Origin: Cytobacillus pseudoceanisediminis
GTDB taxonomy: Bacteria > Bacillota > Bacilli > Bacillales > Cytobacillaceae
Length of the DNA stretch: 64,000 nucleotides
Direction of reading: 5' to 3'
NCBI RefSeq assembly: GCF_023516215.1
Contig: NZ_CP097349.1
Span: forward strand, 992,001 to 1,056,000
Under the pieces are notes generated by a model. It searched no databases and was not told the origin of the DNA. It saw nothing but the letters and a program-made list of their open reading frames with translations. The stretch's first letter is position 1. Every line of letters starts with the position of its first letter. The translations under genes were made by a program, and so were the position numbers. Shown here piece after piece: positions 1 to 64,000 of the stretch.

Positions 1-805
1 CTCGATTCATTAATGACTGGTGTAATAGTCTGCCAACACCAGGCCAAGAAAAAACAGCTTCCGTAATAACAGCGCCGCCTAATAATACACCGAGATCAAG
101 CGCAATTAATGTGAGAATCGGAATCAAAGAATTTTTTAAGGCGTATTTCATAATTAGCGTGGATGTTGGTGTTCCAGCTGCTTTGGTTGTTCGGATATAG
201 TCTTTATTTAATACATCTAGCATGGCCGATCGAGTAAAGCGGACAAAACGCGATACGCTATACAAAGCTAGTGTAATAACTGGAAGCACCATGTGATTAA
301 CAGAGCCGCCTCCACTCGATGGAAAAAATTTTAGTTGAGCAGCAAAAATAAAAATTAAAATTAAACCAAACCAAAAACTGGGGATAGCCTGACCGATAAC
401 CGTAATCCCTACACTTGCTTTATCAAATAGGGTGTTTCGTTTATATGCAGATAGAACTCCAAGTGGAATAGCGATGATGATTGATAATAACAATGCTGAG
501 AATGCTAGTTGAAAAGTTGCAGGCATTCTTTCTAAAACTAGTCCTAGAGCATCGTCGCCGCTTCTTAAAGATTCTCCAAAATCACCTTGAATGGCGCCTT
601 TCATGAAGTCAGTGTATTGAACATATAGTGGGCGGTTAAATCCTAATAACTCACGATATTCTTCAATTTGTTCCCTTGGCGCATCAGGCGGGAGGAATAG
701 TGTGGTCGGATCTCCCGAAAGACGAATTAAAAAGAAGACTGCTGTTAGAGCAAGAAATACAACGATGACCACTTGTATTAATCTTTTAATTATAAAATCT
801 AACAT
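1..805 (-). CDS. ABC transporter permease, DppB/OppB type (3' end outside window)
   Basis: This is an inner-membrane permease subunit of a peptide/nickel-type (PepT family) ABC importer. Reverse translation from the ATG at 805 gives MLDFIIKRLIQVVIVVF, a classic first membrane helix. It continues with the periplasmic stretch GDPTTLFLPPDAPREQIEEY and further transmembrane segments. The EAA-type cytoplasmic loop is visible as RTTKAAGTPTSTLIMKYALKNS, just before the truncation. An AGGCGGGGTG ribosome site sits 5 bases upstream of the ATG. It lies 72 bases downstream of the binding-protein gene on the same strand, so the two are probably co-transcribed. About 268 codons are present; the family is usually 305-340 residues, so the last ~50 residues lie off the left edge. 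The substrate is inferred only as an oligopeptide or similar. Confidence 0.9.
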   Translation of the reverse strand, partial: MLDFIIKRLIQVVIVVFLALTAVFFLIRLSGDPTTLFLPPDAPREQIEEYRELLGFNRPLYVQYTDFMKGAIQGDFGESLRSGDDALGLVLERMPATFQLAFSALLLSIIIAIPLGVLSAYKRNTLFDKASVGITVIGQAIPSFWFGLILIFIFAAQLKFFPSSGGGSVNHMVLPVITLALYSVSRFVRFTRSAMLDVLNKDYIRTTKAAGTPTSTLIMKYALKNSLIPILTLIALDLGVLLGGAVITEAVFSWPGVGRLLHQSLMNR

Positions 806-877
806 AGTAGCACCCCGCCTTATCCCTTGGAATAAAAGAAGAGAGAAGGGGACCCTCTCTTCTTTGAAACTATAAAT

Positions 878-2428
878 TTAGTTCCATGACATCTCAAACA
901 CGTTCATTTTCTCATCAACACGAGGTGAGAAATTTAAAGAAGATTTAACAGCGTAAAGGTCTGCTTGTTGCCATAATGGAACCCAAGCAGCTTGTTCTAC
1001 TAACTGCTGTTGAAGCTCAGCGTATCCAGCATAGCGCGCTTCTTGATCAAACGATTGGTTTGTTTCCTTAATCTTTTTCTCAATATTCTCCTGGTAAAAA
1101 CTACTGTATGGCGCTTCTAAAGTGAACAAGTTTTCAATTGTTGACTGGGCATCGAAAGCTGGCCCCCATCCAAGAATGTACATATCACCAGTTTCTCTTT
1201 TTTGAATTTTCTCCAAATGCTGACCCCATTCATTCACCCTTACTTCTACATTGATCCCAATACTTTGTAATTGTGAAGCAATGGCTTGAGCAATATGGGA
1301 GTCCATCGGATATCGACCACTTGGTGTATCCAAAGTTAATGTTAATTCTTCTGGACTATAGCCAGCTTCTTCGATTAACTTTACGGCAAGATCTGGGTCA
1401 TAGTCGTATTCTTTAGTTTCAGCATAATCAGCATTCAATTGGGACAGCGGTCCTGTGATTCTCGATCCATACCCACTTAATACAGTTTCTAGAAGTTCAT
1501 TTGCATTGATAGCGTGATTAATCGCTTGTCTAACTTTGACATCTTTTAATGGACCATCGACCAGGTTCGATAATGCTAAGTAATTGATACGTGAAGAAGA
1601 AATTTGTTTTACTTCATTACTTTCAAATTGTTTAACTGAGTCGACAGGGATGTTCTTAAATAAATATATTTCTCCGCTCATAAAAGCAGACATCCTTGCG
1701 CTAAATTCCGGAATAATTCGGAACTCAACTTCCTCAATCTCAGGTTTTCCTTGCCAATAATCTTCAAAAGCTTTTAATTTCAAATGGTTATCTCTTGACC
1801 ATTCAACAAACGTATATGCCCCTGTACCAACTGGTTTGCTTGATGCTTTCTCTATACCTACTTCTTCAACATAGCCAGGTTCTATAATGAGCAAATCTTC
1901 TGCAATTCGTTGGATTAAGCTTGGAAAAGGCACGGATGTATGGATCTCCACTTCGTAATCTGAAAGTACAACGACCTCCTCAACGTTAGCCCATCTTGAA
2001 CGGTAAAATGACCCGTTACTTTCATCTAAGATGTAGTCGATACTAAATTTAACTGCATTTGCATTAAAATCTGCTCCGTTATGGAACTTAATTCCTTCTT
2101 TCAGCTTTAAGTACCATGTTTTTTCATCTATATTTTTCCATTCCTCTGCAAGAACAGGGACAAACTCAGCTGTTTGAGAATCTCGATCAATCAGTGGATC
2201 ATAAATATTACGAATTAGCGTATCTGTGGTGTAGTTGACATCGTGATTTGCTAGAAGTGTGGTAGCGTCTGCTTCAAAACCGATGACAAGGGGACCCTGA
2301 CTATTAGCACCTGAACTGGAATCTGGTGAACTACTGGAATTACCATCCACATTCGTACTTTCTGTACATGCTGCCAATAACATCGTAATGATTAAAAGAA
2401 ATGTAATCAGGAGCTTATTATTCCTCAT
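878..2428 (-). CDS. Oligopeptide-type ABC transporter substrate-binding lipoprotein (SBP_bac_5)
   Basis: This is an extracellular solute-binding lipoprotein of family 5, which captures peptides or related ligands for the adjacent DppB-type permease. The N-terminus has a lipoprotein signal peptide with lipobox LLAAC (Cys about residue 21), followed by a Ser/Gly-rich linker. Family features include WYLKLKEGIKFHNGADFNA, the PVGTGAYTF loop and KVRQAINHAINANELL. The length of ~516 residues is normal. An in-frame TTG at 2431 precedes the ATG at 2428; the ATG is preferred because it is 8 bases from AGGAGG. The start overlaps the end of the MarR gene by 11 bases, which indicates translational coupling and probable regulation by that repressor. 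The exact ligand is not predictable here. Confidence 0.92.
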   Translation of the reverse strand: MRNNKLLITFLLIITMLLAACTESTNVDGNSSSSPDSSSGANSQGPLVIGFEADATTLLANHDVNYTTDTLIRNIYDPLIDRDSQTAEFVPVLAEEWKNIDEKTWYLKLKEGIKFHNGADFNANAVKFSIDYILDESNGSFYRSRWANVEEVVVLSDYEVEIHTSVPFPSLIQRIAEDLLIIEPGYVEEVGIEKASSKPVGTGAYTFVEWSRDNHLKLKAFEDYWQGKPEIEEVEFRIIPEFSARMSAFMSGEIYLFKNIPVDSVKQFESNEVKQISSSRINYLALSNLVDGPLKDVKVRQAINHAINANELLETVLSGYGSRITGPLSQLNADYAETKEYDYDPDLAVKLIEEAGYSPEELTLTLDTPSGRYPMDSHIAQAIASQLQSIGINVEVRVNEWGQHLEKIQKRETGDMYILGWGPAFDAQSTIENLFTLEAPYSSFYQENIEKKIKETNQSFDQEARYAGYAELQQQLVEQAAWVPLWQQADLYAVKSSLNFSPRVDEKMNVFEMSWN

Positions 2429-2867
2429 CAAATCTTCCTCCTTTATTGACTGATAAAATTTTCTCGATTTCTTCCATTGATTGAATAAGAGAATTTACTT
2501 GTTCCAAATCAATTTTTTCAATCATCCTCCTTACATCATGGCTGGCATTATCTGAAAGTTCTTTAAGAACTTTTTGCCCTTTTTCAGTGATATGCAAATA
2601 TTTCTTCCGTTTATCTTGGTTATCCGATACCCGTTCAATAAGTTTTTGTTTGCTGAGCTTATGTATCATTCTACTTACATAACCTTTATCGAAGTCGAAA
2701 TACTCGGATAATTGAGAAGCTGTACATCTCTTCCTTTTATCTATCTCATATAAAATCATCGCTTCTGACATTGAATATGGGCTTCCTTTTGAATACTGAG
2801 CATACAAACCAACAACATTAAGATAAAAACGGTTAAACTTCTTAATTTTTTCGATTTTTTCATTCAT
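2418..2867 (-). CDS. MarR-family transcriptional regulator
   Basis: This is a 149-residue winged-helix regulator. A helix-turn-helix is visible at about residues 48-75 (CTASQLSEYFDFDKGYVSRMI), followed by the wing DNQDKRKKYLHITEKGQKVL, which is diagnostic of the MarR family. MarR proteins are usually dimeric, ligand-responsive repressors. This gene is the first of a minus-strand operon with a peptide-type binding protein and permease, and its 3' end overlaps the binding-protein start. Autoregulation plus control of the transporter is inferred. The upstream region 2868-2960 is AT-rich and divergent from the hisS leader. No clear operator palindrome was identified. Confidence 0.9.
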   Translation of the reverse strand: MNEKIEKIKKFNRFYLNVVGLYAQYSKGSPYSMSEAMILYEIDKRKRCTASQLSEYFDFDKGYVSRMIHKLSKQKLIERVSDNQDKRKKYLHITEKGQKVLKELSDNASHDVRRMIEKIDLEQVNSLIQSMEEIEKILSVNKGGRFDEE

Positions 2868-3138
2868 ATAGTTTAGTTCCTTAGTTCATAAATTTAGTTG
2901 CTAATAACAACTTGTTTACATATTAATTTTAATTGGTCACATCTGTCAACAGAATTTTATGAAAATTCTGTATAAATAAAATCAGGTTCTCTTATGCCTT
3001 ATTAATTGTGGACATCGACCAGTGCAATTATATATTGACTCATCCACCAATTTCTGTAGTTGATTGGTTAGTGGGTTATAATTCTGTTTTCTTTAAGGAT
3101 CCTAATATATACTTTAAAGTGATAAATCCCATAAAGGG

Positions 3139-3230
3139 CTTACCGGCAGGTAATTAACTATTGAAAATCTAAGAAAACAAGAGTAAACAGCCGTTTTCGC
3201 TTCTTTTATTAAGGGAGGTTAGTTGAAGAA
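3139..3230. repeat. Dispersed intergenic repeat, 'cttaccggc' variant, copy 1
   Basis: The sequence starts CTTACCGGC, contains GAGTAAACAGCCG and a T-rich tract, and ends AAGGGAGGTTAGTTGAAGAA. Related copies lie at 24908-24990 and 35028-35090. The last ~20 bases match the core of the main intergenic repeat of this window, so it appears to be a variant of that family. Confidence 0.6.
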
Positions 3231-3237
3231 AGATTCT

Positions 3238-3266
3238 TGAAATTCAAATTACAGTATGATACATTT
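3238..3266 (+). promoter_or_regulatory. Putative sigma-A promoter of the hisS leader
   Basis: TTGAAA at 3238-3243 and TACATT at 3261-3266 are separated by 17 bases. This places the transcript start just upstream of the leader peptide. The -10 match is moderate. Confidence 0.5.
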
Positions 3267-3290
3267 AATGGAAATTAGGAGTGAGTAAAT

Positions 3291-3350
3291 ATGCGTTCAA
3301 TAAAGAAGATAACTATCTCGTTCTCACAACTACATCATCATATCTTGTAG
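3291..3350 (+). CDS. Histidine-rich leader peptide for attenuation of hisS
   Basis: This is a 19-codon open frame encoding MRSIKKITISFSQLHHHIL, followed by TAG. It begins at an ATG 9 bases after an AGGAG ribosome site. Codons 15-17 (3333-3341) are three consecutive CAT His codons immediately before the stop. A stable hairpin region (3351-3389) and an intrinsic terminator (3401-3451) follow, before the histidyl-tRNA synthetase. This is the architecture of ribosome-mediated transcription attenuation, as known for hisL of enterobacteria. Stalling at His codons when charged tRNA-His is scarce would allow readthrough into hisS. The leader and terminator are seen in sequence; the mechanism is inferred. 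Confidence 0.72.
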   Translation: MRSIKKITISFSQLHHHIL

Positions 3351-3400
3351 CCTTGCTATTCGATTTATAAAAATCGTAAATAGGAAGGTTATTTATCATT

Positions 3401-3451
3401 AAACCGGATTTGATTAAGTTTAAAACTTACATCAAGTGCGGTTTTTTATTT
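3401..3451 (+). terminator. Intrinsic terminator/attenuator between leader peptide and hisS
   Basis: AAACCGGATTTGAT at 3401-3414 pairs with ATCAAGTGCGGTTT (3431-3444), 13 of 14 positions including one G-U, around a self-complementary loop. It is followed by a T-rich tract (TTTTTTATTTT). Its position after the His leader and before the gene marks it as an attenuator. An upstream alternative hairpin is visible at 3351-3389 (CCTT..CTATT..CGATTT pairing with AAATCG..AAATAG..GAAGG). Confidence 0.75.
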
Positions 3452-3477
3452 TATAAAAAACTTTGGAGGTAATGAAA

Positions 3478-4761
3478 ATGAAGAAAATGGATTATCAAAA
3501 TGTAAAGGGTACACAAGATTACTTACCGAATGCTGAAGTTATTAGAAGAAATATTAGAAGAACATTAGAAGACGTATTCATCCAATACGGATGTAAACCT
3601 TTGGAAACCCCAATATTAAATTACACGGAATTACTCGCTTCCAAATACGGTGGTGGGGCTGAAATTTTAGAAGAAATGTATACATTAACTGACAGAGGTG
3701 AAAGAGACTTAGCTTTACGATACGATCTCACTATACCGTTTGCAAAAGTTGTTGCGATGAACCCGACGCTTAAGATGCCTTTTAAGCGATATGAAATTGG
3801 TAAAGTATTTAGAGATGGACCAATTAAAACAGGTAGGTTTCGAGAATTTACACAATGTGATGTTGATATTGTAGGTGTAGATTTACAAATAGCCGAAGCT
3901 GAATTAATGGTTATGGCATTGGACGCATTTAGAAAGCTTAATTTAAAGGTATCGATCCAATACAACAATCGAAAATTACTCACGGGAATGCTTGATGTAT
4001 TCGGTACAGAAGCTCAAAAAATTAATAATGTAGTATTAATTCTAGATAAGCTTGAAAAAGTAGGATTAGGAGCTGTTATTTCAGAACTTAATGATCAAGG
4101 ATTATCAAATTCAACGATAATGTTAATTAAACAGTTTTTAACTGATGAAAGGAATTCAACTCTCAGCTATTTTGAATCTTTTTCAGAACAAAATGAAGAG
4201 GTAAGGCAAGGTTTAAATGAATTAAAAGAGCTGGCATCCTATCTAGAATTCCTAAATATTAATAAACAGTGCATTTTTAATCCATTCTTAGCAAGAGGTT
4301 TAGAGATCTACACAGGTACTATTTATGAGATATTCTTATCTGACCAATCTATAAAATCAAGTATTGGAAGTGGCGGAAGATACGATAATGCAATCGGTGG
4401 GTTGATAGGTACAACTGAAAAATTCTCAACAGTAGGAATATCATTCGGCTTAGATGTAATTTATACGGCTATGAGTAAATCTGAGAAGGAATTAAGAGAG
4501 AATCCGAATATAGATTACTATATAGTCCCATTAGGCACTCAAAAAGAATCCTTATTGGTAGCAAATTACTTAAGAAATAAAGGCTATAAAGTCGAATATG
4601 AAATGAGCAACAAAAAGTTAGGCAAGGCTCTTGATAAAGCAAACAAAGAGAAGATCCCTTACGTGATAATTATTGGAGAGAATGAGGTGAAAAATAATCA
4701 ATTCAAAATAAAAGATATGTTATCAGGTGACGAAAGGGTTGAATCATATCTGTTTAAATGA
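3478..4761 (+). CDS. hisS: Histidine--tRNA ligase
   Basis: This is a class II aminoacyl-tRNA synthetase that charges tRNA-His in the cytoplasm. Signature elements are QNVKGTQDYLPNAE near the N-terminus, the motif 2 region FRDGPIKTGRFREFTQCDVD, the histidine-specific signature ARGLEIYTGTIYEIF, and motif 3-like GSGGRYDNAIGGLIG. The C-terminal anticodon-binding domain starts around YYIVPLGTQ. The length of 427 residues is typical. The longer TTG-initiated frame at 3463 is rejected because the GGAGGT ribosome site at 3465-3470 lies inside it; the ATG at 3478 has 7-base spacing. The gene stands alone without aspS, unlike the usual Bacillus hisS-aspS pair, so it may be a second, accessory copy. The upstream leader peptide with three His codons and terminator suggests induction by histidine limitation. 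Confidence 0.93.
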   Translation: MKKMDYQNVKGTQDYLPNAEVIRRNIRRTLEDVFIQYGCKPLETPILNYTELLASKYGGGAEILEEMYTLTDRGERDLALRYDLTIPFAKVVAMNPTLKMPFKRYEIGKVFRDGPIKTGRFREFTQCDVDIVGVDLQIAEAELMVMALDAFRKLNLKVSIQYNNRKLLTGMLDVFGTEAQKINNVVLILDKLEKVGLGAVISELNDQGLSNSTIMLIKQFLTDERNSTLSYFESFSEQNEEVRQGLNELKELASYLEFLNINKQCIFNPFLARGLEIYTGTIYEIFLSDQSIKSSIGSGGRYDNAIGGLIGTTEKFSTVGISFGLDVIYTAMSKSEKELRENPNIDYYIVPLGTQKESLLVANYLRNKGYKVEYEMSNKKLGKALDKANKEKIPYVIIIGENEVKNNQFKIKDMLSGDERVESYLFK

Positions 4762-4800
4762 TTTAAAAATTCTTATTCAAGAGCCTGTACTTATTTTCAG

Positions 4801-4860
4801 AATCAGCTGCCAAACTAGGTGGCTTTTTCTTATTTAACAAACGGGGCAGGTTTGTTAAAT
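4801..4860. repeat. Intergenic repeat: terminator hairpin plus GGGGCAGG core
   Basis: AGCTGCC pairs with GGTGGCT, followed by TTTTTCTTATT and then the core AACGGGGCAGGTTTGTT at 4840-4856. The position just after hisS suggests it acts as that gene's terminator. Confidence 0.7.
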
Positions 4861-4996
4861 AAAAAACGCTATGATGTTGAAAAGTAGTGGATAAAACATT
4901 CAAAAACACTCGTTCGGAAAAATGTTCACAAATTGTTCACTTACGAAAAGGTTTTGAACATATCTATAATAATTAAGTATTAAAAGAAGGGAATGA

Positions 4997-5485
4997 TTGA
5001 AATTGCCAACAACTAAAAAGGAAAGTTTTTATTTTGGTCTTATTATGTGTTTTGGAATGGTATTAGTTATGACGTTGTATAACCTTTACCTGAATGGAAT
5101 GATTGGTAAATTGACTTTCTATGAAGGATTAATAGAATTTTTTAGTGCTTTTATTATTGCACTAATCCTTGACCTATTTCTGGTTGGTCCGAATGCAAAA
5201 AAGTTAGCATTGAAATTAACCACAAATACTAATAGTAAAATATATACTATACTAACTATTTCAACCTTCATGGTTATAGGAATGGCGTTATTTATGTCAG
5301 TTTTTGGACTAGTAACAATGATTTTGCACAGTGGATATAATACCAACATTATCTTGCTTGATTATTTGTCTGTGTTTGGAAAAAATCTTATTATGGCATT
5401 ACCTTTACAAATTCTAGTTATGGGGCCACTTGTGCGTTTCATCTTTATTAAGTACATCAAACCGAAAAGAATGAACTTAGTATAA
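4997..5485 (+). CDS. DUF2798-type integral membrane protein
   Basis: This is a ~162-residue protein with four predicted membrane helices arranged as two similar halves. Each half ends in a motif of the type LDLFLVGPNAKKLA or LQILVMGPLVRFIF. This duplicated GP-x(4) pattern matches my recollection of the DUF2798 family. No catalytic motif is visible and the function is unknown. The start is TTG with an AAGGG ribosome site 5 bases upstream; a second TTG at 5003 is possible. A repeat-type terminator lies upstream, so it should be monocistronic. Confidence 0.75.
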   Translation: MKLPTTKKESFYFGLIMCFGMVLVMTLYNLYLNGMIGKLTFYEGLIEFFSAFIIALILDLFLVGPNAKKLALKLTTNTNSKIYTILTISTFMVIGMALFMSVFGLVTMILHSGYNTNIILLDYLSVFGKNLIMALPLQILVMGPLVRFIFIKYIKPKRMNLV

Positions 5486-5842
5486 ATTAAATCTTATTAA
5501 AACTATACTTAAACTTAAAGGTACATTAATCAAAAAGGGTTAAGGCATTTTTTTAGTTGAAAACTCTTTATAAGCTAACAGTAACGGACCAAGTTAGATT
5601 AAAAAGATATTTTATAAGCTTGCTGATATGTCTGTTGATAAGTGAATTATTGTCATTATATATTATTACCATAAGGAAGATTGGAATAATTAGTCAAGGT
5701 GAATTCATATGGAATCAAATGGCACATTTTATTTAATCTAACAATATGCTTTTTTGATAGCCACTAATTCAACTTGCTTTTGTTCAAGAGCCGCCGCCCA
5801 GCTGTTTTGTTGAATAAGGAATAAAATGGTGCTTATGGTCAA
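5486..5842. other. Intergenic region without a supported gene
   Basis: No coding frame with a ribosome site is seen on either strand. The segment 5785-5815 (GCCGCCCAGCTGTTTTGTTGAATAAGGA) resembles a degraded intergenic repeat. The rest is AT-rich and unremarkable. Confidence 0.4.
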
Positions 5843-6055
5843 TTAATCCTCATATTTCTTGAAGTTCTTTTTTGGTTCAGATCGATTGCCGTAAAGGTAT
5901 TCAGCATTTTTTACAGAATAGTGTTCACTTACTTGGACCGTCAGCCAGGTAAACACACCACCTATAATAATTCCTGCTTTCCAGTATCCTAAAAGAAATG
6001 AGACTATAGATATAATTAATAAGGTGACAAGAATAATTACTAATGCTTTTTTCAA
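5843..6055 (-). CDS. Small two-helix membrane protein, hypothetical
   Basis: This encodes 70 residues with an N-terminal helix (ALVIILVTLLIISIVSFLLG) and a second hydrophobic segment (AGIIIGGVFTWLTV), followed by a charged tail. It starts at a TTG with an AAGGTGG ribosome site on the minus strand. The start overlaps the stop of the upstream small gene by 4 bases (TTGA), which suggests translational coupling. I do not recognise the family. Confidence 0.45.
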   Translation of the reverse strand: MKKALVIILVTLLIISIVSFLLGYWKAGIIIGGVFTWLTVQVSEHYSVKNAEYLYGNRSEPKKNFKKYED

Positions 6056-6240
6056 AATATTCCACCTTCTTCTTGGTGTTTAAGGACTTCTACGTGTGTC
6101 GTAGTAGGTACGTCTCTTGTGCTTGTCATTGTGATGATCGGGGCGAGATTTATTAGGTTGTCGGTGCTGTAAAGTGAATGTTGAAATATTATAAGAAATA
6201 CCTGCAGAATAGTTATTGTGAAAATAAACCATCTAAACAC
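6052..6240 (-). CDS. Small membrane protein, hypothetical, upstream partner
   Basis: This encodes 62 residues with one N-terminal membrane helix (WFIFTITILQVFLIIF) and a polar tail containing TMTSTRDVPTTT. The GTG start has only a weak ribosome site, so the call is tentative. The overlap with the next small membrane gene argues for a real two-gene unit. The function is unknown. It is divergent from the acetyltransferase at 6266. Confidence 0.33.
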   Translation of the reverse strand: MFRWFIFTITILQVFLIIFQHSLYSTDNLINLAPIITMTSTRDVPTTTHVEVLKHQEEGGIF

Positions 6241-6265
6241 CTGACTAGATCGGAGGAAAAATTAA

Positions 6266-6715
6266 GTGGAAAAAGTAGTCGAATATAAAAAACTAACAAT
6301 CGGTGATGAGAGTAGTTTTTCTAAATTAGTATTATTGTTTAACAATGAATTTGAGTCACCAGATTTGAACTACGTAAATGATAAGAACATAAGAAGTCTT
6401 ATAGCTAAACCCGATTTTATTTGTTTTGTTGCTTTTATTGGTGATGAAGTTGTTGGTGGTTTAACTGGTTACGAGTTATTGATGTATGACCAGGAGGGTT
6501 CTTCGATGTATTTATATGACTTGGCGGTCGATAAGAACTATCAGCGTCGTGGAATTGGAAGTAATTTAGTTGGTGAATTAATGGAATATTGCAGATCAAA
6601 AGATATAAAGGATTTATTTGTTCAAGCTGATGTGGAAGATCAACATGCTGTTGAATTCTACAATAAAATTGGAGGGGATGATTCGGAGACGGTACAGTTT
6701 TCGTTTCATCTTTAA
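6266..6715 (+). CDS. GNAT acetyltransferase resembling AAC(3)-I aminoglycoside acetyltransferases
   Basis: This is a GNAT-fold acetyl-CoA-dependent N-acetyltransferase of 149 residues. The C-terminal half reads VGGLTGYELLMYDQEGSSMYLYDLAV, then acetyl-CoA binding motif A (YQRRGIGSNLVGELM), and then DLFVQADVEDQHAVEFYNKIGG. The YDLAV, RRxGIG and VQAD..D..AVxFYxKxG blocks are those of AAC(3)-I. The length also fits (about 150). The start is GTG, 8 bases after GGAGGA. Whether it acetylates aminoglycosides or another amine is unknown; the family assignment is firm and the substrate is inferred. Confidence 0.82.
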   Translation: MEKVVEYKKLTIGDESSFSKLVLLFNNEFESPDLNYVNDKNIRSLIAKPDFICFVAFIGDEVVGGLTGYELLMYDQEGSSMYLYDLAVDKNYQRRGIGSNLVGELMEYCRSKDIKDLFVQADVEDQHAVEFYNKIGGDDSETVQFSFHL

Positions 6716-6841
6716 GATAGTGACCAAAATCTGTTGATTGTCTGGAGAATAGCGATGTAAGCAATTAAATTAGACCACCATATTGTAAAGGTAGAATAAT
6801 CCAGATTACTTATTTAAGAAGAGGCGCTTTAGATTAGGCAG

Positions 6842-6912
6842 TTGAGCGGTTGCTTTGCTTCAATAGGAGCAAAGCATTTTTCTTTTTTGCTAACGGGGCA
6901 GTTTTGCAGAAT
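6842..6912. repeat. Intergenic repeat copy
   Basis: A hairpin (TTGCTTTGCTTC paired with AGCAAAGCA) and a T-rich tract are followed by the core TAACGGGGCAGTTTTG at 6891-6906. It lies between the acetyltransferase and the DHFR-like gene. Confidence 0.6.
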
Positions 6913-7055
6913 AGAATGGAAGGGATTTTTGTGGAATAGTAGAATATTTCATTTAGGACGGCAGTTTAGATTAGCAATTCATAAGAAACAACCCAAGCTG
7001 AAATGTCCTAAAGTGGTTAATGTAAATATCCTTCATGAACAAAGGAGAACTGAAA

Positions 7056-7631
7056 ATGAGAAAACTCGTTCTATTTTTACACGCATCACTTGACGGTTTT
7101 GTAGAAGGGCCGAACGGTGAAATGGACATTGGCTGGGTTTCCTACGATGCTGATTTGGAGAAACACGCGAAAGAAATTCTGAGTACTGCCGACACTGTCA
7201 TTTGGGGACGTGGGACTTATCAGATGATGCACAGTTACTGGCCATCTGTACCTTCGAACCCATCAGCTTCGCAGCATGAACGGAATCATGCCGAGTGGAT
7301 CGAAAAGACAGCCAAAATCGTTTTTTCCACGAGGCTGGAAAAAGTTGAATGGAATAATTCCAGACTGGTGAGAGAAGATGTCGAGGAAGAGATCAAGAAC
7401 CTCAAACAGCAGCCAGGCAAGGATATGGTCATCCTCGGCAGTCCTAGGTTCGCACACCACCTTATGCAGCTTGATTTAATTGATGAGTATAAAATTACGG
7501 TCTCTCCCGTACTGATCGGCAGCGGATTGCCGTTATTCCAAGGTCTCAAGGAGAAGATCAATCTTAAACTTATCGAAAACAAGACCTTTGATTCTGGAGC
7601 CATAGGTCTCGTTTACCAGACGGTTAGATGA
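7056..7631 (+). CDS. Dihydrofolate reductase / RibD C-terminal family protein
   Basis: This is a 191-residue NADPH-dependent reductase-fold protein (RibD_C family, YyaP/YwjB-like). Features are the N-terminal RKLVLFLHASLDGFVEGPNGEMDW-like strand, the DTVIWGRGTYQMM loop, and the cofactor-binding KDMVILGSPRFAHHLM. The C-terminal EYKITVSPVLIGSGLPLFQG is typical of this group. The physiological substrate is unknown. An upstream in-frame ATG at 7035 precedes the AAGGAG site at 7042-7046, so the ATG at 7056 is taken. It ends just before the IS110 left end. Confidence 0.85.
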   Translation: MRKLVLFLHASLDGFVEGPNGEMDIGWVSYDADLEKHAKEILSTADTVIWGRGTYQMMHSYWPSVPSNPSASQHERNHAEWIEKTAKIVFSTRLEKVEWNNSRLVREDVEEEIKNLKQQPGKDMVILGSPRFAHHLMQLDLIDEYKITVSPVLIGSGLPLFQGLKEKINLKLIENKTFDSGAIGLVYQTVR

Positions 7632-7664
7632 CCTTTTCTCCTAAAGTAGATTACGCTAACGGAT

Positions 7665-7912
7665 ACGTTCGTATTATAGAGTTAACCAGTTTTTACTGGT
7701 TGCTCTTTTTTATAGGACCTATTATTTCAGTAGCCAGGGTAGAACGTACGGGTGCGTGGGAGGTAGATCTCGTCAACTAAACTGTTCGCCCCCTACTTGT
7801 AGAATGATGTTTGAGGCTGGTTGGGACAAATGATCTCGTATAACAAGCGAAGCTATGGAACTACAGGAAGGTATAGGGGTTACTGGTGAGTAAAACTAAG
7901 GGAGAGATATTA
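7665..7912 (+). ncRNA. Candidate bridge RNA region of the IS110 element
   Basis: This is a ~250-base non-coding stretch immediately upstream of the DEDD transposase. It is richer in GC than its flanks and contains several short self-complementary segments, such as GTTAACCAGTTTTTACTGGTTG and GGGAGGTAGATCTCG. In IS110-group elements the left non-coding region encodes a bridge RNA that base-pairs with donor and target DNA. The assignment is by position and family knowledge; no fold was computed. Confidence 0.45.
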
Positions 7913-9115
7913 ATGAATCCAGTCATTGGCCTAGATGTAGCCAAAGGAGAAAGTGAGGTTCAAGCCTTTTTAGATAAAGACAAGCCGTTCGGGAAAAGTT
8001 TCAGTGTAAAGCATACCAAGGAGGATTTAGATTCGCTTATTTCTTTTTTGAGAGAGATAGAGGGACATACTGGGGTTAGGCCAGCAGTTATTCTTGAATC
8101 TACAGGACATTACCATACACCGATTATTCAATGTCTTGAGGGAAGTCAGTATCTATACATCTTGGTAAATCCCATCATTTCTTATCAAGCTAAGAAAACA
8201 AGCCTTAGAAAGGTAAAGACTGATGCAGTTGATGCATATCACCTTTGTGTTCTTTACTACAAGGAAGAATTTGAGCCATATAAGAAAAGAGGACTGAGAC
8301 TTCTAAACCTGAGAACATTGTCAAGGCAATACGAAACCGTTACGAACCTTTACATCCAGGCAAAACTTCAGTTTCATACTCTTCTTGATCAGATATTTCC
8401 TGAATACAGGGGAGTCTTCGGGGATTTATTTTCGAAAGTTTCTCTTAAAATATTAAAGGAGTTTCCAACATCCGAAGATGTACTGATGGCAGGAGAAGCA
8501 AAGATTTTGGCACGAATTAAGGAAATGCGTATTAAACGATCCCCAAGTTGGATGAGGGAGAAGGCACACAAATTAATGGCTTCAGCTAAGCGGAATCCAT
8601 TCCAACAAGGTGTTTATGAAAGCCAGTTGTTCAGTTTGGATATGTATATCAATATGCTTCTTCAATACCAAGAACACCTATCAAGCTTGGAGAGGCAGAT
8701 AGATGTCCTGGCAGAAGAAATTGAAGAATGTAAGATAATCCAATCAATTCCCGGTATAGGAGAAAAAATCGCGGCAACGATTATTTCTGAAATCGGGGAA
8801 ATTGACCGGTTTAATCACCCTAAAAAACTTGTGGCTTACGCAGGAATTGATCCAAGTGTCCATTCATCAGGTAAGTTCACAGCTACGATAAATCATATTA
8901 CCAAACGAGGTTCAAGCCGATTACGGCACGCTTTATATATGGCCGTATTATGCGGTATAAGAAGCTCGAGGAACAAGAAGCTAAAAGAGTATTATGATCG
9001 GAAACGAAATGAAGGAAAGCCTTCAAAAGTAGCGATGATAGCTTGTGTAAACAAGCTTTTACACTGGATTTATGCAATCCTAAAAAGGAATGAGCAGTTC
9101 CTAGATATGGCTTAA
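7913..9115 (+). CDS. IS110-family transposase (DEDD recombinase)
   Basis: This is an RNA-guided recombinase of about 400 residues. The N-terminal RuvC-like DEDD domain is visible: Asp in IGLDVAKGE, Glu in AVILESTGHYH, and the paired Asp residues in KVKTDAVDAYHL. The C-terminal transposase_20 domain contains SIPGIGEKIAATIISEIGEI, and then KKLVAYAGIDPSVHSSGKF with the conserved serine region. The ATG at 7913 follows GGGAGAG with good spacing; a GTG at 7886 in frame is possible. All catalytic residues are present and the frame is intact, so the element may be active. Confidence 0.92.
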   Translation: MNPVIGLDVAKGESEVQAFLDKDKPFGKSFSVKHTKEDLDSLISFLREIEGHTGVRPAVILESTGHYHTPIIQCLEGSQYLYILVNPIISYQAKKTSLRKVKTDAVDAYHLCVLYYKEEFEPYKKRGLRLLNLRTLSRQYETVTNLYIQAKLQFHTLLDQIFPEYRGVFGDLFSKVSLKILKEFPTSEDVLMAGEAKILARIKEMRIKRSPSWMREKAHKLMASAKRNPFQQGVYESQLFSLDMYINMLLQYQEHLSSLERQIDVLAEEIEECKIIQSIPGIGEKIAATIISEIGEIDRFNHPKKLVAYAGIDPSVHSSGKFTATINHITKRGSSRLRHALYMAVLCGIRSSRNKKLKEYYDRKRNEGKPSKVAMIACVNKLLHWIYAILKRNEQFLDMA

Positions 9116-9243
9116 TCAACAAGAAAAAGCAGCTAATGAAAAACCTTCCAAAAGGTATTTGGAGGGTTATTTGGCGTGCCTTCCAAAGTATAACACGGAA
9201 GAAAAAAATTTTTAATAAGAAGTTCTTGACTCCTATTAGCTGG

Positions 9244-9420
9244 TTTATTTAAGAAGGGAACTAAATATTTCTAGTTAGAAAAAGGAATGTCTTCAAAATT
9301 GAGACATTCCTTTGGAGTTTCTAGAGTGAAATTTACTTTCAAAGGGAACCAACTTACTCATTATTACATTATGCCAGTGCTGTGTGCCTTATAGCATTAG
9401 TTGACTTGAAAGAAGCATTT
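9244..9420 (+). repeat. Long direct repeat, left copy
   Basis: About 170 bases starting TTATTTAAGAAGG and ending TTGACTTGAAAGAAGCAT recur at 61241-61400 in the same orientation with moderate divergence and a ~25-base indel. The left copy contains a perfect 9-base stem hairpin (GGAATGTCT / AGACATTCC). The copies flank the 52-kb accessory region. Confidence 0.7.
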
Positions 9421-9988
9421 GGATTGGAAACTCAAAATTAGATCGTCCAACATCTGACTATGTTTTATAGTCTCAGGGTGCTTCAATCCTCTTTTGATAC
9501 CAGCTCAATCAATACTTTCCTATAAAATCGAATCTTTTTGTAAAGCTCTTTGCAGAAATCACACATTCATTTGCTCCTTTAAATTATAAAGCCTAGGAAC
9601 AATTATTGCAGATGAAGGGGGAATAAAGAATGATTTCGACAAAAGCTCGCAGTAACGACAAAAACATTACGGGGACAAAAGAAAGATTCAGTAAAAATAG
9701 TGAATCAATGAGTTAGGTCCGGTGGCTAACTCATAGGTCCAACGAGATGGAATATACACCTACAAAATTATATGATACCTATAGAGGTGAGAGTAGTGAA
9801 CATTCAATGAATTTCCAATAATAAAAGAAGTAGAGAAGATATGAGAAAAAGCCAAAATTTCTCCTAGCCTCACCTAAATATATTATGGGAGGAATTCTGA
9901 ATGAAAGACGGGTGTGTTAGTACAACAAGACATAGTATATAAGATATCCACAATTGAGCCCTTTAAATTTGGGAGTGTCGCCTAAAAA
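9421..9988. other. Non-coding stretch with a structured segment
   Basis: No credible gene is seen. The part 9650-9760 has a GAGTTAG / CTAACTC hairpin around GTCCGGTG and then AGGTCCAACGAGATGG, which looks like part of a structured RNA or an old insertion element. I cannot assign it. Confidence 0.3.
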
Positions 9989-10018
9989 GAAAAAAGACCG
10001 CCTGGAAGCTAGCGGTTC
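9989..10018 (-). terminator. Terminator downstream of the DoxX-like gene
   Basis: On the minus strand ACCGC and GCGGT form a stem around TAGCTTCCAG and are followed by TCTTTTTTC. It is placed ~55 bases after the DoxX stop. Confidence 0.55.
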
Positions 10019-10073
10019 TGAATTTATCTTTCCATCTAACCATACTGTCTATATTCACAATAAACTTTAGCTT

Positions 10074-10507
10074 CTAACTGACAAGAATAACAGCTGTAAA
10101 AAATATAATTTGTATAATGGTTCGGGGGAAAAGAGAAGTGATTGGTTTTCCGTTAATGATGTTCCCTTTCCGAGCTGCGTAAATGTTAGCAGGGAACATA
10201 ACGATAAGTAAGAATGCCAAACCAGCTGAAGCAAGACTTGAAGTAGTTGGTATCAACAATCCTATAGCGCCAATGATTTCAACTATTCCAGTTATGGTAA
10301 CGATGAGGCCTGGTCTTGGCAAAGCTGGAGGTACCATTTTGATAAGATCGGGGCGTCGCTTTCCCCAATGCGCAGATGCCGTAAATAAGAACATAAGAGC
10401 AACAGCGGTTCGTAATGAAGTTTCCCAATCATCAAAATAAGGCAATCCCAAAAACCAATTAAGCGAAAACTCAGAAATGAACTGATCAATAGGATAAATG
10501 GAGCCAT
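10074..10507 (-). pseudogene. DoxX family membrane protein, frameshifted
   Basis: This is a four-helix DoxX-family membrane protein of unknown role. The main frame carries FDDWETSLRTAVALMFLFTASAHWGK, then RRPDLIKMVPPALPRPGLIV and GIVEIIGAIGLLIPTT, which are typical of the family. The authentic start is in a different frame: a GGGAGGAATATTAATG site at 10507 begins MAPFILLISSFLSFRLIGF, the usual N-terminus. The two frames join perfectly (RLIGFLGLPYFDDW) if one T is added to the minus-strand T run (plus-strand A run 10450-10454). This is therefore one gene with a single-base deletion, either real or a sequencing error. Confidence 0.8.
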
Positions 10508-10575
10508 TAATATTCCTCCCTATTATAAAAACCTTGGCCAATTATACATACAAAATATAGTAGACACGCATTAAA

Positions 10576-11253
10576 TTATTCTCGGAAATTGTTACTTTGC
10601 AGCAAAGTATTTTTTAATTTTCTTAGATTCTCTATATCTCCATTTACAATCACATCAATATGAGCAGAAATAACTTTAATATCTAAATCCCACCATTTAA
10701 TTTCAAGCAATTCGTTAATAACTTCATCGGGGAAACGATTTTTAATTATCTTGGCAGGATTTCCCCCAACGATTGTGTAAGGTTCCACATCTTGGGTTAT
10801 AACCGATTTAGCTGCTATAATTGCACCGTCCCCTACCTTTATTCCAGGCATAATGACAGTATCCATCCCAATCCAAACATCATTTCCAATGATGGTATCA
10901 CCTTTAAACGGCAACTGTTCTAACGTTGGTGTATATTTCTCCCAACCATGTTTGAAAATATTGAACGGGTAGGTTGAGAAACCATCCATTCTATGATTGG
11001 CCCCATTCATAATAAATGTTACACCTGGTGCTATAGCACAAAATTTCCCTATAATAAGTTGGTCTCCGAAGAACTCGTAATGATATAATACTTGATCTTC
11101 AAAGGTTTCACCATTTCTTGCATCGTAATATGAGTATTCCCCTGCTATAATGTTTGGTCTTGTAATTGTATTTCTAATAAATTGCACCACCTGATTTCCT
11201 TTAATAGGATATTTCTCCTTAGGATTTTGCCCATACTGATTATTTGATTCCAT
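10576..11253 (-). CDS. Vat-like xenobiotic O-acetyltransferase (left-handed beta helix)
   Basis: This is an acetyl-CoA-dependent hexapeptide-repeat acetyltransferase of the Vat/CatB (XAT) class, 225 residues. Hallmarks are [39 protein letters not shown], which includes the catalytic His in NHRMDG. These are followed by hexapeptide repeats [35 protein letters not shown] and the C-terminal [19 protein letters not shown]. Family members inactivate streptogramin A or chloramphenicol. The closest pattern is Vat, but the substrate here is inferred. An AAGGAAGGAG ribosome site precedes the ATG. A terminator at 11331-11353 separates it from the upstream gene. Confidence 0.87.
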
Positions 11254-11330
11254 AAAGTTCTCCTTCCTTTCAAGGTATTTAAAGTTATATATACTTAGTA
11301 GACCCCCTTATTACATTTCTGTGTGAATAA

Positions 11331-11353
11331 AATGGGACCTGTCTGGTCCCAAT
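11331..11353 (-). terminator. Intrinsic terminator after the 11429 gene
   Basis: On the minus strand GGGACC pairs with GGTCCC around AGACA, followed by ATTTTATT. It sits between the hypothetical gene and the Vat-like gene. Confidence 0.6.
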
Positions 11354-11428
11354 ACGATTTAATTTAAGCTCAATTTATACTCCCCCATTCCATAAAAAAT
11401 AAAAAAGGATATTGGCAGGTTAATTACA

Positions 11429-11926
11429 TTATGAAAATTCCTCTTGAAGTAGAATAATTTTATTTATGATTTCTTCCCGTTTAATTTCTTCTAGTGGAAG
11501 AATCCTTGGAGGTGATGGTAAGTTAAACTTAATATGTGAATGCGATAGCTCAAACAGCAGGGTTCCTATCATATCTTTATATTGATTTTCAATCACAATC
11601 CAAAAAACACGTTTTTCATGATCAGGTGTTCCCCATTTAACTTTTTCCAATGAGTTTCTAAAGTTTAGACATTCACCAATAATAAAGTCATCCTGTTTCG
11701 TTTTTTCTGCGGGACGATATCCTTTTTCTTTTATTACTTTCCAAATTGGTGGAATCAGTTTATCTAAATACATTCCGTATGTTGCATCCTCGTATTCAGG
11801 AAAAAGCTGTTCAAGCTCTCTGTTATTCGAGTTCAGTACGTCCTCCCAGTGCTCCTTCATATAAGTAAAGAATACTTCTCCTAGCTCATAGATGGTCATT
11901 TGCGGCTTAATGTTTACGTTTTCCAT
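11429..11926 (-). CDS. Conserved-looking hypothetical protein, 165 aa
   Basis: This is a soluble, acidic protein with no signal peptide or membrane segment. Visible features are an N-terminal helical stretch with VFFTYMKEHWEDVLNSNN, a Tyr/Trp-rich middle, and a C-terminal amphipathic helix (KREEIINKIILLQEEF). The ATG is preceded by GGAGGGA on the minus strand. It is divergent from the MerR-type regulator at 12072, so that regulator could act on it, although this is only positional. I do not recognise the family. Confidence 0.6.
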   Translation of the reverse strand: MENVNIKPQMTIYELGEVFFTYMKEHWEDVLNSNNRELEQLFPEYEDATYGMYLDKLIPPIWKVIKEKGYRPAEKTKQDDFIIGECLNFRNSLEKVKWGTPDHEKRVFWIVIENQYKDMIGTLLFELSHSHIKFNLPSPPRILPLEEIKREEIINKIILLQEEFS

Positions 11927-12071
11927 ATGAATCCCTCCATTTTTTGTCTTATAGATTAATCTTACAACAATAAAGCCAATTCTAAAGTTTCAGAAAAAAC
12001 GGCTGAATTACAATGATTAATTTGTTAAACTTTACAATGTAGTACAGTTATCAAACATAGGAGTATGCTCA

Positions 12072-12755
12072 GTGAAAAAAATAAAACCGATTGATATTGC
12101 GAAAAAATTAAACATAAGTACTAGCTCTCTAAGAAGCTATGAAGAAAGAGGAATTGTGCCGAAACCTTCACGGTCATCAGCTGGTTATAGGATCTATACA
12201 GAGGAACATTTAGCCTATTTTGATTGTATTATTGCTATGTCACCTGGGTTTGGAATGGACATAACATCAGCTGTTCTAAAAGCGCTGCAGCGAAAAGAAT
12301 TAGATGATGCTCTTTGGTTAATCAATAGTGTGCAAGTGGCTGCTTTTGAGGATAAAATTCTTATTGAACAAGTGAATAAACACCTGGAACACTTGACTTT
12401 TGAAAAAGCTATGACGATTGGAGAGGTGGAATTACAGACAAATATACCTTCATCAACTCTTCGATACTGGGAGAAGGAAGGATATATTAAATCGAAGAGA
12501 GGTAATAATAATTATCGATACTTCAATTCATATCAGTTTTTGAAAGTTTTGTTAATGAAATTTACGCAAAACGCTGTGTATTCACACGATGTTGTGCAAT
12601 TAAAGAAATATATTAGAAATTTGGAGGAGTACAATGTTGAAGGGGTAAAAAGCATTATCGACGAGTGTCAGAAGCTTTTAAATAAACGCAATCATGAACA
12701 GTTACATGGGTTATATTATTTGAATCGATTATGCTCAAAGTTAGGACTAATATAA
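12072..12755 (+). CDS. Regulator with two MerR-type helix-turn-helix domains
   Basis: This is a 227-residue DNA-binding protein. Residues ~4-70 form a complete MerR N-terminal domain (IDIAKKLNISTSSLRSYEERGIVPKPSR, GYRIYTEEHLAYFDCI). Residues ~115-170 form a second one (MTIGEVELQTNIPSSTLRYWEKEGYIKS, NYRYFNSYQFLKVLLM). The C-terminus is helical and lacks a recognisable drug- or metal-binding domain, and no Cys cluster typical of metal sensors is seen. The start is GTG after TAGGAG. A promoter-like TTTACA..TAGTAC region lies at 12030-12045. Two tandem MerR domains in one chain are uncommon and could let a monomer bind an operator. Confidence 0.82.
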   Translation: MKKIKPIDIAKKLNISTSSLRSYEERGIVPKPSRSSAGYRIYTEEHLAYFDCIIAMSPGFGMDITSAVLKALQRKELDDALWLINSVQVAAFEDKILIEQVNKHLEHLTFEKAMTIGEVELQTNIPSSTLRYWEKEGYIKSKRGNNNYRYFNSYQFLKVLLMKFTQNAVYSHDVVQLKKYIRNLEEYNVEGVKSIIDECQKLLNKRNHEQLHGLYYLNRLCSKLGLI

Positions 12756-12842
12756 CCTAATATATAGAACAACGAACACAATCTGTATGAATTTAATATA
12801 TTTCCAGCAGACCTCCGGATAATAAATGTAAACTAATGGATT

Positions 12843-12893
12843 CAGCTGCCAATCAGGCGGCTTTTTTATTTATTTAAACGAAAGAGGCAGCAA
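12843..12893. repeat. Intergenic repeat copy, degenerate core
   Basis: AGCTGCC pairs with GGCGGCT and is followed by TTTTTTATT. The core is decayed to AACGAAAGAGGCAGC. Confidence 0.55.
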
Positions 12894-12915
12894 AGAGAGA
12901 CTAATGTAGAATTTG

Positions 12916-13077
12916 TCTCTTGTTCCTATACAAATGTATATTCATGTTGAAAATGTTACTGATACCTACAACAAAGCAATTGCAGAAGGAGCGAATCCTC
13001 TATTTGGACTATCAGAAGAAACAGGAAACATGGGTGGTTTTGTCGATCCATTTGAAAATCTTTGGTGGGTTCAATAA
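12916..13077 (+). pseudogene. VOC/glyoxalase-family C-terminal remnant
   Basis: The frame ending at 13077 reads SLVPIQMYIHVENVTDTYNK, then AIAEGANPLFGLSEETGN, MGGFVDPFENLWWVQ and stop. That is the final beta-alpha-beta module of a PhnB-like VOC protein (D-T-Y-x-K-A..E-G-A ... GG..DPF.N.WW). The N-terminal half is missing and no start codon or ribosome site serves it. It is a 5'-truncated remnant between repeat copies. Confidence 0.6.
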
Positions 13078-13169
13078 GTTAATTCAAAGCCTCGTCCTAA
13101 AATCAGGCGGGGTATAATTTATTTGGAGCTTATTAAAGTATTTGGGTTAACATTGTGAAGAATGTACTT

Positions 13170-13250
13170 AAAGTAACGGGTGCAAGAGTTGAAGATCAGT
13201 ATAGATCGGCAGCTCTTTCTTCTTATTAGCTAACAGGACAGATTTGTTGA
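13170..13250. repeat. Intergenic repeat, complete two-part copy
   Basis: TAACGGGTGCAAGAGTTGAAG at the left, then the hairpin GATCAGTATAGATC with GGCAGCTCTTTCTTC, then the second part TAACAGGACAGATTTGTTGAAAAG. The left and right parts are direct-repeat relatives of each other. A further degraded core lies at 13417-13436. Confidence 0.65.
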
Positions 13251-13605
13251 AAAGATTATAAAAAAACTAGTTCCTGGCCTTCTTTTTATTGCCTTTTAAC
13301 TATATTACAAAAAGAAGGAGATTAGATTGGCCCGAAAGACAATTTAAAGCAGCGTCATTCCTAACCAAAGATGCTTTGATTCACAAAGGATTAAAGCATC
13401 TTTTGAAAAGGTCTTATTGAACAAACGGGTCAGATTTGAGGTATAGTCATCTTAGAGATCGATCTCCTCCCACTAATTCTTAAGAGGATATGACCAATCA
13501 AAAAATAAGAAGATTTGGCATATAAGACTCAATCCATATTTCTCACCTCGATATATAATTAAAACTATTATCTGAAGAGTTACACTCTTATATTCAGCTT
13601 AAAGG

Positions 13606-13684
13606 TAGTGTCCCAATAAAGAGGAGGTCCAACAAGATTACCAATTTAATTAATCTAAATTGATTTGTTAAATACGGACACTAA
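13606..13684. repeat. Short element bounded by TAGTGTCC / GGACACTA inverted ends
   Basis: GTAGTGTCCCAATAAAG at the left and a GGACACTA end at 13676-13683 are inverted 8-mers about 80 bases apart, in a segment with AGAGGAGGTCCAAC. It looks like a miniature or internally deleted insertion-sequence relic. No coding sequence is inside. Confidence 0.35.
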
Positions 13685-13834
13685 ATTTATTGAATAGGGC
13701 GTTGTTCTATTATAAGGAACACGTCCTTTGTTATGAAAAGGACCATATTTGACAGAAAAGTTAAGTTTCCGCTTTTGTTCATACAGAAGTAACAATACAA
13801 TTCACATTATTTTTTGAAAGCTTTTGATATTGTA

Positions 13835-13884
13835 TTGACAGTATCATGCAAAGTGAGTACAATTTGAAAATGATTATCATTAGC
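13835..13884 (+). promoter_or_regulatory. Promoter with overlapping Fur box for the nik-like operon
   Basis: TTGACA (13835-13840), 17 bases, then TACAAT (13858-13863) form a strong sigma-A promoter. Immediately downstream GAAAATGATTATCATTAGC (13866-13884) matches the 19-base Fur consensus GATAATGATAATCATTATC at 16 positions. Binding there would block transcription when iron (or a related metal) is replete. The promoter and box are seen; regulation is inferred. Confidence 0.75.
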
Positions 13885-13902
13885 AATTGAAGGGGAGATA
13901 GT

Positions 13903-15528
13903 ATGGTTAATGGAGGAACTAGACAAAGAAAGTTATTTTTAACTGCTTTTATTCTATTATTATCAACATTTTTATTTGGCTGTACAAACGCAAGCGATGC
14001 TTCTAAGCCCAAAGGCGAAGATAACAACATGTTAGTGATAGCTTGGCCTAGAGATGTAGGTGAAATGAATCCGCATGTTTATAATCCATCACAATTATTT
14101 GCTCAGTCGATGGTGTATGAACCGTTAGTAAGTTACCAAAATGGTGGTGAGTTAAAACCGCATCTGGCTGAGTCATGGGAAATATCTGGTGATGGAAAAG
14201 AATATACTTTTCATCTGCGTCAAGATGTGAAATTTTCCGACGGAACAAACTTTAATGCAGAAATTGTAAAAAAGAATTTTGATGCTATTTTAAATAATGT
14301 TGAATTACATAGTTGGTTAGGCTTTATTTCTAAAATAGATCACACGGAAGTAATTGACGAAAATACTTTTAAACTGACTTTAACTGAACCATATTATCCT
14401 ACTATTCAGGAGTTAGCTGTTGTTCGGCCAGTACGTTTTTTAGGTGAAGCTGGATTCCCTGAAGATGGTGATACCGCAAAAGGTGTCGTTGAACCAATCG
14501 GTACAGGTCCATGGATTTTAGAAGAGCATAAAGCTGATGAATATGCTATTTACAAACGCAACGAAAATTATTGGGGTGAGCTCCCAAAAGTTGAAAAAAT
14601 CAAGGTGAAAATCATACCTGATGCGGAAACGAGGGTACTTGCTTTTGAAAAAGGTGACATAGATCTTCTTTATGGAGAGGGTGTCATCAGTATAGATGCT
14701 TTTAAACAACTAGAATCCACTGATAATTATAAAACTAGCATTTCTGAACCAGTCGCAACAAGGCAGCTTGTTATAAATACGAAGAAAGCCCAGCTTTCTG
14801 ATGAACGCGTACGACAAGCGCTGCATTATGGTTTTAATAAAGAAGCAATGGTTAATGGAATCACTTCTGGATATGAAGAAAAAGCAGATCATATTTTACC
14901 AGCAAACCTCCCTTACACGAAAGACATTGATGTTAAGTCGATTGGATATGATGCAGAAAAAGCGAAAACCTTATTAGATGAAGCAGGATGGACGCTTCCT
15001 AAAGGGAAAACTGTTCGTGAAAAAGATGGACAGCTGCTTGAAATCGAAATGATGTATAATTCAGCAGAATCAATTCAGAAAGTAATGGCAGAAACACTTC
15101 AATCTGAGTGGGCAGCCATTGGTGTTAAATTAAACATTGTTGGTGTTGAATTAACAGAGCAAGTTCAGCGATTCAAAGATAATAAATTTGATATCAATTT
15201 CTTTAGTAACTATGGAGCGCCTTATGATCCCCATACGTTTTTAAATATTGTTGCGTCAGAAGGTTTTGGATTTAATGAGGCTATTTCTGCATACCCGAAC
15301 AAGGACGAATTACTCAAACAAATGTCAGAGGTCCCAATGACAACAGATGAGGAGCTACGCCAACAGCTATACTCTTCTATTTTAAAATCAATCCAAGACC
15401 AAGGAGCGATAATTCCTATTTCTTATCTTAAGAAAACAGCGATATATCAAAAAGATATTACGAATTTTACTTTCCCAGCTAACCGTGACGAACATCCATT
15501 CACAGGAATTAGCATCGAGCATAAGTAG
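13903..15528 (+). CDS. NikA/CntA-like nickel or metallophore substrate-binding lipoprotein
   Basis: This is a family-5 extracellular binding lipoprotein of 541 residues. The signal peptide ends in lipobox LFGC (Cys ~27). The mature protein begins LVIAWPRDVGEMNPHVYNPS and continues QLFAQSMVYEPLVSY, a stretch characteristic of NikA-type binding proteins. Further NikA-like segments are PIGTGPWILEEHK, YAIYKRNENYWGE, FEKGDIDLLYGEG and YDAEKAKTLLDEAGWTLPKGK. The ligand should be a metal or metal-chelate complex, as for NikA (nickel-chelate) and CntA (staphylopine-metal). It is the first gene of a five-gene importer operon behind a Fur box. Staphylopine synthesis genes are not seen nearby, so use of an external metallophore is possible. 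Confidence 0.88.
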   Translation: MVNGGTRQRKLFLTAFILLLSTFLFGCTNASDASKPKGEDNNMLVIAWPRDVGEMNPHVYNPSQLFAQSMVYEPLVSYQNGGELKPHLAESWEISGDGKEYTFHLRQDVKFSDGTNFNAEIVKKNFDAILNNVELHSWLGFISKIDHTEVIDENTFKLTLTEPYYPTIQELAVVRPVRFLGEAGFPEDGDTAKGVVEPIGTGPWILEEHKADEYAIYKRNENYWGELPKVEKIKVKIIPDAETRVLAFEKGDIDLLYGEGVISIDAFKQLESTDNYKTSISEPVATRQLVINTKKAQLSDERVRQALHYGFNKEAMVNGITSGYEEKADHILPANLPYTKDIDVKSIGYDAEKAKTLLDEAGWTLPKGKTVREKDGQLLEIEMMYNSAESIQKVMAETLQSEWAAIGVKLNIVGVELTEQVQRFKDNKFDINFFSNYGAPYDPHTFLNIVASEGFGFNEAISAYPNKDELLKQMSEVPMTTDEELRQQLYSSILKSIQDQGAIIPISYLKKTAIYQKDITNFTFPANRDEHPFTGISIEHK

Positions 15529-15540
15529 CAGGAGGCTTTC

Positions 15541-16482
15541 ATGGGCACCTATATATTGAAACGAATTATGTCCATTATTCCGGTTTTTCTTTTGGCCACA
15601 TTCTTAACGTCTGGAATGATTCATCTTTCACCGGTGGACCCAGCTGAGGCTTATTTAACTGCAGCCCATATTCAGCCGACCGATGAGATTTTGACTCAGA
15701 AAAGACATGAGTTTGGTTTAGACGAACCATTCCTTATTCAATATGTAAATTCTATTATTAAGATATGCCAACTTGATTTTGGCATATCTTATGTTTCGAA
15801 TAAGCCAGTTTGGGACGAGGTTACATACCGAATGCCAGCTACCATTCAGCTAGCTCTTGGGAGTATATTAATAGCAGTGTTCGTAAGTGTCCCTCTAGGC
15901 TTTCTTGCTGGAGTAAAGAAAAATAGTTTAATTGACCATTTTAGCCGTTTTCTTTCGTTTTTAGGGGCATCCATCCCCTCTTTTTGGCTAGGTTATATAT
16001 TCATTTTTTTCTTTTCTGTTAAACTTGACCTTTTCCCAGTTGAGGGAATTGGGACATGGCAGCATCTTGTTTTGCCTTCCATAACATTGGCACTACCCTT
16101 AATCGCAATGTATACAAGATTGCTGCGTGCCAGCGTTCTTGAAAATTTGCAAGAGCCATATGTATTATTTGCACGAACGCGAGGAATTAAAGAAAAGACC
16201 ATCATGGCGAAACATGTTTTGAGGATTGCAATTTCTCCGATGATTACTGGACTTGGAATGAACCTTGGGAAACTTCTGACGGGAACGATTATTGTTGAAG
16301 CGGTCTTTTCTTGGCCCGGGTTCGGCCGGTATTTTATTGAAGCTATTTTTAATCGTGATATACCTGTCATTCAATGTTATGTATTAATTGCAGCTAGCTT
16401 ATTTATTATTAGCAGCCTTTTTGTTGATCTTATTCAAATGTGTATTGACCCGCGCATTTCAAGGAAAGAAGGGCAGCAGTGA
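15541..16482 (+). CDS. NikB/CntB-like ABC permease
   Basis: This is a 313-residue inner-membrane permease of the DppB/NikB type with six predicted helices. The N-terminal MGTYILKRIMSIIPVFLLATF is the family's first helix. The family stretch LTQKRHEFGLDEPFLIQYVN follows, and the EAA loop is FARTRGIKEKTIMAKHVLR. An AGGAGG site sits 12 bases after the binding-protein stop. It forms the pore with the next gene product. Confidence 0.9.
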   Translation: MGTYILKRIMSIIPVFLLATFLTSGMIHLSPVDPAEAYLTAAHIQPTDEILTQKRHEFGLDEPFLIQYVNSIIKICQLDFGISYVSNKPVWDEVTYRMPATIQLALGSILIAVFVSVPLGFLAGVKKNSLIDHFSRFLSFLGASIPSFWLGYIFIFFFSVKLDLFPVEGIGTWQHLVLPSITLALPLIAMYTRLLRASVLENLQEPYVLFARTRGIKEKTIMAKHVLRIAISPMITGLGMNLGKLLTGTIIVEAVFSWPGFGRYFIEAIFNRDIPVIQCYVLIAASLFIISSLFVDLIQMCIDPRISRKEGQQ

Positions 16483-17315
16483 TGATCATAAGTATACGAA
16501 AGATATTTAATAGCCAAATAATGATTCCCATATGTACCATGATATTAGGTATTCTTTTTATCATTGCTATATTTGCTCCCTGGATTGCCCCAAATGATCC
16601 CATTGCTGTTAATTTAGCTTATAAACTGCATTCCCCATCATGGCAATTTCCATTAGGAACCGATCATTTAGGAAGATGTATTTTATCACGCATCTTATAT
16701 GGGACACGTATTTCGTTAGGCTTTGCGATGCTTATTTTCATTTCATCATTAGCCATCGGTTTACTTGTTGGAACTTTTTCAGGATATAAAGGCGGCCCAG
16801 TTGATCATATTTTAATGAGGTTTTGTGATGGTATTATGGCTTTCCCAAATCTTATCCTTATTCTTGGACTGGTTGGAATATTCGGACCTGGACTTCCGCA
16901 AGTTATCTTAGCGTTAATGCTTGTGCAATGGGTCTATTACGCAAGGATGTTCCGGGGAATGGTGCTTAGTCTGAAAGAACAAAACTTTATTGCAGCTGCA
17001 AAAATAAGCGGCTCATCTCAGTGGAAGATTATTAAAAATCATATTGTTCCAAATGTGCTCCCTCCACTTGTGGTAATGGGTACTTTAGAAATGGGCTGGG
17101 CCATTATGGATATATCAGCTATGTCGTTTCTTGGATTAGGAGTACAGCCTCCTACACCTGAATGGGGAGCGATGATTCACGAAGGAAAATCGTATATTCG
17201 GACAAATCCAGAATTAATGCTCTATCCAGGTTTAATGATTATGTTCGTTATTGTTACATTCAATTTACTGGGCGAAGCGTTATCAGAACGTTACGGTGTA
17301 AAACGTCGATTTTAA
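16482..17315 (+). CDS. NikC/CntC-like ABC permease
   Basis: This is a second permease subunit of ~277 residues, DppC/NikC type. It has an N-terminal extra membrane segment and FAPWIAPNDPIAVNLAYKL. It then carries FPLGTDHLGRCILSRILYGTR, the signature of this subfamily. The EAA-like loop is AAAKISGSSQWKIIKNHIVPN. The ATG overlaps the stop of the preceding gene; a GTG one codon earlier is possible. The overlap points to a tight operon. Confidence 0.9.
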   Translation: MIISIRKIFNSQIMIPICTMILGILFIIAIFAPWIAPNDPIAVNLAYKLHSPSWQFPLGTDHLGRCILSRILYGTRISLGFAMLIFISSLAIGLLVGTFSGYKGGPVDHILMRFCDGIMAFPNLILILGLVGIFGPGLPQVILALMLVQWVYYARMFRGMVLSLKEQNFIAAAKISGSSQWKIIKNHIVPNVLPPLVVMGTLEMGWAIMDISAMSFLGLGVQPPTPEWGAMIHEGKSYIRTNPELMLYPGLMIMFVIVTFNLLGEALSERYGVKRRF

Positions 17316-17321
17316 AAAGGG

Positions 17322-18158
17322 ATGAGAGTGTTGGGGAAAGAACAGTCGAATGTGTTAGAAGTTAGAAATTTACATGTAGAGGTAAACTCGTTAAATGGTA
17401 ATACTACTCTAGTTAAAGATATTAATTTTGAACTAAAGCCGGGGAGAGTACTAGGTCTTGTTGGAGAAAGTGGATGCGGTAAAACCGTCACAAGTATGTC
17501 CATTCTTCAGCTGCTTGATCGGAAAACATCAAATGTTGAAGGCAGTATAGTATTACAAGGACGCGAACTGAACGGATTGGACGAAAAAGAAATGCGCAAG
17601 GTCCGTGGCAAGGATATAGCCTTTATTATGCAAAACCCGATGAATGCTTTTACGCCCGTTTTTACTATTGGCCATCAATTTATTGAAACCATCCGCTCAC
17701 ATACAGAATGGAATAAAAAACAAGCATCCGAACTTGCCATCGAGGCGTTGCATCATGTGAACTTGCCAAATCCCGCTAGGATTTTAAAATACTACCCTTT
17801 TCAATTGAGTGGCGGCATGCTTCAACGAGTGATGATCGCTATCGCTGCATGCTTGCATCCAGCTGTAATTATAGCCGATGAACCGACAACTGCACTTGAC
17901 GTAAATAATCAGAAGATAGTGCTGCACCACTTAGATAGAATTCGCTCTGAATACGGGTCAGCAATTTTATTAATCTCCCATGATCTTGGAGTCATTTCTG
18001 AAATGGCAGATGACGTTGCCGTGATGCAGAATGGCAGAATAGTAGAAAAAGCGGATGTGTTTCAGTTATTTGATAAACCACAGCATGAGTATACGAAAAA
18101 ACTATTAAATGCACGCTCAATATTACATTTAGATGAAATGATCATCCATTTGGCTTGA
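17322..18158 (+). CDS. NikD/CntD-like ABC ATPase
   Basis: This is a cytoplasmic ATP-binding subunit of 278 residues. It has Walker A GLVGESGCGKTVTS, Q-loop IMQNPMNAFTPV, ABC signature LSGGMLQRVMIA, Walker B AVIIADEPTTALD and H-loop LLISHDLG. It lacks the C-terminal oligopeptide (oligo_HPY) extension found in DppD, which fits a NikD-type protein. It powers import together with the next gene product. Confidence 0.9.
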   Translation: MRVLGKEQSNVLEVRNLHVEVNSLNGNTTLVKDINFELKPGRVLGLVGESGCGKTVTSMSILQLLDRKTSNVEGSIVLQGRELNGLDEKEMRKVRGKDIAFIMQNPMNAFTPVFTIGHQFIETIRSHTEWNKKQASELAIEALHHVNLPNPARILKYYPFQLSGGMLQRVMIAIAACLHPAVIIADEPTTALDVNNQKIVLHHLDRIRSEYGSAILLISHDLGVISEMADDVAVMQNGRIVEKADVFQLFDKPQHEYTKKLLNARSILHLDEMIIHLA

Positions 18159-18172
18159 TAAGGGGTGAACAA

Positions 18173-18985
18173 ATGAGTTTATTAATTGTAAATGAAGTAA
18201 CTCATAGCTACGGATCCCGAAAGTTTTTCAATTGGAAAGACCGTTCTAAAAAAGTACTTTCTGATATATCACTCTCTATCGAGGAAGGAACATGCTTAGG
18301 AATGCTGGGTACGAGCGGAGCTGGTAAAAGTACTTTAGGAAAAGTAATTCTTGGTTTGGAACGGCCACAATATGGGCAAGTTCTGTTTCAAGGGCATGAT
18401 ATTTATACCGCTGATAAGCATGCTCGCCAAAAAATCCGCCGTGATCTTCAAGCTGTCTTTCAGGATTCATACTCATCGGTCAATCCCCGCATGACGGCCG
18501 AACGTATTATTGCAGAGCCGCTAGAAAACTATGAAAAGCTAACAGCAGCTGAACAAAAACGAACCGTTGTTGAATTATTGGAGAGGGTAGGGTTAAGTGA
18601 AGGGGATTTAAAAAAGTACCCGCATCAATTTAGCGGCGGCCAATTGCAGAGGATCAATATTGCCAGAGCGATCTCACTCAAGCCAAAGCTGATTGTCTTA
18701 GACGAATCCGTAAGCAGTTTAGATATGGTAAATCAAAATCTTATTTTAGAATTATTAAGGGAGCTAAAAGATGAGCTTGGGTTGTCTTATCTTTTTATTA
18801 CACATGATATTAAAGCTGCCTATACGATTAGTGATACATTAGCTGTTCTAGAAAAAGGAGAATTAATCAAGCTTTACGATTCAAAAAATCAGTTTTTTGC
18901 TTCTGAACATCCTGTCGTTAAAAAGATGAGAGACTCTATACTTGCCGAGCACCCACGCTTTCGTTCAATTAGAACAAATGGTTAG
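18173..18985 (+). CDS. NikE/CntF-like ABC ATPase
   Basis: This is the second ATP-binding subunit, ~270 residues. It has Walker A GTSGAGKSTLGKVI, Q-loop VFQDSYSSVNPRMT, signature FSGGQLQRINIARA, Walker B LIVLDESVSSLD and H-loop LFITHDIK. The ATG at 18173 follows AAGGGGTG; a frame-open ATG at 18155 lies inside the previous gene and is rejected. A strong terminator follows at 19011-19048. Confidence 0.9.
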   Translation: MSLLIVNEVTHSYGSRKFFNWKDRSKKVLSDISLSIEEGTCLGMLGTSGAGKSTLGKVILGLERPQYGQVLFQGHDIYTADKHARQKIRRDLQAVFQDSYSSVNPRMTAERIIAEPLENYEKLTAAEQKRTVVELLERVGLSEGDLKKYPHQFSGGQLQRINIARAISLKPKLIVLDESVSSLDMVNQNLILELLRELKDELGLSYLFITHDIKAAYTISDTLAVLEKGELIKLYDSKNQFFASEHPVVKKMRDSILAEHPRFRSIRTNG

Positions 18986-19010
18986 CCATTTAAGTTTTTT
19001 ATTTTTATTC

Positions 19011-19048
19011 CAAAGCCCTGATTTCTCACATAATCGGGGCTTTGGTTT
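19011..19048 (+). terminator. Intrinsic terminator at the end of the nik-like operon
   Basis: CCAAAGCCC pairs with GGGCTTTGG across a short AT-rich loop, followed by TTTT. It separates the importer genes from the MATE gene, so the pump gene depends on readthrough or its own promoter. Confidence 0.75.
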
Positions 19049-19065
19049 TAGAAGGAGGAAGTTGG

Positions 19066-20381
19066 ATGAATCATCGTGCGTTCCTTGCTTTAGCGATCCC
19101 TTTAACGGTTTCCACGATGACACAGCCATTATTAGGGGCTGTAGATACAGCCGTAATCGGACAATTGCCTAATCCTGCCTATATTGGAGGTGTTGCTATA
19201 GGGACCCTTATTTTTAACACTTTGTATTGGGTGTTGGGGTTTTTACGGGTAAGCACATCTGCATTTGCTGCACAAGCTAACGGGGCAAATGATTCCACTC
19301 AAGAAGTCCTTGCTTTATCACGCCCATTTTTATTAGCTTTAATTACAGGGATGTGTTTTATTCTCTTACAATGGCCGATTGAATATACAGCTCTCATGTT
19401 GACTTCACCTGATTCTGATGTAAGTAAGTTTGCTGTGGAATATTTTCGTATTCGAATATGGGGGCCCCATTTGCATTGATGAATTATGTTATTCTCGGCT
19501 GGTTAATGGGGATGGCTAAGATTAAGGAATCCTTATATTTACAAGTGTTAATGAATGTTTTAAATATGATTCTCGCTATTATTTTTGTCCATGTCTTTTC
19601 ATTCGCCGTAAAAGGGGTCGCTGCAGCCACTTTAATTGCTGAAATTACAGCCTTCATATTAGGATTATTCATTGTTTTGAAGGCATTACCTATAGAGTGG
19701 AGAGTACCATCTGCCAAAGTGCTTTTAGATACCGAATCTATGAGGAAAATGTTTAACGTTAACAAGGATTTGTTTATTCGCACGATTTGTTTACTGGTGG
19801 TTATTAATATGTTTACAGCAAAAGGTGCCTCGTATGGTACAGAAATTCTAGCAGCCAATGCTGTATTATTTCAAATTCATTATATAATGGCTTATTTATT
19901 CGATGGGTTTGCTAATGCCACTAGTATTTTCGCTGGCAAAGCAATAGGATCCAATGAACCTAAATTATTTAAAAAAACACTTACTTTATCTTGGCAATGG
20001 TCAGTGATAATGGCTTTGGTCATAGCTTGTGTGTACGGGTTATTTCAAGCAGTTATTATTGGCCTGTTTACAAATTTAACTAGTGTTATCGAACTTGCAG
20101 CTAAATATGGAGCATGGCTCATCATCTATCCGTTTGCAGCTTGTTTCGGCCTTGTCATTTACGGTGTCTTTACGGGAGCGACTGAAATTGCCCCTGTTCG
20201 AAACACTATGATTTACGCAATGATTATCTATATCATTATACAAATTTCAATAACCCCTATCTGGCATAATCATGGCCTATGGCTTGCTTTTATCATCTAT
20301 ACTATTGCTCGATCCGGCTTCCTCGTCATGTATATTCCTAGATTAAATAAGAAAATATGGCTCCAAGAGGATGGGGGCTGA
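19066..20381 (+). pseudogene. MATE-family efflux transporter (DinF-like), frameshifted
   Basis: This is a 12-helix multidrug/organic-cation or metabolite exporter. The first frame reads LALAIPLTVSTMTQPLLGAVDTAVIG, a DinF-type N-terminus, and runs to EYFRIRIWG. The second frame carries APFALMNYVILGWLMGMAK to the C-terminus. The two join as RIRIWGAPFALMN if one G is added to the G run at 19460-19464. The start is the ATG after GAAGGAGG. Placement right after a Fur-box metallophore-type importer parallels the exporter gene of the staphylopine locus, although that exporter is an MFS protein. The break may be a sequencing error. Confidence 0.8.
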
Positions 20382-21060
20382 AAGTTATAATTTAGAACAG
20401 TTAGAGATAACAAAAAATATACCATAAAAGGTCAAATAGATAATGTCCCACCCAAGTGGTTGCTATAGCCCTATTTAATATTAGCTGTCATACTAGAAGA
20501 CCTTTTTATTCAATTACCATGAAAATAAGTTCCTCATGATTATATAAATGACAATACTTAAGGAGACCTTACTCAATCGTTTGAAAAAAAGAGGAGAGCG
20601 TTAAATATAATAAATGTAAGGATCGGTTGACTGGATTAAGGTCAGCATCAGTATTGACACTCCTTATCCATTGTCATTAGAAACTGGTATTCAGGAAAAC
20701 AATGCTCACCGTTTTTTCGAAGCCGAATTAGATTATGATAAATGGTGCCATCCATTTAGGAAAATGTTTGATTTAAATAGGGGTAATGCTTCAACAGGCC
20801 AGGTGGCTTTTTCTTATGCAACAAACGGGGCAGGTTAAGAATCTCCTCTTCTAAATATTTTCTTCCACTGTTTTGAATAAAATGAGTTTAGTACCATCAC
20901 TTAACTTATAATCTTTAGCATTTTTCTTAGAATACTTAAGATTTCATCATAATTATATCGCTCGTGTCCCGAATGTTCTGACAATGGATAATGAAGAAAA
21001 TCTTAATTTATTTTATCTAATATGTGGTTCATACTGTGGAAAAATTGGCCTTAATAAGGA
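20382..21060. other. Intergenic region with a protein-like fragment and a repeat core
   Basis: One frame (20627-20836) reads VDWIKVSISIDTPYPLSLET with a continuation that includes HRFFEAELDYDKWCHPFRKM. It has no start or ribosome site, so it is probably a gene fragment of unknown family. It runs into a repeat copy at 20800-20838 (GGTGGCTTTTTCTT, then AACGGGGCAGGTTAAG). Confidence 0.35.
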
Positions 21061-21087
21061 AAAAAGCGCCTAAAAAAGGCGCTTTTT
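21061..21087 (-). terminator. Terminator of the DUF3231 gene
   Basis: On the minus strand AAAAAGCGCC pairs with GGCGCTTTTT around TTTTTTA. It lies immediately after the stop of the DUF3231 protein. Confidence 0.7.
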
Positions 21088-21090
21088 ACT

Positions 21091-21634
21091 TTAGCAATCC
21101 TTAGATTCATTATAGTGTAGAGGAGGGGGATTAACCATCCTTTTTCTTTGTTAAGCTTTAACATTTTTAAACCAAATTGTGCCTTTGCCATATGAAACTG
21201 GCCATACATCATGGCAATATCTTCTCGGATACTTTGACCTATTACTTGACTACATGTCACTAATCCAGCAGCGGCATCTTTTGAAATTGATGCGCTAATT
21301 TCTGGATCAGTAAATCTGGCTCCTGCCGGGATACTTTCAAGATTTGCATTAGGGCGATCAGGTGGAGAAGGTGGTAATCCAATTCCATTTGCTTTTAATA
21401 AGTCTTGCAATTGATTGTTCTCGTTTTTTAAACCTTGTATCGCTTCTTCAATGAGTTTTTTAAGTCTTGATCACCAGTATGGTTAAAAAAAGACTGATAT
21501 CCTGCAATCAGGCCGTTATTAGTCAACAGATGAGTCCAAGTCGAAATTACCTCACCATAATGCATGGGTTCATCCTGGGGGTTGCCACTTAATATTCCCA
21601 TAACTACACTCCTTATAATTTCTTGAATATTCAT
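21091..21634 (-). pseudogene. DUF3231 spore-associated protein, frameshifted twice
   Basis: This is a one-domain DUF3231 protein (helical, ferritin-like, common in spore formers), about 180 residues when joined. The N-terminal frame reads MNIQEIIRSVVMGILSGNPQ, then HYGEVISTWTHLLTNNGLIAGY. The main frame carries LQDLLKANGIGLPPSPPDRP, then ARFTDPEISASISKDAAAGL and the RNGW-like C-terminus. One missing A (plus-strand T run 21456-21461) splits them. A second missing C (plus-strand G run 21125-21129) would restore the usual IPPPLHYNES ending and stop at 21091. The start has an AAAGGAG site. Confidence 0.72.
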
Positions 21635-21825
21635 ACGTTACTCCTTTTAAGTGAAAATAGAGTATAAGGATAGTATGTATTTGAATGCAGGAGGATATTC
21701 TCTGTAATGGAATTTTTATGTAAGAATATATATGACTGATTACCATTACCAGGGAAAACGGTTTATATGGACAATTCGAACGGATTATTAAAGTAAAGGG
21801 TGCTTACTAAAAAAGAACTAGCTGC

Positions 21826-21872
21826 TATCTTAGGCGGCTTTTCTGATTGTACAAAAGGGGCAGGTTTGTTTT
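21826..21872. repeat. Intergenic repeat copy
   Basis: AGCTGCT / GGCGGCT hairpin and TTTTCTG, then AAAAGGGGCAGGTTTGTT at 21853-21870. Confidence 0.65.
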
Positions 21873-21940
21873 ATAAGAAAAATTTACTGTTATAGCGTAT
21901 CAGACCCAAACTGCGAAATAAAAAAGACGAGTTTCCCAGT

Positions 21941-22081
21941 CTAATTCTTTAGTTTATAAAGCTTGTCCGAGATGGATTTATGAAAAATATTCTTCTCCTG
22001 CTGTACCTTGAAAATTTTAATAAGGAACCAAACAATAAACAAAATAGGGGCTACGGATATTAAAAGTGGAGGGATTGTCAC
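21941..22081 (-). CDS. Small membrane protein or fragment, 46 aa
   Basis: On the minus strand a frame from GTG encodes VTIPPLLISVAPILFIVWFL and then a Lys-rich tail (FKVQQEKNIFHKSISDKLYK). One membrane helix and a basic tail are clear. No ribosome site is seen and a stop lies just upstream, so it could be a frameshifted or truncated gene. The family is unknown. Confidence 0.3.
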   Translation of the reverse strand: MTIPPLLISVAPILFIVWFLIKIFKVQQEKNIFHKSISDKLYKLKN

Positions 22082-22126
22082 AATTAGTATCAGTTATTAA
22101 GTATAGTTCTCTAAGTTTTTGGATAA

Positions 22127-22576
22127 TTATACCCCAAACTGCTTTAAATGATGATCAAGGTGCTTATAAATTCCTTTACCCCATTCCTCGGAGCTAAGTT
22201 TGCCGAAAAAAGGATGTGGATGAGCTGTACATTTCTCTGGTCCATTATTTTGAAATGCAATAATTTTTTGTTTCAGCTTTTCTCTTTCTGTTTCAAATTC
22301 TTTTTTATCTGTTATCAAAATGGTCGGAATAGTGGACATATTGTGAGGTATCGGCTTGTCATTGTACAAAATTGGTTTTGCAAATCTTCCTATTAACCTC
22401 CCTAACCAACCTCTCGGCGGAAAAGAATGCCCCATTGCTATATCTTGGAACGATGAGCAATGAGCTAGCATTTGAGCAACATCCATTCTTCCCCATTGCG
22501 GTTTTGAATTCGGATTTAACTTGTCTATACGGTTTAAAATTTCCTCTGTATGCAAATGATTAAAAATATTTTTCAT
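22127..22576 (-). CDS. DUF1569 (DinB-like) protein
   Basis: This is a ~149-residue protein. It shows the family pattern PQWGRMDVAQMLAHCSSFQD, then GHSFPPRGWLGRLIGRFAKP and a C-terminal HPFFGKLSSEEWGKGIYKHLDHHLKQFGV. Conserved His residues at similar places to DinB proteins (MLAHC, HPFFG, HLDHHL) suggest a four-helix metal-binding fold. The role may be thiol transfer, but the function is unknown. The start has an AAAGGGG site. It is monocistronic on the minus strand. Confidence 0.82.
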   Translation of the reverse strand: MKNIFNHLHTEEILNRIDKLNPNSKPQWGRMDVAQMLAHCSSFQDIAMGHSFPPRGWLGRLIGRFAKPILYNDKPIPHNMSTIPTILITDKKEFETEREKLKQKIIAFQNNGPEKCTAHPHPFFGKLSSEEWGKGIYKHLDHHLKQFGV

Positions 22577-22653
22577 AAGCTAATCCCCTTTACATATTGA
22601 CATTTATTTATATTCACCCTCATCTGTACTTAACCCTTCTTCAACTAACGGGG

Positions 22654-22679
22654 GCCATACTTCAAGAATGAAGTATGGC
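22654..22679. terminator. Terminator-like hairpin
   Basis: GCCATACTTC pairs perfectly with GAAGTATGGC around AAGAAT, followed by TATTCTTATT. It directly follows a CTAACGGGGG repeat-like motif. Confidence 0.55.
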
Positions 22680-22844
22680 TATTCTTATTGAAGTAAAGAC
22701 CTGCGGTAATATGTCAACTCCAAAAGTTTAAAGATGTTTAGTTTTCAATTTACTTGTGACTAAAAAAGACCGTAAGGAACTACACCAGTAAATAAATGTA
22801 ATTTACTGGAAATCAGGAAGGCTTGCGCTGACAAAGTATATTTG

Positions 22845-24074
22845 TCAGATCTTCACGCACCTTTCTTGCGCAAAGACTTGGCGTTTGCGAAGCAGCGCAT
22901 CCACCAATCGCACGAGTTTTCTTGCTGTTAGGACGAGGGCACGTTTGTGTTGATGTTTTGGAACTTCAAGACATTTCTTTTGGTAAAACTCGCGATATTC
23001 GGGAATCTGTCTCCTAACCGAGTTGGCGGCTTCAACGAGGTAGTAGCGCAGATATTCGTTTCCTTGTCGCGAAAGAGAAGTGTCTTCAGCTGTAAAGCGG
23101 CCAGACTGGTGTTTCCGCCAGTATAGACCTGCATATTTGGCAATCTTGCTTTCATCTTCAAAACGTTCAATCTGGCCGATTTCGGCAATAATGCCTGCGG
23201 CATATACAGGTCCGATGCCCGGTATAGTCTCCAAGGTCTGGGAAAGGCCTGTCATTAGACGGGTAATGGCTTTGTCGATTTCCTTGATCTGTTTCTGAAA
23301 GGAACGGATCAGCTCAATGGAAGTACCTAAAAGGAGATCCATTGAGTCTTCTACCACTTTATCTAAGCGGTAGGAAGAGCGGACTGCCCGTTGGATGGAA
23401 GTAGCTACTTTATCGGGATCAGAGAAACGATTCTTCCCGTGTTCCTGAAGGAACGCAGCCAATTCATCTAAAGGCATCTGGGCCAGTTCTTCCAGGCTGT
23501 ATCTTTCGAGGAAGAGGTCCATCATCGCATTTCCGAAGGCGGAAGAGTCCACCTCATGGGAAAAGTTGCTGCACTTGAAATTCAGATGTTGGAGAAAGTG
23601 CTGTTTCTCCTTTGTCATCATCTTAACCAAGTGATAACGTGAACGGGTCAACTGTTGGAGTGCGACATACTGGCTCTCCTTGACAATGGACATCTGGTTA
23701 CGGCCGAATCGGACATAATCGGCAATCACGAATGCATCAATTTCATCCGTCTTATTCATATCCGAATAGCTTTTCTTGAAGTTGGCAATCTGTTTCGGAT
23801 TAATGACGAACACTTGAGTGTCAAAGACCTTAAGGTCTTCATCATAATGAAGGAACATAGAAGGATGGAAGCTATAGACCGAAGTGGACTCCAAACCGAT
23901 CTTAACGCTTTCAACTTTACGTCCTTTCGCAAGGCCGAGGATTCGTTCCTTCAAAACTGTGGCTCCTGGAAGGTCATTTGATACCGTGAAGGTATCCACT
24001 TTTGATCCTTCCTGATCAAGGATACAGCCTTTCATGTCAAACGAACTTACGTCTAAACCAACAAATAATCGCAT
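22845..24074 (-). CDS. IS110-family transposase (DEDD recombinase)
   Basis: This is a 409-residue transposase. The N-terminal DEDD domain has Asp in LFVGLDVSSFDMKG, Glu in KIGLESTSVYS and two Asp in MNKTDEIDAFVIADYV. The C-terminal transposase_20 domain has ETIPGIGPVYAAGIIAEIGQ and KIAKYAGLYWRKHQSGRFTAED. The frame is intact. The clear divergence from the 7913 transposase indicates independent arrival. An AGGAGGG ribosome site precedes the ATG. Confidence 0.92.
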   Translation of the reverse strand: MRLFVGLDVSSFDMKGCILDQEGSKVDTFTVSNDLPGATVLKERILGLAKGRKVESVKIGLESTSVYSFHPSMFLHYDEDLKVFDTQVFVINPKQIANFKKSYSDMNKTDEIDAFVIADYVRFGRNQMSIVKESQYVALQQLTRSRYHLVKMMTKEKQHFLQHLNFKCSNFSHEVDSSAFGNAMMDLFLERYSLEELAQMPLDELAAFLQEHGKNRFSDPDKVATSIQRAVRSSYRLDKVVEDSMDLLLGTSIELIRSFQKQIKEIDKAITRLMTGLSQTLETIPGIGPVYAAGIIAEIGQIERFEDESKIAKYAGLYWRKHQSGRFTAEDTSLSRQGNEYLRYYLVEAANSVRRQIPEYREFYQKKCLEVPKHQHKRALVLTARKLVRLVDALLRKRQVFAQERCVKI

Positions 24075-24118
24075 GGGGGTTACCCTCCTTTCATTGTGGA
24101 ATCATTGGGTATTTCCTT

Positions 24119-24365
24119 GGACGCCTCGAGATATCTCTAGTATGGACGCCGATCATCAACCTCGTGTATCAGAACTGCATCTGCATCGAAAGCCGCCTCA
24201 GGGCTGCTTGTCACCTGAGTTCGAGAGGCAGTGCGCTCAGCCTGCGAGTATGAAGTGCCGCACGTACACTGAGAAACAGTCTTTAGATGTAGTCAAGCTA
24301 CAGGGGCAGGAAGAATTGTCCCAAATGATCCTAAGACCATTATCTAGAAATATCTCGAGACGTCC
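24119..24365 (-). ncRNA. Candidate bridge RNA region bounded by inverted repeats
   Basis: GGACGCCTCGAGATATCTCT begins at 24119 and its near-perfect reverse complement ends at 24365 (22 bases each, two mismatches). They enclose ~200 GC-rich bases upstream of the transposase. Open frames through this region on either strand look incidental. By family knowledge this is where an IS110 bridge RNA would be encoded; the bounding stem is unusual. No fold was computed. Confidence 0.42.
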
Positions 24366-24435
24366 AAACAGACCACCTTATATTGATAGAAAAGATGAAA
24401 AAGAGAATGGTATTTAAGGAGTTAAACATAATATA

Positions 24436-24455
24436 CGAGGGGCAGGTTTGTTGAA
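24436..24455. repeat. Repeat core beside IS110
   Basis: CGAGGGGCAGGTTTGTTGAA. A minus-strand terminator-like hairpin (GCCGCAAAT / ATTTGCGG with T7) follows at 24467-24491. Confidence 0.55.
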
Positions 24456-24686
24456 CAGGAGTCAGAAAAAAACCGCAAATAATTTGCGGCTCACAACTGG
24501 CAATTTGTTTTTAATTTATACCCATAATAAATTATGTGAAAATTACATTCATTGACTGGGTTTTGGAGCAAGTTTTTTTGAGTTGAAATCTGGGTGAACC
24601 TTGCCCATTAAAGTTATCCCCTTTTAAAATTTGTCATAAACCTTATGTAACCCTTATTTTTTAGGTGCGTTAATCCTAAATTGAGT

Positions 24687-24708
24687 TAAGGGGCAGGTTT
24701 GTTCAATA
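24687..24708. repeat. Repeat core
   Basis: TAAGGGGCAGGTTTGTTCAA. It follows a GGTGCGTTAATCC left-part remnant at 24664. Confidence 0.5.
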
Positions 24709-24759
24709 AGGAATTGAATTATTATGGTAAAAATATTTGTACCTTACGTATTCATACGT

Positions 24760-24900
24760 AGGTAAGAGAAGATTGCAGAAGACCTTACTCAAGAAATATT
24801 TGTAAAATGTTATCAAAAGTTGGACCAATACCAAAAGAAATCTTCACTAAGATCATGGATCTGGAGAATCGCATCCTTTCAAGTGATAAATCTCCAACAA
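24760..24900 (+). pseudogene. ECF sigma factor region 2 remnant
   Basis: The frame reads KIAEDLTQEIFVKCYQKLDQ, then YQKKSSLRSWIWRIA before losing similarity. That is sigma-70 region 2 of an ECF sigma factor (A-E-D-L-T-Q-E-x-F ... L-R-x-W-x-x-R-I-A). The N-terminus and region 4 are absent. The fragment is directly followed by a repeat at 24908. Confidence 0.65.
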
Positions 24901-24907
24901 AAAAAGA

Positions 24908-24990
24908 CTTACCGGCCAATAACTATGAAAATATTAGAAAATAAGAGTAAACAGCTGTTTTTACTTCTTTTATTGAGGGAGTTTAGTTAA
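24908..24990. repeat. Dispersed repeat, 'cttaccggc' variant, copy 2
   Basis: CTTACCGGCCAATAACTATG ... GAGTAAACAGCTG and a T-rich tract. It is homologous to 3139-3230 and 35028-35090. Confidence 0.6.
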
Positions 24991-25180
24991 ATAATCGTAA
25001 TTAGGTTTTTTTCTAAAATCGGCCAGGTTATAGAAGAGAGCATAGGAATAAATAGTTCATACCTCATCGCTTTTAAAAACAAAATCCCAATTTTTTTCAT
25101 ATTCAGCGTATCCTTTTTAGAAGGGAAAAACGTTATATAAAATGAATGTATTTTGTAGGCTATTAAAGGAGTGGGGGATT

Positions 25181-26241
25181 ATGAAGGTTCTTATATTGGG
25201 TGGTACTCGTTTTTTAGGAAAAGCGATGGTTGAAGAAGGATTGAAAAGAGGCTATGAAATCACGTTATTTAATCGCGGGAACTATAAAGAGGCGTTTTCC
25301 GAAGTGGAACAGCTCATCGGTGATAGAGACGGAGATGTATCACAGCTCGAAAACAGGAAATGGGATGTCGTAGTGGACACATGTGGATTCGCTCCCCACC
25401 AAATTAACAAAGTCGCAGCTGTCCTCGGGAATTGCATCGAACATTACACATACATTTCAAGTATCTCTGTTTATAAAGATTGGATTCCTCTCAATATCGC
25501 GGAAGAATATCATTTACAGTCTATGCCACCGGATCGATTGAAAAACGTATTGAAAGACGTTGAGGAAGGGAAAATTTCTCCTTATGAGCATTACGGTACG
25601 TTGAAAGTTTTATGTGAAGCAGAAGCAGAGAAATATTGGCCAGGGCGCGTGTTGCATATCAGGGCAGGTCAGCTTGTCGGTCCCTTTGACTATACGGATC
25701 GCCTCCCATACTGGGTTCAACGTGTAGCGGAAGGCGGAAACATAGTGGTACCAGGAAGGCCTGATCGTCCAATTCAACTGATCGACGTGAAAGATATAGC
25801 AACATGGGCGTTCGATATGATGAAAAAAGAAAGGCTGGAACGTTCAATGTTACAGGTCCGGATTATGAATTGACGATGGAAGAGCTTTTAAACACGTGTA
25901 AAGCTATTACAAACAGTGATGGTCAATTTGTCTGGGTAGATGAACAGTTTTTATTGGATCATCAAATACAGCCATGGACTGAAATGCCGTTATGGATCCC
26001 TGAGAGTTTCCCTTTAGAAGGAGAAACTCAACCGTGGAAAATGTGCATCAGTGTAAAAAAAGCTTTAGACTCCGGGCTTTCCTTCAGTCCCCTTGAAGAA
26101 ACAATACATGACGTGTATCAATGGGAGAAAGCGAGACAAGATTCAAAACGAAAAACAGGGATATCGCGTGAAAAAGAGCAAGAATTGCTAAATTCCTGGT
26201 TGCAAAAAAAGAAAAAAGCATACAGTATGATGGCGTTATAA
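25181..26241 (+). pseudogene. NAD-dependent epimerase/reductase (extended SDR), frameshifted
   Basis: This is an extended SDR protein of ~350 residues when joined. The Rossmann motif is MKVLILGGTRFLGKAMVEEG. It continues with VVVDTCGFAPHQINKVAAVL, active-site region YTYISSISVY, and ISPYEHYGTLKVLCEAEAEK with a Tyr-x3-Lys (YGTLK). The second frame carries AGTFNVTGPDYELTMEELLN and a C-terminal Lys-rich tail. Adding one A in the run at 25830-25832 joins DMMKKE to KAGTFNVTG seamlessly. The ATG at 25181 follows GTGGGGG. The substrate is unknown; the family includes nucleotide-sugar epimerases and isoflavone-reductase-like enzymes. Confidence 0.8.
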
Positions 26242-26415
26242 TCCGCGCGGGCAAGAGTTGAAGGCTGGGTAGAGCATTATGAATTAGGATAACTATAAAA
26301 AGGGATAGTTCCAGAGAAACTGTCACCACTCCCAATCAGTCCTGTTGTGATTGCTTTTTTAACAAGATGTACTAAAATAAATAAAATTAATCATTGAGAA
26401 AGGAGGCAAAAAGTA

Positions 26416-26562
26416 ATGGAAACTGTTTTCAGAAGTATAGCAGAAGAAGTAAAGTCATTTTTACAATTGGGAGATTTACGTGCAACGGGATTAGTCTGTC
26501 CTTTTTTAAGTAAACTTCATATGGAATACCGTTTCCGGAAACTTTTTGTCTCTTTATTATAG
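26416..26562 (+). CDS. Short ORF with a strong ribosome site, 48 aa
   Basis: An AAAGGAGG site precedes the ATG with normal spacing. The frame encodes METVFRSIAEEVKSFLQLGD and continues to LHMEYRFRKLFVSLL. The product is half helical and half hydrophobic-basic at the C-terminus. I recognise no family; it may be the 5' end of a decayed gene or a real small protein. Confidence 0.35.
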   Translation: METVFRSIAEEVKSFLQLGDLRATGLVCPFLSKLHMEYRFRKLFVSLL

Positions 26563-26676
26563 GTTTAGAGAAGACAATATAATTGTTAGTGCATTCTGAT
26601 TATAACTAAACAACTACTAGATGCCAGGTGCATCCGTTCTGCCCCGGCTGCCGTTATGATAAAACCATATAAAAAA

Positions 26677-26702
26677 TGGTCAACCAGAAATATCTGGCTG
26701 AC
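26677..26702. terminator. Terminator-like hairpin
   Basis: GGTCA..CCAGA pairs with TCTGG..TGACC around AATA. It lies in the gene-poor region 26563-26930, which otherwise holds only a GAACGGGTGC repeat relic (26704) and the ACCCTA/TAGGGT terminator at 26881-26905. Confidence 0.5.
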
Positions 26703-26931
26703 CTTATAATACGAACGGGTGCTTTTGTTCAATAAAAGTGTTGCAATGATCTTCAACAACCAAGGTAGCTGATATAGTTTAATTAGAAGGGAAAACAGAT
26801 ATTTTCAATTCCTTACTTGAAGAGAAGAGATCGTTTCTCAGTGGAAGAGTGTTGCTAAATATGAGCTGGTAGCTTTTTAGAACCCTAGGCCTAGCATAGG
26901 GTTTTCTTATAGATAAAAACAAAGGACAGTA

Positions 26932-26957
26932 CCAGCAAGACTTCTTGCTGGTACTAT
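26932..26957 (-). terminator. Terminator of the EamA transporter gene
   Basis: AGTACCAGCAAG pairs perfectly with CTTGCTGGTACT. It is placed a few bases after the minus-strand stop. Confidence 0.6.
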
Positions 26958-26961
26958 CCCA

Positions 26962-27870
26962 TCACGAAACGGATTTAGTGTGTATAGACACGGATTCTAT
27001 TTTATCTTTAAGTTTTAAATTGCCGGCCACAATCCCAATTAATATGATGAGAACCCCTAGCCATTGTGAAAAACTTACAAATTCAGCTAAGATAAGTGCA
27101 GATAACGTTACAGCTACTGGAAGCTCAGAAGCAGTTAAGATCGTCCCAAGCCCTGGTCCGATATGGGGCATTCCAATTGAAAATAAAAGTGGTGGTAAAG
27201 CAACACCAAACAAGCCGAGTAATAAACCATACGGCGCTACCCCCATTAAGACAGGTAAATCAAATAGAAACACTGGTGGATATACTAAAAGTACGACAAT
27301 TAATCCACCGGTAGATAAGAAAGCACTTTTCAGGACAGGTGGAGTATCTTTACCGACAGAACTGCTGAGAAATATAAAAGTTGTAAACGTTAAAGCCGAG
27401 AGTAGCCCCCAAGCAGACCCATGAAAAGATAGAGCAACATCACTTTTTGCAATTAAGCCGGCAGCTAGAATTGAGCCAATAATAAGAATACCAATTGAGG
27501 TGATTTTCCCTTTCGTTGGTTTTTTCTTATTAAAGACCCACTCGAAAAGCGTACCAATCCATACAAATTGAAATAAAAAAATGATTGCTAGTGAAGCATT
27601 TAGGGTCTGCAGCGCTTGATAATAAAACACACCTGTCAAACCAAATGGAATACCAGATAATGGTAGTTTGAAAGTTTGATTTAAAGTTATTTTTTGCTTT
27701 TTTGTAAACATAACTAGGACCCAGGTAAGTAAAGCCCCAAATAAATATTGGCCACCAGTTACCTCTGTCACCGAATAACCTGCTGAATAAGCAAGCTTGA
27801 CAAATGTAGACAACACCCCATAGCAGCATCCACCTAAAAAAACCATTAGTGCATATTGCCAAGTTTTCAT
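26962..27870 (-). CDS. EamA-family drug/metabolite transporter (DMT)
   Basis: This is a 302-residue inner-membrane protein with ten predicted helices in two EamA repeats. The first begins ALMVFLGGCCYGVLSTFVKL; the second begins SAWGLLSALTFTTFIFLSSS. The conserved VTGGQYLFGALLTW and PFGLTGVFYYQALQTLNASL stretches are typical. Such proteins usually export metabolites or amino acids. The start has an AAAGGGGTAG site. The 5' leader holds an intrinsic terminator (27894-27931), so expression is probably controlled by attenuation. Confidence 0.88.
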   Translation of the reverse strand: MKTWQYALMVFLGGCCYGVLSTFVKLAYSAGYSVTEVTGGQYLFGALLTWVLVMFTKKQKITLNQTFKLPLSGIPFGLTGVFYYQALQTLNASLAIIFLFQFVWIGTLFEWVFNKKKPTKGKITSIGILIIGSILAAGLIAKSDVALSFHGSAWGLLSALTFTTFIFLSSSVGKDTPPVLKSAFLSTGGLIVVLLVYPPVFLFDLPVLMGVAPYGLLLGLFGVALPPLLFSIGMPHIGPGLGTILTASELPVAVTLSALILAEFVSFSQWLGVLIILIGIVAGNLKLKDKIESVSIHTKSVS

Positions 27871-27893
27871 TTATTCTACCCCTTTCTTCACAT

Positions 27894-27931
27894 AAAAAAG
27901 CCACACAATTGTCAGCTGACAGTTGTGTGGC
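27894..27931 (-). terminator. Attenuator-type terminator in the EamA leader
   Basis: On the minus strand GCCACACAACTGTCAG pairs with CTGACAATTGTGTGGC, one of the strongest palindromes of the window, and is followed by T6. It lies between the promoter (27997-28025) and the start codon at 27870, so transcripts must pass it to express the transporter. Confidence 0.65.
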
Positions 27932-27996
27932 GAAAATAGAGCTGGCTCTAGAAAAATCCACGTCCTAAATAGGTTTTATTATTCAAGTCATATAGA

Positions 27997-28025
27997 AGTA
28001 TAAGATTAACAATATCAATTGTCAA
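27997..28025 (-). promoter_or_regulatory. Promoter of the EamA transporter
   Basis: On the minus strand TTGACA and TATACT are separated by 17 bases, a near-consensus sigma-A promoter. The leader to the start codon is about 120 bases. Confidence 0.65.
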
Positions 28026-28054
28026 CGAACTTTACTCGGGTGTCAAAGCAACTA

Positions 28055-28120
28055 AGGTGCAATCTAAAATAGGCAGCACTCTTTTTTCTTATTCTATAAA
28101 CGGGGCAGGTTTGTTGAAGA
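28055..28120. repeat. Intergenic repeat copy
   Basis: GGTGCAATC..GGCAGCACTC hairpin with TTTTTTCTTATT, then AACGGGGCAGGTTTGTTGAA (28099-28118). Confidence 0.65.
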
Positions 28121-28209
28121 AGGATATTTTCTTTTTTAAACGAATTAGAATTTGAAACAAACCTTACACGAATACAGGTATTGAAAATAACATATAGGAG
28201 GTAGGAGAA

Positions 28210-28647
28210 ATGAAGATCAAAAGAATAGATCATGTGAGTATAAACGTCAACGATCTTTCAGAGGCTAAAGCGTTTTTTCTTGATTTAGGACTTGAAGTGC
28301 AAGCGGAATGGGAATTGGATGGAGAACAGTTGGATAGAATAGTTGGGCTTCATGATGTTAAAACGGCCTGTGTAGGATTGGGGATGCCAGATGGTCAGGC
28401 ATGGATAGAGCTAGTTAAATTTTATACGCCGTCAGATGAAAAAGGTATTCAGCAGCCTTTTGCAAATACGCTGGGTATCCGACATATTTGCTTTGCTGTT
28501 GAAGACATTGAAGCTATTGTTGAAAAATTGAAAACGAAGGGCACGAAAATCTTTAGTGAGATACAACAATATGAAGAAAGTTATAAGTTATGCTACGTTC
28601 GTGGTCCAGAGGGGATTATTTTAGAGTTGGCGGAGCAAATCAGATAA
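28210..28647 (+). CDS. VOC-family (glyoxalase/bleomycin resistance fold) protein
   Basis: This is a 145-residue protein with two beta-alpha-beta-beta-beta modules. It begins KIKRIDHVSINVNDLSEAKA with the first metal-ligand His. It continues with AWIELVKFY and then GIRHICFAVEDIEAIVEKLK. The C-terminal YVRGPEGIILELAEQ carries the last Glu ligand. The metal site (His, Glu, His, Glu) looks complete, so it is probably a metalloenzyme rather than a binding protein. The substrate is unknown. The ribosome site is AGGAGGT. It is monocistronic between two repeat copies. Confidence 0.85.
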   Translation: MKIKRIDHVSINVNDLSEAKAFFLDLGLEVQAEWELDGEQLDRIVGLHDVKTACVGLGMPDGQAWIELVKFYTPSDEKGIQQPFANTLGIRHICFAVEDIEAIVEKLKTKGTKIFSEIQQYEESYKLCYVRGPEGIILELAEQIR

Positions 28648-28691
28648 ATATTAAAGTCTTCTTCTTATACTATCATGTGCGTTACTTTTAG

Positions 28692-28756
28692 ATCCAGCTG
28701 CTAATCTGGCAGCTTTTTTCATTTTAAACAAAAGGGGCAGGTTTGTTAGGAAGGAG
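28692..28756. repeat. Intergenic repeat copy
   Basis: CAGCTGCTAATCTGGCAGCTTTTTTC hairpin, then AAAGGGGCAGGTTTGTTAGG and AAGGA. Confidence 0.65.
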
Positions 28757-28818
28757 TTTCTTACTTTTTTGGTGAAATACTCCTTATTGGATACCTAATT
28801 TTAAAGGAGAAGATGTTA

Positions 28819-29289
28819 ATGAACCGAACTGACCTGCTATTAAGAATGCTCGATACTACGTACGCTAAAGAGAGTTGGTATATGCCTTTCAAACATGCAA
28901 TAGAAGGACTCACCGCAGAACAAGCTAGGTGGAGACCAACAGGAGACTCAACAAAATCAGTATGGGAAAATGTTAATCATCTTATTTACTATAAAGAAAG
29001 ACTTGCAGCAAATTTAGAAGGCCGTGAATTGCCGCAAATTTTCGATGGTGACGAAACATTCTACTTAACTAAACAATCAAATGATGACAAAGAATGGATG
29101 GGAGTCGTTGAACGCGCGGAAATGGTTCATCGCAAATTAAGAGAAGCTTTAAGTAAAACAACTACTGAAGCGCTTGAACAAAATTCTCTTGAAGAGAAGC
29201 TATTAGACATAATGCTTCATGATGCATACCATACGGGACAAATTATTCAAATTAGGAAGATGCAAGGTTCTTGGCCATCGCATCGTTGA
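28819..29289 (+). CDS. DinB-family protein
   Basis: This is a 156-residue four-helix-bundle protein of the DinB/YfiT superfamily. Three His ligands are visible: VWENVNHLIYYKERL in helix 2, and LHDAYHTGQIIQIRK with the HxxxH pair near the C-terminus. Such proteins bind divalent metal; some are bacillithiol or mycothiol S-transferases. ATG at 28813 is too close to AAGGAG, so 28819 is taken. The substrate is unknown. Confidence 0.82.
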   Translation: MNRTDLLLRMLDTTYAKESWYMPFKHAIEGLTAEQARWRPTGDSTKSVWENVNHLIYYKERLAANLEGRELPQIFDGDETFYLTKQSNDDKEWMGVVERAEMVHRKLREALSKTTTEALEQNSLEEKLLDIMLHDAYHTGQIIQIRKMQGSWPSHR

Positions 29290-29317
29290 TGGTGGAAAAG
29301 GAATTGAAATTGTACAA

Positions 29318-29390
29318 AAAACGGGTGTTTTGCTTTAAGAGTCTGCTGCCAATCGGCGGCTTTTTCTTATTTAGCAAAAGGGAAATGGGA
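29318..29390. repeat. Intergenic repeat copy, decayed right part
   Basis: ACGGGTGTTTTGC, hairpin CTGCTGCCAATCGGCGGC with TTTTTCTTATT, then AGCAAAAGGGAAATGGG. Confidence 0.55.
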
Positions 29391-29462
29391 TATTAATCCA
29401 TATATAGTAATGTGTTAATATTTAAGTAACAGGTTAAATATTATATTGGAGGCTATTTAATT

Positions 29463-29948
29463 ATGATTCGGTTTGTAATTCAATTTAGTGTTTCCATTGC
29501 GTTACTATTGTTTTCTGCGGCTGTTGCTTGGTATGAAGGGAGTGCTATTTTGGATAACCCTTGGGAATGGAGGTATTCTACACCTTTTACACAGTTATTG
29601 TATGGAGTAGTTAATAATCCTAGTGACATATCACAGCTGGATTACTTTGTCTATGCATCTAAATTCCAACCCACTTTCCCCATAATTATGATACTGAGTA
29701 GTTTATATTTGTTAATTCTTATTGGGTACAATACCTTAAAGCAGAAAAGAAAATGGTTAGTCTTTTATCTAACCTTTTTAGGTGGAGGATTATTTTTAAT
29801 TAGTTATTTTACTTCTTATTCTCCAACAGTAGGTGGTCATATACTGTTTTCTATTTTCATAATTTGTGGTTTATTATGCATATCGACTGCCTTAATAATT
29901 AATTTTCAAGTATTAAACCTGATCAAGGCAAATAAGGTTACTAACTAA
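29463..29948 (+). CDS. Four-helix membrane protein, DUF4306-like (YjdJ-type)
   Basis: This is a 161-residue integral membrane protein. It begins with a helix (IQFSVSIALLLFSAAVAWYE), then the extracellular stretch GSAILDNPWEWRYSTPFTQL, and three further helices. The WYEGS..LDNPWEWxYS motif matches my memory of the YjdJ/DUF4306 group, a Bacillus protein of unknown function. The ribosome site is TTGGAGG. Confidence 0.7.
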   Translation: MIRFVIQFSVSIALLLFSAAVAWYEGSAILDNPWEWRYSTPFTQLLYGVVNNPSDISQLDYFVYASKFQPTFPIIMILSSLYLLILIGYNTLKQKRKWLVFYLTFLGGGLFLISYFTSYSPTVGGHILFSIFIICGLLCISTALIINFQVLNLIKANKVTN

Positions 29949-29956
29949 TTTACTAG

Positions 29957-30028
29957 TGATTGTTTTGCTTCTATAAGTAACAAAGCATTTTTCTATTTCG
30001 ACTAACAGGGCAGGTTTGTTGAAAAAGG
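29957..30028. repeat. Intergenic repeat copy
   Basis: TTTTGCTTC..AACAAAGCA hairpin and T tract, then TAACAGGGCAGGTTTGTTGA and AAAAGGA. Confidence 0.6.
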
Positions 30029-30151
30029 ATATATGAAAAAGACGTTGAAATATAAGATAAGTATCTTAATTTGAATTTTATTGATCAACTGCCATCACGG
30101 TAGCTTATTTTTGTGAGATTTTTTGATTGATATAAACAAAGGGGGAATAAT

Positions 30152-30547
30152 TTGCCAAAAGGATTGCTTCACCATATCGAGTTGTACGTATCAAATTTGG
30201 AAAAATCGGTGGAATTTTGGGGATGGTTTCTTCAGGAATTAGGGTATAGTTCTTTTCAAAAATGGGATGGAGGGCAAAGCTGGAGACTAGGTGAAACCTA
30301 TATTGTGTTTGTGCAGGCAGAGGAACGTTTCCTTGATATTCAATATCATAGATGCCGAGTAGGGCTAAATCATCTAGCATTTTTTGCTGAATCACGTGTT
30401 CACGTTGATGAAATAACGAAAATTCTGGAATCAAAAGGGATAAAGGTACTTTATAAAAACAAACATCCATTTGCAGGAGGATATAATCATTACGCAGTAT
30501 ATTTTGAAGACCCTGATAGGATTAAAGTTGAATTAGTAGCTCCTTAA
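30152..30547 (+). CDS. VOC-family protein
   Basis: This is a 131-residue protein with HHIELYVSNLEKSVEFWGWF at the start and HRCRVGLNHLAFFAESRVHVDE in the middle. The C-terminus is YAVYFEDPDRIKVELVAP. His, His and Glu ligand positions are present. The start is TTG with an AAGGGGG ribosome site at ~8 bases. Some related proteins carry fosfomycin- or bleomycin-resistance names, but nothing here fixes a substrate. Confidence 0.83.
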   Translation: MPKGLLHHIELYVSNLEKSVEFWGWFLQELGYSSFQKWDGGQSWRLGETYIVFVQAEERFLDIQYHRCRVGLNHLAFFAESRVHVDEITKILESKGIKVLYKNKHPFAGGYNHYAVYFEDPDRIKVELVAP

Positions 30548-30549
30548 TG

Positions 30550-30600
30550 CAACAGGGTGCCTTTTCTTTTGAACAAACGGGATAGTTAGTGAAAAAAGGA
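30550..30600. repeat. Intergenic repeat copy
   Basis: AACAGGGTGCC with a T-rich tract, then AACGGGATAGTTAGTGAAAA and AAGGA. Confidence 0.5.
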
Positions 30601-30658
30601 TTTTCATATAAGGAAAATAAATATAAAACTTATTCATCAAGAAATAGGAGGGAATGAA

Positions 30659-31098
30659 ATGTGGAAAGAATTTGTCAATTCTATATCCAAGGAACATCAT
30701 TTTAAAGACCCTGCATCAAGGTTTGAGATAACTCAAATTCAAAAAGAATTAAATGTTGAATTACCAGAAGAATTAGCTGCCTTATTTAATGAAACAAACG
30801 GAGTATTCGACAACTGGAATTGTCTTTAATAATTTGGTCAACTCACCAAATTATTAAAGACAATTTATTTTATAGAAATTTTGAAGGTTATAGAGATATT
30901 AATATGCCATTTGATAATCTTTTCTTTTTTTCAGATGCAGGTAATGGCGATTTATTTTGTTATGCAATCTTAAAAAATGGGAACATTGAAAAAAACGATA
31001 TTTATGTTTGGAATCACGAGAATGATAGTCGAACCTGGGTTGCGGCTTCATTAAAACATTTTATTGAAGGTTGGATCACTGGTAAGATTGACATTTAA
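30659..31098 (+). pseudogene. SMI1/KNR4 (SUKH) family protein, frameshifted
   Basis: This is a SUKH-superfamily protein of ~146 residues when joined; many act as immunity proteins against polymorphic toxins. The N-terminal frame has an AGGAGGG site and reads MWKEFVNSISKEHHFKDPAS, then IQKELNVELPEELAALFNET. The second frame carries IIWSTHQIIKDNLFYRNFEG, then NLFFFSDAGNGDLFCYAI and a C-terminal WVAASLKHFIEGW. Adding one T at 30820-30821 joins them. No toxin gene is seen beside it, so it would be an orphan. Confidence 0.72.
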
Positions 31099-31204
31099 TT
31101 TCTTGTTGTATTAACTAGGCAGTTTAGGTAAAAAAGCAATATTCAGTTTTACATTTTGAATAGGGAAACAGACCAAGGAAGATGGCTTGGTCTGTTTTTT
31201 AATA

Positions 31205-31786
31205 TTAGGTTTGTTTTTCAGTAATGTAAGTTTTTACAGTTGGTGGTTCATATGAATTGAATTTATCAAGTATCCCTTTTGGCTCGCTATCAACTAATGC
31301 CATATTGCGGTACTTTTTGTGTAAAAATTGTTCTTCTGACATATGATTAAATAAAGCGATAAGAGGGTCATAATAATGATTAATGTTTAAAAGTCCACAT
31401 GGTTTTTCATGAAGTCCTAATTGAGCCCAAGTAAAAATCTCAAAGAACTCTTCTAAGGTCCCTGGCCCACCCGGTAAAGCAATAAATCCATCTGCAAGAT
31501 CGGCCATTTTAGCTTTTCTCTCATGCATAGAATCTACGATAATTAGCTCTGACAAGTTTTTATGGGATATCTCTCTGTTCTCTAGAAAACTAGGCATAAC
31601 ACCGATTACGTGTCCTCCTTCTTCTAAAACCGAATCTGCAACAGCCCCCATAACACCAACACTAGCTCCACCATATACAAGTGCAATATTTCGTTTAGCC
31701 AGTTCTTTACCAAGTTTTTTTGCACCATCTATGTAAACATCAGATGCTCCCTTACTTGATCCGCAAAATACAGCTAGCTTTTTCAT
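31205..31786 (-). CDS. LOG-family (TIGR00730) nucleotide phosphoribohydrolase-like protein
   Basis: This is a 193-residue Rossmann-fold protein of the Lonely Guy family. It has FCGSSKGASDVYIDGAKKLG, GLVYGGASVGVMG-type LVYGGASVG, ERKAKMADLADGFIALPGG, and PGTLEEFFEIFTWAQLGLH. The PGGxGTxxE and RK residues of the active site are intact. Family members hydrolyse cytokinin or nucleoside monophosphates; the cellular role in Bacillus (YvdD) is unclear. The start has an AGGAGG site. A hairpin with T run at 31163-31200 lies on the opposite side. Confidence 0.9.
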   Translation of the reverse strand: MKKLAVFCGSSKGASDVYIDGAKKLGKELAKRNIALVYGGASVGVMGAVADSVLEEGGHVIGVMPSFLENREISHKNLSELIIVDSMHERKAKMADLADGFIALPGGPGTLEEFFEIFTWAQLGLHEKPCGLLNINHYYDPLIALFNHMSEEQFLHKKYRNMALVDSEPKGILDKFNSYEPPTVKTYITEKQT

Positions 31787-31877
31787 TATATCGCCTCCTA
31801 AAAATAGACACCGTTAAAGATTATATAAAACTTTTCTTTTTTTGTTAAACTTAATATTGAATTGGAGGTTAGATTAA

Positions 31878-32198
31878 ATGAATGTCACTGAATTTCAACA
31901 ATGGGTAAAGGATTATTACGAAAGCAGGGGATGGTCCGAATTAGACATTTTTATCCGCATTGGCTTTCTAGCAGAAGAAACAGGGGAAGTTGCACGAGCT
32001 ATAAGAGCTCTTGAAATAGGCAGGGATAGACCTGATGAAGTTAAGGGATCTTTTAAGGAAAACAAACAAGAATTAACTGAAGAATTAGGGGATGTATTAG
32101 GTAATTTAATTGTTATTGCAAACAAATACGATATCTCTCTCGAGGAAGTATTTCAGTCACATAAAAAGAAGCTATCAGAACGCTATTCAAATGATTAG
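31878..32198 (+). CDS. MazG-like nucleotide pyrophosphohydrolase
   Basis: This is a 106-residue all-alpha NTP-PPase of the MazG family. The metal-binding EExxE..ExxD pattern is visible as FLAEETGEVARAIRALE and then ELTEELGDVLGNLIVIANKY. The length equals a single MazG domain. It likely hydrolyses a non-canonical or excess nucleotide triphosphate to the monophosphate. The ribosome site is TTGGAGG. It is divergent from the LOG gene. Confidence 0.88.
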   Translation: MNVTEFQQWVKDYYESRGWSELDIFIRIGFLAEETGEVARAIRALEIGRDRPDEVKGSFKENKQELTEELGDVLGNLIVIANKYDISLEEVFQSHKKKLSERYSND

Positions 32199-32416
32199 AA
32201 CTAAATACAAAAATTCTCAGATTTGCCTAGAATAAATACCTTCTATCTATATAGTTGCAAATAAAATGGGAACCTGGTATAAATTTAATTCACTAACGGG
32301 TTCCTATGTCTAAGATTGCTTTATCCTTTTTTTAAAACGGGGCAAGCAGGTATGTATAACAGGCGAAAATATACTAAAATAAAATTAGGTCTTGTTTTCA
32401 AGGAGGTAATACATGG

Positions 32417-33292
32417 ATGACATTTCATCGAATGAAGCGCTTGTCTAAAGATACCATAGCGGCGGGGCGTCGTCATACTGTTGGTATTAAATCTGGCGGT
32501 ACTGTGACGGCTGTTGGTGACAATAAATATGGCCAATGTGATGTAAGCGGCTGGCACGATATGGTGGCGATCGCGGCGGGTAATGTTCATATGGCAACGA
32601 ACACGGGTAATGCTCATACAATCGGTCTTAAATCTAACAGTACTGTGGAGGCTGTGGGTTGGAATAAGCATGGCCAATGCAATGTATACGACTGGTGCAA
32701 TATTGTAGCGGTTGCTACGGGATGGCGACGAACTATTGGGCTTAAATCGGATGGCACGGTGGTTGCAGTGGGACGAAATAATGATGGTGAATGCAATGTA
32801 AACGACTGGCATGATATTGTGGCAATCGCGGCGGGTGACTGGCATACAATCGGTCTTAAATTGGACGGCACGGTTACAGCAGTGGGAAATAATCGGTTTA
32901 GCCAATGCAATGTAAACGATTGGGGCAATATTGTGGCGGTTAAGGCGGGGTATCTTCATACTGTTGGACTAAAATCGGATGGTGCGGTGGTTGCTGTGGG
33001 TCAAAATAAGTTAGGCCAATGCGATGTAAGCCTCTGGCGGGGTATTGCAGCGATTGCCGCGGGTAGTAATCATACAGTTGGTCTTAAATCAAACGGAACT
33101 GTGGTGGCTGTGGGATGGAATGCTTATGGCCAATGTAATGTAAGTGACTGGCGAGATATTGTTGCGATTGCGGCGGGTTGTGCGCATACCGTCGGTCTTA
33201 AATCAGATGGCACGGTGGTCGCTGTGGGCGATAATGAATATGGCCAATGCAATGTAAGCCGCTGGAGCGGCATCCAGCTTCCCAACAATTAG
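32417..33292 (+). CDS. RCC1-like tandem-repeat protein
   Basis: This is a 291-residue protein built almost wholly of seven ~37-residue repeats. The consensus is HTVGLKSDGTVVAVGxNxYG, then QCNVSxWxDIVAIAAG. This matches RCC1/BLIP-II-type beta-propeller blades, and seven blades would close one propeller. An insertion (MATNTGNA) sits between repeats 1 and 2. There is no signal peptide, so it is probably cytoplasmic. Base composition is more GC-rich than the neighbours, partly because of Gly and Ala codons. The ATG at 32417 is 9 bases from AGGAGGT. Function is unknown; the fold usually mediates protein binding. Confidence 0.85.
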   Translation: MTFHRMKRLSKDTIAAGRRHTVGIKSGGTVTAVGDNKYGQCDVSGWHDMVAIAAGNVHMATNTGNAHTIGLKSNSTVEAVGWNKHGQCNVYDWCNIVAVATGWRRTIGLKSDGTVVAVGRNNDGECNVNDWHDIVAIAAGDWHTIGLKLDGTVTAVGNNRFSQCNVNDWGNIVAVKAGYLHTVGLKSDGAVVAVGQNKLGQCDVSLWRGIAAIAAGSNHTVGLKSNGTVVAVGWNAYGQCNVSDWRDIVAIAAGCAHTVGLKSDGTVVAVGDNEYGQCNVSRWSGIQLPNN

Positions 33293-33636
33293 TTTTCGGG
33301 TAAAAAGGCTACATTTCCTGCAGCTAATATATCCATAAAAGAATTAATTATAATAGGAAAAAATCCTTCTTCAGCTACCGGGGGATTAGTTCATAAAGAC
33401 ATAGCAATTAAAGATTTTGCGCTTTTTTAAGTAAGAAGGCGTCTTTTTTTATCGAAGTAACAGTGATCATAATATGAAGTTATAAATGGTGCTTGTAAAA
33501 CCTCGATGGCTCAGAAAAGTACATAAAAAATCATATATCTGTTCTCTAGTGTATTGTACAGTAGAGATAGTTTTATAAAGTTGACATATTGTTAATGCTG
33601 TTATCTTGATTTACTTTCATGATATTCAAACAAGTA

Positions 33637-33668
33637 AAAACCCTATCTTTTTAAGAAGCTAGGGTTTG
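33637..33668 (-). terminator. Terminator of the two-domain DUF3231 gene
   Basis: On the minus strand AAACCCTAGCTTC pairs with AGATAGGGTTT, followed by TTTACTTG. Confidence 0.5.
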
Positions 33669-33686
33669 AAATTCTAAATTATGTTA

Positions 33687-34775
33687 TTAAGTTTCTTCGT
33701 TTATGTTCCTTTTTTGTACCCGTTCGTACAGGACGCTACTTCTTTTTTTGAAAAGTGCTTTATGGTCGATCGCCTTTGGTGGTTCTTCTAGAAATGCATG
33801 TTTAATCATTATGTTCGCCCCATCTTCCGCAAATAAAGCAATTTCTGCAGAAAGTCTTGTATATGTAGCACTTAAGTCCATTCGCTGGCAAGTTCCTGCG
33901 GCAGTACCGTAATTTCCTATTCCTACAGCAATTAATGTAGTTGTATGAAACATCATTAACTTATCGGAAAATGGGGATACCGTACTATCCGTTACGTGAG
34001 AATCCCAACTCATTGGTGCGGGAATATCTTCATTAGTTAAAGTTGAACCAAATTTCTTAATATGCTTATTAGAAATCCCCTTACCTTCTACAAAGAATTG
34101 CCTAATATCTTCATTCTTACAAACTTGTGCAAATGCCATCATCAGTGCTTTACCCATTGCATTTGTTTGAATATTGATAAATAGATGCGTGATTTCAATA
34201 GCAGTTAATGGCCGTTTATGAGAACCTAGAAAATCAAAAAGAAAACCTTGCTTGTCTATAAAATCAACCTTATCAGGACTAGGTATTTGCGCTGATCGGA
34301 CATATACACCTTTCGATAACATGACTTTTCTTGCCTTATCGTGCAATTCAGAAACGGAAATAAGTAAATTTCTAAAAAAGTTACTTACATCAGAACGTGC
34401 TGACACACCAATTGCTACTCCAATACTTGCCATTGCAATGATCTCCAACTTTTGTATATACATAAGGATAAATGTGTCGGAAAATAACCTTGGTGCATTC
34501 ACATTAACATCTTCATCCGTAAATCCGATCGGTATCGGATGATTTTCTTTAGTAAAAATCTCTGTGATAATTTTGATGTCATTTTCTGCTATACTTAATG
34601 AATTTTCAATTAAGGGAAGGATTTCTTTATCTTCACATATGCTTTTAAAATACTTCATTACACAAACAGCTAGGCTATCGTTTAAATATTGCGTCCAAAG
34701 AAAACCCATTTCTGAAGCAGTCAGCGGAATTTTATGTTCTGTCAATACTTTTTCATCCTTATTTGTATTTGTCAT
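33687..34775 (-). CDS. DUF3231 protein with two domains
   Basis: This is a 362-residue helical protein. Two tandem DUF3231 domains are visible: LTASEMGFLWTQYLNDSLAV at ~20-170 and LTAIEITHLFINIQTNAMGK at ~195-345. Each is followed by Pro-rich IPIGFTDEDVN or IPAPMSWDSHVTD segments and then a DVN.FS/SPFSDKLMMFHTTTL helix. Such proteins are widespread in spore-forming Bacillaceae and related to CotF-like coat proteins; the function is unknown. It is related to the broken one-domain gene at 21091-21634. Confidence 0.87.
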   Translation of the reverse strand: MTNTNKDEKVLTEHKIPLTASEMGFLWTQYLNDSLAVCVMKYFKSICEDKEILPLIENSLSIAENDIKIITEIFTKENHPIPIGFTDEDVNVNAPRLFSDTFILMYIQKLEIIAMASIGVAIGVSARSDVSNFFRNLLISVSELHDKARKVMLSKGVYVRSAQIPSPDKVDFIDKQGFLFDFLGSHKRPLTAIEITHLFINIQTNAMGKALMMAFAQVCKNEDIRQFFVEGKGISNKHIKKFGSTLTNEDIPAPMSWDSHVTDSTVSPFSDKLMMFHTTTLIAVGIGNYGTAAGTCQRMDLSATYTRLSAEIALFAEDGANIMIKHAFLEEPPKAIDHKALFKKRSSVLYERVQKRNINEET

Positions 34776-35175
34776 TCTAACCCTGTCCTCCTTAATATTG
34801 CCTAAACCTTTTCCATCTTTTTAGGATGTTATTTAGCCCTAAACATTATTCATTTTTACACCAATTCCTCAATGCATTTTTAACAGTCCAATACCGCCAT
34901 TATGAATTAACTTTTTTCCCAATTTAATAACCAAAAGAACGTTACCCTTTGGAATATTAAAAAATATTAATAGGCAAACCTTTATTATTGAACCTTAGTT
35001 TCCTTATTGCACTAATGGGGGCTTTGGCAGATAACCATAAAATCTAAGAAAAACGAGTAATGAGACGTTTTTTCTTCTTTTATTGGGAAGAAGAAACCCA
35101 GTATAAAGCAGGTAATATTAATTCTTATCTTGAAATAAAAGAGATTGAAAATATTATGAAAAGGAGGAACAAAAG
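34776..35175. other. Intergenic region with a repeat variant
   Basis: No gene is seen. A degraded copy of the 'cttaccggc' repeat variant spans about 35028-35090 (CCATAAAATCTAAGAAAAAC with a T-rich tail). Confidence 0.4.
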
Positions 35176-35646
35176 ATGCAGGCGTTAATTGAGGAGTACA
35201 GTCGAGGGTTTACGATGTTAATGGAATCCATAAGTGAGTTATCTGAGGAAGAGATTAGGTACAACCCAGGAAAGGATAAATGGAGTATACATCAGATAAT
35301 TATTCATATAACAGATTCTGAATTGGTGGCTACACATAGAATGAAAAAAGTTTTGTCAGAGCCCGAACCACTTTTACCAGCACCTGACCAAGATGCTTGG
35401 GCGAGCTCATTGGTTTATGAACAATTAGATCGTGAACAATACCTTTTACTTTTTAAAATGCTGCGTTCCAGTATGCTTCCTATTCTTCATAATTTGACAA
35501 CTGAACAACTTGAGAGAATTGCAGTGTATCCAGATGGTGCGCGATTGACTTTCAAAGATTTGTTGGAATTCCGAGTCGGCCATATACGTGGACATCTCGA
35601 CCAAATTGAAAGAGTTAAGAAGGCTTTTAGGGAAAAGCATAAATAA
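35176..35646 (+). CDS. DinB_2-family protein (YfiT-like)
   Basis: This is a 156-residue four-helix bundle. The metal ligands are in WSIHQIIIHITDSELVATHR (two His) and EFRVGHIRGHLDQIERVK (His pair). The RYNPGKDKWSIHQ start of helix 2 is characteristic. It is probably a metal-dependent hydrolase or thiol transferase. The ribosome site is AAGGAGG. It is monocistronic with a repeat terminator downstream. Confidence 0.85.
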   Translation: MQALIEEYSRGFTMLMESISELSEEEIRYNPGKDKWSIHQIIIHITDSELVATHRMKKVLSEPEPLLPAPDQDAWASSLVYEQLDREQYLLLFKMLRSSMLPILHNLTTEQLERIAVYPDGARLTFKDLLEFRVGHIRGHLDQIERVKKAFREKHK

Positions 35647-35682
35647 ATATTTAGTTTCTGCCACTAACGGAAGCTTATCTTT

Positions 35683-35748
35683 AAGAACTAGCTGCCATCT
35701 CAGGCAGCTTATCTTCTTCCACAAAAGGGGCAGGTTAGTGGAAGAAGA
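35683..35748. repeat. Intergenic repeat copy
   Basis: AGCTGCCATCTCAGGCAGCT hairpin, T-rich tract, then AAAAGGGGCAGGTTAGTGGA and AGAAG. Confidence 0.65.
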
Positions 35749-35927
35749 TAAGTTACTTTATGTCTCTTTATTAGGTTGGTTTTCTTTGCCGCAATAGTTC
35801 TATGATTGTTTGATGAATAACAAAAGGGAAAAAGTTCAAAAATTTCAGGGAGTCTGCTATTCAATGTCCACTGATAAAGTAGCATTAAAGGCAAGTAACC
35901 GAACCATACACATTAAGATAAGCCTTT

Positions 35928-37050
35928 TCATTTCTTTTTCACTTTCTTTTTTACGCTCTTGGCAATCATGATGGCGACAAAGAGCAAGGGAATATAAATG
36001 AATGTAAAGCCAAACCCTATTAGCCCAAAAAAGTCATTAACCATACTAATCTTTTCGCGTGTATTAATAAAGTTGATCACTGATAAAAAAGCACTGACAA
36101 CAAAAAACACTCCGATTTTTTGTCTAATATTAAAAATTCTCTTGATAAGTCTAGAAGAAATCCAAATGGCAATACACACATTCGGAAGCATAATTAAGTT
36201 CCAGTTTGCAATTCCAATATATTCGAAACGTTCCACAAAAGGCATTTCAACAATTTTCCACATGGTCAAAGTGGGCCAGATCTGTTTTGCAAGCAGATCT
36301 TCCGAATAATAGGCAAATGTAATGACTGCTAAAATAGTATATATTAGGGTGGTGGTTAAAACAGCGAGGTGGGCCCATTTTTTGGATTTCTTTGGTTCTT
36401 TTATAAAAGGATAAATGAACAAAATAATCTCAAAACCGATGAAGGTAAGCGACATATTATAGGAACCGTTGAGAAGTTGCATAACTGAATGATCCCAAAT
36501 AGGAAGGAGATTATAGAAATTCGAGAATTCAATGGCCCAGCCAAATGTCAGAAGGAGATAAGCCGGCAATAATAGGCCAAATAAGGCTATACCGACTACC
36601 GTTCTGAACCCTCCAAAAATGATATAAGTACAAAGAATCATGAATCCAAGGGAGAACCAGAAAGTGCTAAGCTCCGGAAACATCCACACTTGAATGACCT
36701 CGATGAATGTTCGTGTTATAGCTAAGACATATAAAAAAGTAGCCTATGAAAATGGAGCTGATTGTTTTGCCGATCAAATTGCCTGTAAGGTACTTATGGG
36801 CTGTCACAAAATCTCCATCAACCGTTTCGGCGATTTTATAAATCATCCAAAGGATGACATGTATGCATCCCCCGGCAAACAGAATGGAAATCCAAGCATC
36901 ATAGCCTGCATCCTTTGCAATAACCCTCTGATAGCTAAGAACCCCAATGCCAATTTGCATGGACATAATTAAATAAAACACTAAAAATGGGGATATCTTC
37001 AACCTATCTGGTATTGGCTGCTCCTGCATCTGGTTCACTTCCGTTTTCAT
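35928..37050 (-). pseudogene. GerAB-type spore germination permease, frameshifted
   Basis: This is an amino-acid-permease-like subunit (spore_permease) of a germinant receptor, ~370 residues and ten helices when joined. The N-terminal frame has ISPFLVFYLIMSMQIGIGVL and SYQRVIAKDAGYDAWISILF. The second frame has IEVIQVWMFPELSTFWFSLG in register, then LLPIWDHSVMQLLNGSYNMS. Removing one base from the plus-strand A run 36733-36738 joins GYFLYVLAITRTFIEVIQVW. GerAA and GerAC partners are absent on both sides, so even if the frame is intact it is an orphan subunit. Confidence 0.8.
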
Positions 37051-37845
37051 GATTGGTAACTGGCTGCTGTAATAAAATTGCGTTATACATTAATCTCCTC
37101 TTCTCTTGTACTTCTATCTTGCTAAAGCGGATAGGATATTTTAGTTCACAATAAGAGCGGCAACTTAGATTGTATTTGAAGTGGAAGCCTTAAAATCACA
37201 TCTTTCATATCCGGATATAGAAGCTTAATTCGTCAGAATGACGTAGCCATTTAAAATTTTTTGTTCGATTTATGAATGGACATCTGCAACAGGTACAAGC
37301 TGTTTAATATTCTTTTCCTCGATTTCCCGGAATTCATCTTCCAGAAGATCTGGGAGAATACCATCCGGATCACATTTTCATCAATTAAAGTGGCTATGAA
37401 AGTAAGCCCAAAGCGCACATTTTTACGGTGTAGTTAAAAATTCACTTAAAGTCTTTTGATTTAATAAAGGATTTTTCCCATACCTAATTCCTCTTTAATC
37501 CGTTTTTTTCAACCCTTTTCTCATAAGTAAATCACCATTATATTCTGCATATCGTTTATTTTTTACTAGTTTTTGAAAACTTATGAATAGAAAGCAAAAA
37601 TTAGAAGGTGTGGCGGGTAAGGCAGTTGTATAGGCTAAAAAAGGAACCTGGTATACGCTTCCTTTCAGTCAATGCTGCAAATAGAAATGATGTTACTCCA
37701 GCATCAAAAGCCAAACTTCTATACCTTTCCCGGAATCGGCTCAGGTGGAAAGCAGAGGTATTAGTGAAAAAAGTGATTGGAAGTATAAAGGTCTTTATAG
37801 GTATATATTAATTAAAATTCACAATAAAAGTGCCTGTGTTGAGAA
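37051..37845. other. Intergenic region without a supported gene
   Basis: No frame with a ribosome site and family signal is seen. Minus-strand frames around 37270-37380 give short protein-like pieces (EIEEKNIKQLVPVADVHS) that may be a decayed germination gene. Confidence 0.3.
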
Positions 37846-37847
37846 GG

Positions 37848-37903
37848 AGCTGCTAAATGGCGGATTTTTCTTATTCGTTCAACGGGGCAGGTTTGTTGAA
37901 GAA
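37848..37903. repeat. Intergenic repeat copy
   Basis: GGAGCTGCTAAATGGCGG with TTTTTCTTATTCG, then AACGGGGCAGGTTTGTTGAA (37881-37900) and GAAC. Confidence 0.65.
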
Positions 37904-37933
37904 CACTAACTAAATACATTCTTGAGGTGAAAA

Positions 37934-38558
37934 ATGAGTGATAATAAAGAAGTTTGGAAACCTCTAACAGTGACCGAAATACAAATGATTTTTAATAAAA
38001 TTCCTATTCGATGGTGGATTGCTGGTGGATGGGCTTTAGACTTATTTTTAGAAAGAACTACACGTGAGCACAAAGATATCGACACTTTGATACTAAGGTG
38101 TGATCACATCATCTTACAGGAACATTTACACGATGAGTGGGAAATGTTTAAAGCTTACAAAGGTAAATTAATACCATGGAATCAGGAAGAACAGCTTGAT
38201 TCTCATTTCGATAATATTTGGGCAAAGAAAAAGGTGAAACAACATGGGCTTTCCAAGTTATAATACTTGATACAGAGGATAAACATTGGATTTATAAACG
38301 AAACAGTGAAATAAGAAAGTTGTTAGATGATATCGGATTAGAGTCCCCTTCCGGAGTACCTTTTTAAGACCAGAAATACAACTTCTTTATAAAGGTGGAA
38401 GTTCAGTCATTAGAGAAAAAGATGTTATTGATTTAAATAATGTATTACCGAAATTAAGTGATAAAAAACTTCATTGGTTAAAAAAGTCTTTAAGTATCCA
38501 GTTTCCCAATGGACATCCATGGATTGATGTTTTAGATTCATATACCAAAATCATTTAA
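37934..38558 (+). pseudogene. ANT(2'')-like aminoglycoside nucleotidyltransferase, frameshifted twice
   Basis: This is a ~207-residue protein of the aminoglycoside-2''-adenylyltransferase family (Aminoglyc_resit). Frame 1 has IPIRWWIAGGWALDLFLERT and TREHKDIDTLILR, the nucleotidyltransferase core with its Asp residues. Frame 2 has TTWAFQVIILDTEDKHWIYK and IRKLLDDIGLESPSGVPF. Frame 3 has RPEIQLLYKGGSSVIREKDV, and ends at HPWIDVL..II. The joins need one A in the run 38228-38232 and one T in 38361-38365. Homologues adenylylate aminoglycosides or are uncharacterised; the substrate is inferred. Confidence 0.72.
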
Positions 38559-38747
38559 ACATAAACTACCAAATCTAAAAGAAATTATGCTTTGTATTCA
38601 TATCAGATGCTAATTCAGGTATCTAAAAAGAAAGTTATTACAAGAAAAGATGTGTCGTATGAAAGAGAAAAAGTATCCAGGTGTGAACGTTTTCAGTGTG
38701 ATTTAGAAAAAAATAAGTCTATGCCTTCTTCAACTATAGGGTTCTAC

Positions 38748-38815
38748 CGATACAATCAGCAGCCCAACCAGGCAGTTTTCTTATATGACTAACGGGGCAG
38801 GTTTGTTGAATAAGA
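38748..38815. repeat. Intergenic repeat copy
   Basis: CAGCAGCCCAACCAGGCAG with TTTTCTTATATG, then CTAACGGGGCAGGTTTGTTG and AATAAG. Confidence 0.65.
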
Positions 38816-38911
38816 ATTATGACAACACAATATTAACTTATAATGCAATTTTCACTAAGATGGACAAAATTTAAAATAGTCGATAGAAGATCCAAATGGG
38901 AGTGTATTAAT

Positions 38912-39112
38912 TTGAATGATATAAAACCTTCAAAAATACAAAGATTGCGAGCAAAATATGGAGCGTCAATTACTGCATTGGCTTGTTTATATAGTGTAGT
39001 TGTAAGTTGGGGAGAGAATTGGTTTTTCACTGTTTTATTTGGATTAGGAGTTGTAGTATGTGGTTTGATGAGTTATTTCGATATAAAAAGTACATTGAAG
39101 AAAAGTTATTAA
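38912..39112 (+). CDS. Small two-helix membrane protein, hypothetical
   Basis: This encodes ~66 residues from a TTG preceded by GGAGTG. There are two hydrophobic segments (ASITALACLYSVVVSWGENW, VLFGLGVVVCGLMSYFDI) and a Lys-rich end. No family is recognised. A longer frame to 38843 exists without a ribosome site. Confidence 0.4.
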   Translation: MNDIKPSKIQRLRAKYGASITALACLYSVVVSWGENWFFTVLFGLGVVVCGLMSYFDIKSTLKKSY

Positions 39113-39147
39113 GGAACATTCTTTCAATGTGAACTATCATATTACTT

Positions 39148-39626
39148 TTGCCATTTATCACTTTAATTTGTCTCACGATAACGGCTTTCATTATTATGGG
39201 ATATTCATTTATATCTGTTTCGGGGATTTGTACGATTCTAACGGTTATGTTTTTTCTCCTATATAACGGTTTTTCGAATAAAAATTATATTGAGAGAACA
39301 ACTGCTATATCTATAGGTTTTACAGTAGCAGTCCTTTGCTTATCCCTGATTAAAATATCTTTCGAATTCATATATATCCCGATTTTTTCATTAGCTGTTC
39401 CATTGGTTTTGTATAATTTATTACAAAATAAATGCACAGATTTAGGGCAGTTGTATTCAGCTCAACAACAGCAATATTATTTAGTGTATTGACGTTTGTA
39501 GCCCCTGCTAACATATTATGGCATCTTGTTGTGGGGTTAACTGTGGTTTTGATTATTATGCAGATGTCCAGTAAATATTGCTTTATTAAAAGCTTCCCTT
39601 ATGAAGGAGCATGGCGACAAAAATAA
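39148..39626 (+). pseudogene. Multi-helix membrane protein, frameshifted
   Basis: The first frame has four hydrophobic helices (PFITLICLTITAFIIMGYSF, AISIGFTVAVLCLSLIKISF) and ends NLLQNK. The second frame continues MHRFRAVVFSSTTAILFSVL, with two more helices. One missing A at 39430-39432 accounts for the break. The true start is unclear, probably just upstream around 39127. The family is unknown. Confidence 0.45.
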
Positions 39627-39640
39627 AACTATGATTAAGC

Positions 39641-39722
39641 TAACGGGTGCGTTGATCCAGGAAGGATTAGCCGCCTATTTTGTTGAACCTTTATAGAACA
39701 AAAGGGACAGTTTAGTTGAATT
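39641..39722. repeat. Intergenic repeat, two-part copy
   Basis: AAGCTAACGGGTGCGTTGATCC with AAGGATTAGCCGCC hairpin, then AAAAGGGACAGTTTAGTTGA. The left 17 bases are shared with the copy at 44862. Confidence 0.6.
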
Positions 39723-39743
39723 CTTCCGGAGATACACCCAACT

Positions 39744-40505
39744 ATGCTATTTCTTAAACTGGATCACCCTTTCCGAAAAGAAGCCATGAGGAGACTGTTT
39801 ATGCCTATCATAAGAGATATTCAGCTTTACGTTCCGAAAAACAAAGAACAGAACTGGACATTCTTTCACGAAACAAGATGTATTACATTTTTATATAGCC
39901 GTCTTCTGCCAAACCTACAGTCAAAGGATGATAAAGGGATACAAATCTATTGTGTAGACAATCTAGAACAAAAAGAGCAAATTGATATGTTTTCTCATAT
40001 TATCTTTGATTATTTTCCTGTATTTGTAGAGGTGGATGTTGAAAATATTCTGTCATTGACATCCGACAGAGAAAAGAAAGAACGAGTTCTAGAAATCGTG
40101 CACGAGGGAATGAAACTCGCTGCTAATAAGTTTAATTGGGACAAGTATTCTCTTGAATTGGTTTATGAGAACATAAAAAAGCTTGATTATGAAAATGTCT
40201 ATCCTCTATTAAAGAAGAGCAGCCCAAACAGGAAGTACATCTGCAGCGTCTTATGTCATCATGAGGTAGCGAGTATCGAAGTATACATGGAGGTCAAGAA
40301 AAGAAATGGTGAAGTTATCAATAAAGAGAAGCTATTCTCTGTAGGGAATACAGATGAACAAGATCTATTCAGCGATTTTGGAAATCTCGAATGGAAGCAG
40401 GATCATAAAGTGGAGTTTGCCGATAATGATTATCAACATATCTATCGTTTAACATTTCTCGAAAAGGACAAACCTGAAAATCTAATATGGAAGTTATCTA
40501 GATAA
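39744..40505 (+). CDS. Hypothetical protein, 253 aa
   Basis: This is a soluble protein rich in charged residues. Visible pieces are DIQLYVPKNKEQNWTFFHET, ITFLYSRLLPNLQSKDDKG, HIIFDYFPVFVEVDVENILS, and a C-terminal beta-rich half with MEVKKRNGEVINKEKLFSVG. No signal peptide or membrane helix is present. The start is uncertain: 39744 has CGGAGAT at ~11 bases, and an ATG at 39801 is an alternative. The family is unknown. Confidence 0.55.
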   Translation: MLFLKLDHPFRKEAMRRLFMPIIRDIQLYVPKNKEQNWTFFHETRCITFLYSRLLPNLQSKDDKGIQIYCVDNLEQKEQIDMFSHIIFDYFPVFVEVDVENILSLTSDREKKERVLEIVHEGMKLAANKFNWDKYSLELVYENIKKLDYENVYPLLKKSSPNRKYICSVLCHHEVASIEVYMEVKKRNGEVINKEKLFSVGNTDEQDLFSDFGNLEWKQDHKVEFADNDYQHIYRLTFLEKDKPENLIWKLSR

Positions 40506-40924
40506 AAAAGAATGGACTTGTTTTTCAGAGGTAGGAACTAAAGTTAGTAAAGAAGATTATATCAGAACAGAATCTGACTACATAAACGCCATCACAACTT
40601 TTATGGATGAATTGGGTGTTAATAAACTTTATTTAAATGCCTTAGAAATGTGGTCTGACGAGGTTAAATCTCAAAATGTTTCTCCCTTCTTGTCAAAGAT
40701 GTGGGTGGAAACCCATAAGTGCACAAGAAATTAAAGAGCTTGCAAAATTAACTTTAAGGAATGTAATTTGGTGTAAATTAAGCTCCAAAAACAAGTTTTT
40801 TGTCCACTTCGGATACGATTACTATATGTATATTGGAACAAATAGGGATTCCCCTAACGCTCGAAAAAAAATCGAAGCTACTGGATTATACGTGGAGGAA
40901 TTTTATTCTCCTTATTTGGATTAG
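40501..40924 (+). pseudogene. Hypothetical protein, frameshifted and lacking a start
   Basis: The first frame reads EVGTKVSKEDYIRTESDYIN, then AITTFMDELGVNKLYLNALE. The second frame reads PISAQEIKELAKLTLRNVIW, and continues to FFVHFGYDYYMYIGTNRDSP with the end SPYLD. They appear to be the halves of one small protein with a one-base shift near 40705-40715. No start codon precedes the first half, so the 5' end is also damaged. The family is unknown. Confidence 0.45.
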
Positions 40925-41147
40925 AGGACAGTAAATTGAAGATATTCTTATTATTCAGGCGGCTATAGGGAGGTAAGTTGAAGAAGGGATTATTTTAACA
41001 CATGTGGAAGTAAGGGTAGAAACCCAGGTGAACTAAATAAATAAGTAAGTTTATTTGTAATTAACAGTAAAAGGGAATATTGGTATATATATGTGTTGAA
41101 CTTGAAAAATGCTGCTTCGATGACTAAAGGTCTAAGGAGAATTTATT

Positions 41148-41624
41148 ATGACAAATGTGTTTAGTGACAATAGAACAGATACAGCTTCAAGAGTCATTAT
41201 GGCAGAACCACAAACTATCTATCAGGCATTTTTAAATCCGAAATCATTAGTATCCTGGCTTCCACCTAAAGGTATGTCAGGTCATATTGACAATTTTGAC
41301 CCTCGTGAAGGTGGAACTTACAATATGACCCTTACCTATGAAGAAGACCAACCATCATCTGGAAAAACTTCGGAAAACACTGATGTATACCAAGGAAAGT
41401 TTTTAGAGTTGGTCCCTGACAAAAGGATTGTACAATTAGTAATTTTTGTTTCTGAATCCCCAGATTTTACAGGTGAAATGATACAGAAGTGGCTTTTGGA
41501 ATCCATTACAGAAGGAACAAGAGTCACTATTGTTTGTGAAAATGTTCCTAAAGGAATACGCAAGGAAGATCATGACCTCGGTTTAAAATCAACACTGGAG
41601 AATCTGGCTATATTTGTTGAATAA
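41148..41624 (+). CDS. SRPBCC / AHSA1-like START-fold protein
   Basis: This is a 158-residue protein with the helix-grip fold of activator-of-Hsp90 homologues. It shows RVIMAEPQTIYQAFLNPKSL, VSWLPPKGMSGHIDNFDPRE, GGTYNMTLTYEE and WLLESITEGTRVTIVCENVP. It closes with the long C-terminal helix GLKSTLENLAIFVE. The ligand is a small hydrophobic molecule by family analogy; no catalytic residues are known. The ribosome site is AAGGAG. Confidence 0.85.
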   Translation: MTNVFSDNRTDTASRVIMAEPQTIYQAFLNPKSLVSWLPPKGMSGHIDNFDPREGGTYNMTLTYEEDQPSSGKTSENTDVYQGKFLELVPDKRIVQLVIFVSESPDFTGEMIQKWLLESITEGTRVTIVCENVPKGIRKEDHDLGLKSTLENLAIFVE

Positions 41625-41692
41625 TTGCTGCACTAGTCATAGGACAGCTTTTTTCTTTTTAAACTTAAAGGGCTGGTTTGGTGAAGAAGGAA
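41625..41692. repeat. Intergenic repeat copy
   Basis: GCTGCACTAG..GGACAGC with TTTTTTCTTTTT, then AAAGGGCTGGTTTGGTGAAG and AAGGA. Confidence 0.55.
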
Positions 41693-41743
41693 AGGTGACT
41701 TATTTATAGAACTCTTTTAGAAAAGATAAGGGTGGAAATAAGT

Positions 41744-42258
41744 TTGATATTGAAGAATGACCTGCTTATTCGACTTATGAACGATAATGATTTTGAAGTT
41801 ATGGTTAAATGGCTAAATGACCAAAGTGTATTGGAATTCTATGAAGAGCCACCTTCAAATATAGATATGGTGATAAAAAAATACGGGCCAAAAGTAGAAG
41901 GGAAACATTATGTTATTCCTTGTATTGTAGAATACAAAAACGAACCAGTAGGTTATATACAATACTATGAGCTTCAAGAAGATGAATTAAAGAGATACGG
42001 CTATTCAGCAAACAAAAATATCTATGGAATAGACCAATTTATTGGAGATACCCAATTATGGGGTAAAGGGATTGGCACTACTATGATTCTAATGATGTTA
42101 AATTACCTTAGTAAAAATAAAGGCGCTTCAAGTGTGGTACTAGAGGTGAAAAAAATAATAGTAGAGCAATATCAAGTTATAAGAAGTGTGGTTTTAGAAA
42201 AATTAAAGAGCTTTATACCGACCTTTACTTAATGGAATGGATTAAGGGAACCGGCTAA
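41744..42258 (+). pseudogene. AAC(6')-like GNAT acetyltransferase, frameshifted near the C-terminus
   Basis: This is an acetyl-CoA-dependent GNAT of ~171 residues when joined. It shows LLIRLMNDNDFEVMVKWLND, QSVLEFYEEPPS, HYVIPCIVEYKNEPVGYIQY, YGIDQFIGDTQLWGKGIGTT and VVLEVKK, the layout of AAC(6')-type aminoglycoside acetyltransferases. After 42149-42155 (A run) the frame breaks. Adding one A restores NNSRAISSYKKCGFRKIKEL and a stop at 42258. TTG 41744 is 8 bases from GGGTGG. The aminoglycoside substrate is inferred from family only. Confidence 0.75.
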
Positions 42259-42326
42259 ATTCTATAAATAAGAAAAAGGAATAGCTAAGATAAAACTTTA
42301 TTCTTCTTTAAAGAAAGGATTGAACT

Positions 42327-42533
42327 TTGTTAAAATATATTGATTATTTGTCAAGATTGTTAATGATAGCACCTGTTTTAATAATTGGATTTAAATTAGA
42401 CGCTGTTACTGTATCAATTTTTGTACTTGCAACGGGAGTGTTATTACGAATAATCTATAGCAAAATGAAAAAGGACAAATCCTCAACACAAAGCCAGTTG
42501 AAAATTTTAAAAACCTACATTGAACAGAGGTAA
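42327..42533 (+). CDS. Small membrane protein, hypothetical
   Basis: This encodes 68 residues, TTG start with an AAAGGA site. Two hydrophobic stretches (LLMIAPVLIIGFKL, VSIFVLATGVLLRIIY) are followed by a Lys/Gln-rich cytoplasmic tail. No family is recognised. Confidence 0.42.
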   Translation: MLKYIDYLSRLLMIAPVLIIGFKLDAVTVSIFVLATGVLLRIIYSKMKKDKSSTQSQLKILKTYIEQR

Positions 42534-42557
42534 TAAATAATCAAGGTGAAATTTCAC

Positions 42558-42637
42558 AACGGGTGATAGAGTTGAAGATCCAGCATGGATCGGCAGCTCT
42601 TTTTCTTATTCGACTAACGGGGCAGGCTTGTTGAACA
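42558..42637. repeat. Intergenic repeat, complete two-part copy
   Basis: AACGGGTGATAGAGTTGAAG, hairpin with GGATCGGCAGCTCTTTTTC, then CTAACGGGGCAGGCTTGTTG. Almost the same left part occurs at 46409. Confidence 0.68.
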
Positions 42638-42749
42638 ATGCTCATTATTTTTTTCAACAATCGGGCCAATTAGCTGAATAAAAAAGGAATTGTTTGTAGG
42701 TTAATCGAAGCTAATCATGAAGAGAAAAGCGGAGAATGGAGAGGATAAA

Positions 42750-43439
42750 ATGAAGGTTATTGGTCTTATTGGCGGAATGAGTTGGGAATCTTCTGTTGAA
42801 TATTATCGGATTATCAATGAAGAAGTTAAAAGAAGATTAGGGGGATTACATTCAGCGAAATGTCTTTTATATAGTGTCGATTTTCATGAAATTGAACGTT
42901 ACCAATCAGAAGGCGCCTGGGGAAAGGCCGGTGAAGTGTTAGGTAATGCTGCGCGTTCTTTGGAAAAGGGAGGGGCTGACTTTATTATTATTTGTACTAA
43001 TACGATGCACAAAGTTATAGGTGATATCCAGTCGAAAATTAATATCCCCATTTTGCATATCGCAGATGCAACAGCAGCCCAAATTAAAAAGAAAGGAATT
43101 AAGTCTGTTGGGTTACTAGGCACAAGGTACACAATGGAGGAGGATTTTTATAAATCACGCTTGGAGTTTAATGGTATACAAGTTATTGTGCCAAATGACA
43201 ATGAAAGAGAGATTATAAACAAGATTATTTACGAAGAGTTATGTTTGGGTAAGATTCATCAAAAGTCAAGGGATTATTATAAAAAAGTTATCCAAGGTTT
43301 AATCAAGTCTGGAGCTAAAGGGATTATATTAGGCTGTACAGAAATTGGATTATTGGTAAAACCGGAGGATTCTAATGTTTCTCTATTTGACACAACCTAC
43401 ATACATGCTTTCGAAGCTGTAAATATGTCCTTAAAATAG
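42750..43439 (+). CDS. Aspartate/glutamate racemase family protein
   Basis: This is a PLP-independent amino-acid racemase of 229 residues (YgeA/RacX-like). The N-terminal KVIGLIGGMSWESSVEYYRI is diagnostic. The two catalytic Cys are in FIIICTNTMHKV and IILGCTEIGLLV. It would interconvert L and D forms of one or more amino acids; D-amino acids in Bacilli influence cell-wall and spore physiology. The ATG at 42750 has a GGAGAGG site, so the longer frame from 42717 is rejected. Confidence 0.9.
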   Translation: MKVIGLIGGMSWESSVEYYRIINEEVKRRLGGLHSAKCLLYSVDFHEIERYQSEGAWGKAGEVLGNAARSLEKGGADFIIICTNTMHKVIGDIQSKINIPILHIADATAAQIKKKGIKSVGLLGTRYTMEEDFYKSRLEFNGIQVIVPNDNEREIINKIIYEELCLGKIHQKSRDYYKKVIQGLIKSGAKGIILGCTEIGLLVKPEDSNVSLFDTTYIHAFEAVNMSLK

Positions 43440-43482
43440 TGTTATGAAATTTTTTAAATAGAAGCAACAAGGGGAGTATATC

Positions 43483-43640
43483 GTGTTAAAAGTAAGACCT
43501 TAGGAAGATATAGACTATGAATTGATTAAAGAAGCAGAAAAAGTTATTGAAAAGAACTATAGGTATGGACGAAAGTTGGGTTGTTTCTCTTGTGGTATGT
43601 GTCGAGAGTTAATTAGTGATTACTGGAAAAATACTGTTAC
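43483..43640 (+). pseudogene. Cytidine deaminase remnant with internal deletion
   Basis: After a GTG with GGGGAG site the frame reads MLKVRP, stop, EDIDYELIKEAEKVIEKNYR and YGRKLGC, then jumps to SCGMCRELISDYWKNT. The first part is the N-terminal helix of a cytidine-deaminase-like protein. The second is the PCxxC zinc motif region (CGMCRELISDY). The catalytic HAE segment and ~60 residues between are missing, and there is an in-frame stop. It is a true pseudogene. Confidence 0.65.
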
Positions 43641-43802
43641 GCACTCGTTTGTTCAAATAACCTTTTATTCTATATCAGTTGTATATTTTTCTGGTAATAA
43701 CTCCATTACGTTACACTTTAAGGGGGAAGGTTTACCTTAAATCCAACATATATAGGGATAGGTACTCCTAACATACGAAAATATTACTGATAAGGTCATT
43801 AC

Positions 43803-43996
43803 GCTGAGGGTGCGTTAATCGAGAAGGATTAGGTGCTTTTTTTATTTACAGAAGTTCTTTATGGAACAAACGGGACAGCATACCTGAATAAAGCTAAGTT
43901 TGTGAAAAGATGTACTTAAACTATAGGGTGCAAGAGTTGAAGATCCAACAGGGTCAAGCTCTTTTTAATATTCAGCTAAAGGGCAGCATTAGTTGA
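43803..43996. repeat. Two adjacent intergenic repeat copies
   Basis: Copy one: GAGGGTGCGTTAATCGAGAA ..TTTTTTTATT.. AACGGGACAGCATACCTGAA (43803-43894). Copy two: TAGGGTGCAAGAGTTGAAGA ..CTCTTTTTAATATTC.. AAAGGGCAGCATTAGTTGAT (43923-43996). Confidence 0.6.
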
Positions 43997-44051
43997 TTTA
44001 ATTATATATAAGTTTTACCTTGACCAAGTTTTCAGTGGATCTATACTTAGA

Positions 44052-44869
44052 ATGGTGATGGAAGAATATGGGGAGTGGATTGGTTTGGATACAAAACTTT
44101 TCTTAGACAAAATAACAATACTTTTTAAAGAAGAACTTAGGGATAATTTGATAGGATTTATTTGCATGGATCTCTAGCAATGGGGTGTTATAATCCCCAA
44201 AAAAGTGATATCGATTTCTTAGTCGTTGTAAATGAAAAGCTAACACCAGCAAATATTTCTAGGATCGCAAAATTAGCTTTATCTTTACATGATGAGATGT
44301 CTAATGAGCGTGGAATAGAGTTTACCATTATTTTAGAAACTTACCTAAAAAAGTTTGTTTATCCGACTCCTTTCGAGTTTCATTACTCGGAATATCATAG
44401 GGAGAAATATCGCACAAATGAGAATTATCTTTGCGGGGGATTTGAAGATGAGGATTTAGCTTCACAAATTGTTGTTGCCTATGAGAGAGGATTAACACTG
44501 TATGGAAAACCATTAAGTGAACTTTATGAACCAATAGATAGTCAGTATTACCTTGCCTCCATTCTGCATGATGTGGAGGGAGCTGCGGAGGAGATCATTA
44601 GCAATCCACCTGCGTACCTGACTCCTATGTACCTAACCTTAAATCTCTGTCGAGTTCTTTATTTTATTAAAGAAGGTAAGATATCTTCAAAGCGCGAAGG
44701 CGGGGAATGGGGATTAAATAACCTGCCTCATAAATACCAGCAGTTGGTTGAACGTTGTCTAAATGAATATAACGGAGAAACATTTAGTAGTGAAGTTGTT
44801 TCCCAGACTTTTTATGAATTCATTGAATTCATGATTAAAGAAATAAGGCAAGACATTTTATTAAGCTAA
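44052..44869 (+). pseudogene. AadA-like aminoglycoside nucleotidyltransferase, frameshifted
   Basis: This is a nucleotidyltransferase of ~272 residues when joined. The core GS-x(9)-D-x-D is visible as LHGSLAMGCYNPQKSDIDFLVVV. The C-terminal AadA_C/DUF4111-type domain contains YLTPMYLTLNLCRVLYFIKE, and SSKREGGEWGLNNLPHKYQQ. Family members adenylylate streptomycin or spectinomycin. One missing T in 44157-44159 separates the N-terminal frame (GLDTKLFLDKITILFKEEL) from the rest. The stop codon is the TAA of the following repeat (AAGCTAACGGGTGC), so the gene ends inside that element. Confidence 0.78.
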
Positions 44870-44947
44870 CGGGTGCATTCTAAAGGATCGGCTGCAATCA
44901 CAGCCGGTCTTTTTTATTCAAGTATAGAGGCGGTTTACTTCAATAAG
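44860..44947. repeat. Intergenic repeat, two-part copy that supplies a stop codon
   Basis: ATTAAGCTAACGGGTGC at 44862-44878 (identical to 39635-39651), hairpin CGGCTGCAATCACAGCCG with TCTTTTTTATTC, then AGAGGCGGTTTACTTCAATA. The TAA stop of the upstream gene is inside it. Confidence 0.65.
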
Positions 44948-44984
44948 GAGTAAGCATGTTTGTTATAGAAAAAATGTATTTAAA

Positions 44985-45030
44985 TTGATTTTTAATAATA
45001 TAAATCGTTATAATTAGTACCAGGTATTAA
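44985..45030 (+). promoter_or_regulatory. Promoter with FapR operator for the FabH gene
   Basis: TTGATT (44985-44990), 18 bases, TATAAT (45009-45014). Overlapping its end, TTAGTACCAGGTATTAA (45014-45030) matches the 17-base FapR consensus TTAGTACCWGRTACTAA at 16 positions. FapR represses lipid-synthesis genes in Bacillus and is released by malonyl-CoA. Confidence 0.72.
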
Positions 45031-45064
45031 TACTAACTTCTAATAAAAATAAGGGGTGGATTGT

Positions 45065-46070
45065 ATGATAGGGGCGAGAGTAACAGCTATTGGGACATAT
45101 GTACCCGAAAAAAATTAACAAATTTTGAGCTTGAGCAAATGGTGGAAACAAATAATGAGTGGATTATTCAAAGGACAGGAATTCATGAACGTAGAATAAC
45201 TCATCCTGATGAATATACTAGTGATTTATGTGTCTCTGCTGTAAAAGATTTAATGCACAGATATAATAAAAAAGTCGAAGATGTCGATATGATTATTGTG
45301 GCAACAAGCACACCAGATTTTCCATTCCCATCTGTCTCAAGTATCATACAGGACCAATTAAATATATCTCAAACAGGTGCCATAGATTTAAGTGCAGCGT
45401 GTGCAGGATTCGTTTATGCATTGCATACAGCACACAGTTTAATATCTTCTGGACTTCACAAAAAAGTACTTGTAATTGGAGCAGACACAATCTCAAAAAT
45501 TACGGATTATACCGATAGAAGTACATGTATTTTATTTGGTGATGGTGCTGGTGCAGTATTAGTTGAAAGGGATGAACAATCAAAAAGTTTCATTGGATTC
45601 CACCTAGGAAGTGATGGGAGAGGAGCGCAACATGTATATCGTTCTGGACTATCAAAAAGGTTAATGATATTGAGTTAATCGATACTCAATATCTTGTACA
45701 AAATGGTAGAGAGGTTTTCCGATGGGTTGTAAGGAATGTACCCGATAGTATTAAACAGATTTTAGACAAAACGCAAACGAGTTTAGAGCAAGTTGATTGG
45801 TTCATACCTCATAGCGCAAACTTAAGGTTGATAGAGCCGATTTGCGAAAAATTAGATTTCCAAATGGAAAAAACCCTTTACAGCTTAGTCAACTTTGGAA
45901 ATACCTCTGCTGCAACAATTCCCTTAGCTCTTGATCTTGGAATCCGTGAGGGAAAAGTCAAAAATGGAGACCGAGTTCTTATGTATGGTTTTGGATCTGG
46001 ATTGGTTCATGCTGGACAACTTTTAGAATTAAATTTTGACGAACAAATGAATACTCCTCCACAGTTGTGA
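45065..46070 (+). pseudogene. Beta-ketoacyl-ACP synthase III (FabH), frameshifted twice
   Basis: This is a condensing enzyme that starts fatty-acid synthesis from acyl-CoA and malonyl-ACP, ~335 residues when joined. The N-terminal frame reads MIGARVTAIGTYVPEKK, then LTNFELEQMVETNNEWIIQR, TGIHERR. The catalytic Cys is in IDLSAACAGFVYAL, the His in WFIPHSANLRLIEP and the Asn in LVNFGNTSAATIPL; all three are intact. Single missing A bases in the runs 45108-45114 and 45654-45658 break the frame. An upstream FapR box indicates the lipid regulon. It is likely a second FabH copy (YhfB-like). Confidence 0.82.
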
Positions 46071-46116
46071 TGTATGCTAAGTAATCATTTTGATAAACAG
46101 TGATTTATGAATAGAG

Positions 46117-46374
46117 ATGTCCCTGGTAAGTCTGCTTTTCTTATTAACTACTATTAATGATAAGATTAAAGAAAGTATTATTGTAAATACAAGGTGGGAT
46201 TTTTTGATTTGGTTTTTATTAGGTATTCTATTTGTGATATACGTAATTTTTAGTCTTTCAACAATAAAATATCAGTTAAGATTAATTATTACACACCTTA
46301 ACATTAATGAAGAACCCTCTAAAGTACCTGATGAAGAAATTGAAAGAGAATTAGAAGAGGACAAAAAGGGGTAG
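46117..46374 (+). CDS. Small membrane protein with acidic tail, hypothetical
   Basis: This encodes 85 residues: an N-terminal hydrophobic helix (SLVSLLFLLTTI), a second (FLIWFLLGILFVIYVIFSLS), and a highly acidic C-terminus (PDEEIERELEEDKKG). No clear ribosome site lies in front of the ATG; an earlier ATG at ~46107 is in another frame. The family is unknown. Confidence 0.42.
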   Translation: MSLVSLLFLLTTINDKIKESIIVNTRWDFLIWFLLGILFVIYVIFSLSTIKYQLRLIITHLNINEEPSKVPDEEIERELEEDKKG

Positions 46375-46402
46375 TTTAAAACGTTAAGGGTGAAGAAACG
46401 CA

Positions 46403-46478
46403 CTTTAAGAACGGGTAATAGAGTTGAAGATCCAGTATGGATCGGCAGCTCTTTTTTTATTCGACTAGAGGGGAAGTA
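46403..46478. repeat. Intergenic repeat, two-part copy
   Basis: AACGGGTAATAGAGTTGAAG, hairpin with GGATCGGCAGCTCTTTTTTT, then CTAGAGGGGAAGTATTC. The left part is nearly identical to 42560. Confidence 0.65.
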
Positions 46479-46961
46479 TTCTTTAATAAGGAAAAAATTT
46501 CTAAGTTTGCAATGAAACGAGGTTTTGCATTAAGACTATTAGTTTTTATGATTCTCCTGGCATTTGTTATTTTTAATGGTTTAAAAACAGATTTTATCGC
46601 ATTGTTGATAATACCATAATCCTTCATAGGAAAGCCTTGGTACAGTTATTCTAGAATGGAACAAAATTAATATGTTTAGGTCATCGTTTTTGTTTTATAG
46701 TTAACGAATAGCTTGCTTTTAATAAGGGTTGCTGCGGCAGCTTGAATGCTCTTTTCGTTCCAAATAAAAAGAAGTAAATGAAAGATCGTTGCTCTTCTAT
46801 TATAGGTGGAGAAAGCTTTATTATGATATATGCTACAATATTAAAAAAGATAAACTTTGGAGGCACACCACTGCAATAGGACTTATAACGAAATTAAGTT
46901 CTTGGTATATCCCGTCAAGGACATATTATGAAACAGTGCTTCAATAGAGGAGTTGTATAAA

Positions 46962-47630
46962 ATGAATGAAAATAAAGGTACAGAAATAAAACGCTCTTTA
47001 AAAGCAGAAAACATTCTATCTCAGATCAATAGTAAAACTAAGCTAGGCGACTTACGAAAAATCGCGAAGGACATTAAAAAAGATCACGAACTAGCTATGG
47101 AACTTTGGTCAACCGAGGAGTTTTTGCCCAGACTATTAGCAATCTTAATTATGGACAAAAAACTTCTTTCACAAGATGTGCTAAATAAGCTTGATAAGGA
47201 TATGCAGACTCACACTTTTGATGAGCGAAATAACTTAATGGATTGGTTAATGGCTAATCAGATTACCAAAGACAAGAAGACAATTGCATTGATGGAGTCA
47301 TGGGAAAATAGTTCTTCTGCTCTTCAAAGACGAGCTTTCTGGTATAATCAAGGGCGATTGAGATGGACTGGACAAACACCGCCTGATAACACCGAAGACT
47401 TGCTATCTGCATTAGAAGCTAATATTACGCAGGAAGAACCGGAAGTTCAATGGGCTATGAATTTCACGGCAGGCTGGATAGGTGTTTATGATGAAAAGAA
47501 TCGTGCACGTTGTATTAAACTTGGTGAGAAAACGGGTCTTTACAAAGATGAAATAGTAGCAAAAGGATGTACTCCAAGCTATTTGCCGGAGTTCATTAAG
47601 ATTGAAGTTAACAAACGACATAATAATTAG
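46962..47630 (+). CDS. DNA alkylation repair protein (AlkD-like HEAT repeats)
   Basis: This is a 222-residue all-helical protein of the AlkD family of DNA glycosylases. It shows KTKLGDLRKIAKDIKKDHEL, AMELWSTEEFLPRLLAILIM, NNLMDWLMANQITK and LQRRAFWYNQGRL. AlkD enzymes excise alkylated purines such as 3-methyladenine. The ATG at 46962 has a GAGGAG site at 9 bases, so the upstream start at 46953 is rejected. It is monocistronic between repeats. Confidence 0.83.
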   Translation: MNENKGTEIKRSLKAENILSQINSKTKLGDLRKIAKDIKKDHELAMELWSTEEFLPRLLAILIMDKKLLSQDVLNKLDKDMQTHTFDERNNLMDWLMANQITKDKKTIALMESWENSSSALQRRAFWYNQGRLRWTGQTPPDNTEDLLSALEANITQEEPEVQWAMNFTAGWIGVYDEKNRARCIKLGEKTGLYKDEIVAKGCTPSYLPEFIKIEVNKRHNN

Positions 47631-47920
47631 TTACCTTTGAAAGATTCAATAGAGTTTGATGCAAAGAATAAAGGAATTCAAAGCCTCATATGAAAATTGT
47701 AAGAGGCTTGGACCGCAAAATAAAGAAAACAACACGTTATGGCAGCTAGTTAGTGAAGTGCAAGGAAAATGTAAAGGATTAACCCACTATCTCTTTTTGA
47801 ACTGTAGGGCACTTATCTTTAAGAAGAACAGCTTTCCAGCTGCGAAGTACAAATTTAGTGGGTTCCTATGTTCTGCTGCTTCTTCAATTTTGTGGAGAAA
47901 TAAGGGTATGAAATCAGGAT

Positions 47921-47985
47921 CAGCTGCCAAACAATAGGCGGCTTTTTCTTATTGCACTAAAGGAGCAGGTTTGTTAAAGAAGGAT
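47921..47985. repeat. Intergenic repeat copy
   Basis: CAGCTGCC..GGCGGC with TTTTTCTTATTGC, then TAAAGGAGCAGGTTTGTTAA and AGAAGGA. The stretch 47631-47920 before it has no supported gene. Confidence 0.65.
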
Positions 47986-48055
47986 GATAAATTAAATAAT
48001 GAAAAGGGAAACATTTTTAGAGGGATTTAATCTTGTACAGGACACAATTCCATTC

Positions 48056-49039
48056 TTAAGTCCCCCTTATTACCAGATTCCCTTTATAAACTTTTCTTAC
48101 AGTGGGAAATTTTTTACCTTCAAGTCTGTCAAGTAAGCAGTACATCAAATCCTTGACCATCAATTCAGTCTGATTTTGAATGCTGGAAAGTGCAGGGAAA
48201 GTTGTCAGGCAAATTGGGTGGTTGTCAAAACCAATAATGGAAAGTTCTTTTGGAACAGAAACACCATGTTTTTTAGCTGACGAAAGTAATCCTGCCGCTA
48301 AAAAGTCACTGCCTGCAAGAATTCCATCATGATTGCAATGACCTGAAAAAATTTCATCTCCCAGTAGTATACCTTCTTCAATCGTAGAGTAACCACTTAA
48401 CTTTTGCTGAATAGTACATGATTTATTTAAATCAAGATGAGCTTGTTTAAACCCTTCCCATCTTTGTCGCTGAAGTGGCGTTTTTTCTTCATCCGCACAA
48501 AATAATAGTTGGTTGCGTCCTTCTTTCAGCAGGTATTGGGTAGATGAATAAACTGCATCCCTTTCATCAAGTGAAAAGACATCTAAATGTCTTGTTTGAA
48601 GTGGTTCGTTGCAAATAAGCACTATCTTATCTCTAACTCTCTGTTTAATCTTCTTCTCACCTAATAAAGTATGGGTGATAATTACCGCGTCCAGCTCATT
48701 TTCAGTTAACTTCTCATAAATTTTATTTTCCTCATCAATAGAATAAAACGTTTGGAAAATCACTATCTTATATCCAGCTTTTCTGCATTTTGCTGCAATC
48801 ATGCCAACAAGCGGGCTAAAATATGGGTGATCAAGGACCGGGATTGTCACACCAATTGTTTTTGTTGTCTGTGTTCTAAGGTTTACACCTCGTGCATTTC
48901 GAACAAAAGACAACTTTTCTATTGCTTCCATTACTTTTGTTCGGCTGTCTTCTGAAACATGAGGATGATTATTGATAACGCGTGATACCGTGGACTTAGA
49001 AACGCCACTAAGTCGAGCTATATCTAGAATAGTAGCCAT
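48056..49039 (-). CDS. LacI-family regulator, NtdR-like
   Basis: This is a 327-residue LacI/GalR repressor. The N-terminal HTH is ATILDIARLSGVSKSTVSRV followed by INNHPHVSEDSRTKVMEAIE. The C-terminal sugar-binding domain is typical (TIGVTIPVLDHPYFSPLVGM, IIGFDNHPICLTTFPALSSI). The ATG at 49039 follows AGAGGT; the longer frame to 49129 overlaps the divergent gene's start. It lies divergent to an NtdB-like phosphatase across a GGGAACGTTCCC palindrome. By analogy to NtdR of B. subtilis it may sense a neotrehalosadiamine- or kanosamine-type amino sugar. That ligand is inferred. Confidence 0.85.
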   Translation of the reverse strand: MATILDIARLSGVSKSTVSRVINNHPHVSEDSRTKVMEAIEKLSFVRNARGVNLRTQTTKTIGVTIPVLDHPYFSPLVGMIAAKCRKAGYKIVIFQTFYSIDEENKIYEKLTENELDAVIITHTLLGEKKIKQRVRDKIVLICNEPLQTRHLDVFSLDERDAVYSSTQYLLKEGRNQLLFCADEEKTPLQRQRWEGFKQAHLDLNKSCTIQQKLSGYSTIEEGILLGDEIFSGHCNHDGILAGSDFLAAGLLSSAKKHGVSVPKELSIIGFDNHPICLTTFPALSSIQNQTELMVKDLMYCLLDRLEGKKFPTVRKVYKGNLVIRGT

Positions 49040-49056
49040 TTTTTTACCTCTAAAAA

Positions 49057-49084
49057 AGATTTGACCTGGGAACGTTCCCTGCCT
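49057..49084 (+). promoter_or_regulatory. Operator palindrome within the promoter of the NtdB-like gene
   Basis: GGGAACGTTCCC is a perfect 12-base palindrome centred in the spacer between TTGACC (-35) and TGTAAC (-10-like). A LacI-family dimer bound here would block the promoter. It is also within ~40 bases of the divergent LacI-type start. Confidence 0.65.
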
Positions 49085-49122
49085 GTAACCTAAAAATAAC
49101 ATAGAACAGGGAGGTATTAAAC

Positions 49123-49950
49123 GTGACATTTAAAGTGTACCATTCTAATGGAAATCCTGACTACTTAATGATATTTGATTTTGATGAAACATACTATCCG
49201 CATGAACTAAAAGGCTGGCAGTTAAAAGATTTGTATGAGCTTGAGGAGTATCTTGATAGGATTGTTCATAAGAAAAATATCAGAATTGGTTGGGTAACAG
49301 GCAGTAGTTTGGCTGATATCCATAAAAAAATGAGAGCAGCTCGGATGAACTACCTTCCGCATTTTATTGCATCAAATCTAGGAACGGAGTTATGGGAGAT
49401 CAATTCTAAAGGAGAATTTTATCAAAATCAAGAGTGGAGGAAAAGAATCAAAAGGTCAGGATTTAGCCATAGAGTGGTTGAAGATCTTATTAATGATTTA
49501 AGACAATTATATGGAATACAGTTACAAAAACAAACACAATTTGGTCAACAATCGTTTAAAATGAATTATTATTATTTTATAGAAGATAGTGCGAGGGTTA
49601 AGTATGATCTAGATATCATAAAACAACTAGCACGCAATAGCGGAATAAATTTCAATATTAATCGTTGTAACCCTCTAGCTGGAGATCCGGTAAATGCATT
49701 TGATGTAGATTTTATTCCACAAAATACAGGCAAACGTGCAGTAGTGTACTTCGTCATAAAACAGTTTAGCATCTCTGTTGAGAATACATTTGCGTTTGGA
49801 GATAGTGGGAATGATATAGAGATGCTTAAAGCCGTAAAGCATGGATATTTATTGAAGAATGCTACAGAAGAAGCAAAACAACTGCATGATACGATAACGG
49901 CAGATCCTTATGCCAAAGGCATCCAAAACGTTTGTAGGATTTACTTTTAA
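49123..49950 (+). CDS. HAD phosphatase, kanosamine-6-phosphate phosphatase (NtdB)-like
   Basis: This is a 275-residue HAD hydrolase with a Cof/sucrose-phosphatase-type cap. The catalytic motif I is MIFDFDETYYPHELKG (D-F-D-E-T). Motif II is IGWVTGSSLADI. Motif IV is TFAFGDSGNDIEMLKAVKHG. The stretches LPHFIASNLGTELWE and FNINRCNPLAGDPVNAFDVD match my recollection of B. subtilis NtdB closely. NtdB dephosphorylates kanosamine-6-phosphate in the ntdABC pathway, but the NtdA and NtdC enzymes are absent here, so its substrate in this strain is open. The start is GTG with GGGAGGT. Confidence 0.82.
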   Translation: MTFKVYHSNGNPDYLMIFDFDETYYPHELKGWQLKDLYELEEYLDRIVHKKNIRIGWVTGSSLADIHKKMRAARMNYLPHFIASNLGTELWEINSKGEFYQNQEWRKRIKRSGFSHRVVEDLINDLRQLYGIQLQKQTQFGQQSFKMNYYYFIEDSARVKYDLDIIKQLARNSGINFNINRCNPLAGDPVNAFDVDFIPQNTGKRAVVYFVIKQFSISVENTFAFGDSGNDIEMLKAVKHGYLLKNATEEAKQLHDTITADPYAKGIQNVCRIYF

Positions 49951-50084
49951 TTTTAATTCGTTGAACTAAACTCATTAATGGAGCTAAATCAATCACAGGC
50001 TGTTATTTTGCCTAAATATGTAGTTAGATACTATTATTTGCAGAGTATAAGGCATGACAAAGCCTACTGGATCCTCTTTTTGAG
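49951..50084. other. Intergenic region
   Basis: No gene is seen. It separates the phosphatase from an IS110 relic. Confidence 0.3.
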
Positions 50085-50470
50085 ATTCAATTTTTTGTGA
50101 ATTTACTAGATTTTGAATACACCAGGTTCAACCCCAGCGAAAGCTATCAGCTTTTTAGGATCAGTAAATCAATCTATCTCCCCAATTCCTGAAATAATCA
50201 TGGCAGCGATCTTTTCTCCTAACCCGTGATAGATTTGATAATATTATACTCTTAAACTTCTTTAGCGAGGGCATCTATCTCAGACTCTAATTTGGATAGG
50301 TGCTCTTTATACATTCCTAGATTGAATATGACTCTGATAAAACGTCTTTTCTAAAGGATTTCGTTTTGCCGAAGCTTTGAGCTCAGTAGCTATTCATTTG
50401 CCCATTTTTAAGATCGACTCTTACATAATTCAGCGATTTTATCAACTATTGATACATCACTTACCGCTAC
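50085..50470 (-). pseudogene. IS110-family transposase remnant
   Basis: Minus-strand frames read SDVSIVDKIAELCKSRS, then SAKRNPF-like residues. After frameshifts come GLGEKIAAMIISGIGEID, stop, FTDPKKLIAFAGVEPGVFKI and SSKFTK. These are the central and transposase_20 parts of a transposase close to the one at 7913 (GIGEKIAATIISEIGEI, KKLVAYAGIDPSVHSSGKFT). Multiple stops and missing ends show long decay. Confidence 0.7.
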
Positions 50471-50675
50471 TATATCTACAGGAGAGGGAAGCTATAAAAG
50501 AGTTAAGAGTGGTGCGATTGAAAATAAGTCACTATAAACCCTCTGTATTCGGGGAAGACTTGGTCTAAATTTGCTTGAAATTGCAGCTTTGTATGGACGA
50601 AAACCCCCAGTAATATTCTTGTGTTGTCATATAAGGTTCCCAAGGTATAGCAGCTGAAATCCTGGTGATCTTATA

Positions 50676-50701
50676 TTACGAATGGGGCAGGTTATGTAAA
50701 C
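50676..50701. repeat. Repeat core, diverged
   Basis: TTACGAATGGGGCAGGTTATGT. It follows a GCAGCTGAAATCCTGG relic. Confidence 0.45.
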
Positions 50702-50812
50702 AAGATATATGCTGGTATGTCAGATTAGATGAATACTTTATAGCTAGTTAGGCAGCCCCATCGAATTGTTAATGATAAATAGCCCATACTTTTACAAGTA
50801 TAGGCAGACGAA

Positions 50813-51343
50813 TTAATCTGTTACTAACAACGAATATAGATTGAGATCAATAAAGCGTCCTTTTGATCTTTCCACTTTTCTCATTGTTCCTTCAAAGCCG
50901 AAATTTAATTTTTTCAGGACTTTAATTGAGTTGAAATTTTCAGGTTCTACTTTTGCTTCTATTCGATTAAGTTCTAAATCGTTAAAGGCATGCCTTATTA
51001 AACAAGTAATAGCTTCAGGAGCAAAGCCTTTACCCCAAAAAGGTTTATTAATTTCGTAACCAATTTCAGCTTTTGCATTTTCAAAATCTAAAATGTTAAA
51101 ACCGCAAGAACCAATAATTTCATTTGATTCTAACTCAATTATTGAGTATCGGATTGCAGTGTTTTCTTTTGATAGTTTATCAAATAATATAATCATTTCT
51201 TTTGCTTGTTTTTTATCAGTGAAATTATCAATATTCATGAATCTAGTTACTTCTGGATTAGACCAAACTTGAAACAATTTCTCTAAGTCTGATACCTGCA
51301 TTTTTCTTAACATTAATCTTTTTGTGCTAAGTTCTTTAATCAA
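50813..51343 (-). CDS. GNAT acetyltransferase, RimJ/RimL type
   Basis: This is a 176-residue acetyl-CoA-dependent N-acetyltransferase. It shows LSTKRLMLRKMQVSDLEKLF, the typical RimJ start, then IIGSCGFNILDFENAKAEIG. It continues YEINKPFWGKGFAPEAITCL and NRIEAKVEPENFNSIKVLKK, with LNFGFEG at the end. Substrates of this group are ribosomal N-termini or small molecules. The start is uncertain: an ATG at 51358 contains the GGAGGT itself, while TTG 51343 has ideal 7-base spacing and is chosen. Confidence 0.85.
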   Translation of the reverse strand: MIKELSTKRLMLRKMQVSDLEKLFQVWSNPEVTRFMNIDNFTDKKQAKEMIILFDKLSKENTAIRYSIIELESNEIIGSCGFNILDFENAKAEIGYEINKPFWGKGFAPEAITCLIRHAFNDLELNRIEAKVEPENFNSIKVLKKLNFGFEGTMRKVERSKGRFIDLNLYSLLVTD

Positions 51344-51379
51344 TATTTTTACCTCCATTATGCTTTTATTTGGGGTCAA

Positions 51380-51791
51380 GATATTGATATCTGGGCATAG
51401 TTCAGTCCTTTCATAAAATGATAATAAGATTATACCAGCTTTCTGCTATATAGAGAAAATATATTAGATCCTGTTTATATAAAGGACTAAAAGAAGTGGA
51501 TATTTATGCTATTGCTAAATGGCAAATTTGATTATAAATCATTCTTGGAATTTAACAATTTCATCCTCTTTTCTAAAATGTAAAAGGGGAGGTAATTGGA
51601 TATTGAGAGACCATCAGTGAACTTTTTATGCTATGTGTTAAAACTCATTATAATTAGTACCCTGTTGATGGAAGCGGAGGTATGTCTTATAGAAGGAGTA
51701 TCGAAACGCATGCGGAAGCGATTTCCTAGAGTGGAAATCAACCAAGTAAGTATAAAAGAGCCTTAATTTTAGAAAAAGCTAGGAGATATTT
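51380..51791. other. Upstream region of the MFS gene with a decayed regulator-like fragment
   Basis: TATAATTAGTACC (51649-51661) repeats the promoter/half-operator seen before FabH. The frame ending at 51794 reads YKRALILEKARRYL after an in-frame stop, overlapping the MFS start codon, which suggests the 3' end of a lost regulator gene. Support is weak. Confidence 0.35.
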
Positions 51792-53306
51792 ATGAAGCAG
51801 CTACAAAGTAGACAAAATCTGGTAGTAACAGGATTGTTGCTCTCTATTCTTATGGCTTCAATGGATAACACCATTGTTGCAACAGCTATGGGGACCATTG
51901 TTGGGGATTTAGGAGGGCTTGATAAGTTTATTTGGGTAACATCAGCTTATATGGTGGCGGAAATGGCAGGTATGCCGATATTTGGCAAACTTTCTGATAT
52001 GTTTGGACGGAAACGTTTTTTTATGATGGGGTTAATCTTTTTTATGTTCGGGTCAATTCTTTGCGGAACTGCTCAGACCATTGAACAGCTTAGTGTTTAC
52101 CGTGCTTTACAGGGAATTGGCGGTGGTGCATTAATACCGATAACCTTCACCATTATAATCGATCTTTTCCCGCCTGGTAAGCGGGGAAAGATGAGCGGGC
52201 TATTCGGAGCTGTTTTTGGTTTATCAAGTATATTCGGTCCGTTGCTTGGAGCCTATATTACTGATTATATCAGCTGGCATTGGATATTCTATATCAATCT
52301 TCCAATTGGGGTTCTCTCATTAATGTTAATTGCTTTATTTTACAAAGAATCTCATAAACGCAAGAAACAAAAAATTGATTGGATGGGATCGATTACATTA
52401 GTTGGAGCAATAGTATGTCTGCTATTTGCTCTAGAGCTTGGGGGCAATGAGTACACTTGGGACTCTACTGTAATTTTAAGTTTATTTACCGGATTTGCGA
52501 TTTTATTTACAATGTTTTTTATTACGGAAAAAAGCGCTGAAGATCCTGTTATTTCTTTCACTATGTTTAAAGATCGCCTTTTTGCTTCAAGCACGATGGT
52601 AGGCTTATTTTATGGGGTCTCCTTCATTGTAGGAATTGTGTATTTACCGATCTTTATTCAGGGGGTAACAGGTGGCAGTGCAACAAATTCAGGCCTAATC
52701 CTACTTCCTATGATGCTGGGTGTGGTAGTGTCCTCACAAATAGGGGCAATGGCGGCTCCAAAACTCGGGTTTCGGAGTGTCATGCTCATTTTTTCCGTTA
52801 TTTTGCTAATTGGGATGTATTTGCTAAGTACAGTTTCAGCGGAAACATCAAGATTTGTAATTACATTGTATATGATAATTATCGGATTAGGCACAGGAGC
52901 TTCTTTTTCTGTAATAAATATGGCAGCTATCCATAGATTTGGACCGGAAAGCCGAGGTTCAGCTACTTCAACAGTATCGTTTTTACGACAGCTAGGGATG
53001 AGTTTGGGAATTACCATTTATGGGATTATACAACGTTCCTATTTTTCATATAAAACGCAAGAAATATCCAGTGGAAACAATCATTTGATTACCGGAGGAG
53101 CTCAAAATGATCCACGCTCTATTCTATCTGAGCAAGCACGTAAGACTATGCAAGAGCCATTACTGGATAAAATTATTGATGCCCTTGCAGAATCAATAAG
53201 TTATACATTCACATGGGCTCTCATACCATCCGTATTGGCGTTGTTTTTCGTGTTTTTCTTGACAAATGACCGTATTTCTAGTAGCGACACTCAACAGAAA
53301 AACTAG
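51792..53306 (+). CDS. DHA2-family MFS drug efflux transporter (EmrB/QacA type)
   Basis: This is a 504-residue proton-coupled exporter with 14 predicted helices. Motif D1 is LSILMASMDNTIVATAMGTI. Motif A is GKLSDMFGRKRFFMMG. Motif B is YRALQGIGGGALIPITFTII and motif C is GLSSIFGPLLGAYITDYISW, ending HWIFYINLPIG. This arrangement is diagnostic for DHA2 pumps that export cationic drugs, dyes or lipids. An AGGAG site is 7 bases from the ATG. The frame is intact. Confidence 0.93.
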   Translation: MKQLQSRQNLVVTGLLLSILMASMDNTIVATAMGTIVGDLGGLDKFIWVTSAYMVAEMAGMPIFGKLSDMFGRKRFFMMGLIFFMFGSILCGTAQTIEQLSVYRALQGIGGGALIPITFTIIIDLFPPGKRGKMSGLFGAVFGLSSIFGPLLGAYITDYISWHWIFYINLPIGVLSLMLIALFYKESHKRKKQKIDWMGSITLVGAIVCLLFALELGGNEYTWDSTVILSLFTGFAILFTMFFITEKSAEDPVISFTMFKDRLFASSTMVGLFYGVSFIVGIVYLPIFIQGVTGGSATNSGLILLPMMLGVVVSSQIGAMAAPKLGFRSVMLIFSVILLIGMYLLSTVSAETSRFVITLYMIIIGLGTGASFSVINMAAIHRFGPESRGSATSTVSFLRQLGMSLGITIYGIIQRSYFSYKTQEISSGNNHLITGGAQNDPRSILSEQARKTMQEPLLDKIIDALAESISYTFTWALIPSVLALFFVFFLTNDRISSSDTQQKN

Positions 53307-53392
53307 CTTGACCTCATTCTCTTCCTGTTCGTTCATGTATTGCAATATCATTAAATTAAAAAGTGCTTTTTTGCTGGTCATAAAAAGAAAGA

Positions 53393-53417
53393 GAGGAGGC
53401 CCTTAGGACCTCCTTTT
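53393..53417 (+). terminator. Terminator of the MFS gene
   Basis: GAGGAGG pairs with CCTCCT around CCCTTAGGA, followed by TTTTTC. Confidence 0.65.
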
Positions 53418-53516
53418 TCATATATAATGGTTCACCAATATTAGTCCAGACTGTGTTGCGGATGCTTTTCTTATTGTGTTAACGAGTCAGAGTAGTGAAA
53501 TAGACTTGATTATTAC

Positions 53517-53957
53517 CTATTGGGTACTCATTTTCAAATTGGTCTGGACCTCCGAAAAAATAAAATGTGTGACAGTACGGGCATACGGACTTACATTTTC
53601 AATAAACTCTTCTGCCTTTCTAAAAGTGTCGAATTGTATTTTTAGCATATAACAGGCATTTCCTGCAATCCGATAACAGAATTCTACATTTGGTAACTCC
53701 TCAATATATTTCCTAAAAGAGCTATAGTCCCCATTTTTAACAGTAGCTTCTATTATACATTGGATTGGAAGCCCTAATTTCTCATAATCCACTTCCAATG
53801 TGTACTTTTTAATTATTCCAAGTGATTCCATTTTCCTAACACGATCTGTAACCGATGGAGAAGATAAATTGATTTTTCTTCCAAGTGCACTCATTGATAA
53901 TCTGCTATCTTCGCTTAATACATCTATTATTTTCTTATCAATATCATCGATTTTCAT
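53517..53957 (-). CDS. Lrp/AsnC-family transcriptional regulator
   Basis: This is a 146-residue regulator. The N-terminal HTH is IDDIDKKIIDVLSEDSRLSM and SALGRKINLSSPSVTDRVRK. The C-terminal RAM ligand domain reads NVEFCYRIAGNACYMLKIQF and ends ETQTNL-like EVQTNLKMS. Lrp proteins sense amino acids. It is divergent from the carboxymuconolactone-decarboxylase-like gene, which it probably regulates. The ATG at 53957 begins the conserved MKIDDIDKK; longer frames exist. Confidence 0.87.
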   Translation of the reverse strand: MKIDDIDKKIIDVLSEDSRLSMSALGRKINLSSPSVTDRVRKMESLGIIKKYTLEVDYEKLGLPIQCIIEATVKNGDYSSFRKYIEELPNVEFCYRIAGNACYMLKIQFDTFRKAEEFIENVSPYARTVTHFIFSEVQTNLKMSTQ

Positions 53958-54079
53958 ATCAAATCTTATTTCCCTCATTTTCGTTAAATTTTTAATGAAA
54001 TATTGAAAACTGCATTTCAAACTTAATGTGAAGCGATGAAATAATTCGATATGATAAATAATACAAGGAGGGATTAATT

Positions 54080-54502
54080 ATGGCAAGAATTGAGGAATCA
54101 CAGTTCGGGGCGACCCCTTTCCAAAGACTTTTGGGACATAACAAGGAAATAATGATTATGTGGAGTCGACTGGGAAATGAGTTGGAGAAAGAAGGGAAGC
54201 TTACTGCTCATTTAAAAGAGCAAGTAAGAAGAACTCTTGCACAAAGTAGTGGTTGTGCATATTGCAAAGCAAAAGGAAAACCAGAACCTAATTTGTACGA
54301 TGAAAAAATATCAATTGCGGTAGGATTTGCGGAGGTATTTATTAAACAAAAAGGGGATGTTCCAGATGCAATTTTTAAAGTGTTAAAAGAGTACATGTCT
54401 GACGGTGAAATTAGCGAGCTTTGTGCGTTTATCACTTTTGCAACTGCTTCACAATATTTTGGTGCCATTATGAAATTAGAAGCACAGGCAACTGATATAT
54501 AA
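54080..54502 (+). CDS. Carboxymuconolactone decarboxylase / AhpD-like protein
   Basis: This is a 140-residue all-helical protein of the CMD/AhpD family. The redox CxxC with following positions is SSGCAYCKAKGKPEPNLYDE, within LTAHLKEQVRRTLAQSSGCA. Peroxidase-type AhpD proteins use CxxC to reduce partners; the true decarboxylases lack it. The ribosome site is AAGGAGG. It is likely regulated by the divergent Lrp protein. Confidence 0.85.
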   Translation: MARIEESQFGATPFQRLLGHNKEIMIMWSRLGNELEKEGKLTAHLKEQVRRTLAQSSGCAYCKAKGKPEPNLYDEKISIAVGFAEVFIKQKGDVPDAIFKVLKEYMSDGEISELCAFITFATASQYFGAIMKLEAQATDI

Positions 54503-54542
54503 CTCTTATTTCTCTCAGTTAAGGATTAACGCTTTTATTTTT

Positions 54543-54575
54543 ATTTAAGAAAGCGGGGCAGGTTAGTGTTCAAAA
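54543..54575. repeat. Intergenic repeat core
   Basis: AAAGCGGGGCAGGTTAGTGT, followed by AAAAGAGGA. Confidence 0.55.
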
Positions 54576-54650
54576 GAGGATTGTTGAATATGGAATATGT
54601 ATTTACTGCAGGAATATACATAATTAGGTAATGGGAAGGTGAGAGTTTAA

Positions 54651-54728
54651 ATGGATAAGGCCAGTATTTTCACCCTGCTCGGCTCTAATGGGGCGGGCAA
54701 GACAACGGTTGTCAAAGAAGTTTATTAG
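54651..54728 (+). pseudogene. ABC transporter ATPase N-terminal fragment
   Basis: The 25-codon frame with a GAAGGTGAGAG site reads MDKASIFTLLGSNGAGKTTV and ends VKEVY. It has an exact Walker A (GSNGAGKT) in the context of an ABC-2-type ATPase but then stops. The GC content is higher than the surrounding sequence, as in the next gene. It is a truncation product. Confidence 0.6.
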
Positions 54729-54848
54729 GGAATAATGGTGACGTTAATTTTGATGAAAACGAGAAAAAACGTCCAATGAACAATTTGCTCTATGCTAAAC
54801 GAAGGACATATCCATAGGCGGATAAAAAAGCAAAGAGAGGGAAACCAA

Positions 54849-56089
54849 ATGAAAAACAGTTCAACGGTGCAAAACAACAACGGCTTCTCAGAAATAGGGC
54901 TGCGCAGAATGCGTAAGGTGCTGGCACGGTATGTCGATTCAGGGAAGGTTCCTGGGCTCGTCGCCCTAGTTAGCCGATACGGTGAGACGCACGTCGAAGC
55001 GATCGGAACAATGCGCCATGACGGTGGTGGGCCGATGCGCCGGGACACGATCTTCCGGATGGCGTCAACGTCCAAGCCAGTCGCGGTCGCGGCGGTGATG
55101 GTTTTGCTCGACGAGTGTAAGATACGGCTGGACGACCTAGTAGAGAAGTGGCTGCCTGAACTCGCCAATCGGCAGGTGCTGAAACGGCCCGACAGTCCGC
55201 TGGACGATACTGTGCCAGCACGGCGGCCGATTACTGTACGGGATCTGCTAACCTCCACGTTTGGGCTCGGCTTGGATTTCACGGCGCTGGGCACTCCGAT
55301 CATGAACGCGATCCTCGAGAAGAATCTCGCGGCCAATGTACCGCCGATGCCCGATCCGGATGAGTGGATGCGCCGCCTTGGCTCACTTCCCTTGCAGTAC
55401 CAGCCCGGAGAGCGCTGGCAATACAACATCAGCAACGATCTACTCGGCGTGCTCGTTGCTAGAGTCACTGGCCAGTCGTATGGAACATTCCTACGCGAAC
55501 GCATCTTCGATCCGCTGGGCATGAAAGACACCGGTTTCTACGTGAACGAAAGCAAGATTGACCGGCTGCCGCCACTCTACGCCCCCGATCCGCAAACCGG
55601 AGAGTTCATCGTATGGGATGAGGCGAAGGGGGACTCCATAGCCAGCCTCCTGCGTTCGAGAGCGGCGGTGGCGGACTTTCCTCCACCGTCGATGACTATC
55701 ACGCCTACTTCCGGATGCTGCTGAACAAAGGGATGCACGGGAACAAACGAATTTTGTCCCGAGCCGCCGTTGAGCTGATGACTACCAACCGCCTTACACC
55801 CGATCAACAAGCCGTCCGAAACGAAATGGCCACCAACAACGTCCATATATCATTCGGCCAAGGGCAGCACGGTGGCTGGGGCATGGGGATGGCGGTGCGC
55901 ACCTACCGTGGCGACTACGCGCCAATCGGCCAATTCGGCTGGGACGGAGGAAGCGGGACCTCGACCTACGCTGACCCAGAAAATCAGCTCATCGGAATCC
56001 TGCTCACCCAACTTGGGTCGACCGTTCCGGATCCGATGCATCTTATGCTAGACTTCTGGACCATGGTCTACCAGGCAATCGAAGACTGA
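54849..56089 (+). pseudogene. Serine beta-lactamase-family hydrolase, GC-rich, frameshifted
   Basis: This is a class C/esterase-type serine hydrolase of ~412 residues when joined. SxxK is in FRMASTSKPVAVAAVMVLLD. The Tyr motif is WQYNISNDLLGVLVARVTGQ. The C-terminal KTG equivalent lies near GQFGWDGGSGTSTYADPENQ. The second frame carries FESGGGGLSSTVDDYHAYFR from ~55655; the break is at 55635-55650. The start at 54849 follows GAGAGGG. Codon use is strikingly GC-rich compared with neighbours, which indicates recent transfer. The substrate could be a peptide, an ester or a beta-lactam. Confidence 0.78.
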
Positions 56090-56738
56090 CACCGAGCCTG
56101 CGGTTCGTCGTTCGTTTAAAAAAAGGACGGTGAATCATCGGCATTATTGGGGCAGAACCTTGCCATGACAGGGAGTTGGTTGGATATAGTGTAAGCGGCC
56201 AAGATCATAGCCGCAAGTCCTTGGAAGTCTATAAAAGTCTGCAATCACCGATGCCCAGCAGTTATATAACGAGGTCATATAAATAATTCCCCATTTAATT
56301 ACATCTAGATTGCGGGTGGTTTCAGCTTCGCTGATACTACCCCTTTTTAAGTTGAAAAAATAAATTGATAAAAATGAAGCTTATTTTCCTCTCTATTTTT
56401 AAAATTTTCCGTTTTTTCATTATTTTACTTCTTCCATTACAAAGAAAAAGACGTAACTGGAGCCGTTCTCCATTTAGATCAAGGCTTCCTGTATATGTCA
56501 AAGCTATACTGCAGTCGATATTAGTTAAAAACATAAACCTTCCAAAAGAGCAGACCTTTTTGTAAATGGGACTAAATAATTTTAAGAGGGTTATTAAAGC
56601 AAAGGTATCTGCATATTCAAAATAAGGAAACGATTATTCTAATCAATATTGGACTAACAGATTTTAAATTTCTTCCAATTCTATGCGGATAGTATACTAT
56701 TTTTATTAAGTATTAATATTGATGGGAGTTGCAGTGAT
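56090..56738. other. Intergenic region
   Basis: No supported gene. The first ~190 bases keep the GC-rich composition of the upstream gene. A terminator sits at 56314-56347 and AT-rich DNA follows. Confidence 0.35.
56314..56347 (+). terminator. Intrinsic terminator
   Basis: GGGTGGTTTCAGC pairs with GCTGATACTACCC around TTC, then TTTTT. Confidence 0.7.
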
Positions 56739-58084
56739 TTGTTTCGAAGGGAAAAGGCTGTTATTATTGGCGGAGGTATTTCTGGAAAATTGGCTGCACG
56801 TGTACTGTCTGAAATTTTCCAAGAGGTAATTATTTTAGAACGTGATTCAGAACCACATGACCTTTTCCGAGGAAAGGTGTACCACATGGCGAGCATATCC
56901 ATGCGCTTCTTTTTTCCGGTGCGAATGGTCTCGAAGAGCTGTTTCCTGGTATTACTGAGAAGTTTAACGCAAGCGGAGCTGTTAAAATCAATTCCACCCA
57001 AGACATTTCTTGGTTTCACCATGGGGTTTGGAAACTCCGCTATGTTGGAGACTACACAACCATTCTTCAAACACGCCCGCATCTAGAGTGGCATATTGAA
57101 CAATACTTTAAAAATATCCCAAACGTAACCATTCAGTACAGCCAAAACGTTCAAAACTTTATATATATTGAAGAAGAAAATCGAATTACTGGAATCGAAA
57201 TAATCAATGGCAGCAACTCCATAAGAACCATAAATGCGGACCTGATTGTAGATGCAAGCGGAGTAAACGGTCTTTCCTCAAGATGGCTAAACAAACGAGA
57301 AGTACATATTCCAGAAAAGACGGTTAAAATTGACTTAAGTTATTTTACAAAGACGCTTCAACTCCCTGACAACCAAAACAGGGACTGGTCCATTAAACTT
57401 CTGTATCCAACCCCTCCCTTTGAAAAAATCGGCGGAGGCATTTCTAAGGTTGAGGGAAATCGTTTTTTAGTCACGTTTATGGGATATCATAACGAAATAA
57501 ACGAAAAAGAAATACTGAAAAGTGACAACAGCTTTATAGAATTAGCCAAAAAATTGCCAAAACTGGACATCTATCAAGAACTAAAGGTTGCCACTGCTTT
57601 ATCCAGCACCTCTGCCTACCGTGTACCGAATATCACTTGGAGAAGATTTGATAAGGTGAATAATTTTCCAAACGGTCTTTTAATGATCGGGGATACGATA
57701 TGCCGAATCGATCCTTTTTTTGGGCAAGGCATGAGTATTGCAGTCATGGAAGCGCTAGCATTAAAAGAATTACTTGCGAACGAAACGTACACAAATCAAA
57801 AAATGATTGAAACCTTTCATCAACAGGCTGTGAAAATCATTTCCCCTATTTGGAATATGGTTATAACAGAGGATTTTCGTTATCCGGAAACTATTGGGAA
57901 AAAGCCCGCAGGTCTTTCTATTCAGCAATGGTATGCGAAAAACATTTTTCTTTTATCATCTGAGAATAAAGATATCTATAACTCATTTATTAAGGTTATG
58001 CACCTTCTTCGCCCGACTTCCACCTTGATGCATCCAAGAATTATAAAAAGTGTGTTGAAGAGAAGATTTACAAATAATCGATAG
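56739..58084 (+). pseudogene. FAD-dependent oxidoreductase/monooxygenase, frameshifted
   Basis: This is a flavoprotein of ~448 residues when joined. The Rossmann FAD motif is KAVIIGGGISGKLAARVLSE. After the break the frame reads GVPHGEHIHALLFSGANGLE and continues uninterrupted to the stop, including DLIVDASGVNGLSSRWL. The second FAD motif is LLMIGDTICRIDPFFGQGMS. One missing C at 56861-56862 (cc for ccc) explains the break: DPFPRKGVPHGEH is restored. The start is TTG. It resembles UbiH/halogenase-like monooxygenases acting on small aromatic or lipid substrates; the substrate is unknown. Confidence 0.78.
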
Positions 58085-58127
58085 AATTTTCTTCCAGAAA
58101 TAAATTCTAAAATAAAAAAGAAACAAA

Positions 58128-58246
58128 CGTTCTTATAAATACAAATTAACGCTTTCAAAAAATGGTTAAAAAATGCCCAACCCCTGGTATATAGGGGTTG
58201 GGCATTTTCCATAGTTAAGGTTAAGAAGGATTAACGCTTATTTATG
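58128..58246. repeat. Paired repeat with conserved hairpin, copy 1
   Basis: GTTCTTATAAATACAAATTA, hairpin ATGCCCAACCCCT / AGGGGTTGGGCAT with TTTT, then TTAAGAAGGATTAACGCTTA. Homologous to 61703-61828. The stem serves as terminator of the flavoprotein gene. Confidence 0.65.
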
Positions 58247-58513
58247 AATTACGCTTATTTGTAAACAAGTTAAATGGATTTTACTGCCTCTCTGCTATCT
58301 TTATGGGATTATAGGGATTTTATTAACTATCTAATGTACCCTTTAGTTTAGGTGCAACTGATGATCAAAATAACTAATGGTTATATTAAATAAAACAAGG
58401 TTGTCCTGCTTAAATTTCATTGTATAAGAAGAATAAGGTTGAACTGAAAATCACACCAAATTATTGTGTTATGTTATATTTATGTGGATTAAGAAATGGA
58501 AGGAGCATTATAC

Positions 58514-58558
58514 ATGTGTTGCTCATGCTGTCCAGTAGTTGATATATCCCTTTTCTAA
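58514..58558 (+). CDS. Cysteine-rich leader peptide upstream of the lincosamide-resistance-like gene
   Basis: A 14-codon frame encodes MCCSCCPVVDISLF, with AAGGAG 8 bases upstream. Its last codons and stop lie in one arm of a hairpin whose other arm holds the ribosome site of the following nucleotidyltransferase. This is the layout of translational attenuation at inducible resistance genes such as ermC and cat. Ribosome stalling on the leader would open the hairpin. The inducing drug is unknown. Confidence 0.55.
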   Translation: MCCSCCPVVDISLF

Positions 58559-58578
58559 AAGAAAATTATTGAAAAGGG
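58548..58578 (+). promoter_or_regulatory. SD-sequestering hairpin of the lnu-like gene
   Basis: CCCTTTTC (58548-58555) pairs with GAAAAGGG (58571-58578), leaving a 15-base loop. The downstream arm overlaps the AAAAGGGGA ribosome site of the ATG at 58588. The leader peptide stop is inside the hairpin. Confidence 0.6.
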
Positions 58579-58587
58579 GACTAAGAT

Positions 58588-59391
58588 ATGTTAATCCAAA
58601 AGAAGATTATTCAAAGTGTTAGAGATAAATGTATCCAAGATAAATCGGTTTCAGCGTGTATGATGTATGGGTCTTTTACTAAAGGTGAAGGCGATCAGTA
58701 TTCTGATGTTGAGTTTTATATATTCATTGACGATGATAAGGTAGAGAATTTTAGCTCAAGACTTTGGATTTCTGAAATATATTCAGTTGACTTAATCTTT
58801 TACAATGATTATGGAACAGAGGTAGTGATTTTTTCAAATATGATTCGTGGAGAATTTCATTTTCTTCCTGAATCAGAAATAGAAATCATAAGAAGTTTTA
58901 AACCGACTGGTGTTTTCCCAGATACTGATTCTATGTATATTTATGACTCCACCAATCAGTTAAAGCCTTTACTTGATGATTTAGGTGGGGATGGACCAGA
59001 CCGAATGACAGATGAGAATGTAAACTTTGCATTTAATAATTTCGTGAATACTTGGCTGATGGGTGTAAACGTAATGAAAAGAGGAGAGTTAGCACGTTCT
59101 TTAGAGGTTCTAACTCAGGTTCAAAAGTTTATATTACAATTAATAAGGGTCAAAGAACAAACAGTTGAGCGTTGGTTAAACAGTACAAAAAACTTGGAAG
59201 AAGATATAAGCACCGAGTCTTACAATGATTATGCTGCAATTACCTCAACATTAAAAGAAAAAGAGATTAAAAATGCTTATAAGAGTGCTTTGAAATTAGC
59301 AGAAAAACTAAATTATATATTGGCTGCACACTATAGGGTAGAAGTAAATAAAGATTTGATCAGTAAGCTGCACCAATATCTCAAGAAATAA
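58588..59391 (+). CDS. Lincosamide nucleotidyltransferase-like protein (Lnu(B)/(F) type)
   Basis: This is a 267-residue nucleotidyltransferase, the usual length for Lnu(B)/LinB. The GS-x-D-x-E core is VSACMMYGSFTKGEGDQYSD and VEFYIFIDDD. The following VDLIFYNDYGTEVVIFSNMI and GEFHFLPESEIEIIRSF match this family, as does the helical C-terminal half. Family members adenylylate lincomycin and clindamycin. The upstream leader peptide and hairpin support an inducible resistance role. The frame is intact. Confidence 0.83.
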   Translation: MLIQKKIIQSVRDKCIQDKSVSACMMYGSFTKGEGDQYSDVEFYIFIDDDKVENFSSRLWISEIYSVDLIFYNDYGTEVVIFSNMIRGEFHFLPESEIEIIRSFKPTGVFPDTDSMYIYDSTNQLKPLLDDLGGDGPDRMTDENVNFAFNNFVNTWLMGVNVMKRGELARSLEVLTQVQKFILQLIRVKEQTVERWLNSTKNLEEDISTESYNDYAAITSTLKEKEIKNAYKSALKLAEKLNYILAAHYRVEVNKDLISKLHQYLKK

Positions 59392-59472
59392 AATCAAAGA
59401 AGTTCTCTGTTATGACCAGCGCATTTTTAATTAAAGAGCGCCATTCTTTAATAAGGTATGCTTTCCTTAATG

Positions 59473-59553
59473 AACTAACGAGTGCTTTGCTTTAATATTC
59501 TGGCTGCTAAAATGCAGCCTTTTCTTATTCAATTAACGGGGCAGTTTAGTAAA
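59473..59553. repeat. Intergenic repeat, two-part copy
   Basis: CTAACGAGTGCTTTGC, hairpin GGCTGCTAAAATGCAGCC with TTTTCTTATTC, then TTAACGGGGCAGTTTAGT. Confidence 0.65.
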
Positions 59554-59629
59554 GAACTGTTGCTATATATCCATTTATATCGTATTATAAGATATATTCT
59601 TAAGTTGCGATATAAGGAGAGGTAAGTTG

Positions 59630-60051
59630 ATGAAAGAAATTGCACTTTTAAATCATCTTTGGACGGACATTTACTACCAATTACGTTATAACCACCAAGA
59701 AAAAATTCCTCACCAAAGCATACGCATTCTACAAGTTATTCAAAAAGAGGAAGAAGTAGGAATCAAAGAGATTGCGGAAGCTATTCAAGTGTCTCACAAT
59801 ACAGCTTCAGAGCATATTAAACGCTTATTTGAAAAAAACTATGTATTTAAAACCCGCAGCATAGAGGATGAGCGTAAGGTCATTTTAAGGCTTACCGATT
59901 TGGGAAGTGATGTATTGCACCGTCATTCCAGTCTCGATGAAGAAAAGCTAAAAAAGTTCTATTCAAACAAATGAGTGCTGAAGAAAGGGAATTAATCTTA
60001 GAGGCATTTACATTATTACAGGAGAGAGCAAAAGATGTTCACAATAGTTAA
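59630..60051 (+). pseudogene. MarR-type regulator, frameshifted
   Basis: This is a winged-helix regulator of ~140 residues when joined. It shows HQSIRILQVIQKEEEVGIKE, IAEAIQVSHNTASEHIKRLF and the wing RSIEDERKVILRLTDLGSDV. After 59950-59955 (A run) the frame breaks. One extra A restores VLFKQMSAEERELILEAFTL and a stop at 60051. The restored stop overlaps the ATG of the DUF3147 gene, a normal operon junction, which supports a sequencing error rather than decay. Confidence 0.8.
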
Positions 60052-60379
60052 AATACTTATTTCAGCCATTATAATTGGCGTTATTACAGAATTCTCCCGA
60101 AGATATCCTCAACAAGGTGGAGTCATTGCGGCTTTACCAATTGTCAGCCTTTTAAGTATTTTATGGCTATATACTCAGGGTGAACAAATGGACAAAATAA
60201 GTAGGTTTGCTATTGGTGTTGTGTGGGGGCTTCCTGGAACAGTAGTGATGTTGCTAATTATAGGAATAGCATTAAAACATTCCATTCATTTATTTGCTTC
60301 ATTAGGTCTGGGAATCGCAGCTTGGCTAGTCTTATTTTTTGCTCAAGACCTCATAGTGAAACATATAAGCAGTTTGTGA
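60035..60379 (+). CDS. DUF3147-family membrane protein
   Basis: This is a 114-residue protein with four predicted helices. It shows KILISAIIIGVITEFSRRYP, QQGGVIAALPIVSLLSILWL and AIGVVWGLPGTVVMLLIIGI, characteristic of DUF3147. Function is unknown; it is usually paired with a regulator as here. It overlaps the MarR-like gene and is preceded by AGGAGAG. Confidence 0.82.
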   Translation: MFTIVKILISAIIIGVITEFSRRYPQQGGVIAALPIVSLLSILWLYTQGEQMDKISRFAIGVVWGLPGTVVMLLIIGIALKHSIHLFASLGLGIAAWLVLFFAQDLIVKHISSL

Positions 60380-60393
60380 AGAAATAAGCATAT

Positions 60394-60420
60394 CTAACGA
60401 GGCAGGTTGGTTGAACAAAC
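60394..60420. repeat. Repeat core
   Basis: CTAACGAGGCAGGTTGGTTG and AACAAAC. The following 200 bases hold only a TAACGGACAGG relic (60518) and no gene. Confidence 0.5.
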
Positions 60421-60647
60421 GTCATTAGCTTTTTTCAATAATTGGCCAGATTCTGGTGCAACACAGTTAGCGTATTGTGCTTGAATTAGGAAGATATTAT
60501 GAAAAAGTGGACTTAATGTAACGGACAGGATCATTGAAAATGGACATATATTCAGGGGTAACATATAGAATTTGTTATACTTAATTATATATTAGAAGAA
60601 AATGAAGTAAAGAATGTTTAATAACTAATAAAAGGAGTGTGATCATA

Positions 60648-61082
60648 ATGGTAGGAGTAGAAATTGATTTGGTTGTTACAGATAGCTTAAAAGCATTGGA
60701 ATTATACGAAAACATATTTGAGATCGAACGTATTGAGGTTTCAGATTTACCCAAAGGAACAAATGAAGCAGTATTTACCCTTTACGGCGTACGCTTTCAC
60801 ATGTTGGATGAGAATCCAGAATTTCAATTGATAGCACCATCCAAAGATGACCCTAAAACAATTTGGTTTAACGTTTCTGTCCCTGATATTAAGGAAACAT
60901 ATACAAAGGCAATGAGTTTGGGATGCACCGAGATACAACCGGTTGCTGATCTACCTGATTATGGAGTGTCAAATGCAATATTTATGGACTCTTTTGGTTA
61001 TGTATGGATGCTTCACCAAATCCACAAAGTTGTAAGTCATGAAGAGCGTATACGACTTTGGGAGGAAAAAAGGAATCGTTAA
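60648..61082 (+). CDS. VOC-family (PhnB-like) protein
   Basis: This is a ~144-residue protein. It shows VGVEIDLVVTDSLKALELYE, NEAVFTLYGVRFHMLDENPE, TIWFNVSVPDIKETYTKAMS and NAIFMDSFGYVWMLHQIH. This is the PhnB/3-demethylubiquinone-like subgroup of VOC, with His and Gln/Glu ligand positions partly replaced. The ATG at 60648 has AAGGAG at 10 bases; a GTG at 60639 is less likely. The substrate is unknown. Confidence 0.83.
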   Translation: MVGVEIDLVVTDSLKALELYENIFEIERIEVSDLPKGTNEAVFTLYGVRFHMLDENPEFQLIAPSKDDPKTIWFNVSVPDIKETYTKAMSLGCTEIQPVADLPDYGVSNAIFMDSFGYVWMLHQIHKVVSHEERIRLWEEKRNR

Positions 61083-61240
61083 TATTAGATTATTAAAATC
61101 ATTAACCTCTCAGGAGTAAAATCACGAATGTAAGGGCTATTTAATCACAAAAAGGCGTTTTTCTTTAGTAAGAAGAAGTCTTTTTTGTATGTTTCTACAT
61201 AAAAAACTGTGAAGATTTTCAACTTAAACTATATGGGCCA

Positions 61241-61400
61241 TTATTTAAGAAGGGGAACTAAATTTCTAGTTAGAAAAAGGAATGTCATTAAAAGTGAGAA
61301 AGTCCTTTGGTTTTTCTAGAGTACAACTTAATTTCATTATGACACTATGCCAGGGCTGTCTGTGTGTCTTATAGAGTTAGTTGACATGAAAAAAGCATAT
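61241..61400 (+). repeat. Long direct repeat, right copy
   Basis: TTATTTAAGAAGGGGAACTA ... TTGACATGAAAAAAGCAT, homologous to 9244-9420. The hairpin of the left copy is decayed here. It abuts a tyrosine-recombinase remnant. Confidence 0.7.
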
Positions 61401-61424
61401 TAATTGACCGGAACGCATGTTAAC

Positions 61425-61689
61425 GATCCAAAAAGGGAACGTAAAAAAGAGCGAATTGTGCTATCAAGAGTGTGGGGAACATCTGAAAAGGCTTTTTAGA
61501 CGTACGCGAGCTCACACTCAAATTTATAAGTGCTAGTTATCCACATTTCGCAATACATTTGCTGCTCATTTAACATGGAAGGGCATGTCGTTAGTATGTA
61601 TAAACGTTCTATTTGGACATAACGGCCCGCACAATTACAGTTGCTATATCATGAAGCAAGAAAAGATTTGTATGACCAATGGATTTAAA
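61425..61689 (+). pseudogene. Tyrosine recombinase/integrase C-terminal remnant
   Basis: Frames read RKKERIVLSRV, then CGEHLKRLFRRTRAHTQIYK. After another shift comes LSTFRNTFAAHLTWKGMSLV, then CINVLFGHNGPHN. This is the catalytic C-terminal domain of a phage-type integrase (HxxR box as TFRNTFAAHL, then LFGH). The terminal Tyr region NTQLYAR-like is scrambled (CYIMKQEKICMTNGF). At least two frameshifts and no N-terminus: a dead gene. Confidence 0.68.
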
Positions 61690-61702
61690 ATAATGGAAAA
61701 AA

Positions 61703-61828
61703 TGTTCGTATAATACAAATTAACGCAGTCATAAATTTGACTTAGTAAACGACCAAACCCTTGGTGTATAAGGGTTTGGTCGTTTTTATAATTATATCAT
61801 ATTTAGCATTAAGAAGGATTAAAGCTTG
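61703..61828. repeat. Paired repeat with conserved hairpin, copy 2
   Basis: GTTCGTATAATACAAATTAA, hairpin CGACCAAACCCTT / AAGGGTTTGGTCG with TTTTT, then TTAAGAAGGATTAAAGCTTG. The stem differs from copy 1 by paired changes. Confidence 0.65.
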
Positions 61829-62325
61829 TTTTGGATGTTTCTTCAAGTATCCAGGCAATTAATGAGAAAATTTATTCTCATTATTTTTGTTAAATAAATA
61901 AGCAAAGCTTAAGGGTTTTATTTGAAAAACCAGCATGGATATGAGAGTTAAGAAATAGAAAATGATCCATACAAATAGAGACATCTGTCTTACAAAGCAA
62001 AAGATATGAAGGAAAGGCGGCTCTCTGTTAATTAAACTTTTCTATTTTATCGTTATTATGAATTGCTTCCGTTCCAGCATTCAATGCAGTCATATAATAA
62101 CAGCATGGAAGCCCGATAACTTGCATTGTTTTTAAGTTCTTCAATCTGGTTATGTTAATCCATCTCTTTTGGGGATTATCTATCAGCCTTTTGGATGAGA
62201 AAAGTCCACACTTATGAAGGATTACTGTATTCCATCCATAATATATAGTAGTAGATAACAATTTTTATACGGCCTCTATCCTTATCCAGAGGGTCCATTG
62301 AAATTCATTTTTGGGAGTGATACCA
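61829..62325. other. Intergenic region
   Basis: No supported gene. A minus-strand frame at 62028-62261 lacks a ribosome site and family signal. It marks the boundary between the accessory region and the Rieske gene. Confidence 0.35.
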
Positions 62326-64000
62326 TTGTCAGAATTGATTTATGCAGGTTCATTAAAGACGCTTGAAGATGAAGGTGCAAAGGTAATTAAAGGCGGAAGT
62401 CATGCAATTGCAGTATTTGTTTACGAAAAACAAGTCTATGCGGTGGATAACCGTTGTCCGCATATGGGCTTTCCCCTCCATACAGGAAGCCTATGTGATG
62501 GGATTTTGACTTGTCACTGGCATCATGCTCGCTTTGATATAAAAAGTGGTGGAACCTTGGATCCATGGGCAGATGATGTCCCTACTTATCCTGTCGAGAT
62601 TAAGGAAAATGAGGTTTGGGTTTACCCTGTCCCTTTTAATAAGGTGACAATCGAAAAATTGAGGCAGCGATTACGGGATGGCCTTGAGCAAAATATTAGT
62701 CTTGTCATCGCAAAATCGGTTGTCGGATTGATGGAAGCTGGTTTTCCGGCGACTGAGATTGCAAAGATCGGCGTCGAATTCGGAACGACACATCGGAGGA
62801 GCGGATGGGGTTCTGGGTTAACGATTTTAACAGCCATGACAAATGTATTGCCTAAATTGGATAAAACCGGACAGGTTTTAGCGTTGTTCCAAGGCCTGGT
62901 TCATGTTGCACGGGAAAGCTCTGGAATGGGAACACGCTTTTTGCTTGGATCCCTTCCTGTATCAAATGAAAAGAATGCCCAATCATTCGAACAATTATCA
63001 GAATGGTATCGTCATTGTGTGGAGGTGCGTGATTCACAGGGAGCCGAGCGGGTGCTATTGACCGCGATAGAATTGGGATTCTCGAACGAGAAGCTTGCTG
63101 ACATGATGTTGACAGCGGTCACGGATCATTTTTATGTAAATACTGGTCATACTCTTGATTTTCATAATAAAGCATTCGAGATTTTAAATCAGATTGGTTT
63201 TGAGCATCGGCCCTATGTACTGTCATCATTGTTACCTGGTATCGGTGATGTTGCCCGCAGTGAAGAATCCCATAGCTGGCAATCACCTTTGAACTTGGTC
63301 AAGCCATTAATGGAGGCGTTCCCGAAATTACCTGATATCCTTGCTAATGTTTCGTCACGAAGCGACGCTGATATCGATGAAGCAACATTGGTTGAACAAA
63401 TTTTATCAGATGACCCTATAAAAACGATAAATACGATGTTGGATGCACTTAAAAACGGCGTCACTCCTTCCCGTTTGGCCCAGATCGTAACTTTAGCGGC
63501 AGCTGATCGGATTTCCCGTTTTCATGTACAAAATGATTTCAGGGATTGGATTACTGTGCTTCATACTTTTACTCACGCTCATGCGGTACATGAATCGTTA
63601 CGCCGCTCTACTACACCTGAATTGACCCGAGCTGTTTTCCATGGAGCAATGAGTGTGTATCTTGATCGTTTTCTCAATACTCCATCTGCAAGAAGGCCGG
63701 AACCAAAGAATGTGGAAACTGAACCGCAGAATCCTTCAGAATTATTGGAGATGATGAATCAACAGCAACAGGTTGCAGAATCAGCGAGATGGGTAGTGAA
63801 TTACCTGGCACGCGGTGGTGATAAAAGCGAACTCTTCAATACGCTCGGGCACGCTTTACTAAGAGAGGATGCAGAGTTTCATTCATTTCAAATGTATGAA
63901 GCAGCAATGATAGAACATGATCATTGGGAAAAAGAGGATTCCGAGCTTGCTAGATATGCACAGGAAACTTTGATCCTCGCAGTAACACGTTATCTGGCAG
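62326..64000 (+). CDS. Rieske [2Fe-2S] domain protein, large (3' end outside window)
   Basis: The TTG start follows GGGAGTGA. The N-terminal ~105 residues are a Rieske domain: VDNRCPHMGFPLHTGSLCDG with the first CxH, and ILTCHWHHARFDIKSGG with CxxH. It binds a [2Fe-2S] cluster through two Cys and two His, as in dioxygenase-type ferredoxins. The remaining 450 residues are helical and contain no domain I recognise (for example GLMEAGFPATEIAKIGVEFG, TLGHALLREDAEFHSFQMYE). It stays open to the window end (558 codons). A Rieske domain fused to a long helical region is unusual; the redox partner is unknown. Confidence 0.85.
   Translation, partial: MSELIYAGSLKTLEDEGAKVIKGGSHAIAVFVYEKQVYAVDNRCPHMGFPLHTGSLCDGILTCHWHHARFDIKSGGTLDPWADDVPTYPVEIKENEVWVYPVPFNKVTIEKLRQRLRDGLEQNISLVIAKSVVGLMEAGFPATEIAKIGVEFGTTHRRSGWGSGLTILTAMTNVLPKLDKTGQVLALFQGLVHVARESSGMGTRFLLGSLPVSNEKNAQSFEQLSEWYRHCVEVRDSQGAERVLLTAIELGFSNEKLADMMLTAVTDHFYVNTGHTLDFHNKAFEILNQIGFEHRPYVLSSLLPGIGDVARSEESHSWQSPLNLVKPLMEAFPKLPDILANVSSRSDADIDEATLVEQILSDDPIKTINTMLDALKNGVTPSRLAQIVTLAAADRISRFHVQNDFRDWITVLHTFTHAHAVHESLRRSTTPELTRAVFHGAMSVYLDRFLNTPSARRPEPKNVETEPQNPSELLEMMNQQQQVAESARWVVNYLARGGDKSELFNTLGHALLREDAEFHSFQMYEAAMIEHDHWEKEDSELARYAQETLILAVTRYLA

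Follow-up and report, generated by a model that had tools for sequence, protein, structure and literature searches.

A putative gene-cassette array of an integron-like recombination system in Bacillales

Introduction

Does a hairpin-associated repeat that recurs between accessory genes merely end their transcripts, or does it mark the place at which these genes are exchanged? The question is raised by the window, a 64,000-nt stretch of the Cytobacillus pseudoceanisediminis chromosome, for which an initial annotation had proposed a cassette-like array or, alternatively, a terminator repeat multiplying without genes. It is among Proteobacteria that large arrays of cassettes are most familiar. 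For Firmicutes, IntegronFinder 2.0 lists only one complete integron, that of Limnochorda pilosa, along with a small number of CALIN (PMC9024848), and a review counts the phylum among those with detected integrons (PMC8618304). Judging from sequence, the window very probably holds part of a gene-cassette array. The array would belong to a site-specific recombination system of Bacillales that resembles integrons in capturing genes and may be independent of them. Such a system was not described in the titles and abstract openings covered by our literature search, which drew mainly on openly accessible journal papers; it may be in print.

Results

A palindromic site recurs between gene units

The core of the repeat, positioned 3′ of the hairpin, is a 14-7-14 palindrome, CTTATTNAACTAAC|GGGGCAG|GTTAGTTGAANAAG. 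With up to three mismatches, the 20-nt core has 14 copies in the window, 14/14 on the plus strand, and none in 100 shuffles. A weight matrix trained on the window's core copies gave 30 places with a score of at least 14, 28 on the plus and two on the minus strand (21 of the 28 scoring at least 20), in agreement with the more than 20, nearly always co-oriented copies initially annotated; a single shuffle of single bases over 404 kb contained none. One copy, at 60396, has an atypical left arm and for this reason stays under a score of 14. Most copies are, as proposed, preceded by a hairpin and a T-run, with variable hairpin sequence (types AGCTGCC..GGCGGCT, GATCC..GGATC and GTTAATCC..GGATTAAC). 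A second core (..AACTAACGGGTGC..) often lies 5′ of the hairpin; the matrix used for it was applied to its own training data, which was not the case for its reversed control. The palindrome around the 7-nt spacer, the second core and the IS110 element within a spacer had escaped the initial annotation. Rfam returned no match at gathering score within the window.

The units between copies mostly comprise one or two genes, from families such as acetyltransferases, glyoxalases, DinB-like proteins, transporters and nucleotidyltransferase-like proteins (Table 1). Some are longer, so that the description as single accessory genes holds for most units only: an ABC-transporter-like operon together with a MATE gene occupies 13903–20381, and 31.1–35.7 kb is free of sites at matrix score 14. 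The consensus from 707 sites (matrix score of at least 22, duplicates by 120-nt context removed) reads ..GAACTAAC and GTTAGTTGAA; since the core is palindromic, a few of them were read on the reverse strand next to a forward one.

Table 1 Sites, genes and insertion elements in the window. Site cores are given as their first 20 nt (AAC-spacer-right arm).
Feature	Position	Strand	Score	Remarks
Site core	4840..4859	+	51	arms pair over 13 nt
Site core	6892..6911	+	33	
Site core	13232..13251	+	23	second core AACGGGTGC upstream
Site core	21854..21873	+	44	ends unit common to G005 (92%)
IS110-family element	22698..24438	-		splits a site exactly, after ..GAAGTAAA and before GGGGCAG; transposase at 22845-24074
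Right half-site after IS110 end	24436..24455	+	17	
Site core	24687..24706	+	31	
Site core, exact match	28099..28118	+	50	5′ boundary of glyoxalase-family cassette
Glyoxalase-family gene	28210..28647	+		cassette at 93-95% identity in L126, L157, L258, with other left neighbours
Site core	28731..28750	+	36	
DinB-like gene	28813..29289	+		unit after glyoxalase cassette
Site core	30004..30023	+	46	
Site core, degenerate	31113..31132	+	29	
Site core	35724..35743	+	45	arms CTTATCTTCTTCCAC / GTGGAAGAAGATAAG pair over 15 nt
Site core	37881..37900	+	38	
Site core	38791..38810	+	52	
Site core, weak	39701..39720	+	17	
Site core	41666..41685	+	37	
Site core	42616..42635	+	44	second core upstream; 5′ boundary of Asp/Glu-racemase cassette
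Asp/Glu racemase-family gene	42717..43439	+		cassette common to G005 (97%), different left neighbour there
Site core	43869..43888	+	24	
Site core, degenerate	44924..44943	+	31	
Site core, degenerate	46467..46486	+	33	
Site core	47959..47978	+	47	
Right half-site after IS-like end (..CTTATATTACGAA)	50681..50700	+	28	
Site core	54552..54571	+	24	
Site core	59535..59554	+	34	
Core, 2 mismatches, without usual left arm	60396..60415	+	<14 (matrix)	

Sites cluster in two arrays and occur across Bacillales

On the window's chromosome, GGGGCAGGTTTGTT (up to one mismatch) has 31 matches, 27 of them in two arrays that together span about 0.25 Mb of 5.35 Mb and four elsewhere, while the reversed pattern matches twice in the whole genome; equal density around core genes, which would have spoken against an array, is thus not seen. 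Site orientation within the two arrays is 34:2 and 0:30, and both run with the replication fork if the origin lies at dnaA. A scan of 84,980 species yielded at least 120 stretches, all from Bacillales by title among the matches listed, with arrays occurring in many genera of the order on both chromosomes and plasmids. In 349 of 413 intervals between sites, the longest open reading frame was on the same strand as the site (41 opposite, 23 without any). A tandem succession of gene plus site in one orientation, as expected of an integron, is therefore present.

Cassettes switch neighbours inside the spacer

Gene units recur beside different neighbours, and the junction switches inside the 7-nt spacer in 30 families shared on the right side and 17 on the left. 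In the 30 downstream-shared families, the right arm matches at 358/420 (random pairs, 0.66) and the left arm at 280/420, the random level (0.65); the 17 gap-free upstream-shared families display the reverse pattern, with 210/238 for the left and 147/238 for the right arm. These counts were made after removal of transposon families (2/32 right-shared, 3/49 left-shared) and of the 29/46 left-shared families with gaps. The exchange point is probably GGGG^CAG, resolved to a few bases only because the spacer is so conserved. One clean cassette swap was seen between two species (the second array of the window's genome versus G005), and exchange at a fixed point of the site, as in integrons, is thus apparent by comparison only. 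The comparisons show that a typical cassette contains a single gene, or occasionally several, and a terminator of its own; it starts with the right half-site CAG|GTTAGTTGAANAAG and ends with the hairpin and the left half CTTATTGAACTAAC|GGGG. Adjacent cassettes join at the palindromic site, within whose 7-nt spacer one unrelated neighbour gives way to another.

If the repeat were a terminator or REP/MITE-like element that is mobile, spreads without carrying genes and gathers in tolerant accessory regions, this would account for the hairpin and T-run of most copies and for the palindromic core. What is shared, however, are gene units rather than repeats alone, ending at the spacer with differing neighbours, and the two halves of one site belong to different cassettes. 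We thus hold this explanation to be very improbable: the repeat is real and goes beyond a mere terminator, and the gene-free multiplication raised initially is not favoured given the spacer junctions and the confinement of 27 of the 31 matches to two arrays.

In G061, a genome of the same species, the window's array is absent as a whole from the corresponding place, the right flank being 98–99% identical. One edge of the array falls exactly at a GGGTGC core; the right edge is not on a recognised site, and only some edges match site parts. The expectation that strain breakpoints lie in the repeat was hence borne out at one edge and failed at the other. With the whole array absent and only part of the edges matching, we did not accept the comparison of strains as proof for the window. 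At C1:3410043-3410927, a difference of one gene resembled a one-cassette insertion but was likewise rejected, its ends not being clean.

IS110 elements interrupt the spacer

The IS110 element in the window interrupts a site spacer exactly. Three copies of one such element in the window's genome lie exactly at AAA|GGGGCAG, two of them in sites of the second array, and further genomes contain IS110-type elements whose ends coincide with a site or lie close to one. Elements of this family might accordingly create the junctions and shuffle the genes themselves by targeting the spacer; yet the spacer switch persists without transposon families, and cassette gains without IS ends make up the majority of the compared families, leaving this possibility with a very low probability in our estimation. 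IS110 elements are better read as putative parasites of the site, analogous to the IS1111 group of the IS110 superfamily, whose insertion at a fixed point of integron attC is described in PMC11187229. Both combine an IS110-superfamily element with one fixed point of a recombination site, but the elements seen here differ in their target (AAA|GGGGCAG) and their hosts.

A recombinase clade heads arrays in relatives

The comparisons also show that arrays in relatives are headed by a divergently oriented 279-aa XerA-like tyrosine recombinase, often with a site immediately 5′ of its start. Homologues of the enzyme number 1005 at E 1e-40, and Paenisporosarcina sp. OV554 is one array-bearing genome with an intact copy. 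After exclusion of matches below 45% identity and merging of overlapping loci, 20 distinct type-1 and eight type-2 loci were obtained. Type-1 genes have a site 82–95 bp upstream of their start in 8/20 loci and within 131 bp in 11/20; the other 9/20 have no site of score 12 within that distance. Inspection by eye of 21 aligned upstream regions revealed the core, partly degenerate, in 16, a number that rises to 17 if the fragment locus L095 is counted, and a conserved stretch (TTATTGCC..) lies between the recombinase start and the head site. The layout in relatives is of the intI-attI-cassette type, and an attI-like head site was found in relatives only, not in the window's genome. All eight type-2 loci have a site 867–881 bp downstream in the same orientation. 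At control loci of more distant, housekeeping-type Xer-like proteins, 0/14 had any site in 3.5 kb. Absence of sites there is compatible with Xer action in trans.

The array recombinases form one clade (98/98) in a tree that omits L071 and L072, which lack a 240-aa open frame at the start assigned to them, and L181, for lack of sequence. Among 130 genomes from the order, sites occurred in 15/23 with and 40/107 without the recombinase (Fisher p 0.02); within the genus, the link gave Mann-Whitney p 0.008 and Fisher p 0.08, the genome counts for both levels having been compiled by hand. The window itself contains no recombinase, consistent with the initial annotation, which saw no integron integrase there, and a close intact one was found neither in its genome nor in G061, both rich in sites. 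The only close family member detected in the window's genome is a frameshifted recombinase that forms one of the cassettes of array 2. The window's array therefore looks orphaned: it would either depend on a recombinase supplied in trans or have lost its activity recently; alternatively, the frameshift may be a sequencing error.

Might homologous recombination (natural transformation, RecA) swap genes between copies of a dispersed terminator repeat, with no dedicated enzyme involved? Copies sharing up to about 90 bp, units recurring between repeats and the many site-bearing genomes without recombinase all suit this model, but its crossovers should spread across arms and hairpin, whereas identity switches at the spacer with the far arm at random level, and sites accompany the loci of one recombinase clade but not those of more distant Xer proteins. 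We consider homologous recombination unlikely.

Relation to integrons and other Xer systems

Two of the array recombinases (L112, from Viridibacillus, and L113) score 220.1 and 223.1 bits with the NCBIfam XerA model NF040815 (cut-off 220), and the integron integrase model TIGR02249 gave 95.9 and 97.0 bits (cut-off 265). The catalytic R and HxxR are 90 residues apart, a spacing shorter than that of XerD in the alignment and with no extra stretch, so the enzyme has no IntI insertion. The attC R-box consensus is RYYYAAC/GTTRRRY, and integrons exchange at G^TT; these boxes are not in the consensus of the 707 sites. An insertion in the catalytic domain marks integron integrases, according to PMC8138268.

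Arm pairing in the window reached 300 against a shuffled mean of 282 (attained by 40/5000 shuffles), and over all loci z was 5.2; within six single genomes z ranged from −1.2 to 0.9, with 2.8 for the pooled rest. Of 310 elements, 48 were predicted to form both attC-like stems on the top strand and 28 on the bottom strand, with pairing z of 0.4 (R''/R') and 1.9 (L''/L'). An attC-like single-strand fold was dropped as evidence because arm covariation is absent within the six single genomes.

A true integron with strongly diverged IntI and attC would match the layout, the one site per gene, the one-way orientation, the IS110-type targeting and even the name of the XerA model ('site-specific tyrosine recombinase/integron integrase'). 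The TIGR02249 scores far below cut-off, the R-HxxR spacing, the missing attC boxes and the lack of covariation within genomes argue against it, and we judge it quite unlikely. The cassette array suggested initially is upheld by clustering, spacer junctions and head recombinase; it is not a classical integron, and its edges are not both on sites.

With sedentary chromosomal integrons, the integron-like system shares a divergent tyrosine recombinase whose start is preceded by a head site, cassettes that each have one site and recur in different contexts, a uniform orientation of genes that are mostly single and promoter-proximal, and IS110/IS1111-type targeting. It differs in its XerA-like enzyme, its palindromic core with a GGGGCAG spacer in which exchange maps, and its cassette-borne terminators; a single-strand fold of its site found no support within genomes. 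XerA is known from dimer resolution in Archaea; the enzymes described here resemble such simple recombinases in their model scores, yet are tied to cassette arrays. Acinetobacter plasmid pdif modules, Xer-dependent through the host XerC/XerD and a dif-type site with inverted arms, likewise flank genes with short inverted-arm Xer sites, but the core of the present system is unrelated to theirs, and its recombinases form a clade dedicated to it.

Discussion

We propose that the XerA-like enzyme would cut and rejoin DNA at the spacer, with cassettes excised as circles and inserted at the head site or at other sites. The asymmetric spacer would fix cassette orientation, so that all genes would point in the same direction, which here is that of replication, and the terminator would insulate each cassette. 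On balance, we favour a broader view, with some reservation: that a gene-capture system of Bacillales evolved from an XerA-like recombinase independently of IntI integrons, with double-stranded palindromic cores, a GGGGCAG crossover spacer and a head site of its own, and is thus a convergent integron. Chromosomes as well as large plasmids would serve as its platforms, a second lineage of the recombinase would itself travel in cassette form, and IS110 elements specific to the system would parasitise it.

If true, a large, unread pool of cassette genes would exist in Gram-positive bacteria, and large-scale gene capture would reach a group with hardly any classical integrons. Integron biology would gain a possibly independent comparison, and gene capture in Gram-positive bacteria would become directly testable in laboratory strains, with site and recombinase serving as markers for a hidden accessory pool.

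The repeat core is a palindrome concentrated in two oriented arrays

According to the initial annotation, the window holds more than 20 copies of the repeat core, nearly all in one orientation. Its 20-mer matched 14 window copies at up to three mismatches, all on the plus strand (none in 100 shuffles), and a matrix scan bore out both number and orientation, with 28 of 30 places scoring at least 14 on the plus strand. The 707 distinct sites with a matrix score of at least 22, taken from all loci fetched by then, gave the palindromic consensus CTTATTNAACTAAC, GGGGCAG, GTTAGTTGAANAAG, in which two arms flank a 7-nt spacer. A hairpin, variable in sequence between copies, and a T-run usually lie upstream of the core. 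A second core, sharing the left arm and with GGGTGC as its spacer, was present at −75 to −30 in 311 of the 707 sites, and anywhere in −130 to −20 in 331, versus one in the reversed control.

The window corresponds to C1:992001–1056000 of its 5.69-Mb, two-contig genome, in which GGGGCAGGTTTGTT had 37 matches at no more than one mismatch and the reversed pattern two. Most fell in two chromosomal stretches, array 1 (the window's own) and array 2 (see table), at odds with an equally dense repeat throughout the genome. Sites at score 20 in the fetched stretches were oriented 34:2 and 0:30 for the two arrays; with the origin placed at the best DnaA match and the terminus inferred to lie opposite, both arrays would run with the replication fork. 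Scanning 84,980 species genomes for an exact 20-mer gave at least 120 stretches, with Bacillales genera named in all titles among those listed, and the 22-nt consensus (up to three mismatches) was present in 55 of 130 genomes drawn from the order; its reversed control gave one match, in one of the same 130.

Features of the arrays and their edges (C1, chromosome; window, positions in the window; G061, genome listed as the same species)
Feature	Position	Strand	Observation
Array 1 region	C1:0.99-1.13 Mb	all +	17 GGGGCAGGTTTGTT matches
Array 2 region	C1:3.33-3.46 Mb	all -	10 GGGGCAGGTTTGTT matches
Second contig (343 kb)			6 GGGGCAGGTTTGTT matches
Elsewhere			4 GGGGCAGGTTTGTT matches
Best DnaA match	C1:4.15 Mb
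Stretch including array 1	C1:987088-1054154		9.5 kb in its place in G061
Adjoining stretch	C1:1054154-1136000		collinear with G061, 98.4-99.4% identity
Array 1, left edge versus G061			just past hairpin and degenerate left-arm-like stretch
Array 1, right edge versus G061			no recognised site
Array 2, upstream edge versus G061			about 30 bp past half-site
Array 2, downstream edge versus G061			break exactly at GGGTGC core
IS110-type element	window 7656-9256		directly after RibD-like gene; transposase 7886-9115
ABC-transporter-like operon	window 13903-20381		first gene a family-5 binding protein; then a MATE gene
291-aa ORF	window 32417-33292		RCC1-type repeats; DNA in 114-bp tandem units, 60-75% alike
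Type 2 recombinase (locus L036)	C1:3429677-3430524		cassette, frameshifted; open in four relatives (L170-L173)

Mostly single genes lie between successive sites, and the arrays differ between strains

Successive sites were a median of 764 bp apart (413 intervals of 200–2500 bp, all loci). The longest ORF of at least 60 aa was on the site's strand in 349 intervals, on the opposite strand in 41 and absent from 23; on the site's strand, it started a median of 87 bp past the spacer and stopped 97 bp ahead of the next one. Pfam, run on 40 of 96 listed window ORFs, returned, by family name alone, a GNAT acetyltransferase, RibD_C, two glyoxalases, three DinB-like proteins, the transporters EamA, MATE and MFS, an Asp/Glu racemase, an AadA_C-type nucleotidyltransferase, a DNA-alkylation-repair-like protein and several DUFs. 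On a Cytobacillus solani plasmid (L266), annotated nikABCDE and MATE genes adjoin a type 1 recombinase, resembling the window's ABC-transporter-like operon by annotation alone.

Compared with 380 kb of the G061 chromosome, the stretch including array 1 gave three matches of 52–59 bp, at repeat elements, and one further match of 82 bp; for window positions 42700–62000 against the whole of G061, 267 bp was the longest among the matches listed. At array 2, the variable stretch sits between flanks 98–99% identical in both genomes, and the 27.5 kb of the window's genome and 7.4 kb of G061 shared no match of 50 bp at 90%. The expectation that strain breakpoints fall exactly in the repeat was thus only partly upheld: it stood at the downstream edge of array 2 and failed at the right edge of array 1.

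Identity between exchanged units switches at the spacer

In an all-against-all comparison, units common to different species and genera often, not always, ended at sites. Sixty site pairs (32 families) shared the downstream gene alone and 91 (49 families) the upstream gene alone; for the junction test, transposon families were excluded and one pair was kept per family. Across 30 downstream-shared families, the right arm was identical at 358 of 420 positions (random pairs, 0.66) whereas the left arm did not match (280 of 420; random, 0.65). Among 46 upstream-shared families, 17 aligned gap-free; these matched in the left arm (210 of 238 positions) and failed to match in the right (147 of 238). 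As read from these alignments, the switch lies inside GGGGCAG, probably between GGGG and CAG, with resolution limited by the spacer's own conservation. Homologous recombination over a 40-bp repeat would blur the switch; its confinement to the spacer is what site-specific exchange predicts. The cleanest swap involved array 2 and another species (G005), which share both flanking cassettes (96.8% and 97.4%). The middle cassette holds a 241-aa ORF in one and a 165-aa ORF in the other, alpha/beta-hydrolase-like and GNAT-like by names read from sequence, with no blastn similarity.

One IS110 element is present three times in the window's genome, each time exactly between ..AAA and GGGGCAG, at the spacer edge; in a comparable way, IS1111-group elements target integron attC sites (PMC11187229). 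Relatives of the second, IS110-type element in the window end near sites in other genomes.

Two types of XerA-like recombinase adjoin the sites

The window's genome had 19 tyrosine-recombinase matches, some of them fragments of one gene. One such gene, inside array 2, is carried as a cassette and frameshifted, and the frameshift may be a sequencing error. Matches of at least 45% identity in fetched loci were of two types, distinct loci being counted after manual merging. Type 1 comprised 20 distinct loci and, wherever an array was seen, was divergent from it. Eight of these loci (Peribacillus, Neobacillus, Mesobacillus, Viridibacillus, Paenisporosarcina, Bacillus sp., Cytobacillus and genome G019) have a site 82–95 bp upstream of the start, and 11 have one within 131 bp; the remaining nine, several of which are fragments, have none within 131 bp. 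An additional recombinase, on a Sporosarcina plasmid, has a site at −86. Judged by eye, 16 of 21 aligned upstream regions carry a core, some degenerate, in the same place, and their common recombinase-side stretch ends at the spacer. Between recombinase start and head site (the site upstream of that start), 0–140 bp upstream, loci L112, L113, L263 and others share a conserved stretch containing TTATTGCC and ATAGAC, which could be a promoter or accessory binding sites. In all eight distinct type 2 loci, a site lies 867–881 bp downstream of the start in the same orientation; the type 2 recombinase is therefore itself a cassette.

Types 1 and 2 form one clade (98/98) in a tree of 20 proteins, apart from more distant Xer proteins, and no site was found in any of 14 loci with more distant (29–34%) Xer-like proteins. 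The NCBIfam XerA model scored just above its cut-off and the integron integrase model far below; the nearest solved chains were an XerC-like protein, XerD and XerA, with IntI4 over the C-terminal part only. Homologues numbered 1005 at E 1e-40, and 35 plasmid records carried one at E 1e-30 (seven at 60% identity or more). More distant XerA-like recombinases (33–36% identity; plasmid matches H10–H22) occur on Lactococcus, Enterococcus, Ligilactobacillus, Latilactobacillus and Methanosphaera plasmids and in a Fusobacterium record.

A putative integron-like system with orphan arrays

The recombinase, head site, single site per cassette, oriented arrays and fixed exchange point are features in common with integrons, and suggest that the system works like one. 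The system does not belong to the IntI family: the enzyme and consensus tests both failed, and a folded-strand test on the sites yielded no support.

Of the 130 genomes of the order, 23 have the recombinase, and 15 of these carry sites; of the 107 lacking it, 40 do (Fisher p 0.02; Mann-Whitney p 0.002). Within the genus (35 genomes, 14 with and 21 without), the Mann-Whitney p was 0.008, and Fisher's test of more than one site against recombinase gave p 0.08. Since many recombinase-negative genomes have sites, orphan arrays are common, those of the window's genome and G061 being examples. As far as searched, the window's genome contained no intact close recombinase, and its arrays may therefore be relics, or else need an enzyme supplied in trans.
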